Shown in pieces: positions 1-47,739 of a stretch of DNA of 47,739 nt. Position 1 is the first letter of the stretch. The number at the start of each line of letters is the position of its first letter. The translations under genes and the position numbers were made by a program. The notes under the pieces are model-generated. The model worked only from the letters and a program-made list of their open reading frames with translations. It was not told the origin of the DNA and searched no databases. The stretch is from the NCBI GenBank assembly GCA_944391345.1, contig CALXTE010000014.1, positions 1 through 47,739 on the forward strand, read 5' to 3'. The DNA comes from an uncultured Alphaproteobacteria bacterium (GTDB taxonomy: Bacteria > Pseudomonadota > Alphaproteobacteria > RF32 > CAG-239).

Positions 1-112
1 CGATGCCATTTGCTTGGTTCCTTATGATCTACCCTGTGGACTCTTTTTTATTTATCCAACTTTCGGGGGACAGATCAATTTTCATCTGCTTTATTTTTTT
101 TAATAGATATTT

Positions 113-1540
113 CTACAATCTCTCAAGTGCGTTTTCGATTCGGCGCAAGGTTTCGTTCTTGCCGATAATCACCGCGATTTCGGTTGCACCGCCGGGAGTG
201 GTTTCCCGCCCGCTGAGCGCAATACGTACCGGATACATAATCTGCCCGTTTTTCAGGCCTTTTTCTTCGGCAAGGGCTTTCAGTTCGGCAAAGAGATTGT
301 CATTAGACCAGTCGTTAACGGTTTGGAGCTTTTCAAGCGCAAAGGCAAGAGCCTGTTTGGCAACCGCTTGGTCGGTCTTCATCTTTTTGTTGATATAAAG
401 CGCGGTGTCAAATTCCGCAACATTATTGATAAAGCCGATTTGGCTCGGAATATCTGAAAAAACTTCCAACCGCGGCTGCAGCACGCGCGCCAAAGCCTTG
501 ATATCAACATTGCGGGTCAGCGTTTGCTTCAAATACGGCTCGGCATAAGCAAAAAACTCATCTTCGCTAAGCTGGCGGATATATTGCCCGTTCATCCAAG
601 TGAGCTTGACAATGTCAAAAATTGCCGGCGAACGATTAAGCCGCTCAATTGAAAAGACCTGTTTCAACTCGTCTAATGAAAAGATTTCACGGTCGTCACC
701 GGGGTTCCACCCAAGCAAAGCGATATAATTAATAATCGCTTCCGGCAAATAGCCTTTGGCCACCAAATCTTGGAAAGAAGCATCACCGTTGCGCTTGCTG
801 AGCTTGTGTTGAGCGTCTTTCATAACCGGCGGCACATGAACATAATGCGGCGGCGTCCAGCCGAAAGATTCATAAATCAGGTTATATTTCGGGGTTGAAG
901 ACACATATTCGTTTCCGCGTACCACATGCGTAATCTGCATCAAATGGTCATCAACCACATTGGCAAAGTTATAAGTCGGAAAACCGTCAGATTTCAGCAA
1001 AACCCCTTCATCGAGCTCGTCATAGTCAATCTCGATGTCACCATAAACTTCGTCATGATATTTTGACTTGCCTTTTTTGTTGATTGTCTGGCGAATAACA
1101 AACGGCTCACCGGCGGCAACACGCTGTTTGGCTTCTTCAAGCGGAATACGCTTGCACGGGTCTTCAAACTTAATATTTTGCTCTTCGTCTTTTTCTTCAT
1201 CAGCTTGTTCTTTAGAGCAAAAACAATAATGCGCGCCCCCAAGCTCAACCAACTTATGGGCATATTCGGCATAAATCGGCTTGCGTTCGGATTGAATATA
1301 AGGGCCGAAATTTCCACCGATATCCGGACCTTCGTCCCATAGCATTCCAACGCGTTTCAGCGTAGAATAAATAATATCGGTCGCGCCTTCGACAAAGCGT
1401 TTCTGGTCGGTATCTTCGATTCTAAGAATAAAATCGCCGTTATTGGCTTTAGCGATAAGATATTCATAAAGTGCGGTGCGCAAATTTCCGATATGCATAT
1501 AGCCGGTCGGACTTGGCGCAAATCTGGTACGAACAGACAT
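113..1540 (-). CDS. gltX: Glutamyl-tRNA synthetase
   Basis: Class I glutamyl-tRNA synthetase, which charges tRNA-Glu with glutamate in the cytoplasm using ATP. The N-terminus has the Rossmann-fold signature APSPTGYMHIGN (HIGH motif) and the ATP-binding lysine loop appears as KLSKRNGD (KMSKS equivalent). At 475 residues it has the usual length for bacterial GluRS and the C-terminal helical anticodon-binding region is present. An upstream in-frame TTG at 1555 extends the frame, but the ATG at 1540 is chosen because it gives the family-typical start MSVRTRFAPSP and has GGGAG about 8 nt upstream. Whether it is discriminating or also mischarges tRNA-Gln for GatCAB cannot be decided here. It is followed upstream on the same strand by tadA with a gap of about 60 bp. 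Confidence 0.96.
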   Translation of the reverse strand: MSVRTRFAPSPTGYMHIGNLRTALYEYLIAKANNGDFILRIEDTDQKRFVEGATDIIYSTLKRVGMLWDEGPDIGGNFGPYIQSERKPIYAEYAHKLVELGGAHYCFCSKEQADEEKDEEQNIKFEDPCKRIPLEEAKQRVAAGEPFVIRQTINKKGKSKYHDEVYGDIEIDYDELDEGVLLKSDGFPTYNFANVVDDHLMQITHVVRGNEYVSSTPKYNLIYESFGWTPPHYVHVPPVMKDAQHKLSKRNGDASFQDLVAKGYLPEAIINYIALLGWNPGDDREIFSLDELKQVFSIERLNRSPAIFDIVKLTWMNGQYIRQLSEDEFFAYAEPYLKQTLTRNVDIKALARVLQPRLEVFSDIPSQIGFINNVAEFDTALYINKKMKTDQAVAKQALAFALEKLQTVNDWSNDNLFAELKALAEEKGLKNGQIMYPVRIALSGRETTPGGATEIAVIIGKNETLRRIENALERL

Positions 1541-1603
1541 CAAAAAAACTCCCAAACAAAATATATAAACAAACTATCCCACAGGATAAAACATTTTAGA
1601 ATT

Positions 1604-2089
1604 TTAACAAGCGTTTTTTTCGCCCACATGAGGGATTTTTTTGCGTTTTTGCGAAAAAAACTTTTTCAGCAGAGCAGCGGATTCTTCAGCCATAATGCCG
1701 CCTTCGACATGAGGCTTGTGGTGGCAGGTTGGTGCTTGATAAAATTGCACACCGTTGACAACCGCGCCGCCTTTAACATCTTCTGCGCCGAAATACAGAT
1801 TTTCGATTCGCGCAAAGGATATGGCGGCGGCACACATGGTGCAGGGCTCAAGCGAAACATAAAGATCAAGCCCGCGCAAGCGGTTTTGCTTTAAGGTTTC
1901 ACAAGCTTTGCGCAAGGCCAACAGCTCGGCATGAGCCGTCATGTCGCCCGAATGTTCGGATAGATTATGCGCCTCAGCCACAATCTCTTGGGTTTCGGGA
2001 TTAACCACCACCGCGCCGATAGGCACTTCGTCGGCCTCAAAGGCTTGTTGCGCAAGCTCAAGCGCGCGCTGCATAAAAATGGGGTTCAT
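1604..2089 (-). CDS. tadA: tRNA-specific adenosine deaminase TadA
   Basis: Zinc-dependent deaminase that converts adenosine 34 to inosine in the anticodon of tRNA-Arg(ACG). The cytidine-deaminase-fold signature is clear: HAE at residues 53-55 (zinc ligand and proton shuttle) and PCTMC with zinc-ligand cysteines at 83 and 86. The protein of 161 residues is family-typical in length. The open frame continues 85 codons further upstream but that stretch overlaps the divergent pseudouridine synthase gene and has no relation to TadA; the ATG at 2089 begins MNPIFMQRALELA and fits the family. It is divergent from the RNA-modification pair rluB-rsmD, so this short region groups three RNA-modifying enzymes. 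Confidence 0.95.
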   Translation of the reverse strand: MNPIFMQRALELAQQAFEADEVPIGAVVVNPETQEIVAEAHNLSEHSGDMTAHAELLALRKACETLKQNRLRGLDLYVSLEPCTMCAAAISFARIENLYFGAEDVKGGAVVNGVQFYQAPTCHHKPHVEGGIMAEESAALLKKFFSQKRKKIPHVGEKNAC

Positions 2090-2162
2090 AAATAAATCCT
2101 TTGCTAAAATATAAAAAGTTTGATATATAATACAAAAATTTTCAAAGAAGGAAAGCAAAAAG

Positions 2163-2885
2163 ATGAGCGAAAGATTGGCCAAATTCATTGCCCGCAGCGG
2201 CGTTTGTTCGCGTCGTGAGGCCGAAGAGCTGATAAAACAACAACGCGTAACCGTCAATGGCGAAACGGTTGAAACACCGGCCTTTAATGTTGAAGGCACG
2301 GAAAAAATCTTAATCGACGGCGAAAAACTTCCGCAAAAAGACAAAGTTCGCTTGTGGGTTTATCACAAGCCGACGGGATTGGTCACAACCCACCGCGATG
2401 AAAAGGGGCGGAACACGGTTTTTGATAACCTGCCCAAAGGCCTGCCGCGAGTCATTTCTATCGGCCGTCTGGACTTAAACTCCGAAGGCCTGTTGCTGTT
2501 GACCAACAGCGGGGAATTGTCCCGCAGTTTGGAATTGCCGTCCAACGGCTGGAGCCGCCGCTATCGCGTCAAGGTTCACGGCCGCTTGGATAAAGACAAA
2601 TTATCGGGGCTGGAGAAAGGCATAGAAATAGACGGCGTCACTTATGGCTCAATAAAGGTAGAGATTGACAGCGAACAAGGCACAAACGCTTGGTTAAGCG
2701 TCACCTTGCAGGAAGGCAAAAACCGCGAGATTCGTAAGGTGATGAAGTTTTTGGGGCTTGAGGTTGCGCGCCTGATTCGCGTGTCTTACGGACCGTTCCA
2801 ACTTGGCAGTTTGAAAAAAGGCGAGGTTAAGGAAGTCCCGCAAAAGGTTTTGAAAGAACAACTGGGGAGCAAGTTTTCAAAATGA
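2163..2885 (+). CDS. rluB: RsuA/RluB-type 23S rRNA pseudouridine synthase
   Basis: Pseudouridine synthase of the RsuA/RluB/E/F family, isomerising a specific uridine in rRNA. Residues 1-60 form an S4 RNA-binding domain (SERLAKFIARSGVCSRREAE), followed by the catalytic domain with the motif GRLDLNSEG, in which D104 is the expected nucleophile. The C-terminal REIRK region (TLQEGKNREIRKVMKFLGLEV split over the last third) is typical of RluB. The 240-residue length lacks the long basic tail seen in many RluB proteins, so assignment to RluB rather than RluE or RluF is by overall resemblance. The start at 2163 is preceded by GAAGGAAAG. The stop overlaps the rsmD start by 4 bp (ATGA), implying translational coupling. 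Confidence 0.88.
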   Translation: MSERLAKFIARSGVCSRREAEELIKQQRVTVNGETVETPAFNVEGTEKILIDGEKLPQKDKVRLWVYHKPTGLVTTHRDEKGRNTVFDNLPKGLPRVISIGRLDLNSEGLLLLTNSGELSRSLELPSNGWSRRYRVKVHGRLDKDKLSGLEKGIEIDGVTYGSIKVEIDSEQGTNAWLSVTLQEGKNREIRKVMKFLGLEVARLIRVSYGPFQLGSLKKGEVKEVPQKVLKEQLGSKFSK

Positions 2886-3433
2886 GAATCATCGGAGGTC
2901 GCTACCGCGGCAAAAAGCTGTTTTCGCCGCTATCGGAAGCCGTTCGCCCAACCTCGGACCGAGCGCGCGAGGCGGTGTTTAACATCTTGTATTCTCTTTT
3001 GCCGAATAACTGGGAAGATTACGACTTGCTTGAGATTTTTTGCGGCAGCGGCGCCTTTGGGCTTGAGGCCGTTTCAAGAGGAATAAAAAGCGCTTGCCTG
3101 ATAGATAAAGACACAACCACCGCTGCCAAAAACGCCGCCCTTTTTCCCGCTGAAAAAGACAAGATAAAACTCATCAAAGGCACGGCCGAAAATCTGCCTT
3201 TTGCCGATAAAAACAAAAAATATAATTTATATTTTTCGGACGCACCTTATCATCAGGGCTTGACCGAAAAAGCTCTTGATGAGGCGGTTAAAAAAGGCTG
3301 GCTGGCAAACGGTGCGGTCTGTGTTTTAGAAACCCACAAAGACGAACAACTTGCCATCCCCACATCCTTTAAGTTGCTCGACGAACGCTGCTACGGCATC
3401 GCCAAAATCACGATTCTGGAATATAACGCTTAA
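2882..3433 (+). CDS. rsmD: 16S rRNA (guanine-N2)-methyltransferase RsmD
   Basis: Methyltransferase for m2G966 of 16S rRNA, using S-adenosylmethionine. The N-terminus has the family signature IIGGRYRGKKL and RPTSDRAREAVFNIL; the SAM-binding motif I is EIFCGSGAFGLEA near residues 51-63. The substrate-amino-group motif, normally DPPY or DPPF, reads DAPY at residues 120-123, so one of the two conserved prolines is alanine. Length of 183 residues is normal. It overlaps the preceding pseudouridine synthase by 4 bp and is probably co-translated with it. Its 3' end also overlaps, tail to tail, by 4 bp with a Cys-rich secreted protein gene on the other strand, leaving no room for an independent terminator. 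Confidence 0.9.
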   Translation: MRIIGGRYRGKKLFSPLSEAVRPTSDRAREAVFNILYSLLPNNWEDYDLLEIFCGSGAFGLEAVSRGIKSACLIDKDTTTAAKNAALFPAEKDKIKLIKGTAENLPFADKNKKYNLYFSDAPYHQGLTEKALDEAVKKGWLANGAVCVLETHKDEQLAIPTSFKLLDERCYGIAKITILEYNA

Positions 3434-4434
3434 AACTCAATCACCGGCCGAACCGCATATCGGGTATTCTTTTTGTAGTCGTAGCCTAAACCATAACTGC
3501 TGCTGAAATTTGAGTACCATGCATCGTACTCATCATACTCAGTCGATGACCAAGCGTAGGTACTGGATGTGAATTGTGTTCCACCGGCTCGGCTAAATCC
3601 CGTGTTGATTACGCTTTGGTTATTGTATATCGAGGTAAATATTCCTGCTGCCGGTAAGCACCAATTTCCTGCCTTTGTTCCCGCAGTCGTATAATTATAC
3701 GCCGCCCATACTGCAGGAAATGGTGTTTCATCGCCTTGTGCTCTTATATTTTCACTATTCTCACAACTTGCATAGTCCTTTGACGCAAGAGTATTTGCTG
3801 AAAACGTACCACCTGTAACTAAATCTTGACACAAGTCAATCGTTGAATAGCAAGGATATGGATATGCAACTCCAGTACTATTATCGTAACATGTGTCTAT
3901 CCCTGTATACGTCTGACAAAATGAGTTGTCAGATATAGAATCTAATGCCATCGCTTGTCCGCATTTTCCATCAGAGGATTTATAGACGACCACAGCTATC
4001 GGTGTTTTCCCTGAAACTTTATTCGAGCTGCACGTTCCGTCACTGAACAAAATATCGCCAAGAGAACAGTTACGTCCGTTTCCATTGCACTGACCAAACT
4101 TGACAGTCTCCTTTAAGCAAGCGTTGTTTTTCAAAACATATCCTTCGGCACATTTACAAGAGATATATTTTCCTTCACAACTTTCTCCGACACCTCCGGC
4201 GTAGCCCGCGCCGGTGCAAGTGTACTTAAATCCATATTTTGAACAGACTTCAGATTCACTTGTAGCGCAGAACCACTTGTCGCCCCACGGGCATTTGACG
4301 CCGCCGTTCGGGCAAGAAGCTTCGGTATAGCCAAGACTTGCGCAATCCGGTGTGGCGGTACAAGTCGGGGTTTGAGCGATGGCGCTCATCGGCGCGATGA
4401 CTGCCGCGCTTGTCATTAAGATTAATTTCCTCAT
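3430..4434 (-). CDS. Secreted Cys-rich protein with DUF1566/lectin-like C-terminus
   Basis: Second gene of a two-gene unit, 16 bp downstream of the 4451-5353 gene. The 334-residue product begins with a signal peptide (MRKLILMTSAAVIAPMSAIAQ). Then come a small Cys module (CASLGY...KCPWGDKWFC), one ~37-residue Cys module (YTCTGAGYAGGVGESC...GYVLKNNAC), and from about residue 125 a domain resembling DUF1566 / Fib-succ-major proteins, with GKTPIAVVVY, GNWCLPAAGIF, AWSSTE and a terminal VRPVIEF. Such domains adopt a formylglycine-enzyme/C-type-lectin-like fold in known relatives (family knowledge). A Cys-bearing insertion near residues 170-215 is absent from the paralogue at 17968-18768. The last ~30 residues before VRPV are strongly divergent from the paralogues and rich in Tyr, Ser, Asp and Asn. 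Function unknown; probably exported and disulfide-bonded. Confidence 0.85.
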   Translation of the reverse strand: MRKLILMTSAAVIAPMSAIAQTPTCTATPDCASLGYTEASCPNGGVKCPWGDKWFCATSESEVCSKYGFKYTCTGAGYAGGVGESCEGKYISCKCAEGYVLKNNACLKETVKFGQCNGNGRNCSLGDILFSDGTCSSNKVSGKTPIAVVVYKSSDGKCGQAMALDSISDNSFCQTYTGIDTCYDNSTGVAYPYPCYSTIDLCQDLVTGGTFSANTLASKDYASCENSENIRAQGDETPFPAVWAAYNYTTAGTKAGNWCLPAAGIFTSIYNNQSVINTGFSRAGGTQFTSSTYAWSSTEYDEYDAWYSNFSSSYGLGYDYKKNTRYAVRPVIEF

Positions 4435-4450
4435 CTCTTTCTCCTTCTTG

Positions 4451-5353
4451 TTATAAGCACAGCATAAATGCGCTGTTATAGGGACATTTCAAAGCTCTGC
4501 CGCTGCAACTCGTCGACTTATAGCCCAAAGCCGCGCAATCGGTTATCGGTGCGGTGCAATAATTGTCATAATTCACCGCGCAGCCGGTGATATACCATTT
4601 GCCCGAACAATCCTCAAAGGTACATTCATAGCCCTCAGGGCAAGCAGACAAAGTACCGTTATTGGCGCAGGTTTTACATTCTTTATAAAGGGTAGTGGTG
4701 CCGGACAAACAAGTTTCCGTCCCCGCGATTGGTCCTAAATCTCCGCAAATCTGAAAGCCCTCGCAAGCTGCCGCCACAACTTGATATTTTGTTTGTCCGT
4801 CACAATCCAAACAAGGCTCGCCAAGTTGTTCATATCCGGCCGGTATCTCGGTTTCGGTATATTCCGAACCGCAAGGGGTGCAAGCGCAGGACGCATATTT
4901 GCCGCCGCAAGCCTCACCAACACCGACATAAGGTTCTTCGCAAGTTACATAACTACTTGGGCAAGTTGAAATACAATCTGAATAATAAGGACCGTATGGA
5001 CATTTCTTTCCCCCAGGGGCATACCACTCAGGACATTCGCTGACGGTAAAACCTTCATTAAAGCAGCGGTCATGAGGATTCATGTCAAAATCGGGTAAAT
5101 TGCCGCTGCCATTGCCGCCGAACATGGCGTCGGAACAAGCTGCTGTATCATTAATAAAGCACACCGCCGCGATTTGAAATTCATCAGAAGAAGGCAAACT
5201 TTGTGACGAAGCGTAAAGGTGTGTGTGAAGTGTGTAGACAAGCTGCTCGTCACTCTTGATAACAGAATTATCTGCTCTCACGCCACAAGGCGAAACACCT
5301 GTCGCAAAACTTAGCGCCGCGGTCAAAGCCGCCTTTTGTCGTGAGATAAACAT
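4451..5353 (-). CDS. Secreted Cys-rich family protein, N-terminal module type A
   Basis: Unrecognised 300-residue exported protein, member of the dispersed Cys-rich family in this window. After a signal-like N-terminus (about 28 residues, cleavage plausible after VRA) comes the shared module: LVYTLHTHLY, AAVCFINDT, KKCPYGPYYSDC, SYVTCEEPYVGVGEACGGKY, IPAGYEQLGEPCLDCDGQ, and CSGKWYITGC. It ends with a CAALGY...KCPYNSAFMLC element that resembles the start of its downstream partner. Cysteines are numerous and paired in spacing, which suggests a disulfide-rich extracellular protein. It has no membrane anchor or lipobox, so surface attachment is unknown. The start has AGGAG 6-8 nt upstream. It shares promoter, leader and architecture with the 17135-17947 gene, and is followed after 16 bp by the lectin-like gene. 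Confidence 0.85.
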   Translation of the reverse strand: MFISRQKAALTAALSFATGVSPCGVRADNSVIKSDEQLVYTLHTHLYASSQSLPSSDEFQIAAVCFINDTAACSDAMFGGNGSGNLPDFDMNPHDRCFNEGFTVSECPEWYAPGGKKCPYGPYYSDCISTCPSSYVTCEEPYVGVGEACGGKYASCACTPCGSEYTETEIPAGYEQLGEPCLDCDGQTKYQVVAAACEGFQICGDLGPIAGTETCLSGTTTLYKECKTCANNGTLSACPEGYECTFEDCSGKWYITGCAVNYDNYCTAPITDCAALGYKSTSCSGRALKCPYNSAFMLCL

Positions 5354-5388
5354 AATACTTCTCCTATCTCGTTTGCCTTCACGACTCG

Positions 5389-5417
5389 ATTATAGCATAA
5401 TTTTGCTAATCATGCAA
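5389..5417 (-). promoter_or_regulatory. Family promoter copy 1
   Basis: On the minus strand, -35 TTGCAT and -10 TATAAT are separated by exactly 17 bp, followed by CGAGTCGTGAAGGCAA. The 16-mer TAGCAAAATTATGCTA, an inverted repeat TAGCA-N6-TGCTA, lies over the spacer and -10 and could be an operator. The same arrangement occurs at four other family loci. It drives the 4451-5353 and 3430-4434 genes. Confidence 0.85.
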
Positions 5418-5499
5418 GATGATTTTTATTTTGCGATGGGAGTGTGGTGAAAAAAAAGATCTTGCGAGAAGGTCTTTATAAAAAACTTTAAGCTAGGGC

Positions 5500-6282
5500 T
5501 TAATATTTTATCTGTTTAATTTCTTTTGCTAAACCGGTGTTGTCATCAATATCAACCACGATTCCATAAACCGTACCGTTACTTTTACATGGCACTAGGC
5601 GGTTTCCGGTATATCGGCGTGCAATGCGATTAACCGGCTCTTCGATTTCAAAACCCAAAACCGAGTCATAATTGCCGCACATTCCAACATCGGTAATATA
5701 AGCTGTTCCTTGCCGCAACAGGCGATAATCAGAAGTCGGCACATGGGTATGTGTTCCGGCAACGACAGATACTTTACCGTCAAAATAATATCCGAAAGAG
5801 AGTTTTTCAGACGTAGCCTCGGCATGGATATCAACCAAAATTGCATCAACATTTCGCCCGAGATTATAGCTTTTTAAGAGCTTTTCCAAGGCTTGTACGG
5901 GGCAGTCAACCGCTTCCATAAACAAACGCCCCAAAACCTGAACCAGCAAGATTTTTTTGCCGTTAGGCAGCACAAATTCTGCCCAGCCGCGACCGGGAAG
6001 ATTCTCAGGATAATTAAGCGGACGCACGATTTTTTTGCAGTCATTCAGAAAGGGAATAATCTCTCTTTGCTGCCAAACATGGTTTCCGGTTGTTAGGCCG
6101 GTAACACCTTTATCTAAAAAGTCGCGGCAGATTCCGGGGGTAACGCCAAAGCCATGTGCAGCATTTTCAACATTAACGAAAATAGCATCGGGATTTAAGT
6201 CATTTTTTATTGTATTAATCTGGTTTAATAAGGCGTCGCGTCCGGCACGTCCGACCACATCTCCGCAATAAACAATACGCAA
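5500..6282 (-). CDS. YmdB-type metallophosphoesterase (TIGR00282 family)
   Basis: Member of the YmdB/TIGR00282 family of dinuclear metal phosphoesterases; characterised relatives hydrolyse 2',3'-cyclic nucleotides. All metal-binding motifs are visible: GDVVGRAGR at the N-terminus, NVENAAHGFG, TGNHVW, DIHAEATSEK, GTHTHVPT and TDVGMCG. Length of 260 residues is normal. In many alphaproteobacteria this gene lies in the zapA - 6S RNA - ygfA neighbourhood; here it follows the 6S RNA directly and ygfA (5-formyltetrahydrofolate cyclo-ligase) is missing from the interval. The start at 6282 begins MRIVYCGDVVG as expected. Substrate in this organism is not known. Confidence 0.9.
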   Translation of the reverse strand: MRIVYCGDVVGRAGRDALLNQINTIKNDLNPDAIFVNVENAAHGFGVTPGICRDFLDKGVTGLTTGNHVWQQREIIPFLNDCKKIVRPLNYPENLPGRGWAEFVLPNGKKILLVQVLGRLFMEAVDCPVQALEKLLKSYNLGRNVDAILVDIHAEATSEKLSFGYYFDGKVSVVAGTHTHVPTSDYRLLRQGTAYITDVGMCGNYDSVLGFEIEEPVNRIARRYTGNRLVPCKSNGTVYGIVVDIDDNTGLAKEIKQIKY

Positions 6283-6299
6283 TTTTTTCTTTCCATTTA

Positions 6300-6327
6300 A
6301 AACAAGAAAATCCCGAATTAGGGATTT
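6300..6327 (-). terminator. Hairpin after 6S RNA
   Basis: On the minus strand AAATCCC, a 6-nt loop and GGGATTT are followed by a T-containing stretch (TCTTGTTTT). It sits between the 6S RNA and the start of the phosphoesterase gene and probably ends or processes the 6S precursor. Confidence 0.55.
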
Positions 6328-6349
6328 CCAAAAATAAGGTTAGTAAAAC

Positions 6350-6517
6350 TTGAGAGGGCCCGTCACAGCCGTGCATGGTGTATTCAACACGAACCGCTGT
6401 CAACTAGGTGGGCACCATATAAACAAACCACGATTTGCTCAGAGACAGTTCCCTAAAAAATAATGTTGGCTCGGAAGACTTACGGAAGTCACGAACCGGA
6501 CAGCACCCTCTCCATAT
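6350..6517 (-). ncRNA. ssrS: 6S RNA
   Basis: Regulatory RNA that binds sigma70 RNA polymerase by imitating an open promoter. The minus strand here has no plausible ORF, follows zapA immediately (the classic 6S position), and contains features resembling alphaproteobacterial 6S RNA: a 5' GGAGAGGG able to pair with 3' CCCTCTC, CCGAGCCAACA, GGGAAC, and GGTGCCCACC with GCACGGC. A TATAAT at 6524-6529 on the minus strand overlaps the zapA stop codon and places the transcript start near 6517; the closing stem places the 3' end near 6350. Ends are estimates. A covariance-model search (Rfam 6S family) would decide. Confidence 0.82.
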
Positions 6518-6524
6518 CTATACA

Positions 6525-6866
6525 TTATAATGATTCGATTTTATTTGCAAGCTTTTTTATGCGTTCGGCGATATCAAAAAGTTTTAGTGCCGCCTGTTTT
6601 TCAGCCTCAAGAACTTGCTTCTTGTCGACAGCATCAGGATTCGCCACCTGCGCCGACTGCCCTTTTTTAAGTTCGGTCAATTCATCGGCGAGCAAAAGCC
6701 CAACCATGGCAAGCAGCAGATTTTCATTAACCTGTTGCCCGCCTGCGGTCAAAAGCTTTGCTTTTTCATCAAGCAAACGCGAAAGCTGGAGCAACCTTGC
6801 TTCCTGTCCGTCTTCACAGGCAACGGCATATTCACGAGAATTAATTACGATTGTTATTTGCGCCAT
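6525..6866 (-). CDS. zapA: Cell division protein ZapA
   Basis: Small FtsZ-ring-associated protein that cross-links FtsZ protofilaments. The 113-residue product has the ZapA N-terminal fold (AQITIVINSREYAVACEDGQEARLLQLSRLLDEK) followed by a coiled-coil tail (LLADELTELKKGQ... to IKKLANKIESL). It is preceded with a 26-bp overlap by a small coiled-coil gene, which is the common alphaproteobacterial arrangement, and followed directly by 6S RNA whose -10 box overlaps its stop codon. The assignment is by sequence and context together. Confidence 0.9.
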   Translation of the reverse strand: MAQITIVINSREYAVACEDGQEARLLQLSRLLDEKAKLLTAGGQQVNENLLLAMVGLLLADELTELKKGQSAQVANPDAVDKKQVLEAEKQAALKLFDIAERIKKLANKIESL

Positions 6867-7119
6867 CTTTATCCAGTATCAAATTAAGTTTTTCAATAAT
6901 CGATTCCATCGAGGAAAGAGCCTTTTCCGAAGATTTTTTCAGACTTTTAATGCGTGCGTCTTTTTTTGCGATATCAGCATCAAACTTTTCTCTCTCCGAA
7001 GATAAAGCTTTTTGCTTGGCCTCAACGGCAGAATCAAGCTCAATCAAAGCGTTATTGAGAGCGGCATAAGCATCATTTAACTCTAAAAAATCAAATTCGG
7101 TCACAATTTTACTTCCCAT
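6841..7119 (-). CDS. Small coiled-coil protein upstream of zapA (DUF4164-like)
   Basis: A 92-residue, almost entirely helical protein: heptad-like pattern from LNDAYAALNNALIELDSAVEAKQ through SMESIIEKLNLILDKDG, no cysteines, no signal peptide. Proteins of this kind, annotated DUF4164 or hypothetical, commonly precede zapA in alphaproteobacteria. The reading frame overlaps the zapA start by 26 bp, so the two are probably translationally coupled; a role in division is suggested by context only. The start at 7119 has an in-frame ATG with weak upstream Shine-Dalgarno, so a slightly shorter form is possible. Confidence 0.75.
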   Translation of the reverse strand: MGSKIVTEFDFLELNDAYAALNNALIELDSAVEAKQKALSSEREKFDADIAKKDARIKSLKKSSEKALSSMESIIEKLNLILDKDGANNNRN

Positions 7120-7169
7120 TCACGGATTCTTAGGCTATATTACCCACACAATGACTATATAATATAAAA

Positions 7170-7733
7170 ATGAGAAGAAGTTTCAAGGCTGACAATAAAG
7201 ATATGCCAAAGTTTATTTTATACATAACCGAGCCGGACGATTCGCCGCTAAAAAACACCAAAGCCGAATGCTTTTTGCTGGATTCGTCTTTGCCGGAAGA
7301 CTTTTGCCGCCGATTTGTTCAAGAGGCAAATGCGCAAGATAAATTAGTTTTGGCTTACGGCGCCCAAGCAGAAAAGTTGTGCAGTCAATATCACTTTGAC
7401 GGTATTTTGCTGGATTTAAGCAAAAATGAAAATCCGGCAACAGAGGCTAAACATCTAAGAGAAAAATATAAAAATAAAATACTTGGCTTTATCAGCCGCA
7501 ACCGCCGCCATGAGGCAATGATTTTGAGTGAAGCCGAGCCTGATTTCTTGGCTTTCAGACTTTGGCAGCAAGGAGCAGATTCGGTAAAAGAGCTGATAAA
7601 CTGGTATAATGAGCTGTTTTTAATACAGTCAGCCGTTTTTGTTGAGGAACAAGACCTCGACCTCACCAAGCTTGAAGCAGATAATCTGATAATAAAATCA
7701 TCGTGGTATAAAGATTTTAGTTGCGAAAATTAA
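7170..7733 (+). CDS. Degenerate thiamine-phosphate-synthase-like protein
   Basis: A 187-residue protein resembling the ThiE/TenI TIM-barrel family in its middle and C-terminal part: YHFDGILLDLS corresponds to the AdGvHLG strand and SRNRRHEAMILSEAEPDFLAF to the S-RHeAmeAGeaGADYvAFG region. The end, ELINWYNELFLIQSAVF, resembles ThiE-like proteins found near efp in Rhodospirillales-type genomes. Catalytic and phosphate-binding glycines are poorly kept, so it may not make thiamine phosphate. It lies 63 bp upstream of efp on the same strand. Two ATGs are possible, 7170 and 7203; the second gives MPKFILYITEPDD, which fits the barrel start better, but neither has a strong ribosome-binding site. Confidence 0.6.
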   Translation: MRRSFKADNKDMPKFILYITEPDDSPLKNTKAECFLLDSSLPEDFCRRFVQEANAQDKLVLAYGAQAEKLCSQYHFDGILLDLSKNENPATEAKHLREKYKNKILGFISRNRRHEAMILSEAEPDFLAFRLWQQGADSVKELINWYNELFLIQSAVFVEEQDLDLTKLEADNLIIKSSWYKDFSCEN

Positions 7734-7796
7734 AAGTTTAGATTACATTCTCAAAAAAAATCACCGAATTTAACATTGTAAATATGGAGAAAAAGA

Positions 7797-8360
7797 ATGA
7801 AACAGTTAGCAGGATCAATCAGAATTGGCTGGGTTATTGAATACAAAAACAAACCATGGACAATTACAAAAGCTCAACACATAAAACCGGGCAAAGGCGG
7901 CGCCTTCATGCAGGTTGAAATGAAGTCTGTCGAAGAAGGAACAAAAACCAACGAACGCTTTAGAACAGAAGATACGGTTGAAAAATTAATGGTCGAAGAA
8001 AAAGACTGCCAGTTCTTGTTTGAAGACGGCACCGGCTTAACCTTCATGGACAGTGAAACTTTTGATCAATTTACGCTTCCGGCAGATATCTTGGGCGATT
8101 CGCGTCCGTTTATGACCGATGGCATGGCTGTCATCATCAGCTTTATTGACAACAAGCCGATTTCGGTTGAATTGCCGTTGCAAGTTGTTTGCACCGTTGC
8201 TGAAACAGAGCCTGTGGTTAAAGGCCAAACTGCCGCTTCTTCTTATAAGCCGGCAATTTTGGACAATGGTGTTCGCGTTATGGTTCCGCCCTTTATCGGT
8301 GCAGGTGACAAGATTGTTGTCGGCACGGCTGAAGGCAACTATGTAGAAAGAGCAAAATAA
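7797..8360 (+). CDS. efp: Elongation factor P
   Basis: Translation factor that relieves ribosome stalling at polyproline stretches. The protein has 187 residues, three OB-type domains, and the N-terminal loop HIKPGKGGAF whose K33 matches the residue modified by EpmA (beta-lysylation) in enterobacteria. The C-terminal domain ends with GDKIVVGTAEGNYVERAK, matching the family. The start has GGAGAAAAAG upstream. It is followed after 17 bp by the inositol-monophosphatase-like gene, a frequent neighbour in alphaproteobacteria. A Pro/Lys repeat protein two genes downstream (9213-10238) is rich in proline but its prolines are mostly single, so dependence on EF-P is not implied. Confidence 0.97.
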   Translation: MKQLAGSIRIGWVIEYKNKPWTITKAQHIKPGKGGAFMQVEMKSVEEGTKTNERFRTEDTVEKLMVEEKDCQFLFEDGTGLTFMDSETFDQFTLPADILGDSRPFMTDGMAVIISFIDNKPISVELPLQVVCTVAETEPVVKGQTAASSYKPAILDNGVRVMVPPFIGAGDKIVVGTAEGNYVERAK

Positions 8361-8377
8361 TAACAGGGCAGGGAATA

Positions 8378-9184
8378 ATGTCTTATTTATCACCGAATTT
8401 AACCAATCTGATTGCGGCGGTTAAAAAAGCATCGCAGTCATTGACCAGAGATTTCAGCGAGATAGAACAACTGCAATCTTCGGTGAAGGATTATCGCACC
8501 TTTGTGATAAACGGCTATAACAAAGCCGAGCGCACGTTAAAAACCGAGCTGGCGCGCCTTCGTCCAAACTTTTCGTTTGCCGAAGACGGGAAACCGCATC
8601 CGCAAGGGGGCTATTTTGTAATTTCTGCCTTGAGCGGCATGAACAATTTTATTCATGCGATTCCATACCTGACAATGTCTGTTGCCATGTGTGAAAACGA
8701 CACAACCTTGGCGGCTGTGATTTATAACCCCATATCAGACGAGCTGTTTTTTGCCGAAAAGGGAATGGGGGCTTATAAAGAAGGCTTCCGCAGTCACGAG
8801 CGCTTGAGAGTATCATCTCGCAAAGAGCTTGCAGAGGCTGTTGTCTTTACCGAACCGTCTCACCGTGCAGAAAATCATGCCGAAGACAGCATTTTGTATA
8901 ATAAATTGGCAGCATCAACCGGTGCCGTTCGCCTGCTGGGCGATTCGAATTTAAGCTTGGCTTATGTTGCCGCCGGCAAGGCTGATGCCTTTGTTGCCAA
9001 AGGCCAGCAAATAAATGACCTCACAGCCGGTATCATGCTGGTCAAAGAAGCCGGAGGCTATGTTTTTGACATTAGTCAAAAAGACATCCGCACGGAAGAT
9101 TTACCGGCAGTAATTGCCTCTGGAGATATTATCGCGGTTAATGCAAATTTAAACAACAAGGTATATGATTTGCTCAATCGTTAA
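8378..9184 (+). CDS. Inositol-monophosphatase-like protein, catalytic residues missing
   Basis: Homologue of SuhB/inositol monophosphatase by overall sequence: MSVAMCENDTTLAAVIYNPISDELFFAEKGMGAY and GDSNLSLAYVAAGKADAF with LVKEAGGYV are diagnostic. However the metal-binding core is altered. The family motif D-P-x-D-G-T-x-N-F is replaced around residues 83-91 by SALSGMNNF, so both aspartates are lost, and the upstream glutamate motif GEE is AEDG. The last motif, WDxAAG, is NDLTAG and keeps one aspartate. The protein is 268 residues, full length, with no frameshift, so it looks like a maintained pseudoenzyme rather than a decaying gene. It lies 17 bp after efp and is probably co-transcribed with it. 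Confidence 0.85.
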   Translation: MSYLSPNLTNLIAAVKKASQSLTRDFSEIEQLQSSVKDYRTFVINGYNKAERTLKTELARLRPNFSFAEDGKPHPQGGYFVISALSGMNNFIHAIPYLTMSVAMCENDTTLAAVIYNPISDELFFAEKGMGAYKEGFRSHERLRVSSRKELAEAVVFTEPSHRAENHAEDSILYNKLAASTGAVRLLGDSNLSLAYVAAGKADAFVAKGQQINDLTAGIMLVKEAGGYVFDISQKDIRTEDLPAVIASGDIIAVNANLNNKVYDLLNR

Positions 9185-9212
9185 TGAACTAACGGAACTG
9201 GAAGGAAAAGAG

Positions 9213-10238
9213 ATGCTGAAAAAAACGGTAGCTTTAGGCGTTTGCGCAATAAGTTTAATGGTCGGAATATCATCAGGACATGCGGAAGATAATGTTGTGA
9301 TTGATATGTCTGTACTGGACAGCTTAGGCGCTCCGTCATCGGCAACCGTATCAAGTCCAAAGCCTCTTTTCCCGACAGTTAAGAAAAAAACTGCCAAGCC
9401 GAAAGTCAAGGCTAAAAAGGTAAAAAAAGCCAAAGCAGTAAAGACACCGAAAGTAAAGGTTGAAACCCCGAAACCCAAGGTCGCAGTACCGGAAGTAAAA
9501 GTTGAAACCCCGAAACCCAAGGTCGCAGTACCGGAAGTAAAAGTTGAGGCACCAAAACCCGAGGTCGCAGTACCGGAAGTAAAAGTTGAGGCACCGAAAC
9601 CCGAAGTTGTCGCACCGGAAGTAAAAGTTGAGGCACCGAAACCCGAAGTTGTCGCACCGGAAGTAAAAATTGAAACCCCGAAACCCGAGGTCGCTGCACC
9701 GGAAGTAAAGGTTGAAACCCCGAAACCCGAAGTTGCCGCACCGGAAGTAAAGGTTGAAACCCCGAAACCCGAAGTTGCCGCACCGGAAGTAAAGGCTGAA
9801 ACCCCGAAACCCGAGGTTGCAGTACCGGAAGTAAAGGTTGAAACCCCGAAACCCGAAGTTGTGGTGCCCGAAGTAAAAATTGAGGCACCCAAAAGAGAGG
9901 TTATTATATCTCAACCGCAAGCAAGCCAAGATTCTCAAGCCGGTATTATAACTTTTGCGCCGCAGCAAAGTGAGTTGGAAGATACGCAAAAGAAAATCAT
10001 AGACGACACATTGGCTTCCTTCCAAAATCCGAAAGTCAACAAGATGTCCATAATCTCATATAGTCTTTCGGGTGGCGAAAATGTTTTCCAAAACAAGCGA
10101 ATCAGCTTGAATCGCGCCGTCAATACACGGAGTTATCTTTTGGAAAAAGGTTATAAAAACTTTAGCATAAAGATAATAAATGTTGAAGCTGACGATGACA
10201 GAATCAACACAGTTTCCCTGACGGAACTAAAAAAATAG
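9213..10238 (+). CDS. Exported Pro/Lys-repeat protein with OmpA-like C-terminus
   Basis: The 341-residue product has a signal peptide (MLKKTVALGVCAISLMVGISSGHA), a Lys-rich segment, eleven 14-residue repeats of the type VKVETPKPEVAVPE (residues about 81-234), and a C-terminal domain of about 100 residues resembling OmpA-type peptidoglycan-binding domains (GIITFAPQQSELEDTQKKI, ISLNRAVNTRSYLLEKGY). Proline/acid/lysine repeats before OmpA domains act as spacers that reach from membrane to peptidoglycan, as in TonB-like or Pal-like proteins. The ATG at 9213 is preferred over the in-frame ATG at 9165 because it gives a clean signal peptide and has GAAGGAAAAG just upstream. The gene starts 28 bp after the phosphatase-like gene. 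Confidence 0.8.
   Translation: MLKKTVALGVCAISLMVGISSGHAEDNVVIDMSVLDSLGAPSSATVSSPKPLFPTVKKKTAKPKVKAKKVKKAKAVKTPKVKVETPKPKVAVPEVKVETPKPKVAVPEVKVEAPKPEVAVPEVKVEAPKPEVVAPEVKVEAPKPEVVAPEVKIETPKPEVAAPEVKVETPKPEVAAPEVKVETPKPEVAAPEVKAETPKPEVAVPEVKVETPKPEVVVPEVKIEAPKREVIISQPQASQDSQAGIITFAPQQSELEDTQKKIIDDTLASFQNPKVNKMSIISYSLSGGENVFQNKRISLNRAVNTRSYLLEKGYKNFSIKIINVEADDDRINTVSLTELKK
9453..9914 (+). repeat. Eleven tandem 42-bp repeats (14 aa)
   Basis: In-frame tandem repeat of 42 bp coding for units like VKVETPKPEVAVPE. Positions 5 (Thr/Ala), 9 (Glu/Lys) and 11-12 (Ala-Val, Val-Ala, Ala-Ala, Val-Val) vary between units while VK-E-PKP-V--PE is fixed. The last unit is degenerate. Repeat number is likely to vary between strains by slippage. 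Confidence 0.95.
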
Positions 10239-10267
10239 ATAAAAATACAAAAAATTAAAAAAAAAGC

Positions 10268-10296
10268 TTGCGTTTATCAAGAGTCTAATGTATAAG
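10268..10296 (+). promoter_or_regulatory. Promoter of rpmE
   Basis: TTGCGT and TATAAG are separated by 17 bp, in an AT-rich gap between the OmpA-like gene and rpmE, about 45 bp before the rpmE start. Confidence 0.6.
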
Positions 10297-10340
10297 AGCA
10301 CTAACTTTGAATGTAAGTTTTAAATTTGTGGAGAAAAAGA

Positions 10341-10577
10341 ATGAAAAAAGGTATTCATCCTGATTATCACGAAATTACCTATGTGATGACAGATGGCACG
10401 GAATGCAAGACAAGAAGTACTTGGGGCAAAGCCGGCGAAAAAATGAATCTTGAAATTGACCCGAAATCTCATCCGGCATGGACAGGTGTTCACCGCATGG
10501 TTGATACCGGTGGTCAAGTTTCTAAGTTCAACAGCAAATTTGCTGCTTTCGGCCTGAAAACTGATACTTCTAAATAA
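10341..10577 (+). CDS. rpmE: 50S ribosomal protein L31
   Basis: Ribosomal protein L31 of the large subunit, 78 residues. It begins [22 protein letters not shown] and contains the characteristic [12 protein letters not shown] and [14 protein letters not shown]. Only one cysteine is present, so it belongs to the non-zinc (C-minus) type. The ATG at 10341 has GGAGAAAAAG just upstream; the reading frame extends slightly further 5' but without a good start. It has its own promoter at 10268-10296 and a strong terminator at 10604-10638, so it is likely a monocistronic unit. Confidence 0.96.
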
Positions 10578-10603
10578 GCTTGTAAAATAATTTAAGCTTT
10601 ATT

Positions 10604-10638
10604 AACCTGAACTTGATAAAATAAGTTCAGGTTTTTTT
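10604..10638 (+). terminator. Terminator of rpmE
   Basis: AACCTGAACTT, short loop, AAGTTCAGG, then TTTTTTT. A clear Rho-independent terminator 27 bp after the rpmE stop. Confidence 0.9.
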
Positions 10639-10656
10639 GTTTTTAGGAAAAAAGCA

Positions 10657-12282
10657 ATGGTAGATATCACACACTACGAAGTATACGTAGACAGAGGAAA
10701 TGGCTGGAAGTTGGAAGAAAGATTTCCGGAAGAACAACACGATTCCGCCATCAAATTTGCCCATGAATTAGAGCATGATAATGTTTCTGTGAAATTAATA
10801 AGAGAAAAATTTAATGTCATGGATAATAATTATCAAGAAACGGTAGAGTTTGTAAATATCGTTGAGAAAAAAAACAAAAAAAAGGCGCGAGGAGAAAGCA
10901 GCAATTTTTTCACCAAAGAGCGCAGCGACAAAAATGATGAGTTTAATAATGAAATAAACAGCATATATTCAGCTGTTGAAGAACAAACAAATTCAGTCAA
11001 AAATATGACCATGGCAGTCATAAAGCTGATATTGATTATTATATTCAGCTTATTGTTTGCCAATTTGGTTGTCACCTTGTCTTTGCCGCTGGTTGATGAA
11101 ACCATGCCGGAAGAATCAACCAAGACAATATTATTTTTGTTTTTCTTTGGTCTGTTTCTGCTGGTTGCCGTTCCGTTAATATTAAAAAAAGTCCCGTGGC
11201 AAGTTTTTGGCCTGCGCCGCCGTCATAAAAAAATAATTCCGGAGAAAAAATTTTTAAGCAAAGCCGACGCCATCGTCCGGCTATATAATCTCAATGCCGG
11301 TATGGCGGCTGATATAGTTCCGTCTTTTCCTGAAGCAGAAATGAAGGACAAGCGCAAAATTGTTGAATTTTTGAGCCAAATGATAGCGCACATGGATAGC
11401 CGCATCTCGATTTCAGATGATTTCAATCGTTTGGGGCTAAGATTTGTGGTCTATGGCGCCTGCATGGAGCTTGCCAGATATAATAAACTTAATATAGCTC
11501 AAGCCAATTCACTGTTGCATGAGGCCTTTAGCATAATAGATGGAAAAGACGCAAACGTCGCTGCTTTTTATGAGGCGAAGAACACTTATCAAGACACAAA
11601 GGTTGCGGTATTTCTAACCGGCGTCGGTGCTTACCTCATGTCGCAAAAAATACATGGCGAAGATTTTGACTGGGATATATTGCGCATAACATTTGGCAAA
11701 TGGTGCAAATTAAATAACATAACCTATCAACAAAAAAAGAAAGAGGAAGAAACACAAAAGCAACAAAAACAAACCGCAAAAGAAGAAAAAACTTACGCCA
11801 GCGGTTTGGTGAACATTTACCTCAGAATTTTATACAACGGAACAGATAAAAAACCGCAAGACTATTCTGCCGACATACAAGAAGGAATACTTAATATCAT
11901 TAATAATCTTGCCGGAAAGTATAACGGCACGGTCATATCAGATAAAAAGACGCTAATTTCTGTTCAATTTTCCAATATGGCGCAAGGCGCCAAATGCGCA
12001 GAAGAGATTTTAGGCGATGCCAAAAACTATGTAGAAGAAATGAATGATGAAAATCTGATTGTTGCGGAACGAATAGTTTTAATCGAGGCCAAAGTCGATG
12101 ATCTGCCCAAAAAAGAAGAATATATTGATGATTTAATCGCCCAGACTTATGACGGAGAAATTATCATGGATGAAAATATTTCAAAAGTCTTATCAGGCCA
12201 AGGATTTGAAATAGAAGACCTAGGCACCAAAAAGCTTGAAAAAACAGGTTTATCAATAGGTTTGCACAAGCTAAATCTATAA
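10657..12282 (+). CDS. Two-TM membrane protein with cyclase-like C-terminal domain
   Basis: Not a protein I can name. The 541-residue product has a hydrophilic N-terminus (about 110 residues), two hydrophobic segments (about residues 125-150 and 160-180), a basic patch, a helical cytoplasmic middle and a charged linker (KKKEEETQKQQKQTAKEEK). The last ~150 residues recall a class III adenylate/guanylate cyclase homology domain in layout: ILNIINNLAGKYNGTVI, a region with FSNMAQGAKCAEEIL, and an ending FEIEDLGTKKLEKTGLSIGLHKL similar to the Fe..G...LKG....V..L end of such domains. The metal-binding aspartates are not evident, so it is probably non-catalytic or only distantly related. Start at 10657 follows TAGGAAAAAAGCA. 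Confidence 0.6.
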   Translation: MVDITHYEVYVDRGNGWKLEERFPEEQHDSAIKFAHELEHDNVSVKLIREKFNVMDNNYQETVEFVNIVEKKNKKKARGESSNFFTKERSDKNDEFNNEINSIYSAVEEQTNSVKNMTMAVIKLILIIIFSLLFANLVVTLSLPLVDETMPEESTKTILFLFFFGLFLLVAVPLILKKVPWQVFGLRRRHKKIIPEKKFLSKADAIVRLYNLNAGMAADIVPSFPEAEMKDKRKIVEFLSQMIAHMDSRISISDDFNRLGLRFVVYGACMELARYNKLNIAQANSLLHEAFSIIDGKDANVAAFYEAKNTYQDTKVAVFLTGVGAYLMSQKIHGEDFDWDILRITFGKWCKLNNITYQQKKKEEETQKQQKQTAKEEKTYASGLVNIYLRILYNGTDKKPQDYSADIQEGILNIINNLAGKYNGTVISDKKTLISVQFSNMAQGAKCAEEILGDAKNYVEEMNDENLIVAERIVLIEAKVDDLPKKEEYIDDLIAQTYDGEIIMDENISKVLSGQGFEIEDLGTKKLEKTGLSIGLHKLNL

Positions 12283-12359
12283 ATAAACAGAAAAACATTG
12301 CGTTGGCGCTAATTTTATGATACAATAAAAAAGTTAGGAGCATAGAAGGGAGAGGAACA

Positions 12360-13193
12360 ATGGCACTTACGGTTCCACGCAGTACAAATATAGATGATAG
12401 CGGCATCAGCCACTGGGAAAAGAGCATAACCGACGTTAACGATGTTGACGAGGGCTTTACCAATGCGCGCGACTTAGGCTATATGCGCTTAAACTATGCC
12501 CGAATCAGCACGGTCGGAAAATTGGCTAATAATGATAGCTTGGATATGTATAAGATTCAGGTTCAGTCCAACGGCAAGCTGAGTATATCCTTGCGCAGCG
12601 GTGCCAGCGAAAATGAAAATGTTCTTGATTTGTCAGAATATCAAGCCAAACTTGATGAGTTAAAAAAATTAACAGACCCGGAGGGCTATGCCAAAGAGCA
12701 GGAAGAAAAAGCTAAAGAGGCAGAAAAATATGGCTTATTAGGGATAAACGGTGAGGGGCTGCAAATACAGGTTTATACCTATAAAAACGGAAAAGAGGTT
12801 TTGGTTGCCGATTCGACTGCCGAAAAGGGAAGCGACGAATATATCGCCATGGAGCAGTTGCTGAATGGTGAATATAAAGCCAAGAAAGGTGATTTTTACA
12901 TCAAAATCAGCCGCACGGAAGATTATGATGCAAATAAAGATTTGGCCTATGTCATGCAAATTAAACAAGGCGAAAACTATAAGCATGACTATGTCACGAC
13001 CGAGAGTATGTCAGATGACAGCAAAAACAAAACCACCAGCAATGTTCCAATGATTAGTACCAGTTCAACCGGCACATTATCTGCAGTAAATGCGCTGGAA
13101 ATACAGGCGACAAGATATCAGGGCGCCGCCGACATGTTGGCCAATGGTTATCTTAATTTAGCCCGAATATATCAAAATAATAGCAAATATTAA
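12360..13193 (+). CDS. Unknown protein with PPC-like beta domain
   Basis: Unrecognised 277-residue protein without a signal peptide or membrane segment. The middle, from about residue 40 to 215, has the layout of bacterial pre-peptidase C-terminal (PPC)-type beta domains: YARISTVGKLANNDSLDMYKIQVQSNGKLSISLRS, then LQIQVYTYKNGKEVLVADS, then GEYKAKKGDFYIKISR and LAYVMQIKQG. It contains an inserted helical Lys/Glu segment near residue 110. The C-terminus (SAVNALEIQATRYQGAADMLANGYLNLARIY) is helical and may be a secretion or assembly signal. A GGGAGAGGA ribosome-binding site precedes the ATG at 12360. It is followed by a hairpin and then trcR. Function is not known. Confidence 0.6.
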   Translation: MALTVPRSTNIDDSGISHWEKSITDVNDVDEGFTNARDLGYMRLNYARISTVGKLANNDSLDMYKIQVQSNGKLSISLRSGASENENVLDLSEYQAKLDELKKLTDPEGYAKEQEEKAKEAEKYGLLGINGEGLQIQVYTYKNGKEVLVADSTAEKGSDEYIAMEQLLNGEYKAKKGDFYIKISRTEDYDANKDLAYVMQIKQGENYKHDYVTTESMSDDSKNKTTSNVPMISTSSTGTLSAVNALEIQATRYQGAADMLANGYLNLARIYQNNSKY

Positions 13194-13230
13194 GCTCAAA
13201 GTTAAAAAAAGCTCTTGTATAATCTTAAAA

Positions 13231-13268
13231 CATTCACTATTCTTGAGAAAAATAGTGAATGTTTTTTT
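13231..13268 (+). terminator. Strong hairpin between 12360 gene and trcR
   Basis: CATTCACTATT, 9-nt loop, AATAGTGAATG and seven T. A perfect 11-bp stem. A TATAAT at 13218-13223 lies just upstream, so the hairpin is either the terminator of the preceding gene or the very 5' end of a trcR transcript. Without a good -35, the first reading is preferred. Confidence 0.85.
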
Positions 13269-13291
13269 ATGCAAAAAAGAAAGGAAGAAAA

Positions 13292-13969
13292 ATGACAGCA
13301 CCATTAATGCCAAAAGCCACGGCAGTATGGCTGGTAGAAAACACAACGCTGAGCTTTATACAAATAGCAGATTTTTGCGAATTGCACGAGTTAGAAATAC
13401 AGGCCATTGCCGACGGCGATGTTGCTTTTAATATTATGGGAATTTCTCCGGTTGACACCAACCAGTTGACCTGGGAAGAAATCAAACGCTGCGAAGCAGA
13501 TGGCAGTGCACGCTTGCAGGCGAATAAAATGGAACTCAATGTTCGTGAAAAAAATGCCAAGGCCAAAAAGGTTTTGTCTCCATCACAAAGAAATGACAAA
13601 CCCAACGCCGTTGCATGGATTCTCAAAAATTGTCCCGAATTAACCGATGCTCAAATTTGCAAGCTGGTTGGTACGACAAAGCCGACGATTGAAGCCATTA
13701 GAAACGGCACGCACAGAGATTCTGCCGTTATCCGCCCAAAAAATCCGGTGGCTATTGGCCTTTGCACCGAAAAAGATTTGGAAAAAGCCATAAACACCAA
13801 TAAGGCAAAAGCCGAGGCTCAGGCCGAAAGAGAGGCCAAAGCCGCCGCCATTGCCGAGAAAAAGGCCGAAAAGAAAAAACAGCAAAAAGCTAAAGCCAAG
13901 GCTAAAAAAGCTAAAGCTTCTAAAAAAGTTAAAGCTGCTAAAAAAGAAAAGAAAAAAGCTGAAAAATAA
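13292..13969 (+). CDS. trcR: Cell-cycle transcriptional regulator TrcR (DUF1013)
   Basis: Member of the alphaproteobacterial DUF1013 family; TrcR is the name given to the Caulobacter cell-cycle regulator. The N-terminus PLMPKATAVWLVENTTLSF with QIADFCELHELEIQAIADGDV is diagnostic, and the core continues through QLTWEEIKRCEAD and the helix-turn-helix-like LTDAQICKLVGTTKPTIEAIRNGTH. From about residue 160 the sequence becomes a Lys/Ala tail, which is longer and more basic than I would expect and could bind nucleic acid. The ATG at 13292 (AAGGAAG upstream) is chosen over an earlier in-frame TTG-type start because it gives the canonical N-terminus. Length 225 residues. Confidence 0.88.
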   Translation: MTAPLMPKATAVWLVENTTLSFIQIADFCELHELEIQAIADGDVAFNIMGISPVDTNQLTWEEIKRCEADGSARLQANKMELNVREKNAKAKKVLSPSQRNDKPNAVAWILKNCPELTDAQICKLVGTTKPTIEAIRNGTHRDSAVIRPKNPVAIGLCTEKDLEKAINTNKAKAEAQAEREAKAAAIAEKKAEKKKQQKAKAKAKKAKASKKVKAAKKEKKKAEK

Positions 13970-13976
13970 AACGAAA

Positions 13977-14004
13977 AACCTGAGTTAAATGCTCAGGTTT
14001 TTTT
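13977..14004 (+). terminator. Terminator of trcR
   Basis: AACCTGAG, 7-nt loop, CTCAGGTT and a run of T directly after the trcR stop. Confidence 0.9.
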
Positions 14005-14082
14005 CTGTGCAGAAAAAATATTAATTCATAATTTACAAAGAATTGCTAAGCTACCTAAAAACAGAAAATGAGGGAAAAAACA

Positions 14083-15120
14083 ATGACATTTAACATTTCT
14101 GAATTCATCCGCGTAAACCGTGTCTATTTTATCTGGGCAATATTTATGGGACTTTTGTATTTGTTCAGAAACATGTTTGGCTTGGTTTTTATTACTTTCA
14201 TTATGTGCTTTATTGTTTCCGGCGTAACCCATTGGATTCGCCGCAAATATCACCTCAATCGCAGATTTTTGGTTGTGTGCTTTTATCTGTTATTTTTGCT
14301 GGGAGTAACGGCGTTTCTGGCCTATATTCCTTCACGCATTTTGTCAGAAACAATCAACTTCACGGAACAACTTCCGCAAAGTATGAGCTCTGTAAAAAAT
14401 TGGATGAACAATAACTTGAGCTCAAACGAATTTATTGCGCCGCTTTTGCCTCAGATAAAGGAGGCCCTGTTTCCCGAAAGTTTGGTCGTCAGCGCATGGA
14501 ACGGTGTAAGCTCTGCGCTGGAACAAGGCGTGCACTACATCGGGTGGTTCTTCCTGGCGATATTATTCAGCTTTTTGATAATGTATGATTTGCCGATATT
14601 GTCCCGCGGGGTCAGAAGATTGCGCTTCACAAGATTAGCAGAATCTTATCGCGAGACGTCTGATAGTATTATTCTCTTTGCCAAGGTTGTTGGTGAAAAT
14701 TTTCGTGCCCAGTTAATGATATCGGCCATAAACACAATGTTAACGGCCTTTTTCTTGCATCTTATGGGGGTGAAGGCAATTGTGCTATTATGCACAATCG
14801 TTTTCATGTGCGGGTTGATTCCGGTGTTAGGAATGTGGATTTCATCAGTTCCGGTAATTTTAATGGCGGTCAACAGCGGCGGCATGGAGCTAGGCTTTTG
14901 GGCGCTGATGATGATAATTTTCATTCACTTGCTGGAGGCTTATGTATTAAACCCAAGGATTGTTTCTTCTGTCATGCATATCAATCCGGTCATGACCTTG
15001 ATTATCTTATATATTGCTCATAGCATGATAGGCATGTGGGGAATGTTGCTGGGAGTTCCGATTGCCGTATATATTTATCGCAAAATCAGCCGTCCGCTGG
15101 ATACGCCAAAGGCTATTTAA
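14083..15120 (+). CDS. AI-2E/PerM family membrane transporter
   Basis: Polytopic inner-membrane protein of the AI-2E transporter (PerM/YdiK/TqsA) family, 345 residues. Hydrophobic segments pair at the N-terminus, a periplasmic-type loop (PSRILSETINFTEQLPQ) follows, and the C-terminal half has the family features MISAINTMLTAFFLHLMGV, CGLIPVLGMWISSVPVILMAV and HLLEAYVLNPRIVSSVMHINPVMTLI, ending with GVPIAVYIYRKI. Substrates of most members are unknown; the autoinducer-2 label is historical. Two in-frame ATGs exist; the one at 14083 is preferred because GAGGG lies 8-10 nt upstream. Its 3' end overlaps by 8 bp, tail to tail, with the small exported protein on the other strand. Confidence 0.88.
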   Translation: MTFNISEFIRVNRVYFIWAIFMGLLYLFRNMFGLVFITFIMCFIVSGVTHWIRRKYHLNRRFLVVCFYLLFLLGVTAFLAYIPSRILSETINFTEQLPQSMSSVKNWMNNNLSSNEFIAPLLPQIKEALFPESLVVSAWNGVSSALEQGVHYIGWFFLAILFSFLIMYDLPILSRGVRRLRFTRLAESYRETSDSIILFAKVVGENFRAQLMISAINTMLTAFFLHLMGVKAIVLLCTIVFMCGLIPVLGMWISSVPVILMAVNSGGMELGFWALMMIIFIHLLEAYVLNPRIVSSVMHINPVMTLIILYIAHSMIGMWGMLLGVPIAVYIYRKISRPLDTPKAI

Positions 15121-15541
15121 CCACAAAGGCTTCATTTGAGTTCATCTTTTTCAAATCCTCTTCAAGTGTTTTGTTGAAGGGGATTTTTCCTGTTTGCCCG
15201 ATAACAACAAGGTCTTTTAGATAGTCATCATATTTTTCTTTGTAGTCGGGATGCAGTTTTTCATCAAGAATAGGTGTATTGGTAGAAAAGGCAAGCTGAG
15301 GCGAGGACTCTTCTGCCGGAGCGGTGCTGTTGCTTTGAGCTTCATCATCAGCGGAGAGCTTTTTAATAGTGTTATAAATTGTCTGAGAAGGCACAATCGG
15401 TGGCAGTTTTTCTTGATAATCAAGCTCATTTTCGGGAATAAAAAACGCCGGCTTAAGCTTTTTGCGCAAATATTGCGAATGAGCCATCGTCACACAGCCA
15501 CACACAAACGCAGCCGCAATAAATATTTTAGAAAAATGCAT
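15113..15541 (-). CDS. Small exported protein, unknown
   Basis: Unrecognised 142-residue protein with a cleavable signal peptide (MHFSKIFIAAAFVCGCVTMAHS). The mature part is hydrophilic, with a Pro-containing start (PAFFIPENELDYQEKLPPIVPS), a Ser/Ala-rich low-complexity linker and an acidic/lysine C-terminus (DYKEKYDDYLKDLVVIGQ). The Cys pair lies in the signal region and no clear lipobox follows, so a periplasmic rather than lipoprotein location is favoured. It is convergent with the transporter gene and divergent from the HExxH protein. Confidence 0.65.
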   Translation of the reverse strand: MHFSKIFIAAAFVCGCVTMAHSQYLRKKLKPAFFIPENELDYQEKLPPIVPSQTIYNTIKKLSADDEAQSNSTAPAEESSPQLAFSTNTPILDEKLHPDYKEKYDDYLKDLVVIGQTGKIPFNKTLEEDLKKMNSNEAFVVK

Positions 15542-15584
15542 TAGCGTAACCCAAAATTAAGAATATTCACTTAAACTAGAATAC

Positions 15585-16265
15585 ATGAAAAAACTTTTTT
15601 TTGTATTAACATTTATTTTAATTTCGTTTCGGGCGGGAGCGTCAGACGTTTGCTCGGAATATACGATTGCGCCTGAAATCAAGTTTACAAGTTCGTACGG
15701 CAAACTTCGATACGATAGAACAAAGAGCAAAATAGAGCTAACCCGTGAGGGTGAAGATTACGGCATTGTCGAACAAGGATTGTTTGCCTCGGGCTTGGCA
15801 TTGGTAAGTGTAACACATAAGGTTTCGGCAAATACTGTCAGTATGAGGAACAAGGCCGGCACTTATTGCGTTTTGCCGGTAGATGTCGATATTTTTGTCG
15901 GCTATCAAGATCCGGTGGTATATTTGTCTCATGAGCTTGGATATGACACTTGTGAATATAATGTCGTATTGCGGCACGAGCAAACGCACCAACAAATAAA
16001 CGCGGCGGCGCTCAGATATTTTTTACCCAAACTAAAAGAAAGTGTTGAAGCAATTATAAAAAATACACCGGCGATTGAGATAAAAGACAAAAGAGACGGC
16101 GACAGAGCCACGCAAGACCTGATAAAAGCCTATATGCGCCAGATGGAACCGCTGATAGATTATTTCAAAAAAGAGCTTCTGCGTGAGCAGAAAAAACTTG
16201 ATAATCAAAAAAATTATCAAATGGAAGGCGATTTATGCCGCCGCTTTCATGAAGAGCATGGCTAA
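15585..16265 (+). CDS. Exported protein with HExxH motif, putative metalloprotease
   Basis: A 226-residue protein with a signal peptide (MKKLFFVLTFILISFRAGA). Residues 131-135 read HEQTH inside VVLRHEQTHQQINAA, the zincin HExxH active-site motif on a helix, preceded by a hydrophobic strand (DPVVYLSHELGY). The C-terminal third is helical with many charged residues. Three Cys in the first half (CSEY, YCVL, TCEY) and one near the end could form disulfides. It resembles DUF922-type secreted putative zinc proteases in size and layout, but a third metal ligand is not obvious. The stop overlaps the convergent HAD phosphatase gene by 4 bp. Substrate unknown. Confidence 0.65.
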   Translation: MKKLFFVLTFILISFRAGASDVCSEYTIAPEIKFTSSYGKLRYDRTKSKIELTREGEDYGIVEQGLFASGLALVSVTHKVSANTVSMRNKAGTYCVLPVDVDIFVGYQDPVVYLSHELGYDTCEYNVVLRHEQTHQQINAAALRYFLPKLKESVEAIIKNTPAIEIKDKRDGDRATQDLIKAYMRQMEPLIDYFKKELLREQKKLDNQKNYQMEGDLCRRFHEEHG

Positions 16266-16960
16266 GCAATTTGGCATTGAGCAAGCAGCTTAGGAAAATC
16301 CTCAAGAAAAGCTTCGATACCCTTATAAGCGGCATCAATATAGGTCTTATCTTTGGCAGAGTTTTGATTATAGAAGATTCTCACGGTTGTCATGCCGATT
16401 TCTTTGGCAAACTCAAGGTTAGAATAACTATCATCAACAAAAATGCAGTCCTTTGGATCAACATTAATCCGCTCGCAAAGCCTGCGATAAACATCAGCAT
16501 TTTCGTTTTTTTTGTAACAATCAAAATCTTCAACCGAATAAAAACGTCCTTTGAAAAAATCATAAAGCCCGATATGGCGCAAAATTTTTTCGCACACATC
16601 GCGAGAGCTGGTTGAAAAAATAAACTGATTAATCGGGAGTTTCTCCAGCTTTTCAAGAATACCTTTGTATGGCACAATAGGAGAAATCGGCTTGCGGTTA
16701 TGATAAGCCACAAACATATCTTTGGGAGAGATACCATAGTCGCGCACAAAAATCTCACCGCCGTCACGATAAGTTGCATAAGATTCTTTAACCTTAGCCT
16801 TAGCTTCTTCAAACGTCAGCGGCAGATGAAAGTCTTCAATCGCGGCAACCGCTGTTGCTTCATCGAGCATATCGGCAAATTCCGGCGTAATACGATAGAG
16901 TGTATTATCAAGATCCCAAATAACATTATGTTTGCAAAAATCAGCCAAGATGAACTCCAT
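16262..16960 (-). CDS. HAD phosphatase, pyrimidine 5'-nucleotidase type
   Basis: Haloacid-dehalogenase-superfamily phosphohydrolase of the SDT1/pyrimidine 5'-nucleotidase type, 232 residues. Motif I is WDLDNTLY with nucleophile D16 and acid D18, a helical cap follows (residues 25-95), motif II is FIFSTSSR, motif III lysine is in DCYKKNENADVY, and motif IV is CIFVDDSYSNLEFA. This subtype hydrolyses nucleoside monophosphates in known members and is a common single-copy gene in alphaproteobacteria. The start at 16960 follows a short AT-rich region that also leads to the divergent family locus at 17.1 kb. Confidence 0.85.
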   Translation of the reverse strand: MEFILADFCKHNVIWDLDNTLYRITPEFADMLDEATAVAAIEDFHLPLTFEEAKAKVKESYATYRDGGEIFVRDYGISPKDMFVAYHNRKPISPIVPYKGILEKLEKLPINQFIFSTSSRDVCEKILRHIGLYDFFKGRFYSVEDFDCYKKNENADVYRRLCERINVDPKDCIFVDDSYSNLEFAKEIGMTTVRIFYNQNSAKDKTYIDAAYKGIEAFLEDFPKLLAQCQIA

Positions 16961-17071
16961 AAAAAAATATAATCAACCAAACTAATTTAGCGCCAAAAGT
17001 TTTATTCGTCAACACCGTAAATTTTAGATGGGATTTTTTCACCATACTCCCACTTTAAAACAAAAATAATC

Positions 17072-17100
17072 TTGCAAGCATAGCAAAATTATGCTATACT
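17072..17100 (+). promoter_or_regulatory. Family promoter copy 2 with palindrome
   Basis: TTGCAA, 17 bp, TATACT, followed by CGAGTCGTGAAGGCAAGC and the start region. TAGCAAAATTATGCTA at 17081-17096 is a perfect inverted repeat (TAGCA-N6-TGCTA) overlapping the spacer and -10. Similarity to the copies at 5.4 kb and 45.9 kb extends upstream to TTTTTTCACCA at about 17034. Confidence 0.87.
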
Positions 17101-17134
17101 CGAGTCGTGAAGGCAAGCTATGAAAGGTAATATT

Positions 17135-17947
17135 ATGTTAAATTCGCGACAATATGCGGTTTTAACCGCAGTGATTTCAGCGGTTGGAATAATACCGCTG
17201 AACGCAAAAGCTAATGTTTCTTTTCCGAAGTATGGAGAAGAGCTTATCGACACACTTCACACACACCTTACTTCTCCTTCTTTGAGTTTGCCTTCTTCCG
17301 ATGAATTTCAAATCGCGGCAGTCTGTTTTATTAATGACACTTCGGCTTGTGCGGACAGTATGTTTAGCGGCGGAACAAGTAGCGATGTTCCAAGTTTTGA
17401 CCTTAATCCCGACAAGCGTTGTCAGAACGAAGGCTATACGATTACGAGTTGCCCCGATGGTTATAAAGCCGGCGGCAAGAAATGTCCTTATGGCGCTTAT
17501 TATTCGGAATGTGTAAAAGCTTGTCCGAGTAATTATGTGACTTGTGAAGAACCGCATGTCGGGGTTGGTGAGCCTTGCGACGGCAAATATGCATCTTGTA
17601 CCTGCACGCCTTGCGGTGCCGGATATGATTATACCACAATCCCCGAAGGTTATGTCCAAGACGGCGAGAGCTGCCTCGATTGTGACGGACAAACAAAATA
17701 TAAAGTCAAAATCAATTCCTGCGACGGTTTTCAAGACTGCGGCTCTATGGGCGGCGCAGCCGGTGCGGAAACTTGTCAGTCCGGCAATACAATCAAATAT
17801 GATAACTGTAAAGCTTGTCCGAATTTAGGCACTTATACGAGTTGCCCGAGTGGTTCAGTCTGTGAATATGAAGATTGCTCAGGCTTGTGGTATGCCACCG
17901 GCTGTAAAAGTGGTTATACCGATTATTGCGACTATTGCGCAATGTAA
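17135..17947 (+). CDS. Secreted Cys-rich family protein, N-terminal module type A
   Basis: Exported 270-residue family member, closely similar to the 4451-5353 product through its full length. Signal peptide at residues 1-24 (MLNSRQYAVLTAVISAVGII). The shared module follows: LIDTLHTHL, AAVCFINDTSAC, CQNEGYTITSCPDGY, KKCPYGAYYSEC, NYVTCEEPHVGVGEPCDGKY, IPEGYVQDGESCLDCDGQ, CQSGNTIKYDNCKACPN, and SGLWYATGC. Unlike its paralogue it lacks the extra C-terminal CAALGY element; that element is instead at the start of the next gene. A first ATG at 17120 is in frame, but AAAGG ahead of the ATG at 17135 and agreement with paralogous starts favour 17135. Twenty base pairs separate it from the lectin-like gene. 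Confidence 0.87.
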   Translation: MLNSRQYAVLTAVISAVGIIPLNAKANVSFPKYGEELIDTLHTHLTSPSLSLPSSDEFQIAAVCFINDTSACADSMFSGGTSSDVPSFDLNPDKRCQNEGYTITSCPDGYKAGGKKCPYGAYYSECVKACPSNYVTCEEPHVGVGEPCDGKYASCTCTPCGAGYDYTTIPEGYVQDGESCLDCDGQTKYKVKINSCDGFQDCGSMGGAAGAETCQSGNTIKYDNCKACPNLGTYTSCPSGSVCEYEDCSGLWYATGCKSGYTDYCDYCAM

Positions 17948-17967
17948 GAAAACAAAGGAGAAAGAAG

Positions 17968-18768
17968 ATGAAAAAAATACTCTATACAACAACAGCATTT
18001 GTTCTTTGTGGCGGCATTGTGCAAGCAAATGCGGCCTGTATCGCCACCCCGAGCTGTACGGCAATGGGCTATACCAGCACCTCTTCTTGTGACGGCGGTC
18101 TCAAATGCCCGTTTGGTAATTATTGGAATTGTGATTTAGCGAATAAGATAAATGAGGTTACGACCCAAATAACGGAATTAGAAAAGAAGATAAATCAACA
18201 GCAACAACAAGAGAACTGTGTTATAGGAAGTATATTGTATGACGATATGACGTGTTCATTGACGGTCATTGCTGGAAAAACGCCAATAGGTATTGTTGTT
18301 TATTTAGGTCCGAGTGGATATCAGGCGCTAGCACTGGAATCGATAGGCAGCTATAATTGGGGTAGATATGGCAAGAATATCTCAACGTTAACAGACTATA
18401 CATCATCATCAGCAGCATCTAAGGATTATGATAGTTGTGGGAATACGGCAAAAATAATCGCGGCGGGTAATAAGAGTGCATATCCGGCAGCATGGGCGGC
18501 ACATGAGTATAAAACAGCAGGAACGGAAGCCGGAGATTGGTGCTTGCCGGCGGCAGGAATATTTACCTCTTATTATAATAACCAAGATGCGATAAATACA
18601 GGATTTAGCCGAGCTGGTGGGACACAATTCACAAAATACACCGAAGCTTGGTCGTCGTCCGAGGGCGATAGTGACTACGTGTGGAACTCATACTTTAGCG
18701 ATAGCTACGGTTTGACCTACTACAGTATGAATTACAGCTACGAGGTCCGCCCCGTCCTCGCTTTTTAG
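17968..18768 (+). CDS. Secreted protein with DUF1566/lectin-like domain
   Basis: Partner of the preceding Cys-rich gene, 266 residues. Signal peptide (MKKILYTTTAFVLCGGIVQANA), one small Cys module (CTAMGYTSTSSC...LKCPFGNYWNC), a short coiled coil (INEVTTQITELEKKINQQQQ), then a DUF1566-like domain from about residue 75 with GKTPIGIVVY, LALESIGSYNW, ASKDYDSC, AGDWCLPAAGIF, GFSRAGGTQF, AWSSSE and VRPVLAF at the very end. The coiled coil suggests an oligomer carrying lectin-like heads. The tail between AWSSSE and VRPV (about 18661-18744) is dominated by Tyr, Ser, Asp and Asn codons ending in C or T and differs strongly from the paralogues. A good AAAGGAGAAAGAAG precedes the ATG at 17968. Confidence 0.86.
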   Translation: MKKILYTTTAFVLCGGIVQANAACIATPSCTAMGYTSTSSCDGGLKCPFGNYWNCDLANKINEVTTQITELEKKINQQQQQENCVIGSILYDDMTCSLTVIAGKTPIGIVVYLGPSGYQALALESIGSYNWGRYGKNISTLTDYTSSSAASKDYDSCGNTAKIIAAGNKSAYPAAWAAHEYKTAGTEAGDWCLPAAGIFTSYYNNQDAINTGFSRAGGTQFTKYTEAWSSSEGDSDYVWNSYFSDSYGLTYYSMNYSYEVRPVLAF

Positions 18769-18788
18769 GTTTTTGTTCTTCAAACCAA

Positions 18789-18816
18789 AAAAGCGGAGCT
18801 TCAAAACTCCGCTTTT
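18789..18816 (+). terminator. Bidirectional terminator
   Basis: AAAAGCGGAG, 8-nt loop, CTCCGCTTTT. Lies between the convergent lectin-like gene and the lipoprotein gene and can serve both. Confidence 0.85.
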
Positions 18817-18825
18817 ACTTCATCT

Positions 18826-19311
18826 CTAAAAATTTTCTCTGGCATAAACGTCTTTAACAAACCAGCGAGAATTTTTGTTTGCCAATACAAAGATGATGTT
18901 GCCCTGACACAGGCCAAACCACTTTCCGTCACAGGTTGATGTGGCATAAATCTCCATTTCACCCGAGGCGAGAGGTTTAACCTTAACAATCTCAAATTTC
19001 TGCCATGTCGGACGCTCTAGGCTTTCATCATTCATAAACACAAAACTCGGCAAAAAGTCTTTTGCTTCCGCACATTTCGCCAAACTTGGGTTGATTGAAC
19101 AAGCAATATAATCTTCAACGGCACAAACCGTTTCGCTGTTAAGATTGCAAGGATTTGCCGCCGTTGCCACACTGACTTCAAAAGCCTTGCCGCTAAAATC
19201 AGAGATAACCGATTCGTCCACCACGGAAGCCGTAGCTGTTTTCTCAGACTCTTTATCCGAGCAAGCCACCAGAGCTAAAATTCCACAAAGCGCTAAAACA
19301 AAATTTTTCAT
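18826..19311 (-). CDS. Lipoprotein, unknown
   Basis: 161-residue putative lipoprotein: signal peptide MKNFVLALCGILALVAC with lipobox LVAC, followed by a Ser/Asp/Lys-rich linker. The mature domain has six cysteines, for instance NPCNLNSETVC, IACSINPSLAKC and STCDGKWFGLC, probably in disulfides, and ends with NSRWFVKDVYARENF. No known family was recognised. It lies 12 bp downstream of the beta-barrel gene on the same strand and may be co-expressed with it. Confidence 0.72.
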   Translation of the reverse strand: MKNFVLALCGILALVACSDKESEKTATASVVDESVISDFSGKAFEVSVATAANPCNLNSETVCAVEDYIACSINPSLAKCAEAKDFLPSFVFMNDESLERPTWQKFEIVKVKPLASGEMEIYATSTCDGKWFGLCQGNIIFVLANKNSRWFVKDVYARENF

Positions 19312-19323
19312 GCTTTTCTTCTT

Positions 19324-19896
19324 TTAGAAGGTATAGCGCAAACCGGCGGAATATTCCCACATATGGTCAATGTCTTTAACTTCATCCAGCTTAACATAAC
19401 GCGCTACCGCACGAACTGCCCAGTCTTTGTTTAAAGAATAAAACATACCGGCACCCAAACGATAACCATAACCTTGGTCGTTTCCGTCTTTAACATAGGG
19501 ATTAGAATATTTTTTGCGGAAGTCATAGATACCGACACCAGCTGTTCCGATAAGGGCTAAATCTCTGTCACACAGCAGCGGCAGATAGCCATAAACATCA
19601 AGACCGCCGGCTTGGAAAGAGGTTTTTACTTTGCCGTTTGCGCTGCTGTTTTTCTTTGATGTGTCCGAAAACTGATAAAAAACCTCGGTGCTGAAAAAGC
19701 GGTTGTAGTCAGAACCGATGTTAATCGCGGCAGAATTAAGATTCGGTCTCAAGTTTTTGGCGTTTACATTAGAGTAAACATAATCCAGACCGACATAAGG
19801 AACATAGTTCAAATCAGAGCCATCATTAGCCTTTGCGGAAGCAATGCTTGCAACAAAAGCGACAGCCGCCAATGGCAAAAGAACTTTTTTCATCAT
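19324..19896 (-). CDS. Outer-membrane beta-barrel protein
   Basis: 190-residue outer-membrane protein of the small OmpX/OmpA-barrel type: signal peptide (MKKVLLPLAAVAFVASIASAKA), alternating amphipathic strands such as YVPYVGLDYVYSN, AAINIGSDYNRFFSTEVFYQF, GAGMFYSLNKDWAVRAVARYVKL, and the BAM-recognition ending SAGLRYTF with terminal Phe. Length fits an eight-stranded barrel. Either of two adjacent ATGs (19896, 19893) could be used; GAGG lies upstream. Function unknown; immune-evasion or adhesion roles occur among relatives but are not shown here. Confidence 0.82.
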   Translation of the reverse strand: MMKKVLLPLAAVAFVASIASAKANDGSDLNYVPYVGLDYVYSNVNAKNLRPNLNSAAINIGSDYNRFFSTEVFYQFSDTSKKNSSANGKVKTSFQAGGLDVYGYLPLLCDRDLALIGTAGVGIYDFRKKYSNPYVKDGNDQGYGYRLGAGMFYSLNKDWAVRAVARYVKLDEVKDIDHMWEYSAGLRYTF

Positions 19897-19976
19897 AAAA
19901 CCTCATAAAAAATTATAAATCTGCAAATAATATAACCAATATTAAATAAAATAAAAGTAAAAAGTAAATATAAATA

Positions 19977-20005
19977 TTGAGAAACAAGATATAAAATGCT
20001 ATAAA
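19977..20005 (+). promoter_or_regulatory. Promoter of pilin-like gene / fliX
   Basis: TTGAGA, 17 bp, TATAAA in the AT-rich gap between the divergent barrel gene and the pilin-like gene, about 35 bp before the start codon. Confidence 0.6.
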
Positions 20006-20040
20006 GAAACAATAGAGATTATAATAAAGCGGAAAAGATA

Positions 20041-20583
20041 ATGAAAAGAAGAGCAGATAGCGGCTATACCTTTGTTGAAGTTCTGGGTGTTTTGGGCATT
20101 ATCGGCATGATTGCGGTAAGCTCCAGTATGTTGGTAAGCAGCATTCTGGACAGATATCATAAAAATCGTACACAAGATGACATACTCACACTACAAAAGG
20201 TTATAAGTCAACGATATGTGGCGGATGGTAATTATTTAAAAGTTTCAGATCAAAAGCTCATTGATGAAAATTTAATTCCACGTTATATGGTCAGAAACAA
20301 CGGTATTGTTCAGCCCTATGGGGATGTAAAACTAATTTCCGGCGTCATGACTTATAAAATAAGATTTGATGGATTGCCACTTGCGGTTTGCGTGGCATTG
20401 GGAACGATGAATTGGGTCTATACGGACAGCTCTGATTTGGTGTCTATAAAGATTAACGATAAAAGTTATGAATGGCCTATCAATAAAAGTCAAAATGCAT
20501 CAGATGCCTTACCGGTGAGCGTGTCACAAGCCGCTGCTGTTTGCAAACGTGACAATAATGAAATCACTTGGGAGTTTCAATAA
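20041..20583 (+). CDS. Type IV pilin-like / pseudopilin protein
   Basis: 180-residue protein with a class III signal: basic leader MKRRADSG, cleavage after Gly8, then YTFVEVLGVLGIIGMIAV with Glu at mature position 5 and a hydrophobic helix. A prepilin peptidase (PilD-like) would process it. The rest is a soluble domain with strands and two cysteines (PLAVCVAL, AAVCKRD) that could form the C-terminal disulfide loop. Isolated pseudopilins of this kind occur in type II secretion and type IV pilus systems, none of whose other genes are in the window. It is followed after 11 bp by fliX. Confidence 0.78.
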   Translation: MKRRADSGYTFVEVLGVLGIIGMIAVSSSMLVSSILDRYHKNRTQDDILTLQKVISQRYVADGNYLKVSDQKLIDENLIPRYMVRNNGIVQPYGDVKLISGVMTYKIRFDGLPLAVCVALGTMNWVYTDSSDLVSIKINDKSYEWPINKSQNASDALPVSVSQAAAVCKRDNNEITWEFQ

Positions 20584-20594
20584 GGAAAAAACAA

Positions 20595-21020
20595 ATGATT
20601 CAGGTTAGCGACATCAGCAAAAGCAATGAGATAAAAGGCGGAGCCAAAGCCAAAAAAGTCTCGACCGGCAGCAGTTTTTCTTCTTACCTTGAACAAACCA
20701 TGGCCACAGAAGAAAACGCACCGGTACAAACCACAAACAGCTTGAGCGGAACCGAGGTTTTGCTGGCGGCACAAATGGTTGATACGGATGAGGAAAAAGA
20801 GCGCCGTCGCCAGACTGTCGAACGCGGAAAAAGTTTAATCGAAAAGCTCGAAGAAATCAGAGACGGCCTATTAATTGGCGCCATCTCTAAAGACCGTATG
20901 ATAGAAATTGCGCGCTTTGTCAGAGAACGCCGCGGCACCAGCGGGGACGAACGCCTTGATGAAATTATGGCGGAAATAGAACTCAGGATAGAGGTAGAGC
21001 TTGCAAAATTAATGAAATAA
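20595..21020 (+). CDS. fliX: Flagellar assembly regulator FliX
   Basis: Small alphaproteobacterial regulator; in Caulobacter FliX couples early flagellar assembly to the sigma54 activator FlbD. The 141-residue product has the family layout: variable N-terminus with SSFSSYLE, then LLAAQMVDTDEEKERRRQTVERGKSLIEKLEEIRDGLLIGAIS and a C-terminal DERLDEIMAEIELRIEVELAKLM. The ATG at 20595 (AAGGAAAAAACAA upstream) is preferred over an overlapping in-frame start at 20568 that lies inside the pilin gene. No other flagellar gene is in this window, so either flagellar genes lie elsewhere or FliX has been retained for another role. Confidence 0.8.
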   Translation: MIQVSDISKSNEIKGGAKAKKVSTGSSFSSYLEQTMATEENAPVQTTNSLSGTEVLLAAQMVDTDEEKERRRQTVERGKSLIEKLEEIRDGLLIGAISKDRMIEIARFVRERRGTSGDERLDEIMAEIELRIEVELAKLMK

Positions 21021-21116
21021 CTGTGATAACCAAGTTTTTTTTGTTGCGGAACATAAGAGAAAAGATTAACCTGAAAGATAATAAATAATTGTGATAAACA
21101 AGAAGGAGCTAAAGAT

Positions 21117-21545
21117 ATGGAAGCATCAATAATTCTCCCGCCAGACTATAAACCGAGTGAAGATGAAGAATACATGAACGACTATCAGGTCGAATACTTT
21201 CGCCAAAAGCTGTTAAACTGGAAAAAAGATTTGATAGAACAGTCAAAAGATACCTTGGACGATTTGCGTCAGGGCGGCTTAAACCAGCCGGATGATATCG
21301 ACCGCGCCTCTATGGAAACAGACAAGGCAATTGACTTGCGCACCAAAGACAGAATCAGAAAGCTGATTGGCAAAATTGATGATGCCCTCCAACGCATCGA
21401 AGACAAAGAATATGGCTATTGCGAAGAAACCGGCGAACCCATCGGTTTGGCACGGCTTGAAGCCCGCCCGATTGCCACTTTGTCGGTCGAGGCTCAGGAA
21501 CGCCATGAGCGCATGGAAAAAACCTATGATGATGACGCCATTTAA
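21117..21545 (+). CDS. dksA: DksA-type RNA polymerase regulator
   Basis: DksA/TraR-family protein that binds in the secondary channel of RNA polymerase and works with ppGpp. The 142-residue product has the coiled-coil with DDIDRASMETDKAIDLRTKDRI near the tip and the C-terminal region YGYCEETGEPIGLARLEARPIATLSVEAQERHE. Only one of the four zinc-ligand cysteines (C102) remains, as is usual for the alphaproteobacterial DksA group. It starts the dksA-maf-rng-yacG series, with maf 12 bp downstream. AAGGAG precedes the start. Confidence 0.88.
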   Translation: MEASIILPPDYKPSEDEEYMNDYQVEYFRQKLLNWKKDLIEQSKDTLDDLRQGGLNQPDDIDRASMETDKAIDLRTKDRIRKLIGKIDDALQRIEDKEYGYCEETGEPIGLARLEARPIATLSVEAQERHERMEKTYDDDAI

Positions 21546-21557
21546 AGGCATAAAATC

Positions 21558-22127
21558 TTGGTAAAAAATTTTATCTTAGCCTCGTCATCGCCGCAAAGAA
21601 AACTCTTGCTGGAACAGATAGGTTATACGCCGAAGGAGATTTGTGCGGCAGATATTGATGAAACCGAAAAAAAAGACGAGAAGCCGAGTGCTTATGTCAA
21701 AAGAATGGCGCGCGAAAAAGCTTTAAAAGTTTCTTCTCTTCATGAGGGAGAGATTGTTTTAGCTTGCGATACAATCGTTGTATGCGGGCGCCGTTTGTTG
21801 CACAAAGCCAAAAATGACGAAGAACAAACTCAGGTGATGAAAGCCCTTTCCGGTCATGCACATCATGTTTTAAGCGCTGTCTGCGTAATTGATGCAAAAG
21901 GCAAAATTTCCGAACGCTTGGTCGATACGCGGATTCTCATGAAGCAATTAACCGAAGAAGAAATCAAAAACTATGTAGCCTCCAAAGAATGGGTCGGCTG
22001 CAGCGGATATAAAATAGAAGGCAGAATGGAAGCTTATGTGCGCAAAATCATTGGCTCATACAGCGGCATCGTCGGCCTGCCTTTATATGAAACAAAAAAT
22101 CTCTTGAATGGAGCAGGAATAAAATGA
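21558..22127 (+). CDS. maf: Maf family nucleotide pyrophosphatase
   Basis: Maf/HAM1-like nucleoside triphosphate pyrophosphatase (189 residues), thought to remove non-canonical or m5U/UTP-type nucleotides and linked to septum inhibition. Visible motifs: ILASSSPQRKLLLEQIGY at the start, SAYVKRMAREKA, LACDTIVV, and the C-terminal GCSGYKIEGRMEAYVRKIIGSYSGIVGLPLYE. The start codon is TTG at 21558; AAAGG lies 8 nt upstream and no ATG gives the conserved N-terminus. It overlaps the following RNase gene by 4 bp (ATGA), indicating translational coupling. Confidence 0.9.
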   Translation: MVKNFILASSSPQRKLLLEQIGYTPKEICAADIDETEKKDEKPSAYVKRMAREKALKVSSLHEGEIVLACDTIVVCGRRLLHKAKNDEEQTQVMKALSGHAHHVLSAVCVIDAKGKISERLVDTRILMKQLTEEEIKNYVASKEWVGCSGYKIEGRMEAYVRKIIGSYSGIVGLPLYETKNLLNGAGIK

Positions 22128-23293
22128 CAGTAGACACAATTGTATATGAAAAAGGCAACGCCTATACCACCATCGCATTAATGAATGAAGGGCGTGTAAA
22201 AGAGATTGAAATCATTGATAATGCCAAAGCGGCGGAAGGGAACATTTATCTCGGAAAAATCACACGCAAGATTGACTTAGCCAACGGCCGCCATGGCTAT
22301 ATGGTAGACATCAAAGACGGCAAAGACGCCTTTTTTAACGCCGATGAATATGGCATGAATGATACCGAATATAATGAAGGTCAAAGCATTGTTGTTCAGG
22401 TGGCGCAAGAGCGTCGTGCCGAAAAAGGGGCCAAAGTCGTTCGCTCGTTGCAATTTGTCGGCACTTATTTGGTATATTGCCCGTTCCGTATGAATATTGA
22501 CGCCTCTTCGCGCATTGGCAGCTTTGAAAAAATCAAAGAGTTAAAGACCTTGGTTCAAAACAATGTTCAAGGCCAAGAAGGTTGGGTAATCCGCACGGCT
22601 GCTGCAGATGCTGCCCCAGACGAACTGGCAGAAGAAATGGTCGAACTTCGCAAAATTTATGACGTTGTCAGAGCCAAAGCGCGCTCAGAAACCGCTCCTT
22701 GCTTGCTTTATGCCAAAGGCAGCCCGCTGTTTGAATATATGAGCAACAATGCCTTGACTTTGAATAAAGTTGTGGTCAATACGCGCAATATGGAAGAAGC
22801 CATCAAAAACGAGTTTGACGGAGATTTTGAGGTTGAGGTTAAAAACAGCCCGCTTAAAGAAATGGGGGTTGATGAAGCGATTGGCGAAGCTATGGAAAAA
22901 GAAGTCCGCTTAAAATGCGGCGGCCGTGTCTATATTGAAGAAACCAAAGCTTTTGTGGCCATAGATGTTGATACCGGAGACGATCACGGCGCCGGCTCAA
23001 TCTCTCATGTAAACGAAGAAGCCGCGGTTGAAATTGCCCGTCAGATTCGCTTAAGAAATTTGTCCGGAAAAATCATTATCGACTTTGCCGGTTCTTCCGA
23101 ATATCGTTATATGAAACCGGTTTTGGAGATACTGGATCGAGAACTGGCTAAAGATTCGACCAGAGCGCATGTCATTGGTTTGTCTCGCGGCGGAAATGTT
23201 GAGGTTGTCCGCGTTCGCCGTCGCCCGTCATTGTCTGATATTTTGAGCGTAGAATGTCCGACTTGCCATGGCACCGGACGAGTTGAGGCTTAG
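22124..23293 (+). CDS. rng: Ribonuclease E/G family protein (short, RNase G type)
   Basis: Single-strand-specific endoribonuclease of the RNase E/G family; 389 residues, shorter than RNase G of enterobacteria but typical of alphaproteobacteria, where it sits between maf and yacG. An N-terminal S1-like region (GNIYLGKITRKID, GYMVDIKDGKDAFF) is followed by the catalytic core with the Mg-binding motif AIDVDTGDD and the dimer zinc-link CPTCHGTG at the C-terminus. A second, much larger RNase E is encoded at 41439-44102, so the organism carries both. Four base pairs overlap with maf. Confidence 0.9.
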   Translation: MTVDTIVYEKGNAYTTIALMNEGRVKEIEIIDNAKAAEGNIYLGKITRKIDLANGRHGYMVDIKDGKDAFFNADEYGMNDTEYNEGQSIVVQVAQERRAEKGAKVVRSLQFVGTYLVYCPFRMNIDASSRIGSFEKIKELKTLVQNNVQGQEGWVIRTAAADAAPDELAEEMVELRKIYDVVRAKARSETAPCLLYAKGSPLFEYMSNNALTLNKVVVNTRNMEEAIKNEFDGDFEVEVKNSPLKEMGVDEAIGEAMEKEVRLKCGGRVYIEETKAFVAIDVDTGDDHGAGSISHVNEEAAVEIARQIRLRNLSGKIIIDFAGSSEYRYMKPVLEILDRELAKDSTRAHVIGLSRGGNVEVVRVRRRPSLSDILSVECPTCHGTGRVEA

Positions 23294-23296
23294 CGC

Positions 23297-23509
23297 ATGA
23301 GCGAAGTCATTAAAACTTATCGCTGTCCGATATGCAAAAAGCTGGTAACCGAAGATAACAAATATCGTCCCTTTTGCTCCAAACGCTGTGCAGATATAGA
23401 TCTGGGCAATTGGTTTAACGAGGCTTATAAAGTTCCAGTTGTCGATTTAGATGAACAAGAGCTTGAGGAGCTGGAAAAATCACTGGATGAGCAGTTGGAT
23501 AAAGAATAA
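23297..23509 (+). CDS. yacG: YacG family zinc-binding DNA gyrase inhibitor
   Basis: 70-residue zinc-finger protein of the YacG family, which inhibits DNA gyrase in E. coli. The four ligands are seen in RCPICKKLV and PFCSKRCADIDLGNW, the family signature, followed by an acidic C-terminal tail. It starts 3 bp after the RNase stop and closes the dksA-maf-rng-yacG series. Confidence 0.92.
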   Translation: MSEVIKTYRCPICKKLVTEDNKYRPFCSKRCADIDLGNWFNEAYKVPVVDLDEQELEELEKSLDEQLDKE

Positions 23510-23556
23510 AAAATTCGTTTTTTTACAATCTTTACACACAAACTAGACAATGAATA

Positions 23557-23578
23557 AGCCCCGAGTTCGTTCGGGGCT
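23557..23578. terminator. Hairpin between yacG and Cys-rich gene
   Basis: AGCCCCGA, 6-nt loop, TCGGGGCT, located between the convergent yacG and the 23661-25070 gene. No long T-run follows on either strand, so termination would be weak. Confidence 0.45.
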
Positions 23579-23660
23579 AAAGACGTTATTAAAAAACGCA
23601 GCTATAATATTTTCATCGGTATTAATCACCGTAAAATGTCTTTTTTGGGTAAGATACAAT

Positions 23661-25070
23661 TTACCAAACAGGAATTTCATTACCATCATATCCACACATA
23701 CTACCTCCTTGACCTGGCGGTTCATCCATACAATAACCACATGCAGAGCTCCAATAATATCCACTTATGCATTTACATGATTTATATTTTCCATTACACG
23801 ATGTTCCTTCTCCTCCTGCATGAGTGGTGCTCGTGTTACATGTATATTCATAGCCTGCAGCTTCGCAAGGATCTTCACAAGAACTACCGTCCCACTCATA
23901 GCCGTTTGAGCAATAGCAAGAGCTATATTTTCCATTACATTCAGCCCCAGATGGACTTTCATAAAGGCCGGTACAAGTAAACCGGAAGCTACTATCGCAT
24001 GATACACATTTTCCTTTTATCCAACTATATCCGCTCGCACAAACGCAGGACTTATATTTTCCGCCACAAGCTGTGCCAGAGCCTTTCGAATATCCTGTTC
24101 CTTTGCAAGTATATTTAAAAGTATTTTTACATATGCAGTTACCATTACTCAAAGTATAATTTGTTTTACAAGATGTAATATAGTAAAGGTTAGAACATGC
24201 TTCAAATGTGCATTTTGCCCCTACAGGGCAAGAGGATAACGTTCCTAAATTCGGGCAAGGCTTGCAGTTATCATATTTTATTTGAGAGCCAGACATGCAT
24301 GTTTGGGCATCAGTATCACCGCCCATTGAACCGCAATCTAGGAAGCCGTCGCAAGGATTGATTTTGATTTTGTATTTTTTTGTTCCGTTACAGTCTACAC
24401 AAGCATCACCATCGGCAATATAGCCCTCAGGAATACTTGTATAATCATAGCCTTCACAGAGGTTACAACATTTGCCAAAAGTCTCATCATATTCGCACGC
24501 ATTGTTTGGATCTATTTTCCAACCACTTTGGCAGGTCTGAGTGTATTCTGAATTCAGTTCCTTACAAGCGCGTTCGGTATCTTTTTCACAATAAAGATAT
24601 TTATCCCCGCAGGCATCGCCAACGCCGTAATAAGGAGGTTCGCAAGTTTTGAAACCTGACGGACAAGTACATTTTGAAAAATATTTATTGTCATAAATAC
24701 AATACCCGTCTGGAATTTCCCCAGCGGCACAAGAGGTTAAAGTATAGCCTTCTTTGCGGCAACGCTCGGCATCATTCAAATCATAATCCGGCGTTCCACC
24801 ACTACTGCTGCCGTTTCCGCTACTGTTTTCAGTATTGCTAAATTCTGCGCCATTACAATTTTCAGTATCATTAATAAAACATACAGCCGCAAGTTTAACT
24901 TCTTTTTGCGAAGGCAAACCAGAAGAAGGAGAAGTAAGGTGTGTGTGAAGTGTGTAGATAAGCTCTTCTCCATACTTCGGAAAAGAAATATCAGCTTTTG
25001 CACTAAATGGAAGCAATCCTGCTGCTATTAGTATTGCGGTCAAAACCGCTTCTTGTCGTGAATTTTTCAT
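23661..25070 (-). CDS. Secreted Cys-rich family protein, module type B plus Cys repeats
   Basis: 469-residue exported family member. Signal peptide at 1-26. The shared N-terminal module is of type B: it has the family start (LIYTLHTHL, AAVCFINDT) but carries an extra region with TCEPPYYGVGDACGDKY, ERACKELNSEYTQTC and KIDPNNACEYD, shared only with the 33372-35390 protein. The family segment CDGFLDCGSMGGD and CPNLGTLSSCP follows. From about residue 315 there are three ~37-residue Cys modules of the form YTC-x-G...G-x-x-C-x-G-K-Y-x-x-C-x-C-x-x-GY-x-W. It ends with a short Gly/Pro-rich tail and has no lectin-like domain, so it is either a complete variant or has lost that domain. Promoter copy at 25106-25134. 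Confidence 0.86.
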   Translation of the reverse strand: MKNSRQEAVLTAILIAAGLLPFSAKADISFPKYGEELIYTLHTHLTSPSSGLPSQKEVKLAAVCFINDTENCNGAEFSNTENSSGNGSSSGGTPDYDLNDAERCRKEGYTLTSCAAGEIPDGYCIYDNKYFSKCTCPSGFKTCEPPYYGVGDACGDKYLYCEKDTERACKELNSEYTQTCQSGWKIDPNNACEYDETFGKCCNLCEGYDYTSIPEGYIADGDACVDCNGTKKYKIKINPCDGFLDCGSMGGDTDAQTCMSGSQIKYDNCKPCPNLGTLSSCPVGAKCTFEACSNLYYITSCKTNYTLSNGNCICKNTFKYTCKGTGYSKGSGTACGGKYKSCVCASGYSWIKGKCVSCDSSFRFTCTGLYESPSGAECNGKYSSCYCSNGYEWDGSSCEDPCEAAGYEYTCNTSTTHAGGEGTSCNGKYKSCKCISGYYWSSACGYCMDEPPGQGGSMCGYDGNEIPVW

Positions 25071-25105
25071 AATATTTACCTTTCATAGCTTGCCTTCACG
25101 ACTCG

Positions 25106-25134
25106 ATTATAGCATAATTTTAATCCATTTACAA
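25106..25134 (-). promoter_or_regulatory. Family promoter copy 3
   Basis: Minus strand: TTGTAA, 17 bp, TATAAT, then CGAGTCGTGAAGGCAAGC. The right half of the palindrome (TGCTA) is kept while the left half is altered. Confidence 0.82.
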
Positions 25135-25169
25135 TAGAAATTTGAAGGAAAGATAAATTTTTAAAGAAA

Positions 25170-25206
25170 AAAGGAACCCATTTAGTCTTATGGATTCCTT
25201 TTTTAA
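25170..25206. terminator. Bidirectional terminator-like hairpin
   Basis: AAGGAACCCAT and ATGGATTCCTT with a 9-nt spacer, flanked by A-run and T-run. On the minus strand it follows the four-TM gene at 25208-25633. Confidence 0.8.
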
Positions 25207-25207
25207 C

Positions 25208-25633
25208 TTAATGCGAACGCTTGGGTCTTTTCCATTTTTCAATATAAACAAGAGCAAAAGCAATAAATTCAAAAATTCCGGCAACTGCTACCAGCAGCAA
25301 AAGGCCGGCCCAAAAGCTAAGAGCTGAACTTGGCTCGGTATCACACAAGTTTGAATGCGTTAAAAAATAATGTCCGACAAGAATGAGTAAAGACGCAATG
25401 CAAAACAATATGCATAATACCGCTGAAACCAAAACCAGCAAAACTTTTTCAATAGAAAGAAAAAATGTGCTTAAGCCAAGAAAGATAACGCCAAAGACGA
25501 TAGACCATACAACAGAGACGTTCCACACATCAAAACAAGACAAGCAGACCATAGCGGCTGTCAACAAGATGGTGAGAAAGACAATAACCTTAAGCAAGGT
25601 TCCTTCCGGATCAAGACGAGCAATTGTAACCAT
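25208..25633 (-). CDS. Small four-TM membrane protein, unknown
   Basis: 141-residue very hydrophobic protein with four predicted membrane helices (around residues 14-33, 38-58, 64-90, 107-130) and a short basic C-terminus (YIEKWKRPKRSH). No motif or family recognised. It lies downstream of ftsI on the same strand at a distance of 87 bp, at the place where murE would be expected in a complete dcw cluster, and ends at a strong hairpin. Confidence 0.65.
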   Translation of the reverse strand: MVTIARLDPEGTLLKVIVFLTILLTAAMVCLSCFDVWNVSVVWSIVFGVIFLGLSTFFLSIEKVLLVLVSAVLCILFCIASLLILVGHYFLTHSNLCDTEPSSALSFWAGLLLLVAVAGIFEFIAFALVYIEKWKRPKRSH

Positions 25634-25720
25634 AATTATAAAGATTTAAAATTAATAATAAAAAAGTATCAAGAACATAAAAGAAAAGAATAAACTTGTC
25701 AAGCGGTTATCAAAACGCCG

Positions 25721-27469
25721 TCAACGTTCATAAGATGCTTCGATAATGCGATTTTTGCGCAATTCATCAAGATCATAATTTGCCTTAAGGTTCAGTTGAG
25801 GGGCAATCGCCGTAATGATTTTCCCCCCGGTCGGTACGGCGTTCCATCCGGAAGTCACAAATCCCCAAGTTTCTTTGGTGGCTTTAGGTTCATCAAGCAT
25901 AACTAAGAGGGCATATTTGGGGTTTGATGCCGGAAAAGTTCCTAAAAATGTTGTCATAACCTTTTTATCAATATATTTTCCGTTCACAAGCTTATTGGCG
26001 GTTCCGGTTTTTCCGGCCACTTCATAACCGAGAATATTAGCGCGTTTTGCAGACCCGTCCACCACAACGCCGCGCAAAAGTTTGCGCATTTTTTTAGAGG
26101 TATTTTCAGACACCACACGATGTGTTTCGCGTTGACTATTATCGGCAATCAGGGTCGGGGTTCTGTAAATACCGCCATTAACGATTGATGAAAAAGCCGT
26201 AATAATATGCAGCGGCGTAACCGAAACACCATAACCATAAGCCACGGTTGCCGTGGTTGCTTCACCCCAGCGTCTGGGCAAAATAGGGACTGCTTTTTCT
26301 GTAACTTCAAAGCTGGAAATCGGATCAAACAAGCCTAAAGAGCTTAAAAACTCGCGTTGCTTTTCTTGACCGATTTTAAGGGCGATTTGAGCAGAACCAA
26401 TGTTTGATGAATAGATAAGAATTTCTTGTAAGTCGAGCCAGCGATTCTCACCGCGATAATCTTTAATTGTGTTGTAACGAAGCTTAATCGGCTTTGTCGC
26501 ATCAAAGCGATCTGTCAGCTTAACATGCCCTTTTTCCAAGCCGAGCGCCGCATTAAAAACTTTTAAAACCGACCCTGGTTCATACAACCCTTTGGTAGCA
26601 AAGTTAAACAAAGCGCGGTCGGAAACGTTATACATCCGGTTCGGATCATAGTCCGGCAAAGAAACCATGGAAATAACTTCTGCACTGTTCACATCCATAA
26701 GAATGGCCACACCGCCGAGTGCATTAAATTTTTCAATTCCTTCGGCCAGCCCTCTGCGAATAGTGTCTTGCAGACCGACATCAATAGTCAGTTTAAGTGG
26801 AATATCAGATTCTCTCAAACGTTTATCAAATTCCTTTTCCATACCGGATATACCGAGATTGTCGATATTTGTTGTGCCGATAAGCTGAGCAAATAAATTT
26901 TTGTGAGGATAGATTCGCTTTTCTCCATTTTCAAAATCAAGACCGGGGATTCCGAGATAATTAATCTGATATTGTTGCGAAGGAGAAAGATTGCGTTTGA
27001 TATAAACAAAGGAGCTTTTGCGGGTGAGCTTTTCCAAGATATCTTCATAGCGAACATCGGGCAGAATCGCCGCCAGCTTCTGAGCCGCTTTTTTAGGGTT
27101 AATAATTTTAGAAGGCACGGCATAGAGATTAACCGTTGGCAAAGAAGTGGCAATAATCGTGCCGTTTCTATCAAGAATATCGGCGCGTTTAATCGGATTT
27201 TCGGGCAGAGCATAAAAGCTGTCATTATCGGCAACAATAGTTTCTTTGACATTGCCATAACCGCTCAAACAAACAAAAAACAAGCGCAGCGCAATAACAC
27301 AAAACACCAGCATAAACATCAACATGGCAAAAATCATACGGTTTTTGCACATGGCAAGGGGGTCGCCCTCACAAGAATATCTGCTAAAAGAAAAACTTTT
27401 ATCGAGTTTAATTTCCTGCCCCGGAAGATAAAAGTTTTTGCGACTTTTGGAAAATAAATTCCCTATCAT
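25721..27469 (-). CDS. ftsI: Septal peptidoglycan transpeptidase FtsI (PBP3)
   Basis: Class B penicillin-binding protein that cross-links septal peptidoglycan. One N-terminal membrane anchor (residues about 46-70) after a cytoplasmic tail, a pedestal domain with [17 protein letters not shown], and the transpeptidase domain. Catalytic motifs: SxxK as S300-V-L-K303 (EPGSVLK), SxN as S354-S-N356, and KTGT at 487-490. Length 582 is family-typical. Upstream are ftsL, rsmH and mraZ on the same strand. The ribosome-binding site is weak, and ftsL lies 20 bp upstream. Confidence 0.95.
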
Positions 27470-27489
27470 AATAAGCTACTGCTCCGCGA

Positions 27490-27873
27490 CTATCGCTGAG
27501 CACGAGCCATTTTCTTCAGCCTGTTCTGCTCAGCCTTGTTAGAAATACTTTTTTGGGCGGCGATTCGGCGATTCGATTCGTCGCTTTCATAGTCAAATGG
27601 TAACGCAGAATAGTTAATAATTTGTTCAGCTTGGACCGGATTTAATGCAATATGTTTTGCAGCCAGCTCACGCAAACGCTCCGGCGAGTTAAGATGGCTC
27701 CATTCAGCATTAAGCACATGAATGGTTTTAACATCATCTTTGATGTTTTCGTTGATTTGAGCGAGTTCTTTTTCAAGGGATTGCACCTTGTTTTTCATCA
27801 CAAACATCCCAAAGCCGACAAGGCAGGTCAGGCAAAACCAAAGAGTTAAAGTAGCTGTTCTTGTGCTTGACAT
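27490..27873 (-). CDS. ftsL: Cell division protein FtsL
   Basis: 127-residue bitopic membrane protein with one hydrophobic segment (residues about 8-25) followed by a coiled coil (NKVQSLEKELAQINENIKDD...) and the FtsL-type stretch LNAEWSHLNSPERLRELAAKHIAL. Position between rsmH and ftsI is diagnostic. FtsL links FtsQ/FtsB to FtsWI. The C-terminal Lys/Arg/Gln tail is longer than in enterobacteria. Confidence 0.88.
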   Translation of the reverse strand: MSSTRTATLTLWFCLTCLVGFGMFVMKNKVQSLEKELAQINENIKDDVKTIHVLNAEWSHLNSPERLRELAAKHIALNPVQAEQIINYSALPFDYESDESNRRIAAQKSISNKAEQNRLKKMARAQR

Positions 27874-27889
27874 GGTGAAATCCTTTCAA

Positions 27890-28807
27890 TCAAATCTTAA
27901 TTGCGAAGCGCAATTTTGCGGAGCGGGAACGAGGGTTAGAGGCAATTTCGTCATCTTGAGGAAGAATAGCTTTGGAGCAAGAGGAGATTCTTGCTTTAGT
28001 TTCTGTCGCCACTTGCGGCATATAACGAGAAACGGCTTTGGGCTTTCCGAGGTTTTCGTTAAAGAAAGACTTAACGATTCTGTCTTCAAGAGAGTGGAAG
28101 GACACGACAACGAGCCGCCCATTCGGGTTAAGGCGTGAGAGAGCACCTTCAAGACCGGATTCAAGCTCGCCGAGCTCATTATTAACGGCAATACGCAGCG
28201 CTTGAAATGTACGGGTGGCAGGGTCGATGGGGGAAGCTGGTGACTTTTTAACAACTGAATGGATTATGTCAGCCAGCTCTGTGGTTGTGCTAATCTTTTT
28301 AGTTTTGCGAGTGGCGACGATTTTGGCCGCAATTTGGCGTGATTTGCGCTCTTCACCATATTTATAAATAATGTCGGCCAGCTCTTTTTCGGAAAGAGAA
28401 TTAACAAGGTCGGCGGCGGAAGTTCCTTCGCAAGACATGCGCATATCAAGCGGCGCTTCTTTAGAGAAAGAAAAACCGCGTTCTTTATTGTCGAGCTGCA
28501 TGGAAGAAACACCGATATCAAAAACCGCACCGTCGATTCCTTCGGAAACCAAATCGGCAAAATCACCAAACTGACCGGCTCTGAACTCAAAGCGATTTCC
28601 GTAAATTGATTTCAATTCGTCGGCGCGAGCCTTAACATTCGGGTCGCGGTCAAGCGCAATAACTTTGCAGTCAGCTGCTTCAAGAATAGCTTGGGTATAA
28701 CCGCCGTTGCCAAAAGTTGCATCAACGTAAACTTTTCCGTCCGTAGGTGCCAAATTTTGCAAAACTTCACGAAGCATAACCGGAATATGTTTCTGTGTGC
28801 TGGACAT
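27890..28807 (-). CDS. rsmH: 16S rRNA m4C1402 methyltransferase RsmH
   Basis: SAM-dependent methyltransferase (MraW) for N4 of C1402 in 16S rRNA, 305 residues. Signatures: HIPVMLREVLQNL at the start, VDATFGNGGYTQAIL (SAM motif), FDIGVSSMQLD, and GERKSRQIAAKIV region, ending with NPRSRSAKLRFA. The start codon shares one base with the mraZ stop region (28807), so translation is probably coupled. Confidence 0.95.
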   Translation of the reverse strand: MSSTQKHIPVMLREVLQNLAPTDGKVYVDATFGNGGYTQAILEAADCKVIALDRDPNVKARADELKSIYGNRFEFRAGQFGDFADLVSEGIDGAVFDIGVSSMQLDNKERGFSFSKEAPLDMRMSCEGTSAADLVNSLSEKELADIIYKYGEERKSRQIAAKIVATRKTKKISTTTELADIIHSVVKKSPASPIDPATRTFQALRIAVNNELGELESGLEGALSRLNPNGRLVVVSFHSLEDRIVKSFFNENLGKPKAVSRYMPQVATETKARISSCSKAILPQDDEIASNPRSRSAKLRFAIKI

Positions 28808-29277
28808 TATTCAGCTCCTTCCGGTTTTATTGAAAGCTGGGGGCGTTTTTTCAAAACTTCGGCACGAATACGCGCTTCTTCTTTTTCCCAGTTTTGCGGA
28901 TTCCAAATCTGAAACTTGCGGCCTTTACCGACAAAGACGGCGGTATCGGTTATTTGAGCGTGTTTCAAGAGTTTTTCGGATAAAACGATACGACCGGTCG
29001 AATCAAACGGAAAACGCTTGGCATCACCGAAAATAAGATTTGTTAAATCATCTTGTTCTTGGGAGAAAAAGTCCATGGAACTTTCAATATCAGTAGCAAG
29101 CTTATCCAAAAGCTCTTCGGTGCAGCCTTCAATACATGGGGCGCTAAGGCTGCGGTAGCAAACAATTTCCGTTGATAAATCTTTAAGAATTGCGCGGTAA
29201 TCTGAGGGAAGGGAGACGCGCCCTTTGGCGTCAACCTTATTTATTATTGTATCTAAGAAGAGAAAAGATTTTCTCAC
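28807..29277 (-). CDS. mraZ: Transcriptional regulator MraZ
   Basis: SpoVT/AbrB-fold DNA-binding regulator of the dcw operon, 156 residues, with two copies of the fold: NKVDAKGRVSLPSDYRAIL and FPFDSTGRIVLSEKLLKHAQI. The start codon is GTG at 29277 with GAGGGG 7 nt upstream; no ATG gives the conserved N-terminus. It heads the mraZ-rsmH-ftsL-ftsI series and has TGGGA repeats upstream that probably are its own operator. Confidence 0.92.
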   Translation of the reverse strand: MRKSFLFLDTIINKVDAKGRVSLPSDYRAILKDLSTEIVCYRSLSAPCIEGCTEELLDKLATDIESSMDFFSQEQDDLTNLIFGDAKRFPFDSTGRIVLSEKLLKHAQITDTAVFVGKGRKFQIWNPQNWEKEEARIRAEVLKKRPQLSIKPEGAE

Positions 29278-29322
29278 AATAGCCCCTCTAAAAATAACTG
29301 CCCTCTGATTTATGGTATATCA

Positions 29323-29357
29323 TGGGATTTTATGGGAATCAATGGGAATTTTTAGGA
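29323..29357 (+). promoter_or_regulatory. Candidate MraZ operator repeats
   Basis: TGGGA occurs at 29323, 29333 and 29343, spaced exactly 10 bp, with a degenerate fourth (TAGGA) at 29353. Characterised MraZ proteins bind TGGG-type direct repeats with 10-bp spacing upstream of mraZ. Here the repeats read on the plus strand, opposite to mraZ transcription. Confidence 0.75.
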
Positions 29358-29509
29358 TTTTATTAACTGTTCTTCTTTTGTTCGAAGAAAAAATAATTTA
29401 TTGCGTTCAAATCCTTGCTGGGTAAGGGTTTGCGAGGGGTAAGAAAAATCAAAAAAGAACAAATTTTTTTAATATTTTTTTTAAGACTTGGTGATAACTG
29501 ATAAGCCAT

Positions 29510-29551
29510 AAGCGCGAATCGGAAAAATCCGACGCGCTTTTTATTTTTTTT
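29510..29551 (+). terminator. Orphan intrinsic terminator upstream of rnpB
   Basis: AAGCGCG, two-base bulge, TCGGA, AAAA loop, TCCGACGCGCTT and a long T-run on the plus strand. No plus-strand gene ends here: mraZ is on the other strand, so it may end a small RNA from the 29360-29510 interval. Nothing else is evident in that interval apart from the MraZ repeats at its edge. Confidence 0.8.
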
Positions 29552-29609
29552 AGCGTGGGCAAGAGTGATAAACCACTTGCAAAATAAAGGCAAAGAGTAT
29601 AAGCTTTGC

Positions 29610-30021
29610 AAACAGGTAGCCGGATAGCTGCGCCGCAAGACTTGTTCAAACGGTGAGGAAAGTCCGGGCTTCACGGAAACGGGGTACCAGATAACGTCTG
29701 GCTGGAGCAATCCAAGTGACAGTGCCGCAGAAAATTACCGCTTGAAAACAAGCGTTTTTGAGTAAGGTTGAAAAGGCGGGGTAAGAGCCCACCGCATGGG
29801 CAGCAATGTCCGTGGCAAGGTAAACCATGCCTGAAGCAAGACCAAATGAGGAGAGCATTTCTTCGGAAATGACTACACGGAGAGTTTCCGCTCCGCTCCA
29901 GAGGTAGGTCGCGATGAGCGAACAAGTGATTGTCCGCCAAGATGAATAGCTATCCCTTTGAGCGGATTCGCAAGAAGACGACCAAAGGACAGAACCCGGC
30001 TTATAGGCTGCCTGTTTTTTT
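29610..30021 (+). ncRNA. rnpB: RNase P RNA
   Basis: Catalytic RNA of ribonuclease P, which matures tRNA 5' ends. Bacterial type A landmarks: GAGGAAAGTCCGGGCT (P4 5' part), ACAGAACCCGGCTTATAGG (P4 3' part), GAGTTTCCGCTCCGC hairpin, and the closing stem AACAGGTAGCC with GGCTGCCTGTT followed by a T-run terminator. A TATAAG at 29598-29603 gives a start near 29610. It is immediately followed by lpxC, 23 bp after the T-run. Confidence 0.95.
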
Positions 30022-30043
30022 ATAAGAGCAAAGGAGATTAAAT

Positions 30044-30895
30044 TTGCGCCAGCAAACACTCAAAAATAATGTCAGAATAGAAGGCGTCGGGCTTCATTCC
30101 GGTGTCCAAAGCATTTTGACCATCAAGCCGGCCGCCGAAAATAGCGGAATTATTTTTAAGCGGGTAGATTTACCTAATCAGCCGGAAATAAAAGCGCTTT
30201 ATTCAAACGTGGTCGATACAAGAAATTGCACTTGCTTGGGAGATGGCAAAGGCGCGCTTGTTTCTACCATTGAACATATCATGTCGGCGCTTTATGTTTG
30301 CGGCATAGATAATGCTTTGATTGAAGTAAATAATACGGAAATCCCGATAATGGATGGCAGCGGTAAATGCTTTTATGAGGCTCTGAAAACGGCAGAACTT
30401 GTTGAGCAAAATGCACTGCGCCGTTGCCTAAAAGTCTTAAAACCGGTAAAATTTACGGATGACAAAGGCAATGAAACCTCTCTTGAACCGGCTGAAGAAT
30501 TAGAAATTTGCATGGAAATCGACTTTCCTTCAAAAATCGTCGGCCACCAAATTTTTGATTCTCAAATAACACCGGCTGTTTATGAAAAAGAAATTGCCCC
30601 AAGCCGCACTTTTTGTGAAAAATATCAAATAGATTATCTTCGTTCATTGGGCTTGATAAAAGGCGGAAGCTTGGACAATGCCGTTGTCTTGGATGGCGAA
30701 ACGATTTTGAATCCCGAGGGCTTTCGCGTCAAAGACGAATGTGTTAAACACAAAGCTTTAGACGCCGTCGGCGATTTATACACCTCAGGTTATCGCATAA
30801 AAGGAAAATTCACGGGTAAAAAGAGCGGGCATTTTCACAATAATGAACTTCTGAAAAAACTTTTTGCAGACAGCACAAACTATACATTGGAGTAA
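30044..30895 (+). CDS. lpxC: UDP-3-O-acyl-N-acetylglucosamine deacetylase LpxC
   Basis: Zinc-dependent deacetylase for the committed step of lipid A synthesis, implying an LPS-bearing outer membrane. Zinc ligands fit at H78 (STIEHIMSA), H236 and D240 (HKALDAVGDL); catalytic-region H263 is in KKSGHFHNN. The N-terminal GVGLHSG is diagnostic. The start codon is TTG at 30044, with AAAGGAG 7 nt upstream; no ATG precedes the conserved N-terminus. Length 283 is slightly short at the C-terminus compared with E. coli. bamD follows 6 bp downstream. Confidence 0.95.
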   Translation: MRQQTLKNNVRIEGVGLHSGVQSILTIKPAAENSGIIFKRVDLPNQPEIKALYSNVVDTRNCTCLGDGKGALVSTIEHIMSALYVCGIDNALIEVNNTEIPIMDGSGKCFYEALKTAELVEQNALRRCLKVLKPVKFTDDKGNETSLEPAEELEICMEIDFPSKIVGHQIFDSQITPAVYEKEIAPSRTFCEKYQIDYLRSLGLIKGGSLDNAVVLDGETILNPEGFRVKDECVKHKALDAVGDLYTSGYRIKGKFTGKKSGHFHNNELLKKLFADSTNYTLE

Positions 30896-30901
30896 AAACA
30901 G

Positions 30902-31645
30902 ATGAAAAAGACGTCACTTTTGTTTTGCGTGTTAATGGCTCTGGCCGGTGTAAACGGTTGCGCCTCCACTACCGATGAAGAAACCCCGTTAACGGCGGAA
31001 GAACAATATAATCAAGCCTATAAAGAAATGGAAGAAACGTCTTATAAAACGGCCGCCAAAAGCTTTGAAAAAGTTGAATTAGAGCACCCTTATTCCAAAT
31101 GGGCGGTCAAGGCCAAAATCATGGGCGCTTATTCTTTTTACAAAGCCAAAAACTATGATGATGCCATCATGGCGCTGGACAGATTCATCAAGTTTCATCC
31201 CGGAAATAAAGACATCGCCTATGCTTATTACTTAAAAGCCTTGTGCTATTATGACCAAATCGAAAGTCCGGAAAATGATCAGGGCAATACCTCAAAAGCA
31301 TTAGCCGCTTTGGAGCAAGTCGTTTTGCGCTTTCCAAACAGCGAATACGCCAAAGACGCTGAACAAAAAATAATCCTGGCCAAGGACAGATTAGCCGGAC
31401 AAGAAATGGTCATCGGACGTTACTATTTGTCACAAAAAAATTATCTGTCGGCGCTGAATCGCTTTTCGGCTGTGGTCAATAATTATCAAACCACAACCCA
31501 GATTGAAGAAGCTTTGTATCGTCAGGTCGAAATTTATAAAATTCTGGGCTTAAGCAAAGAGGCTCAAACCGCCGCTCGCGTTTTGAAGTATAATTATCCG
31601 AAAAGCCCATGGACACAAAAGGCTGAAAGCCTGATGGCCGCTTAA
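30902..31645 (+). CDS. bamD: Outer membrane assembly lipoprotein BamD
   Basis: BAM-complex lipoprotein that helps insert outer-membrane barrels. Signal peptide with lipobox VNGC (residues 17-20), followed by five TPR-like repeats (YNQAYKEMEETSYKTAAKSFEKVE, AYSFYKAKNYDDAIMALDRFIKFHPG, ALAALEQVVLRFPNSEYAKDA, YYLSQKNYLSALNRFSAVV, ALYRQVEIYKILGLSKEAQ). Length 247 is typical. Located between lpxC and recN, a usual alphaproteobacterial order. Confidence 0.93.
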   Translation: MKKTSLLFCVLMALAGVNGCASTTDEETPLTAEEQYNQAYKEMEETSYKTAAKSFEKVELEHPYSKWAVKAKIMGAYSFYKAKNYDDAIMALDRFIKFHPGNKDIAYAYYLKALCYYDQIESPENDQGNTSKALAALEQVVLRFPNSEYAKDAEQKIILAKDRLAGQEMVIGRYYLSQKNYLSALNRFSAVVNNYQTTTQIEEALYRQVEIYKILGLSKEAQTAARVLKYNYPKSPWTQKAESLMAA

Positions 31646-31663
31646 TAAAAAACGAGAACAGAG

Positions 31664-33334
31664 ATGTTAAGCGCACTTTCGATAAGAAATGTTGTTTTGA
31701 TTGACAAGCTGGACTTGGATTTCAAGTCCGGCTTAAGTGTGCTGACCGGAGAAACCGGCGCCGGTAAGTCAATCTTGCTTGATTCTCTGGGCTTGATTTT
31801 GGGCAGCCGCGCCGAAACCGGATTAATTCGTCAGGGCGCAGATAAATTAAGCGTCACCGCCACTTTTGAAATCGGGACGGAGAATAAAGGGCTGAAAGAG
31901 CTTTTTGAAGAATATGATTTAGATTCTCCCGAAGACGGCATGCTTGAAATAAAGCGCAGCCTCACCAAAGAGGGCAAGGGTAAAATCTTTCTGAATGACC
32001 AGCCGATAAGCGCTAAGGTTTTAAAAGAAATTGGCAGCTTTTTGGTGGAAGTCCACGGCCAATATGATAATCAGGGCTTGCTTAATCCGGCCAATCATGG
32101 CGATATTTTAGATTTGTTCGGCGGTTATGAAAAAGAGTTGAATGCTTATAAAGAAAGTTTTGGCGAATATAAACGCCTTAAGAAAGCGCGTGAAGATACC
32201 GAAAACAGCATAAATCATGCCAAGGCCGAGGAAGAAGAACTTCGCCATTGGGTTAAGGAACTTGAGGAGATAAAGCCGCATAAAGGCGAGGAAGAAGAGC
32301 TAAGCCAAAAACGCTTGGAATTAATGAACGCCGAAAAAATCATTGAGAGCTTAAATTTGGCTTATAGCGCGCTGAACGGCGAACAAGATATCGTCTCGGC
32401 TCTTCGCCGCGCTCAGTCAGCGATAGAGAGGGCGGATAGAATTGTTTCCGGCAAATACGAAGGGATAAGCACCCTTCTGGAGCAAACCATGATTAATGCC
32501 GAAGAAGCGATTAGTGAAATTGAGGATGCCAGTCGCAATGTCAGCTTAAATCAAAGCGAACAAGAAGGAATTGAGGAACGATTGTACAAGCTGCGCGGTT
32601 TGGCCCGCAAACACCAATGCTCCACCGATGAACTTGAAGATAAGCTAAGCGAAATGCGCCAAAAGCTTGAACAAATCGAGCATGGAGAAGAGGGGCTTGA
32701 TAAGCTGAAAAAACAAGAATCCGAACAGAAAAAACTCTGCGCCCAAAAGGCAGAGGAATTAAGCAAGGCGCGTAAAGCCGCCGCGCAAAAATTAGACGCA
32801 CTGGTCATGAAGGAATTAGCTCCGCTTAAAATGGAAAAAGCCAAGTTTGAAACCAAGATAGAAGCTTTAGGCGAAGATAACTGGACGGAGAAGGGACAAG
32901 ATAAAGTTTATTTCACGGTATCAACCAACCCAAACTCACCGCAAGGCCCGTTGAATAAAATTGCCTCTGGCGGTGAACTGGCGCGCTTTATGCTGGCCTT
33001 AAAAGTAAATTTAGCCCAAAGCAGTGAAATCGGCACCATGATATTTGATGAAGTAGACGCCGGCGTCGGCGGTGCAACGGCGCGCGCGGTTGGTGAACGC
33101 TTGGCAAGATTAGGCAAAACGGTTCAGGTCTTGGTCGTAACCCATTCGCCCCAAGTCGCGGCCTGCGGCAATCATCACTATAAAGTCTGGAAAGAAACGC
33201 AGGATAATATCACCACCACCAGTGTTAAAGAATTAACAACCACCGAACGACAGGAAGAAGTTGCGCGGATGTTGGCCGGCGAACACGTGACCGATGAAGC
33301 CCGCGCCGCCGCCAAAGTCCTGATGAGCGCATAA
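31664..33334 (+). CDS. recN: DNA repair ATPase RecN
   Basis: SMC-like ATPase acting in double-strand break repair. Walker A is GETGAGKS at residues 29-36, long coiled-coil arms occupy about residues 150-380, the ABC signature is in ASGGELARFMLALKV, and Walker B is MIFDEVDAGVGG, followed by VLVVTHSPQVAACG. Length 556 is normal. It lies 18 bp after bamD and is convergent with the large Cys-rich lectin-like gene, with 37 bp between. Confidence 0.95.
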   Translation: MLSALSIRNVVLIDKLDLDFKSGLSVLTGETGAGKSILLDSLGLILGSRAETGLIRQGADKLSVTATFEIGTENKGLKELFEEYDLDSPEDGMLEIKRSLTKEGKGKIFLNDQPISAKVLKEIGSFLVEVHGQYDNQGLLNPANHGDILDLFGGYEKELNAYKESFGEYKRLKKAREDTENSINHAKAEEEELRHWVKELEEIKPHKGEEEELSQKRLELMNAEKIIESLNLAYSALNGEQDIVSALRRAQSAIERADRIVSGKYEGISTLLEQTMINAEEAISEIEDASRNVSLNQSEQEGIEERLYKLRGLARKHQCSTDELEDKLSEMRQKLEQIEHGEEGLDKLKKQESEQKKLCAQKAEELSKARKAAAQKLDALVMKELAPLKMEKAKFETKIEALGEDNWTEKGQDKVYFTVSTNPNSPQGPLNKIASGGELARFMLALKVNLAQSSEIGTMIFDEVDAGVGGATARAVGERLARLGKTVQVLVVTHSPQVAACGNHHYKVWKETQDNITTTSVKELTTTERQEEVARMLAGEHVTDEARAAAKVLMSA

Positions 33335-33371
33335 AATTAATCAATTTCTCCAGGGATTTCAGGTTCCAAAC

Positions 33372-35390
33372 CTAATAAAAGCATATATCATTGTAAGCAA
33401 TACATTCGCCGTGACACATCTGCCCTTCTCCAAAGCCGGCCTCAGGTCCGTTGCAAGCAGAGCAACGATAGAGCGTACTGCTTCCGGATAAACACCAGTC
33501 ATCATAATCAATAGCATCTGATTTACAATAGAATGACCAAGAATAACCGGGACAAGAATTAGCTTCACAAGCAGATCCACTCCAGCTATAGCCGCTCGCG
33601 CAAGAACAAGCTGTATATTTTCCGCCACAGGAATCCCCAGAAGGACTTTCACCTGAGCCAGTGCAAGTATATTGATAACTACTGCTGCACGCCTTGCACG
33701 TATCTGTTGTTTTATCATACTCATACCCTGATTGGCAGAAACCGATAACGGGACGAACATCGAGGCTAAACCCCGGACTGAAGTCGTCCAAGCCGTAATC
33801 GTAGAGGACGTTTGAGTACAACGCGTTGCCACTACGGAGCTTGGACGACGACCAAAGACGGGGTCTGTCTTCGAGTCGTGTTCCGCCCGCTTGGCTAAGC
33901 CCGTAATTGATCGAGCTATAGGTGAAAAAAAGTGAGTTTAATATTCCAGCCGCCGGTAAGCACCAATCGCCTACGCTTGTACCTTCTGTACTATACTCAT
34001 TCGTAGCCCATGCAGCCTGATATCTGTTATCTCCTAGTGCCATTATCTTTTTACTATTTTCGCAACTTGCTACGTCTTGTGATGCAGCTGCAACCGAATC
34101 ATAGTACGTTAAGCCCGGGATATCCGTACCATATCCGCCCCACTCATAGCTTCCTAACGAATTCAAAGCCAAAGCTTGTCCGCCACCATTTTCATAAGAA
34201 CAGACAACAACCCCGATTGGTGTTTTACCACTTTGTTTGGTCGGGGTTACGGTCATATCGCTATTAAGGACATGACCGATTTGAGAGCCTCTCATGCAAT
34301 CATTGTATTTTACACAAGATTCTCCACTCCAATAATATCCGCTAGAGCAAGTACATGCCTCATATAATCCATTACAAGCCGTACCGCTGCCGCCGGAATA
34401 ACCTGTTCCAGTGCAGGTATATTGATAACCACTGCTGCATTGCGGGGTGCAGGTTTGGGCGGTGGCATTCCAGTCATAACCGGACTGGCAACCGGATTTA
34501 TAATAACGATTAGAACATTCCTCATAAGTACAAGTGAATGGACTTGGGCAAGAACTTAAAATTCCCAAGTTTGGACAAGGTTTGCAGTTATCATATTTTA
34601 TTTGCGAGCCGGACATACAGGTTGTTGCGCCGGTGTCACCCCCCATAATGCCGCAATCCTGGAATCCGTCGCAAGGGTTGATTTTGATTTTATATTTGCT
34701 TGTTCCGTTACAATCAACACAAGCTGCCCCGTCAGCAATATAGCCTTCGGGAATAGTAGTGTAATCATAGCCTTCGCAAAGATTACAGCATTTTCCATAA
34801 GTTGGGTCATATTCACAAGCATTATTCGGATCAACTTTCCAGCCTGTTTGACAGGTGTCGGTAAATTCGGAATCTAGCTCTTTGCAGGCACGTTCGGTAT
34901 CTTCTTCGCAAGATGCATATTTATCACCGCAAGCCGTGCCGACGCCGTAATAAGGCGGCTCACAAGTTTTATAACCCGAGGGACAAACACAACGGGCAAA
35001 ATAATTGCTGTTATAAATACAAAAACCTTCCGGCGTTTCTCCGGCGGCACAAGAAGTCAGTCCATAACCTTCTTTGCGGCAACGTTCGGCGTCATTCAAA
35101 TCATAATCCGGTACACCGCCAGAGCCGCCATTACCGCCGGAAACCTCCTCACCATAGCCAAACATGCCGTCACTGCAATTTTTGGTGTCGGAAATAAAAC
35201 ATACTGCCGCCAATTTAATCTCATCAGAAGAAGACAAGCCCGAGGCCGGAGAATAGAGGTGTGTGTGAAGTGTGTTGATAAGTCGTTCTCCACCCTCGGT
35301 AAAAGAAATATCAGCCATTGCGCTCATCGGCAACAATCCGGCCGCCGACAGCATTGCGGTCAAAACCGCATATTTATGCGTATTCAACAT
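33372..35390 (-). CDS. Secreted Cys-rich fusion protein: module B, Cys repeats, lectin-like domain, Cys repeats
   Basis: Largest complete family member, 672 residues. It has a signal peptide (MLNTHKYAVLTAMLSAAGLL), then a type B N-terminal module close to the 23661-25070 protein (AAVCFISDTKNC, TCEPPYYGVGTACGDKY, KVDPNNACEYD, CDGFQDCGIMGGD). One ~37-residue Cys module follows (YTCTGTGYSGGSGTAC). The DUF1566/lectin-like domain (about residues 375-560) has GKTPIGVVVC, LALNSLGSYEWGGYG, VGDWCLPAAGI, LWSSSK and VRPVIGF. Unlike its paralogues the chain continues: CQSGYEYDKTTDTC, another YTCTGSGESPSGDSC module, and a Cys-rich end (CSACNGPEAGFGEGQMC). It therefore joins in one polypeptide what other loci encode in two genes. 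The lectin tail between LWSSS and VRPV is again divergent and NNC/NNT-rich. Confidence 0.87.
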   Translation of the reverse strand: MLNTHKYAVLTAMLSAAGLLPMSAMADISFTEGGERLINTLHTHLYSPASGLSSSDEIKLAAVCFISDTKNCSDGMFGYGEEVSGGNGGSGGVPDYDLNDAERCRKEGYGLTSCAAGETPEGFCIYNSNYFARCVCPSGYKTCEPPYYGVGTACGDKYASCEEDTERACKELDSEFTDTCQTGWKVDPNNACEYDPTYGKCCNLCEGYDYTTIPEGYIADGAACVDCNGTSKYKIKINPCDGFQDCGIMGGDTGATTCMSGSQIKYDNCKPCPNLGILSSCPSPFTCTYEECSNRYYKSGCQSGYDWNATAQTCTPQCSSGYQYTCTGTGYSGGSGTACNGLYEACTCSSGYYWSGESCVKYNDCMRGSQIGHVLNSDMTVTPTKQSGKTPIGVVVCSYENGGGQALALNSLGSYEWGGYGTDIPGLTYYDSVAAASQDVASCENSKKIMALGDNRYQAAWATNEYSTEGTSVGDWCLPAAGILNSLFFTYSSINYGLSQAGGTRLEDRPRLWSSSKLRSGNALYSNVLYDYGLDDFSPGFSLDVRPVIGFCQSGYEYDKTTDTCKACSSSYQYTCTGSGESPSGDSCGGKYTACSCASGYSWSGSACEANSCPGYSWSFYCKSDAIDYDDWCLSGSSTLYRCSACNGPEAGFGEGQMCHGECIAYNDICFY

Positions 35391-35424
35391 AATATCACCT
35401 TTCTTAGCTTGTCTTCACGACTCT

Positions 35425-35453
35425 AATATATCATAATCTCCTCATGCTTTCAA
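35425..35453 (-). promoter_or_regulatory. Family promoter copy 4 (diverged)
   Basis: Minus strand: TTGAAA, 17 bp, TATATT, then AGAGTCGTGAAGACAAGC. The leader motif is kept with two changes, but the palindrome is lost. Confidence 0.78.
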
Positions 35454-35531
35454 GACTATTTTTTATAAAAGGTAAAATTACCGCGAAAAATTTTTCCCCT
35501 GTTAATAAAATCAGTGGATTTAAATTATTTC

Positions 35532-35559
35532 TTGAAAAAAAAAGATTCGGTGGTAAATT
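35532..35559 (+). promoter_or_regulatory. Possible gap promoter
   Basis: TTGAAA followed after 16 bp by TAAATT. A short hairpin TGCGG-GGTGGT-CCGCA lies downstream in the leader at about 35582-35597. Weak match; the position fits the start of gap. Confidence 0.4.
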
Positions 35560-35602
35560 ACAAACGGATTAAAAATGCCTGTGCGGGGTGGTCCGCATGT
35601 AA

Positions 35603-36637
<1,035 letters not shown>

Positions 36638-36648
36638 TTTCGTTTGTT

Positions 36649-36714
36649 CCCGCCGCATAAGGATTCTCAAACCCTGTTTTTTTAGGGGCAGAATCCGCGG
36701 CGGGCAATTTTTTT
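36649..36714 (+). terminator. Structured element between gap and pgk
   Basis: CCCGCCGC (36649-36656) pairs with GCGGCGGG (36697-36704) and GGATTCT (36661-36667) with AGAATCC (36690-36696), enclosing a smaller CCCT/AGGGG hairpin; a T-run follows. A long two-part stem that can terminate or attenuate transcription so that gap RNA exceeds pgk RNA. Confidence 0.85.
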
Positions 36715-36736
36715 ATTGAGAGAGAAGGAAAACACA

Positions 36737-37945
36737 ATGGAATATAAAACAATAGAAGATTTAGGCAACTTACAGGGCAAAGTTGTTATGTTGCGTGCAG
36801 ACTTGAACGTTCCGATGGATGAAAATTTTCACGTCACCAATGACGCACGTATTGTCCGCACCGTTCCGACCATTAAATTGCTTAAAAACAAGGGCGCAAA
36901 AGTAGTTGTTGTATCGCACTTTGGCCGTCCGGAAGGCAAAGGCGATGTTAAAAACTCTTTAAGCCATATTGTAAAAGACTTGGAAAAAGCTGCCGGCTAC
37001 AAGGTTGTCTTTGTTGATGATTGCATTGGTGAAAAAGTTGCCGCTGCGATTAAGTCTCTGCGCGATGACGAGATTTTGCTCTTGGAAAATCTGCGTTATT
37101 ATAATGAAGAAAAGAAGGGCGATGAAGCCTTTGCCGCAGAGTTGGTTAAACCGGTTGATTTTTATGTTTCTGACGCTTTTTCAACCGCTCATCGTGCGCA
37201 TGCATCTATGGTTGCCGCCGCAAAATTGCGTCCGGCCGCAATGGGCTTATTGATGGCTGAAGAAGTTAATGCTTTGTCAAAAGGTCTGAACGACCCGAAA
37301 CGTCCGTTAATGGCGATTGTCGGTGGTTCAAAAGTTTCGACCAAGCTTGACTTGTTGAACAATCTGGTTAAAAAGGTTGACAAGCTGGTTATCTCCGGCG
37401 GTATGGCTCACACCTTTATGAAAGCCAGCGGCATTGATACGGTTAATGAAGCAAACTCTTTGGTTCAAATGGATATGATTGATACGGCTAAAGAGATTAT
37501 GAAAACCGCAAAAGCAAATAATTGCGAGATTGTTTTGCCCTTAGACGTTGTCGTTTCTAAGGAATTCAAGGCAGATGCCGAACACAAAACCGTTGACCTT
37601 GAACATATTCCGGCCGAAGGTTGGATTTTGATGGATGTAGGAGAAAAGACCATTGAATCAATCAACAAAAAGCTTGAAGAATGCAAAACTTTGGTTTGGA
37701 ACGGACCTTTGGGCGTATTTGAGCTCAAACCTTTTGATAATGCAACCAACAAAGTTGCAGAAAAAGCCGCTGCTTTGACCGGTGAAGGTCGTTTAATGAC
37801 CGTTGCCGGTGGTGGTGATACGGTTTCTGCTATGGAAAACGCCGGTGTTGCCGACAAGTTTTCTTATGTTTCAACCGCTGGCGGTGCTTTCCTCGAATGG
37901 ATGGAAGGCAAAGAGCTTCCGGGCGTTGTTGTTCTCAAAAAATAA
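36737..37945 (+). CDS. pgk: Phosphoglycerate kinase
   Basis: Glycolytic kinase making ATP from 1,3-bisphosphoglycerate, 402 residues. Motifs: VMLRADLNVPMD at the N-terminus, SHFGRPEGK, AFSTAHRAHAS, and the nucleotide-binding C-terminal part with IVGGSKVSTKLDLL, WNGPLGVFE and TVAGGGDTVSAME. The ATG at 36737 is chosen over the frame-extending ATG at 36716 because GAGAAGGAAAA lies upstream and it gives the family-like start MEYKTIEDL. Likely in one operon with gap, separated by a terminator-like structure. Confidence 0.96.
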   Translation: MEYKTIEDLGNLQGKVVMLRADLNVPMDENFHVTNDARIVRTVPTIKLLKNKGAKVVVVSHFGRPEGKGDVKNSLSHIVKDLEKAAGYKVVFVDDCIGEKVAAAIKSLRDDEILLLENLRYYNEEKKGDEAFAAELVKPVDFYVSDAFSTAHRAHASMVAAAKLRPAAMGLLMAEEVNALSKGLNDPKRPLMAIVGGSKVSTKLDLLNNLVKKVDKLVISGGMAHTFMKASGIDTVNEANSLVQMDMIDTAKEIMKTAKANNCEIVLPLDVVVSKEFKADAEHKTVDLEHIPAEGWILMDVGEKTIESINKKLEECKTLVWNGPLGVFELKPFDNATNKVAEKAAALTGEGRLMTVAGGGDTVSAMENAGVADKFSYVSTAGGAFLEWMEGKELPGVVVLKK

Positions 37946-37963
37946 GAAAACATAAAAACAAAA

Positions 37964-37994
37964 AACAGGCTTCCTTCGGGAGGCTTGTTTTTTT
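37964..37994 (+). terminator. Terminator of pgk
   Basis: ACAGGCTTCC, TTCG tetraloop, GGAGGCTTGT and a T-run, with two G-U pairs. Confidence 0.9.
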
Positions 37995-38064
37995 GTCAAA
38001 AAGTGATTGTTTTTTTCGCAAATTGTGCTACAATAAAAATAATTAAATAGAACGGAGCAAAAAG

Positions 38065-40083
38065 ATGGCACAAAATAAAACAGATAATCTAACAATTACC
38101 TTTGATGATTTTGAAAAAATAAATGACAACACACGCTTAAAATCAGATTTATCTCCGGCAGAAATGAAAAAGAAACTTGAGAAGGAATCTCAAGAGGCCG
38201 CCGCTATAATTGAGCGGAACAATATTGAAGCTCAAAGACTTTCCGAAGAACTAAAAGCTTCACCTGAAAAAAAATCTGAGATTATTGAAAAATTATCTGC
38301 CATCAAAAAGAATAATGCCATTCTAAGTTCAAAAATTAAAACCAAAAATAACGCTTTTGAGAAAAATCCGGAAGCTTATACAAATCTGCATAATTTAAGA
38401 GAAAGAATGTCCGCCCGTCAGGAAGACGATAAGATAAAAATGACAATTGATAAAAATAATGAGCTTATGCTTGTTGTTGATAAAATGCAGCCATCACCAT
38501 TTTCTTTTGTAATAAAAGACGGCAAGTTGACTTTCTCGAATAGCGACATCAGCAAAGATCAGGTCAAAGAGCTGATGAACAGCTTAGAATTAGCGGGCAT
38601 AAAAAATTTCAAACTACCCGATGAGCTGGATGCCAAGTTAAAGGAAACGATTTCCGCTGCTCAGCAAGAAATTAAGGCCGAAGAAGCCAAAAACACACAG
38701 CAACTTTCTGCGCCGCAAAATATTATTTCTCCGGAATATAATTTGGACAATCATGATGTTGCCCCGCTTCCGACTTTGCCTCAAATTGAGCTTGCACCTC
38801 GCATGCCGGCACAAAAGCCTGCGCCGGCCCCAAAAACAAAAATCAGCTATGCAGAAGCTTGCCGCCGCATGAGAGAAGATATTTTGACAACTGGTATGGC
38901 CAAAAGAAGCGGCTTAAGCTTTTTTGAACAAGAAGTTGGCGGCTGGAATGTTTGGGTCATTTTTGACAATGAAAATCCGGACAATATGAAACAAGATGGT
39001 TCGGTTGATGACAAAGGAAATGTAAAAGTAAATCATAGTGGCGTAATGTGCCTGAGAGAGACGGATGACGGCGGCTTTGAAGCCGGATATTCAATGCCGG
39101 GGAACAAAAAAGTCGATGATAATACGGCAGATCGTCTGGTCGGTTTGATGAAAACCGCCGGATATACCCATATAAAATTTTCAGGCTTGTCAGATGCTGA
39201 TAAAGGTGTCTTCCGTTCAATGTGCGCAATATATGGCGTTATTCCGAGAGGAATAGGTTTTAACGAGCATCAGGCCGCAGATATGGTAAGAAAGGCAGAA
39301 GAAAAATTATCAGAAGAAGATGCTCAGCTGTTCAAATGGCGTTTGGCGCAACAAATGAGAAGAAATGCCGAAAACGGAGATAAAGGCGCCGATATTTCTA
39401 AACACCGTACCTATAATTATATTAAAGAACTGGAAGGTAATTATAACTTCAAACCATTCCGCAATGCCTATGACGGCAGCTTTAAGCCTCTTATGGAAAA
39501 AGAAATCCGTGGCGGCAAGGCTGAAAATGTTATCGGTGCGGCTACGACCATTTCACGCATATTTGATGCTTATCGCGGTGGCGAGGTTGATGACCCCGAA
39601 GTCAGAATGGACTATGTTATGAACCCGAAGAACAATTTCTTCAGCGAGGAAGAAGTTTCAGCTATCAGAGCAAAATTTGCAGAAAAAGGGCTGGAGTTTA
39701 AACACGAAACACAAATGAGAAATCTTTCTGCCGCTCAGTTGACCGCCATTTATGAGGCTCTGTTGCCAAAAGAAATCAAAAAGGCCGGAGAAGCGGTTAA
39801 GGAAGAAATTTCAAGTCCGGATATGACAACCAAGGAACGAAAAGACACGGTAAATGACTTTGTCAGCAAAGCTTATAGCTCAATTCAAAATATCTGTGGT
39901 GATTTGGATGCCAAGGGTGTTAAAGGCACACGCGTACCGAACCGGCAAGGTAAATGTCAGTTAAGTGCAGAGTACTGGCCACAAAAACCGGCACAAAACA
40001 ATGATAATGAAAAAGACAATAATTCTGAAAATAACAACGGCAGAACGCCGCGACCAAGCAGACCATCAAGAGATGGGCGTTAA
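38065..40083 (+). CDS. Large cytoplasmic protein, unknown
   Basis: Unrecognised 672-residue protein without signal peptide or membrane segment. N-terminal ~120 residues are charged and helical (EMKKKLEKESQEAAAIIERNN), then a compact region (SFVIKDGKLTFSNSDISKDQ...), a Pro-rich linker (PLPTLPQIELAPRMPAQKP) and a central domain of about 170 residues with a conserved-looking core (GGWNVWVIFDNENPDN, HSGVMCLRETDDGGFE, TAGYTHIKFSGLSDADKGVFRSMCAIYGVIPRGIG). The pattern 'IKF.G......FR.....GV.P.G' loosely recalls LPD7-type domains of large polyvalent proteins, without certainty. The C-terminus is Asn/Pro/Arg low complexity. Own ribosome-binding site (GGAGCAAAAAG); located after the pgk terminator. Could be an effector or mobile-element-derived protein; that is speculation. 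Confidence 0.6.
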   Translation: MAQNKTDNLTITFDDFEKINDNTRLKSDLSPAEMKKKLEKESQEAAAIIERNNIEAQRLSEELKASPEKKSEIIEKLSAIKKNNAILSSKIKTKNNAFEKNPEAYTNLHNLRERMSARQEDDKIKMTIDKNNELMLVVDKMQPSPFSFVIKDGKLTFSNSDISKDQVKELMNSLELAGIKNFKLPDELDAKLKETISAAQQEIKAEEAKNTQQLSAPQNIISPEYNLDNHDVAPLPTLPQIELAPRMPAQKPAPAPKTKISYAEACRRMREDILTTGMAKRSGLSFFEQEVGGWNVWVIFDNENPDNMKQDGSVDDKGNVKVNHSGVMCLRETDDGGFEAGYSMPGNKKVDDNTADRLVGLMKTAGYTHIKFSGLSDADKGVFRSMCAIYGVIPRGIGFNEHQAADMVRKAEEKLSEEDAQLFKWRLAQQMRRNAENGDKGADISKHRTYNYIKELEGNYNFKPFRNAYDGSFKPLMEKEIRGGKAENVIGAATTISRIFDAYRGGEVDDPEVRMDYVMNPKNNFFSEEEVSAIRAKFAEKGLEFKHETQMRNLSAAQLTAIYEALLPKEIKKAGEAVKEEISSPDMTTKERKDTVNDFVSKAYSSIQNICGDLDAKGVKGTRVPNRQGKCQLSAEYWPQKPAQNNDNEKDNNSENNNGRTPRPSRPSRDGR

Positions 40084-41463
40084 TCAGAAGGAATTTCTTT
40101 TTTTCAAAATTTGCTCAATCCGCTTTTCGATGTCGCTGAGTTTGTTCTGCAATGCCGAAGGCGGATTTTGCTTTTTGGCTTCGCTGACTTGCTTTTGAGC
40201 CGTTTCAATTTCTCCGATAAAAAGGCTAAATTCAGCAGAAGCATAATTAGCATAAGCCATATTGTTTTGCATACCATAGGCCTGTGCCAGCATCAGCCAG
40301 GCATAGGCGTTTTTGCTCTTAACTAACGACTTGTTGAGTAATGAGATAATAGTTTCAACCTCTTTTGGGGAAGGTGAATCTTCGAGCATGGCTTGCGCCA
40401 GATTGAGCTGAAAAGCGGCCGAATTGGGCAAGAGGTCATAAGCTTTTTGATAAGCAAGACGCGCATTATGAATCTGCCCGCTTTCAAAATAAATTTGCCC
40501 CTTCAACTCCCGGAAAAAAGGATTGTTCGGTTCTGTTTCGATTAAAGCGTTAATATCACGGATGGCCGCCTCAATTTTAAATTCCCGAAGATTAAGAATA
40601 GCATGAGCATAAAGTGCCGGCAAAGAATTGTTATTTGCCGGATAAAGCTGCTTAGCCGCTTCCGGTTTATATAAAAAAGCAATGAGTTTAGCCTTAATCA
40701 TCTCAAAGCGGTGAGAAAGCGCTTGATTGGGAGAAAAAGGATATTTTTTTGCCGCTTCGGTCAAAAAGGCCACACGTTCAGATGTAATCGGATGCGTCCG
40801 AAAATAGGGCGTTTCTTCGATTCCGCTCAGCATGTTTTGCTGCTGAATTTTTTTCATAAAACCAAGCAAGCCTGCGGGAGATTTCTTGAGCTTAGTCAGA
40901 ATAGATAAAGCCGCTTCATCGGCACTGCGCTCTTCTTGCATTTGATAGCGCGTTATGTTGTGCAATGCAGAAGTCTGAGAGCCCAGAACCACCGCCATTC
41001 CGACATCGGCTCGGCCACTGACCGCACCGGCAATTCCCGCCGCAATCAATGAAACCATGCTCACATTTTGCAGCTGTTTGCTTTTAAGCTTAAGACGCAG
41101 AATATGCCCGCCTTGAATATGCCCGGCTTCGTGAGCCAACACACCTTCAAGCTGATTATAATTATCTGCAGAAACAAGAGTTCCTGTATGAACAAACATA
41201 TTATTTCCGTCTCCCACAAAAGCATTAAGAGACGGATCTTGCACAATAAAAACTTTGTCGCGATTAAACGGGATATTTTCTGCTTGATAAATAGGGCGCA
41301 AAATATCAGCTAAAAAAAGCTCTGTTTCTTCATCAGAAATCAGACGCAGAGTCTGAGCCTGCACCGCCGAACTCAAAAAGAGGCTTGATATAAAACACAA
41401 TGCAACAATCAGCCTCTTTTTGAGGATGGATATTTTATTTAGCTTATAAGCTTTCGCCACCAT
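40084..41463 (-). CDS. bepA: M48 family metalloprotease with TPRs (BepA-like)
   Basis: Periplasmic zinc protease and chaperone related to BepA/YfgC, which handles stalled outer-membrane proteins such as LptD. Signal peptide at residues 1-36 (ends SSAVQA). The active site is HEAGH at 111-115 followed by the third ligand in RSADEAA; the second half (from about residue 250) has TPR-like repeats (ALYAHAILNLREFKIEAAIRDI, LKGQIYFESGQIHNARLAYQKAYDLLPNS). Length 459 is typical. The start overlaps the 3' end of rne by 25 bp, so it may be translated from the rne transcript. Confidence 0.88.
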   Translation of the reverse strand: MVAKAYKLNKISILKKRLIVALCFISSLFLSSAVQAQTLRLISDEETELFLADILRPIYQAENIPFNRDKVFIVQDPSLNAFVGDGNNMFVHTGTLVSADNYNQLEGVLAHEAGHIQGGHILRLKLKSKQLQNVSMVSLIAAGIAGAVSGRADVGMAVVLGSQTSALHNITRYQMQEERSADEAALSILTKLKKSPAGLLGFMKKIQQQNMLSGIEETPYFRTHPITSERVAFLTEAAKKYPFSPNQALSHRFEMIKAKLIAFLYKPEAAKQLYPANNNSLPALYAHAILNLREFKIEAAIRDINALIETEPNNPFFRELKGQIYFESGQIHNARLAYQKAYDLLPNSAAFQLNLAQAMLEDSPSPKEVETIISLLNKSLVKSKNAYAWLMLAQAYGMQNNMAYANYASAEFSLFIGEIETAQKQVSEAKKQNPPSALQNKLSDIEKRIEQILKKRNSF

Positions 41464-44102
41464 GTTGATTTTTTACCTTCGTCTTTAGCATCCCCATTTT
41501 CAGTTACGTCAATGGAAGAACTTTCGTGGCTGTTATAAAGAATAACGGGCTCTGACGATTCGGTTGCCTCGGAAGCGCCACTTTCAGAAGCTGTGTCATT
41601 ATCATTAAAAGAGCGACGTCCGCGATTCCGACGGCGGTCTCTTCTGTCAAAGCGATTTCTGCGGTCACGTTTGCCGCGTCCCTTGCGGAAGGATTCATTT
41701 TCCTCTGTCTGCGGTGCGTTGTCAGCCTCTGCTGCCTCAGAAACTTCATTAATTTCATTAGTATCAGTTTCTTCCTGAGCCGTGTCTTGAGCTTCGGAAT
41801 AAATATCATCAAAACCTTTAACCGTTTCAGCCGCCGGCCGTTCGTCTTTAGCCGATGGTTTAGGTGTTTTAATCCGTTCTATTCTATAGTCCTCAACGCA
41901 CTTCATTGCATTATCCGCGCTGATAAAAATAGTCAGATTATAGCGCTTTTCAAGAGCAATGAGAGCATCACGTTTTTGGTTAAGAATATAGATTGCCACA
42001 TCAGCCGGCACAAAAACATTCAGACCGGTTGCACGGCTCTTAATTCCTTCTTCTTCAATGGCTCTCAAAATAAGCGTGCAACTGGACTCAATCGTGCGTA
42101 TAAGACCTTTTCCGTGGCAGAAGGGACAAACTTTATAATTACTTTCAAAGAATGAAGAATGCATTCTCTGACGAGAAATTTCGAGCAAACCAAAGCAGCT
42201 CATTTTAGCAATCTGTACGCGAGAACGGTCATCCTTCATGGCTTCTTTCATGCGCTTTTCGATAGCCAGATTGTTTTTGGGGTCTTCCATATCAATAAAG
42301 TCAACAACAATCAAACCGGCCAAATCACGCATACGGAGTTGACGTGCGATTTCATCTGCCGCCTCAAGATTGGTTTTTAGTGCCGTCTCTTCAAGGTCTT
42401 TTTCTTTAGTGGCACGACCGGAGTTCACATCAATAGAAACCAGAGCCTCGGTCGGATTAATAACGAGATAACCGCCGGATTCGAGTTGAACATTGGTATC
42501 ATGAAGCTTGTCCAGCTGAGATTCTACCTGAAAACGCTGGAACAACGGCAGGTCATTTTTACGGTTACTTTTGATTTTGCGCATATTTTGCGGTGCCAGC
42601 ATTTTAATAAAATCGCGGGCCGTGCGATAAGCATTATCCCCGTCCACAATAACCTCGGCCATATCGCGAGTAAACATATCGCGCAAAGCACGTTTAATCA
42701 AATTTCCTTCTTCGTGGATGAGAATAGGCGCTTTTGACTTTAATGCCGCAACACGAATGTTATTCCATGTGCGAATAAGATAGTTATAGTCGCGCACAAT
42801 ATCGGCTTTTGATTTTTCTTCACCGGCGGTGCGAACAATCATAGACATATCCATGGTCAAAGGTAGCTCTTTAACAATGTCTTTCAAGCGCTTGCGGTCG
42901 GTTGCATTTGTAATTTTGCGTGAAACACCGCCACTTTTAATTCTGTTCGGCATCAAAACGCAATAACGTCCGGCCAAAGAGATATAAGTGGTCAGGGCAG
43001 CACCTTTATTGCCGCGCTCTTCTTTAACCACTTGAACCAGCAAAATCTGCCCTTCTTTGATGACATCTTGAATCGTGCTTCGGTGATAAAGTTTCCTGAC
43101 TTTAAGCAGCTTGCGCTGGAGTTCAAAGTCAACTTCCATATCGTCATCATCATCGTCATCATCGGCCACCTCGGCAGAGGCATCGGTTGAATCGGCAATG
43201 CTTTTGTTTACGCTTTCATCTTTTGGCGAATCATTGCCAGAGGCTGTATCCACTTGGCTTGCCACAACCTCGTCATGCTCATCATGGTCAGCTTCGGCAG
43301 AAACGGATTCGTCATCATCAGCCGCATCTTTGCTTAAAACTTTAAGCTCTTCTTTGGGGGCAGAAAATTTTCTGCGACGAAAACGTTTTTTTCCGTGATA
43401 CGGACGCTTTGGCTTGTTCTCTTCATTACTGTTTTCAGAAATTGTTTCAGCTTCGCCCAAGGTGTTTTCAGAAGCTTCCGCATTTTGGACAACTTCTGCG
43501 GAGATGTCCTGAGTATCAGCAACTTCAGCAGAAATTGTCTCGTTTTCAAAGGACACTTCTTCAACTTCTATCGGCGTTTGAACTTCAAGAGAAACCTGAT
43601 TTTCAGCTTCGGGCGACACGCTCTCGACAGACATGGAAACTTCTTGTGCCGCAGATGTATTTTCAGAGGTCTCATTTTCCTCCGCCTGAGCAGCTGCGGC
43701 GGCGGCAGCTTCTGCTTCAGCTTTAAGGCGCTCTTCGCGACGGCGCGCTTTTTCGGCGCGGATTCTTTCTCTCTCGGCCTCTTTGTCTTTAAGATATTGC
43801 TTTTTAGCCTCAATAATATCATCAACTTCTTTATCGACTTCGGCGATCACCTCATCAGAGATATTATAATAATCGGGATGAATTTCACCAAAAGCCAAAA
43901 ATCCGTGGCGATTCCCGCCATAATCTACAAAAGCGGCCTGAAGAGAAGGCTCAATTCTCATAACTTTTGCAAGATAAATATTTCCTTTAATTTGTTTGCG
44001 ATTTGTTGATTCAAACTCAACATCTTCGATTTTATTTCCGTCAACGACGACCACTCTTGTTTCTTCGGGTTGGGTATCGTCGATGAGCATTCTTTTAACC
44101 AT
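41439..44102 (-). CDS. rne: Ribonuclease E
   Basis: Large endoribonuclease organising RNA decay and rRNA processing, 887 residues. The S1 domain begins at residues 35-80 (KGNIYLAKVMRIEPSLQAAFVDYG, GFLAFGEIHPDYY) and is interrupted by a long charged Ala/Glu/Asp-rich insertion (about 95-325), then resumes at DVIKEGQILLVQVVKEERG. The catalytic part has LVSIDVNSGRATKEK with Mg-binding Asp, and the zinc-link is CPFCHGKG. The C-terminal tail is Arg/Asp-rich (RRDRRRNRGRRSF). The reading frame extends upstream, but the ATG at 44102 gives the usual MVKRMLIDDTQPEETRVVVV start and has GGGAG 7-10 nt upstream. bepA follows with overlap. Confidence 0.94.
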   Translation of the reverse strand: MVKRMLIDDTQPEETRVVVVDGNKIEDVEFESTNRKQIKGNIYLAKVMRIEPSLQAAFVDYGGNRHGFLAFGEIHPDYYNISDEVIAEVDKEVDDIIEAKKQYLKDKEAERERIRAEKARRREERLKAEAEAAAAAAAQAEENETSENTSAAQEVSMSVESVSPEAENQVSLEVQTPIEVEEVSFENETISAEVADTQDISAEVVQNAEASENTLGEAETISENSNEENKPKRPYHGKKRFRRRKFSAPKEELKVLSKDAADDDESVSAEADHDEHDEVVASQVDTASGNDSPKDESVNKSIADSTDASAEVADDDDDDDDMEVDFELQRKLLKVRKLYHRSTIQDVIKEGQILLVQVVKEERGNKGAALTTYISLAGRYCVLMPNRIKSGGVSRKITNATDRKRLKDIVKELPLTMDMSMIVRTAGEEKSKADIVRDYNYLIRTWNNIRVAALKSKAPILIHEEGNLIKRALRDMFTRDMAEVIVDGDNAYRTARDFIKMLAPQNMRKIKSNRKNDLPLFQRFQVESQLDKLHDTNVQLESGGYLVINPTEALVSIDVNSGRATKEKDLEETALKTNLEAADEIARQLRMRDLAGLIVVDFIDMEDPKNNLAIEKRMKEAMKDDRSRVQIAKMSCFGLLEISRQRMHSSFFESNYKVCPFCHGKGLIRTIESSCTLILRAIEEEGIKSRATGLNVFVPADVAIYILNQKRDALIALEKRYNLTIFISADNAMKCVEDYRIERIKTPKPSAKDERPAAETVKGFDDIYSEAQDTAQEETDTNEINEVSEAAEADNAPQTEENESFRKGRGKRDRRNRFDRRDRRRNRGRRSFNDNDTASESGASEATESSEPVILYNSHESSSIDVTENGDAKDEGKKSTWWRKLIS

Positions 44103-44188
44103 AATAAACTCCCAATAAAACAGCACGCGCAAAGGCGGCAGATTATAAACACTGAGGGCTGGCCAAAAAAAGAATTGATAAAACACAC

Positions 44189-44221
44189 GTCGTCCGCATC
44201 ACAAAACAGCAAAAGGACGAC
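44189..44221 (-). promoter_or_regulatory. Hairpin in the rne leader
   Basis: GTCGTCC and GGACGAC enclose a 19-nt loop, about 90 nt upstream of the rne start, in an unusually long gene-free stretch (44103-44589). Rne leaders in other bacteria form hairpins used for autoregulation. Nothing else could be recognised in this stretch, apart from a weak amiC promoter (TTGCAA at 44506, 17 bp, TATTAA). Confidence 0.5.
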
Positions 44222-44589
44222 AACAGCGAATGAATCGCCACAAAACCTTCGATTCTGTCTTCATGACAAAACAAAGGCTACCAAAAATCTTTTTCTTCCG
44301 AACAGCGCTGAATTATTCTTGCTTATTTATGCCGCTTTCGGAGCAAACCCTATAAAAAACTTTTCACGCTGTTATGATTGTTTTCAAAAAGCATAGAGGC
44401 GTCAAAAACATTTGAAACTATACACAAAGAAAAACGCCGAGTAACACAAAGAAAACTCATAACAAACAACAGAATATACGAATTGTTTAAAAAAACAACA
44501 AATTTTTGCAAAAAAGCAATATATTTTTTATTAACTCAATGGTAAGAACTATGAGATAGAATAATAAGAAGGAAAAACGGCAAAGAACG

Positions 44590-45843
44590 ATGATAAAAAC
44601 ATTAAAACATATAAGGACAATGGCGGAACGATGGCTAAAAACCATTTTTCCGGCATTTTTGCTTGTTTTTGCTTTGATGTTTAACCATTCTGCCAAGGCC
44701 GATGAAATCAGTTCTTTAAGAATAGGTCAGGGCATCGGAACCGTGCGCATTGTTCTGGATTCAGACAGCAAGTTTGAATATAAGGCTTTTTTGCTGGGGT
44801 CGCCGTCAAGATTGGTGATTGACACTTATGGGATAGATGTCAATCCGGATATAGAACACCAAATCACCAAAAATAATTTAATCAAGTCAGGGCGCATCGG
44901 CACCATAGAAAGTGACGGCCGCCGCATTGTTTTTGATTTAGCCAAACCTGCCGTAATCAAAAAGGCATTTATGCTGGCACCGCAAAGCAATTTTGGTTGG
45001 CGATTTGTGATTGATGTTGAGTTGGTTTCGCAAAGGGAGTTTAATTCAAAAATCGGCACCAGTCATGCTTATACCAGCCATGATAATCCCCAAAGCTATG
45101 CTGAAAGAAAAACACAAAAAAGCAGTGAACCCAAAAACAGCGAAAACATAAAAAAAGTCATTGTACTTGACCCCGGGCACGGCGGCAAAGACCCCGGAGC
45201 AATCGGCTATTCGGGTATGTATGAAAAAAACATTACGCTGGCCATGGGTAAAGAGCTTAAAACCATGCTTGATAAAACCGGAAAATATAAGGTTTACCTA
45301 ACCCGCAGCACCGACAAATTTATTCCTTTGCGCGACAGAGTAAAGATTGCCAGAAAATACAAGGCCGATTTGTTTATTTCTCTGCATGCTGATAGCACCA
45401 AAAATCGCAGCGCCAAAGGTCTGTCTGTTTATACCTTGTCCGAAACCGCATCAGACAAAGAAGCCGCCGCTTTGGCTGAACGCGAAAATAAAGCCGATGT
45501 GATTGCCGGTCTTAATTTGGTCGAACATTCAAAAGAAGTGTCTGATATTTTAATAAATCTGGCACAAAGAGAAACAATGAACCGCTCATCAGAATTTGCA
45601 ACTTTTATGGTGCAGGAAATGAGAGACGAAGCAAAGCTTGTAAATGATACCCATCGTTTTGCCGGTTTTGCGGTGTTAAAAGCGCCGGATGTTCCGTCTG
45701 TTTTGCTCGAGATGGGATATTTGTCAAACCGCGTTGAAGAGAGGTTGCTCAAACAACAAAGTTATCGCAAAAAGCTTGCGGCAGCCACCACCAGAGCTAT
45801 AAATCGCTATTTTGAAAATATGAAACACGCTTCATTATTTTAG
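44590..45843 (+). CDS. amiC: N-acetylmuramoyl-L-alanine amidase with AMIN domain
   Basis: Cell-wall amidase that cuts septal peptidoglycan during daughter-cell separation. Signal peptide up to about residue 37 (FALMFNHSAKA), AMIN domain (residues 40-150; GIGTVRIVLDSDSKFEYKAFLL), linker, and Amidase_3 domain with zinc ligands H197 (DPGHGGKDPGAIG), E212 (YEKNITL) and H266 (SLHADS); the catalytic glutamate is in SVLLEMGYLS. Length 417 is typical. AmiB/AmiC are not distinguished here with certainty. The ATG at 44590 has AAGGAAAAACGG a little far upstream; an in-frame ATG at 44620 is possible. Confidence 0.92.
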   Translation: MIKTLKHIRTMAERWLKTIFPAFLLVFALMFNHSAKADEISSLRIGQGIGTVRIVLDSDSKFEYKAFLLGSPSRLVIDTYGIDVNPDIEHQITKNNLIKSGRIGTIESDGRRIVFDLAKPAVIKKAFMLAPQSNFGWRFVIDVELVSQREFNSKIGTSHAYTSHDNPQSYAERKTQKSSEPKNSENIKKVIVLDPGHGGKDPGAIGYSGMYEKNITLAMGKELKTMLDKTGKYKVYLTRSTDKFIPLRDRVKIARKYKADLFISLHADSTKNRSAKGLSVYTLSETASDKEAAALAERENKADVIAGLNLVEHSKEVSDILINLAQRETMNRSSEFATFMVQEMRDEAKLVNDTHRFAGFAVLKAPDVPSVLLEMGYLSNRVEERLLKQQSYRKKLAAATTRAINRYFENMKHASLF

Positions 45844-45860
45844 TCCTTAAATAAAAAAGC

Positions 45861-45891
45861 AGCTCTCGTTCAATGCGAGAGCTCTTTTTTT
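45861..45891 (+). terminator. Terminator of amiC
   Basis: AGCTCTCG, 7-nt loop, CGAGAGCT, C and a T-run, 17 bp after the amiC stop. Confidence 0.9.
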
Positions 45892-45923
45892 CACCACACT
45901 TCCATCTCAAAACAAAAATAATT

Positions 45924-45952
45924 TTGCATGCTTAGCAATTTTATGCCATAAT
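45924..45952 (+). promoter_or_regulatory. Family promoter copy 5
   Basis: TTGCAT, 17 bp, CATAAT, then CGAGTCGTGAAGGCAAGC and the family start. TAGCA...TGCCA keeps the palindrome with one mismatch. The similarity to the 17.0 kb copy runs from TTTTTTCACCA into the first codons. Confidence 0.82.
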
Positions 45953-45986
45953 CGAGTCGTGAAGGCAAGCTATGAAAGGTAATATT

Positions 45987-46126
45987 ATGTTGAATTCGCA
46001 ACAAGATGCGGTTTAGATAGTAATAGTTTCAGCGCGTGGCGCTCTTACTTTAGAAGTAGCAATGGTTTTGAGGACCGCAACGGAAAGCTTACCAGCCGTG
46101 AGGTCCGCCCGGTGCTCGAGTTCTAG
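45987..46126 (+). pseudogene. Collapsed family gene: start joined to lectin-domain tail
   Basis: An intact family leader and start (MLNSQQDAV) runs after nine codons into a stop (46014-46016). In another frame the sequence continues directly with the last ~36 codons of a lectin-like domain (from 46016; AWRSYF, then a variable stretch, then EVRPVLEF and stop at 46124-46126). The whole middle of a two-gene or fused family locus is missing, so this is a deletion remnant, not a functional gene. The tail sequence matches none of the three complete copies at the variable positions, so it represents a fourth variant. A terminator follows at 46144. Confidence 0.88.
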
Positions 46127-46143
46127 CTTATCGTAAAAAATAC

Positions 46144-46170
46144 AAGGAGCATTAAGTCGCTCCTTTTTTT
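46144..46170 (+). terminator. Terminator after the remnant
   Basis: AAGGAGC, 8-nt loop, GCTCCTT and T-run. It would end any transcript from family promoter copy 5 before the EGF-repeat gene. Confidence 0.85.
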
Positions 46171-46179
46171 AATTGTTTA

Positions 46180-46208
46180 TTGAATTTTCATAAATTATGT
46201 GTTAACAT
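46180..46208 (+). promoter_or_regulatory. Possible promoter of EGF-repeat gene
   Basis: TTGAAT, 17 bp, TAACAT, about 35 bp before the start. It is unrelated to the family promoter; the -10 is weak. Confidence 0.45.
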
Positions 46209-46243
46209 AGAAATATTAAGGGAAAAACCAGAAAGGGTCTATT

Positions 46244-47739
46244 ATGGGAAATTCACAAAAATTAAAGCTTTGCGCAATAGCTTTTTTGTTGGCGGGGCTG
46301 TTTTCATTTAATGCCGCGGCTACTGTATGTTTTATTACAGATACAGGTGAATGCAAAGGTTTTGAGTTTAGTAATTCAACAGATTTTGAAGGGGGAAGGA
46401 ATACCCCGGGCTATGGTGATGATTATAATTTAGATAGTCAAGATCGTTGCAGAAATGAAGGTTACACAGTCGGATCTTGTCCCGAAGGCTACAAACCCAG
46501 TGGAAAAAAATGCCCTTATGGCCCTTATTATACAGATTGCACGGAAGAATGTCCTTCTAATTACGTATTTTGTGATGATCCGTTCATCGGTGTTGGCGAA
46601 GCATGCGGCGGGAAATATGCATTTTGCTGCCAAAACTGCGGAAGCGAATACTCTTATACCCAGATACCTGAAGGCTATGTCCAAGATGGCGAAGGCTGCT
46701 ATGATTGCAGTGGACAATATAAATATAAAATTAAAGAAAATAGCTGTGACGGATATTCTGAATGCGGTGGCCTAGGAGCCGATCCGGCAGCAACCATATG
46801 TTATAGTGGATCTACAATAAAATATAGCAAATGCAATGACTGCGCTTACAAGGGAACTTTAAAAACTTGTCCGAAACATGCGTTTTGCAGTCTTGAAGAA
46901 TGTTCACAATTATTATACATCACAGGCTGTGAAAAAGGATATATGATGGATGTTTCTGGCCAAAGCTGTATTTCGGAGAATCCTTGTGAAGATGTCACCT
47001 GTGGTGCCAATGCCACCTGCTCAAACGGCACCTGCCTCTGCAACAGTGGCTACGAAGGTGACGCAAACACCGGCTGTACCCCGATAGATAAATGTGCAAA
47101 CGTAACCTGTGGAGCAAACGCGACCTGCTCGAATGGCACCTGCCTCTGCAAAAATGGTTACGAAGGTGATGCAGACACTGGCTGTACCCCGATAGATAAA
47201 TGTGCAAACGTAACCTGTGGAGCAAACGCGACCTGCTCGAATGGCACCTGCCTCTGCAAAAATGGTTACGAAGGTGATGCAAACACCGGTTGTACACCAA
47301 TAGATAAATGTGCAAACGTAACCTGTGGAGAAAATACTTATTGTTATAACGGAGAATGTTTCTGCAACGCAGGTTATGAAGGTAATCCTGATAGCGGATG
47401 CACTAAAATAGATGAGTGCAAAAACACAACCTGTGGGGAAAATGCCTATTGCTATGACGGAAAATGCTATTGTAATATGGGTTACGAAGGTAACGCAAAC
47501 AGCAGCTGTACACCGATAGATAAGTGCAAGAACGTAACCTGTGGTGCAAATGCAACCTGCTCAAATGGTAGCTGCGTCTGCAACAGTGGTTACGAAGGTA
47601 ATGCAAATACCGGCTGTACACCGATAGATAAGTGCAAGAACGTAACCTGTGGTGCAAATGCCACCTGCTCAAATGGTAGCTGCGTCTGCAACAGTGGTTA
47701 CGAAGGTAATGCAAATACCGGCTGTACACCGATAGATAA
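46244..47739 (+). CDS. Secreted Cys-rich family protein with tandem EGF-like modules (3' partial)
   Basis: Open reading frame from an ATG at 46244 (AGAAAGGG upstream) to the end of the window without a stop, 498 codons so far. Signal peptide MGNSQKLKLCAIAFLLAGL. Residues about 27-245 are a third variant of the family N-terminal module: VCFITDTGEC, CRNEGYTVGSCPEGY, KKCPYGPYYTDC, NYVFCDDPFIGVGEACGGKY, IPEGYVQDGEGCYDC, CDGYSECGGLG, CSQLLYITGC. It lacks the LHTHL segment seen in the others. From residue 248 on, 36-residue modules follow with C-x4-C-x5-C-x4-C-x-C-x11-C, the spacing of EGF domains, and linkers PIDKC or KIDEC like those of calcium-binding EGF modules. The protein continues past the window, so its C-terminus and anchoring are unknown. 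Confidence 0.88.
   Translation, partial: MGNSQKLKLCAIAFLLAGLFSFNAAATVCFITDTGECKGFEFSNSTDFEGGRNTPGYGDDYNLDSQDRCRNEGYTVGSCPEGYKPSGKKCPYGPYYTDCTEECPSNYVFCDDPFIGVGEACGGKYAFCCQNCGSEYSYTQIPEGYVQDGEGCYDCSGQYKYKIKENSCDGYSECGGLGADPAATICYSGSTIKYSKCNDCAYKGTLKTCPKHAFCSLEECSQLLYITGCEKGYMMDVSGQSCISENPCEDVTCGANATCSNGTCLCNSGYEGDANTGCTPIDKCANVTCGANATCSNGTCLCKNGYEGDADTGCTPIDKCANVTCGANATCSNGTCLCKNGYEGDANTGCTPIDKCANVTCGENTYCYNGECFCNAGYEGNPDSGCTKIDECKNTTCGENAYCYDGKCYCNMGYEGNANSSCTPIDKCKNVTCGANATCSNGSCVCNSGYEGNANTGCTPIDKCKNVTCGANATCSNGSCVCNSGYEGNANTGCTPID
46985..47739 (+). repeat. Seven tandem 108-bp EGF-like units, array continues or ends beyond window
   Basis: Units begin at 46985, 47093, 47201, 47309, 47417, 47525 and 47633, exactly 108 bp (36 codons) each; the window ends one base before unit 7 is complete. 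Units 2 and 3, and units 6 and 7, are nearly identical (units 6 and 7 differ at one base in what is visible), whereas units 4 and 5 are more divergent (CGENTYCYNGECFC type). This indicates recent expansion by unequal recombination. Confidence 0.95.

Follow-up and report, generated by a model that had tools for sequence, protein, structure and literature searches.

A dispersed family of secreted Cys-rich and lectin gene cassettes, with a candidate diversity-generating retroelement (DGR), in the genome of an uncultured alphaproteobacterium

The window and its N-module loci

The window analysed here is a stretch of 47,739 nucleotides that constitutes contig C14 of a 1.63 Mb alphaproteobacterial genome assembled in 44 contigs (termed G000). 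Five loci in it have in common a secreted Cys-rich N-terminal module, termed the N-module (Table 1). The original prediction described these five loci, their variable ends and the lack of visible mobile-element genes around them, and the first two points were borne out. All five members were found among the open reading frames at the positions given, and their alignment over the module shows Cys, Gly and Pro positions that do not vary; the EGF-type member lacks ∼35 residues near its start. Signal peptides, judged by eye, are present in N-module proteins and in the lectin proteins described below. Two members have nothing beyond the module, and the others continue with Cys modules, with a DUF1566 domain plus Cys modules, or with EGF repeats. 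Four Pfam EGF families match above their cut-offs and one just below, and these matches are confined to the repeat tail of the EGF-type member, whose reading frame runs off the end of the window and thereby of the contig. No transposase or integrase was seen, by reading, among window open reading frames of at least 125 aa. Two other window proteins are of note: a protein at 9165-10238, secreted as judged by eye, with many tandem KPEVAVPEVKVE-type repeats, and a short protein at 20041-20583 whose start resembles, by eye, that of a type II/IV pseudopilin.

Table 1. Features of the N-module loci in the window
Feature	Coordinates	Strand	Basis or remark
N-module gene, short class, site A	4451..5353	-	ORF, alignment, profile
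N-module gene, short class, site B	17120..17947	+	ORF, alignment, profile
N-module gene, long class, added Cys modules, site C	23661..25070	-	ORF, alignment
Fused protein, site D: long-class N-module, Cys module, DUF1566-like domain, more Cys modules	33372..35390	-	
N-module gene with EGF-like repeats, without shared promoter element	46244..47739	+	Open at contig end
Secreted lectin gene downstream of site A N-module gene	3430..4434	-	Lcl_C 21.7 bits
Variable lectin gene, site B	17968..18768	+	Signal peptide by eye, Cys motif, C-type lectin fold
Putative DGR variable repeat	18647..18766	+	Within lectin gene 17968-18768
Variable-repeat-like stretch, apparently old	33783..33855	-	Inside fused gene 33372-35390
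Promoter element copy	5373..5401	-	Pattern search, alignment
Promoter element copy	17088..17116	+	Pattern search, alignment
Promoter element copy	25090..25118	-	Pattern search, alignment
Promoter element copy	35409..35437	-	Pattern search, alignment
Scarred cassette	45940..46126	+	Promoter element 45940-45968, N-module gene start, variable-repeat end, stop

A separate lectin gene lies downstream of the N-module gene at sites A and B; the site C and EGF-type members have no lectin domain. The site B lectin protein, the only lectin gene product modelled, is predicted to have a C-type lectin fold at residues 81-266, preceded by a helix (residues 55-81) of low confidence (pLDDT 45-66). Over the aligned part, its identity is 20% to the C-terminal domain of Legionella Lcl (8q4e) and 15% to a Bacteroides fimbrial protein (4eps). 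The Pfam family PF07603 (Lcl_C/DUF1566) is matched by the site A lectin gene below the cut-off (21.7 versus 34.9 bits), and the site B lectin gene and the site D fused gene are not among the matches listed for this family. The core lectin gene of a relative in the same genus, G072, passes this cut-off with 40.3 bits.

Upstream regions also display a common property. In 22 of 23 that were aligned, a shared element was seen by eye, in which a spacer of ∼17 separates a TTGNAA-like box from a TATAAT-like box; it has the appearance of a sigma70-like promoter. A pattern for its downstream part has 32 copies in G000 (two mismatches or fewer) and none reading backwards. The element precedes four of the five window N-module genes and is absent upstream of the EGF-type member. 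The fifth window copy precedes a stretch (45972-46126) where the start of an N-module gene is joined directly to the end of a variable repeat, the middle missing, and this is the deletion scar of a cassette.

N-modules, templates and variable repeats in the genome

A profile built from the five members finds 90 matching stretches in G000, which exceeds chance. By our reading, 24 are near-complete modules, and with six more that are cut by contig ends they make up 30 stretches with locus identifiers; the count is approximate, since contigs often end inside these genes and some of the six cut modules may be halves of one gene. The multigene repertoire that had been anticipated is supported, and the module, which the original prediction did not recognise as a named family, matched none in these searches: nothing exceeded the cut-offs of Pfam (all five window members), NCBIfam (three members) or PHROGs (one member), and a 15-member profile had no match among PDB sequences. 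Structure prediction gave a poor model (pLDDT 55.6). A C-type-lectin domain (DUF1566/Lcl-like) is encoded by the next gene, or fused, in 23 of the 30 cases; the remaining seven N-modules have no adjoining lectin domain, some of them owing to contig ends. Conversely, 18 of 41 lectin domains are not beside an N-module. These are mainly on contigs C7, C13 and C18, which have tandem lectin-gene clusters with no N-module gene adjoining (L069, L070, L071 and L072). The lectin proteins carry at their start a short Cys motif that by eye is similar to the N-module.

G000 has one reverse-transcriptase (RT) match, on contig C37, with an Avd gene just before it. The RT scores 64.3 bits against PF00078 (cut-off 29.6) and matches PHROG 1423 at 1.9e-92; its matches to the NCBIfam RT models are all below their cut-offs. 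It has the motif GLPIGNLTSQ, which we take to be a mark of DGR-type RTs. Against PF22296 (cut-off 40) the Avd of G000 scores 59.5 bits and that of G072 58.6, and NCBIfam NF033474 is matched with 57.6, below the cut-off of 80. At C23:223-342 there is a full template, 120 bases long, non-coding and with many AAC codons, and at C23:1-68 the end only of a second template. Templates and RT are thus on different contigs, and no template lies between avd and RT in G000 and two sisters, an arrangement noted at L005:1-2000, L146 and L147 in three close species. Contig C37 starts with the last 26-28 bases of a repeat. Searching G000 with template DNA finds 37 places at E ≤ 10, templates included, the weakest probably by chance; a pattern for the conserved 3′ end of the repeats has 23 sites (two mismatches or fewer) and zero in the reversed control. 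By sequence, the one RT, the Avd gene and the non-coding templates make up a DGR that is located on contigs other than that of the window.

Adenine bias was assessed in 32 coding repeats found by motif, with significance set at p<0.01. The bias is significant in 22 of the 32 and not in the other 10. Pooled over the 22, changes are seen at 386 of 814 template A sites and at 207 of 1496 others. The 180 bp upstream of the repeats, each stretch compared with one gene, shows no such contrast (480/1773 A sites, 998/3740 others). One repeat differs from the full template at 14 of 37 adenine sites and at 0 of 70 others, and three further repeats agree with the second template at all 33 non-A sites where the two can be compared. 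Three repeats, including that at 18647-18766, share their three non-A differences from the second template, and a fourth has these three and one more. These common differences suggest a third template that is absent from the assembly, and templates missing from the assembly might likewise explain the 207 non-A differences.

The variable repeat sits at the 3′ end of the gene for the C-type lectin fold, the fold being that of the one modelled gene. At site B it differs from the full template at 16 of 37 A sites and 9 of 70 others (p=6e-4), and each of its three non-A differences from the second template is found in other repeats as well; this lectin gene fits a DGR target in its sequence. The repeat in the site D fused gene (22/37 A sites, 17/70 others, p=4e-4) is far from the templates, and the gene looks like an old DGR target. 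The end of the site A lectin gene has no A bias (14/37 and 21/70, p=0.27). If lectin ends belong to the DGR, a retroelement located elsewhere in the genome would write into at least one gene of the window.

Related genomes and site polymorphism

In G072 the core DGR cassette opens with an N-module gene, which is followed by the lectin gene, avd, two templates and the RT; avd, lectin gene and RT are all above Pfam cut-offs. Of 24 template DNA matches in this genome, two are the templates, and a motif search resolves the other 22 places into 17 distinct coding repeats. All 17 are A-biased, with changes at 280 of 660 A sites versus 36 of 1057 others, and five have no other change among 61-64 non-A sites. 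The new bases at changed sites are G (137), T (109) and C (34). The upstream control displays a slight A excess, 0.30 for A sites versus 0.23. G068, of the same genus, has 16 repeats by motif, 15 of which have p<0.01 against the templates of G072, and despite these A-biased repeats (L262, L268, L273 and others) no RT match was found at 1e-20; its RT may be lost, unassembled or supplied otherwise.

Tandem templates are found in 6 of the 13 genomes with scanned loci: four templates in G128, three in G069 and in G043, two in G072 and in G075, and at least two in G000. In G075 the templates are off the fetched RT contig (C26 versus C30). Arrays of two to four tandem templates at L148, L150, L156, L157, L310 and L066 have a conserved inter-unit spacer motif, as seen by eye. 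Among the 154 genomes of the order, the RT was found in 26 at 1e-20 (9 of the 12 in the genus). For the N-module, with no more than 20 candidates scored per genome, the count was 25 genomes at 1e-15, every one of the 12 in the genus included. A hand count that ignores kinship gives 17 genomes with both, eight with the module only, nine with the RT only and 120 with neither. Relatives that bear names are uncultured Alphaproteobacteria or proteobacterium assemblies, and the distribution search confirmed no relative on viral contigs.

The sister genome G070 is collinear with window positions 18783-46013 except for the cassettes. Site C is empty in it, and at site D the N-module half is common and the C-terminal half different; both flanks are present at these two sites. 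With one flank present, G070 has a fused long-class protein at site B (17120-18768) and another class at site A (3430-5353), and a third species has a separate lectin gene at site D. The C-terminal content of the same sites thus differs between species; the original prediction had named variability between strains as support for a repertoire, and the comparison here is one of species and not of strains. Its interpretation as a repertoire is supported with respect to a secreted multigene family, a module without a named match and different C-terminal ends at the same sites; the link of the lectin ends to a DGR was missed.

The cassette at site C, empty in G070, lies between convergent genes at a terminator hairpin. 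Dispersal as a mobile element was considered and rejected, as no target-site duplication or insertion-sequence end was found there by eye, and for this reason no mechanism of movement is claimed. Direct proof of hypervariation was sought by comparing G070 and G077 at the core lectin gene, which adjoins avd, and this candidate was likewise rejected. The repeat of the gene is identical at 79 of 94 positions, with 15 gap columns, and the region from the repeat end through avd at 561 of 569; the available 55 nt of the lectin body are identical at 40 positions only, so that allele exchange confounds the comparison.

Interpretation and comparison with known systems

At the sequence level we could demonstrate the family, its promoter element, templates, adenine-limited differences, one RT, an Avd gene and between-species polymorphism of the sites; that the lectin genes are targets of the DGR also has good support from sequence. 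The loci probably belong, as cassettes, to a repertoire of secreted binding proteins that is dispersed over the genome, expressed from copies of one promoter and diversified in trans by one DGR. The common cassette would consist of the sigma70-like promoter, the secreted Cys-rich N-module gene and a secreted C-type-lectin gene, with variants where the two genes are fused or the lectin part is missing, and with other lectin genes clustered without an N-module. RT and Avd would copy the non-coding templates, misreading template adenines, and the cDNA would take the place of the variable repeat with which lectin genes on many contigs end at their 3′ side, altering residues late in the lectin domain. 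In addition, cassettes would be exchanged, gained and lost at fixed intergenic sites. The RT may be active at present and may act on all these loci. Both proteins may be at the cell surface, where the N-module protein perhaps anchors the lectin protein or serves as its structural partner, and their function may be to bind a variety of ligands, for example glycans or surfaces that belong to neighbours, to the host or to phage. Several observations weigh against this reading: the absence of A bias at site A and the old look of the site D repeat, the 10 repeats without significant bias and the non-A differences in the other 22, the separation of templates and RT on two contigs in G000, the A-biased repeats of G068 without an RT match, the genomes with the module only or the RT only, the 18 lectin domains away from any N-module, the NCBIfam score of Avd below its cut-off, and the low confidence of the modelled helix and of the N-module model.

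A more elaborate proposal has about an even chance of being correct. It envisages a two-layer receptor repertoire in a 1.6 Mb genome: several templates, tandem in relatives, feed one RT, and this RT rewrites lectin genes at between two and three dozen dispersed places, many of which have a copy of the same promoter; whole cassettes are reshuffled among fixed chromosomal sites, and the N-module protein is a new dedicated display partner.

The N-module family might instead have no link to the DGR and form a separate secreted repertoire that just happens to lie beside lectin genes. At the cut-off, no RT was found in eight of the 25 genomes with the module, seven of the 30 N-modules have no lectin domain adjoining (some at contig ends), 18 of the 41 lectin domains, chiefly in the C7, C13 and C18 clusters, adjoin no N-module, and the site C and EGF-type members are without a lectin domain. 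We nevertheless consider independence rather unlikely, because an N-module gene opens the core DGR cassette of G072, because 23 of the 30 N-modules in G000 have a lectin domain next to them or fused, and because the lectin proteins start with a similar Cys motif (by eye). An ordinary multigene adhesin family, shaped by duplication, point mutation and recombination, with a DGR that is a fossil or has one core target only, would account for the mosaic cassettes exchanged between sites, for several repeats, two of them in the window, that are distant from known templates, for the retention of repeats in G068 without a detected RT, and for the slight A excess in the G072 control. It is made improbable by the adenine-limited change in all 17 G072 repeats, five of them free of other changes, by the G000 repeat with 14 A changes and no others, and by the G000 stretch just upstream, which has no A contrast. 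A repertoire that serves defence or the sensing of conflict instead of adhesion, a role put forward for the DGR targets of multicellular bacteria and one that the linkage of Thiohalocapsa targets to NACHT and ternary conflict systems might suggest (PMC10907252), is very improbable in view of the signal peptides (by eye) in both genes, the Cys-rich make-up, the fimbrial/Lcl-like fold, and matches of seven (Pfam) and five (NCBIfam) window proteins that include no NTPase or effector family.

The cassettes read as targets of one trans-acting DGR can be compared with known systems through the available passages of the papers cited here. As a type of element this DGR is already known; it comes with many dispersed targets, with templates that are in tandem in six of the 13 genomes scanned, and with a Cys-rich neighbour protein that has no name. 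Most DGRs in these passages have one to a few targets. Surveys describe mostly one to four repeats near the RT and note distal targets (PMC6642488, PMC3521204), an early one reporting extended regions with at most four repeats, and some targets that are distal (PMC3521204); the method of a metagenome survey would, by its own account in the part available, miss remote targets. Some templates have from a dozen to hundreds of repeat copies, and Pseudomonas costantinii has 91 pairs, with 21 merged repeats within one gene (PMC6642488); a high repeat count as such is therefore not new. Stenotrophomonas SKA14 has two templates, six repeats and five targets that are DUF1566 proteins (PMC6642488), and Thiohalocapsa has 15 targets in nine loci (PMC10907252). 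The available survey passages do not mention an N-module partner (PMC6642488, PMC3521204), which is present here. In open-licence literature no report was found of the N-module partner or of a DGR in this group, which is weak evidence of novelty.

With one RT tied by sequence to 17 dispersed repeats in G072 and 22 in G000, diversification in trans across a genome becomes testable, and a neighbour protein family without an assigned function is now pointed out. If active, the system could indicate how an apparently uncultured alphaproteobacterium maintains changing secreted binders, and the two-layer repertoire, if real, would correspond, in a bacterium, to large variable surface families. Further likenesses in the available passages are with Treponema denticola and with cyanobacteria. 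T. denticola also has one RT and template with targets scattered in the genome, and these are secreted proteins or lipoproteins; it has two to seven targets per isolate, with eight proteins mentioned for SP23, in contrast to the 17 (G072) and 22 (G000) A-biased repeats, the tandem templates of several species and the Cys-rich neighbour gene found here (PMC4891356). Cyanobacterial DGRs, including those of Trichodesmium, similarly have remote C-type-lectin targets, and Trichodesmium has 18 template/repeat-homologous loci, at least 11 of them hypervariable in metagenomes. Differences there are the two DGRs of Trichodesmium, signalling-linked targets and transposases near many of these, whereas G000 and G072 have one RT match per genome and secreted two-gene cassettes (PMC7517822, PMC8867640).
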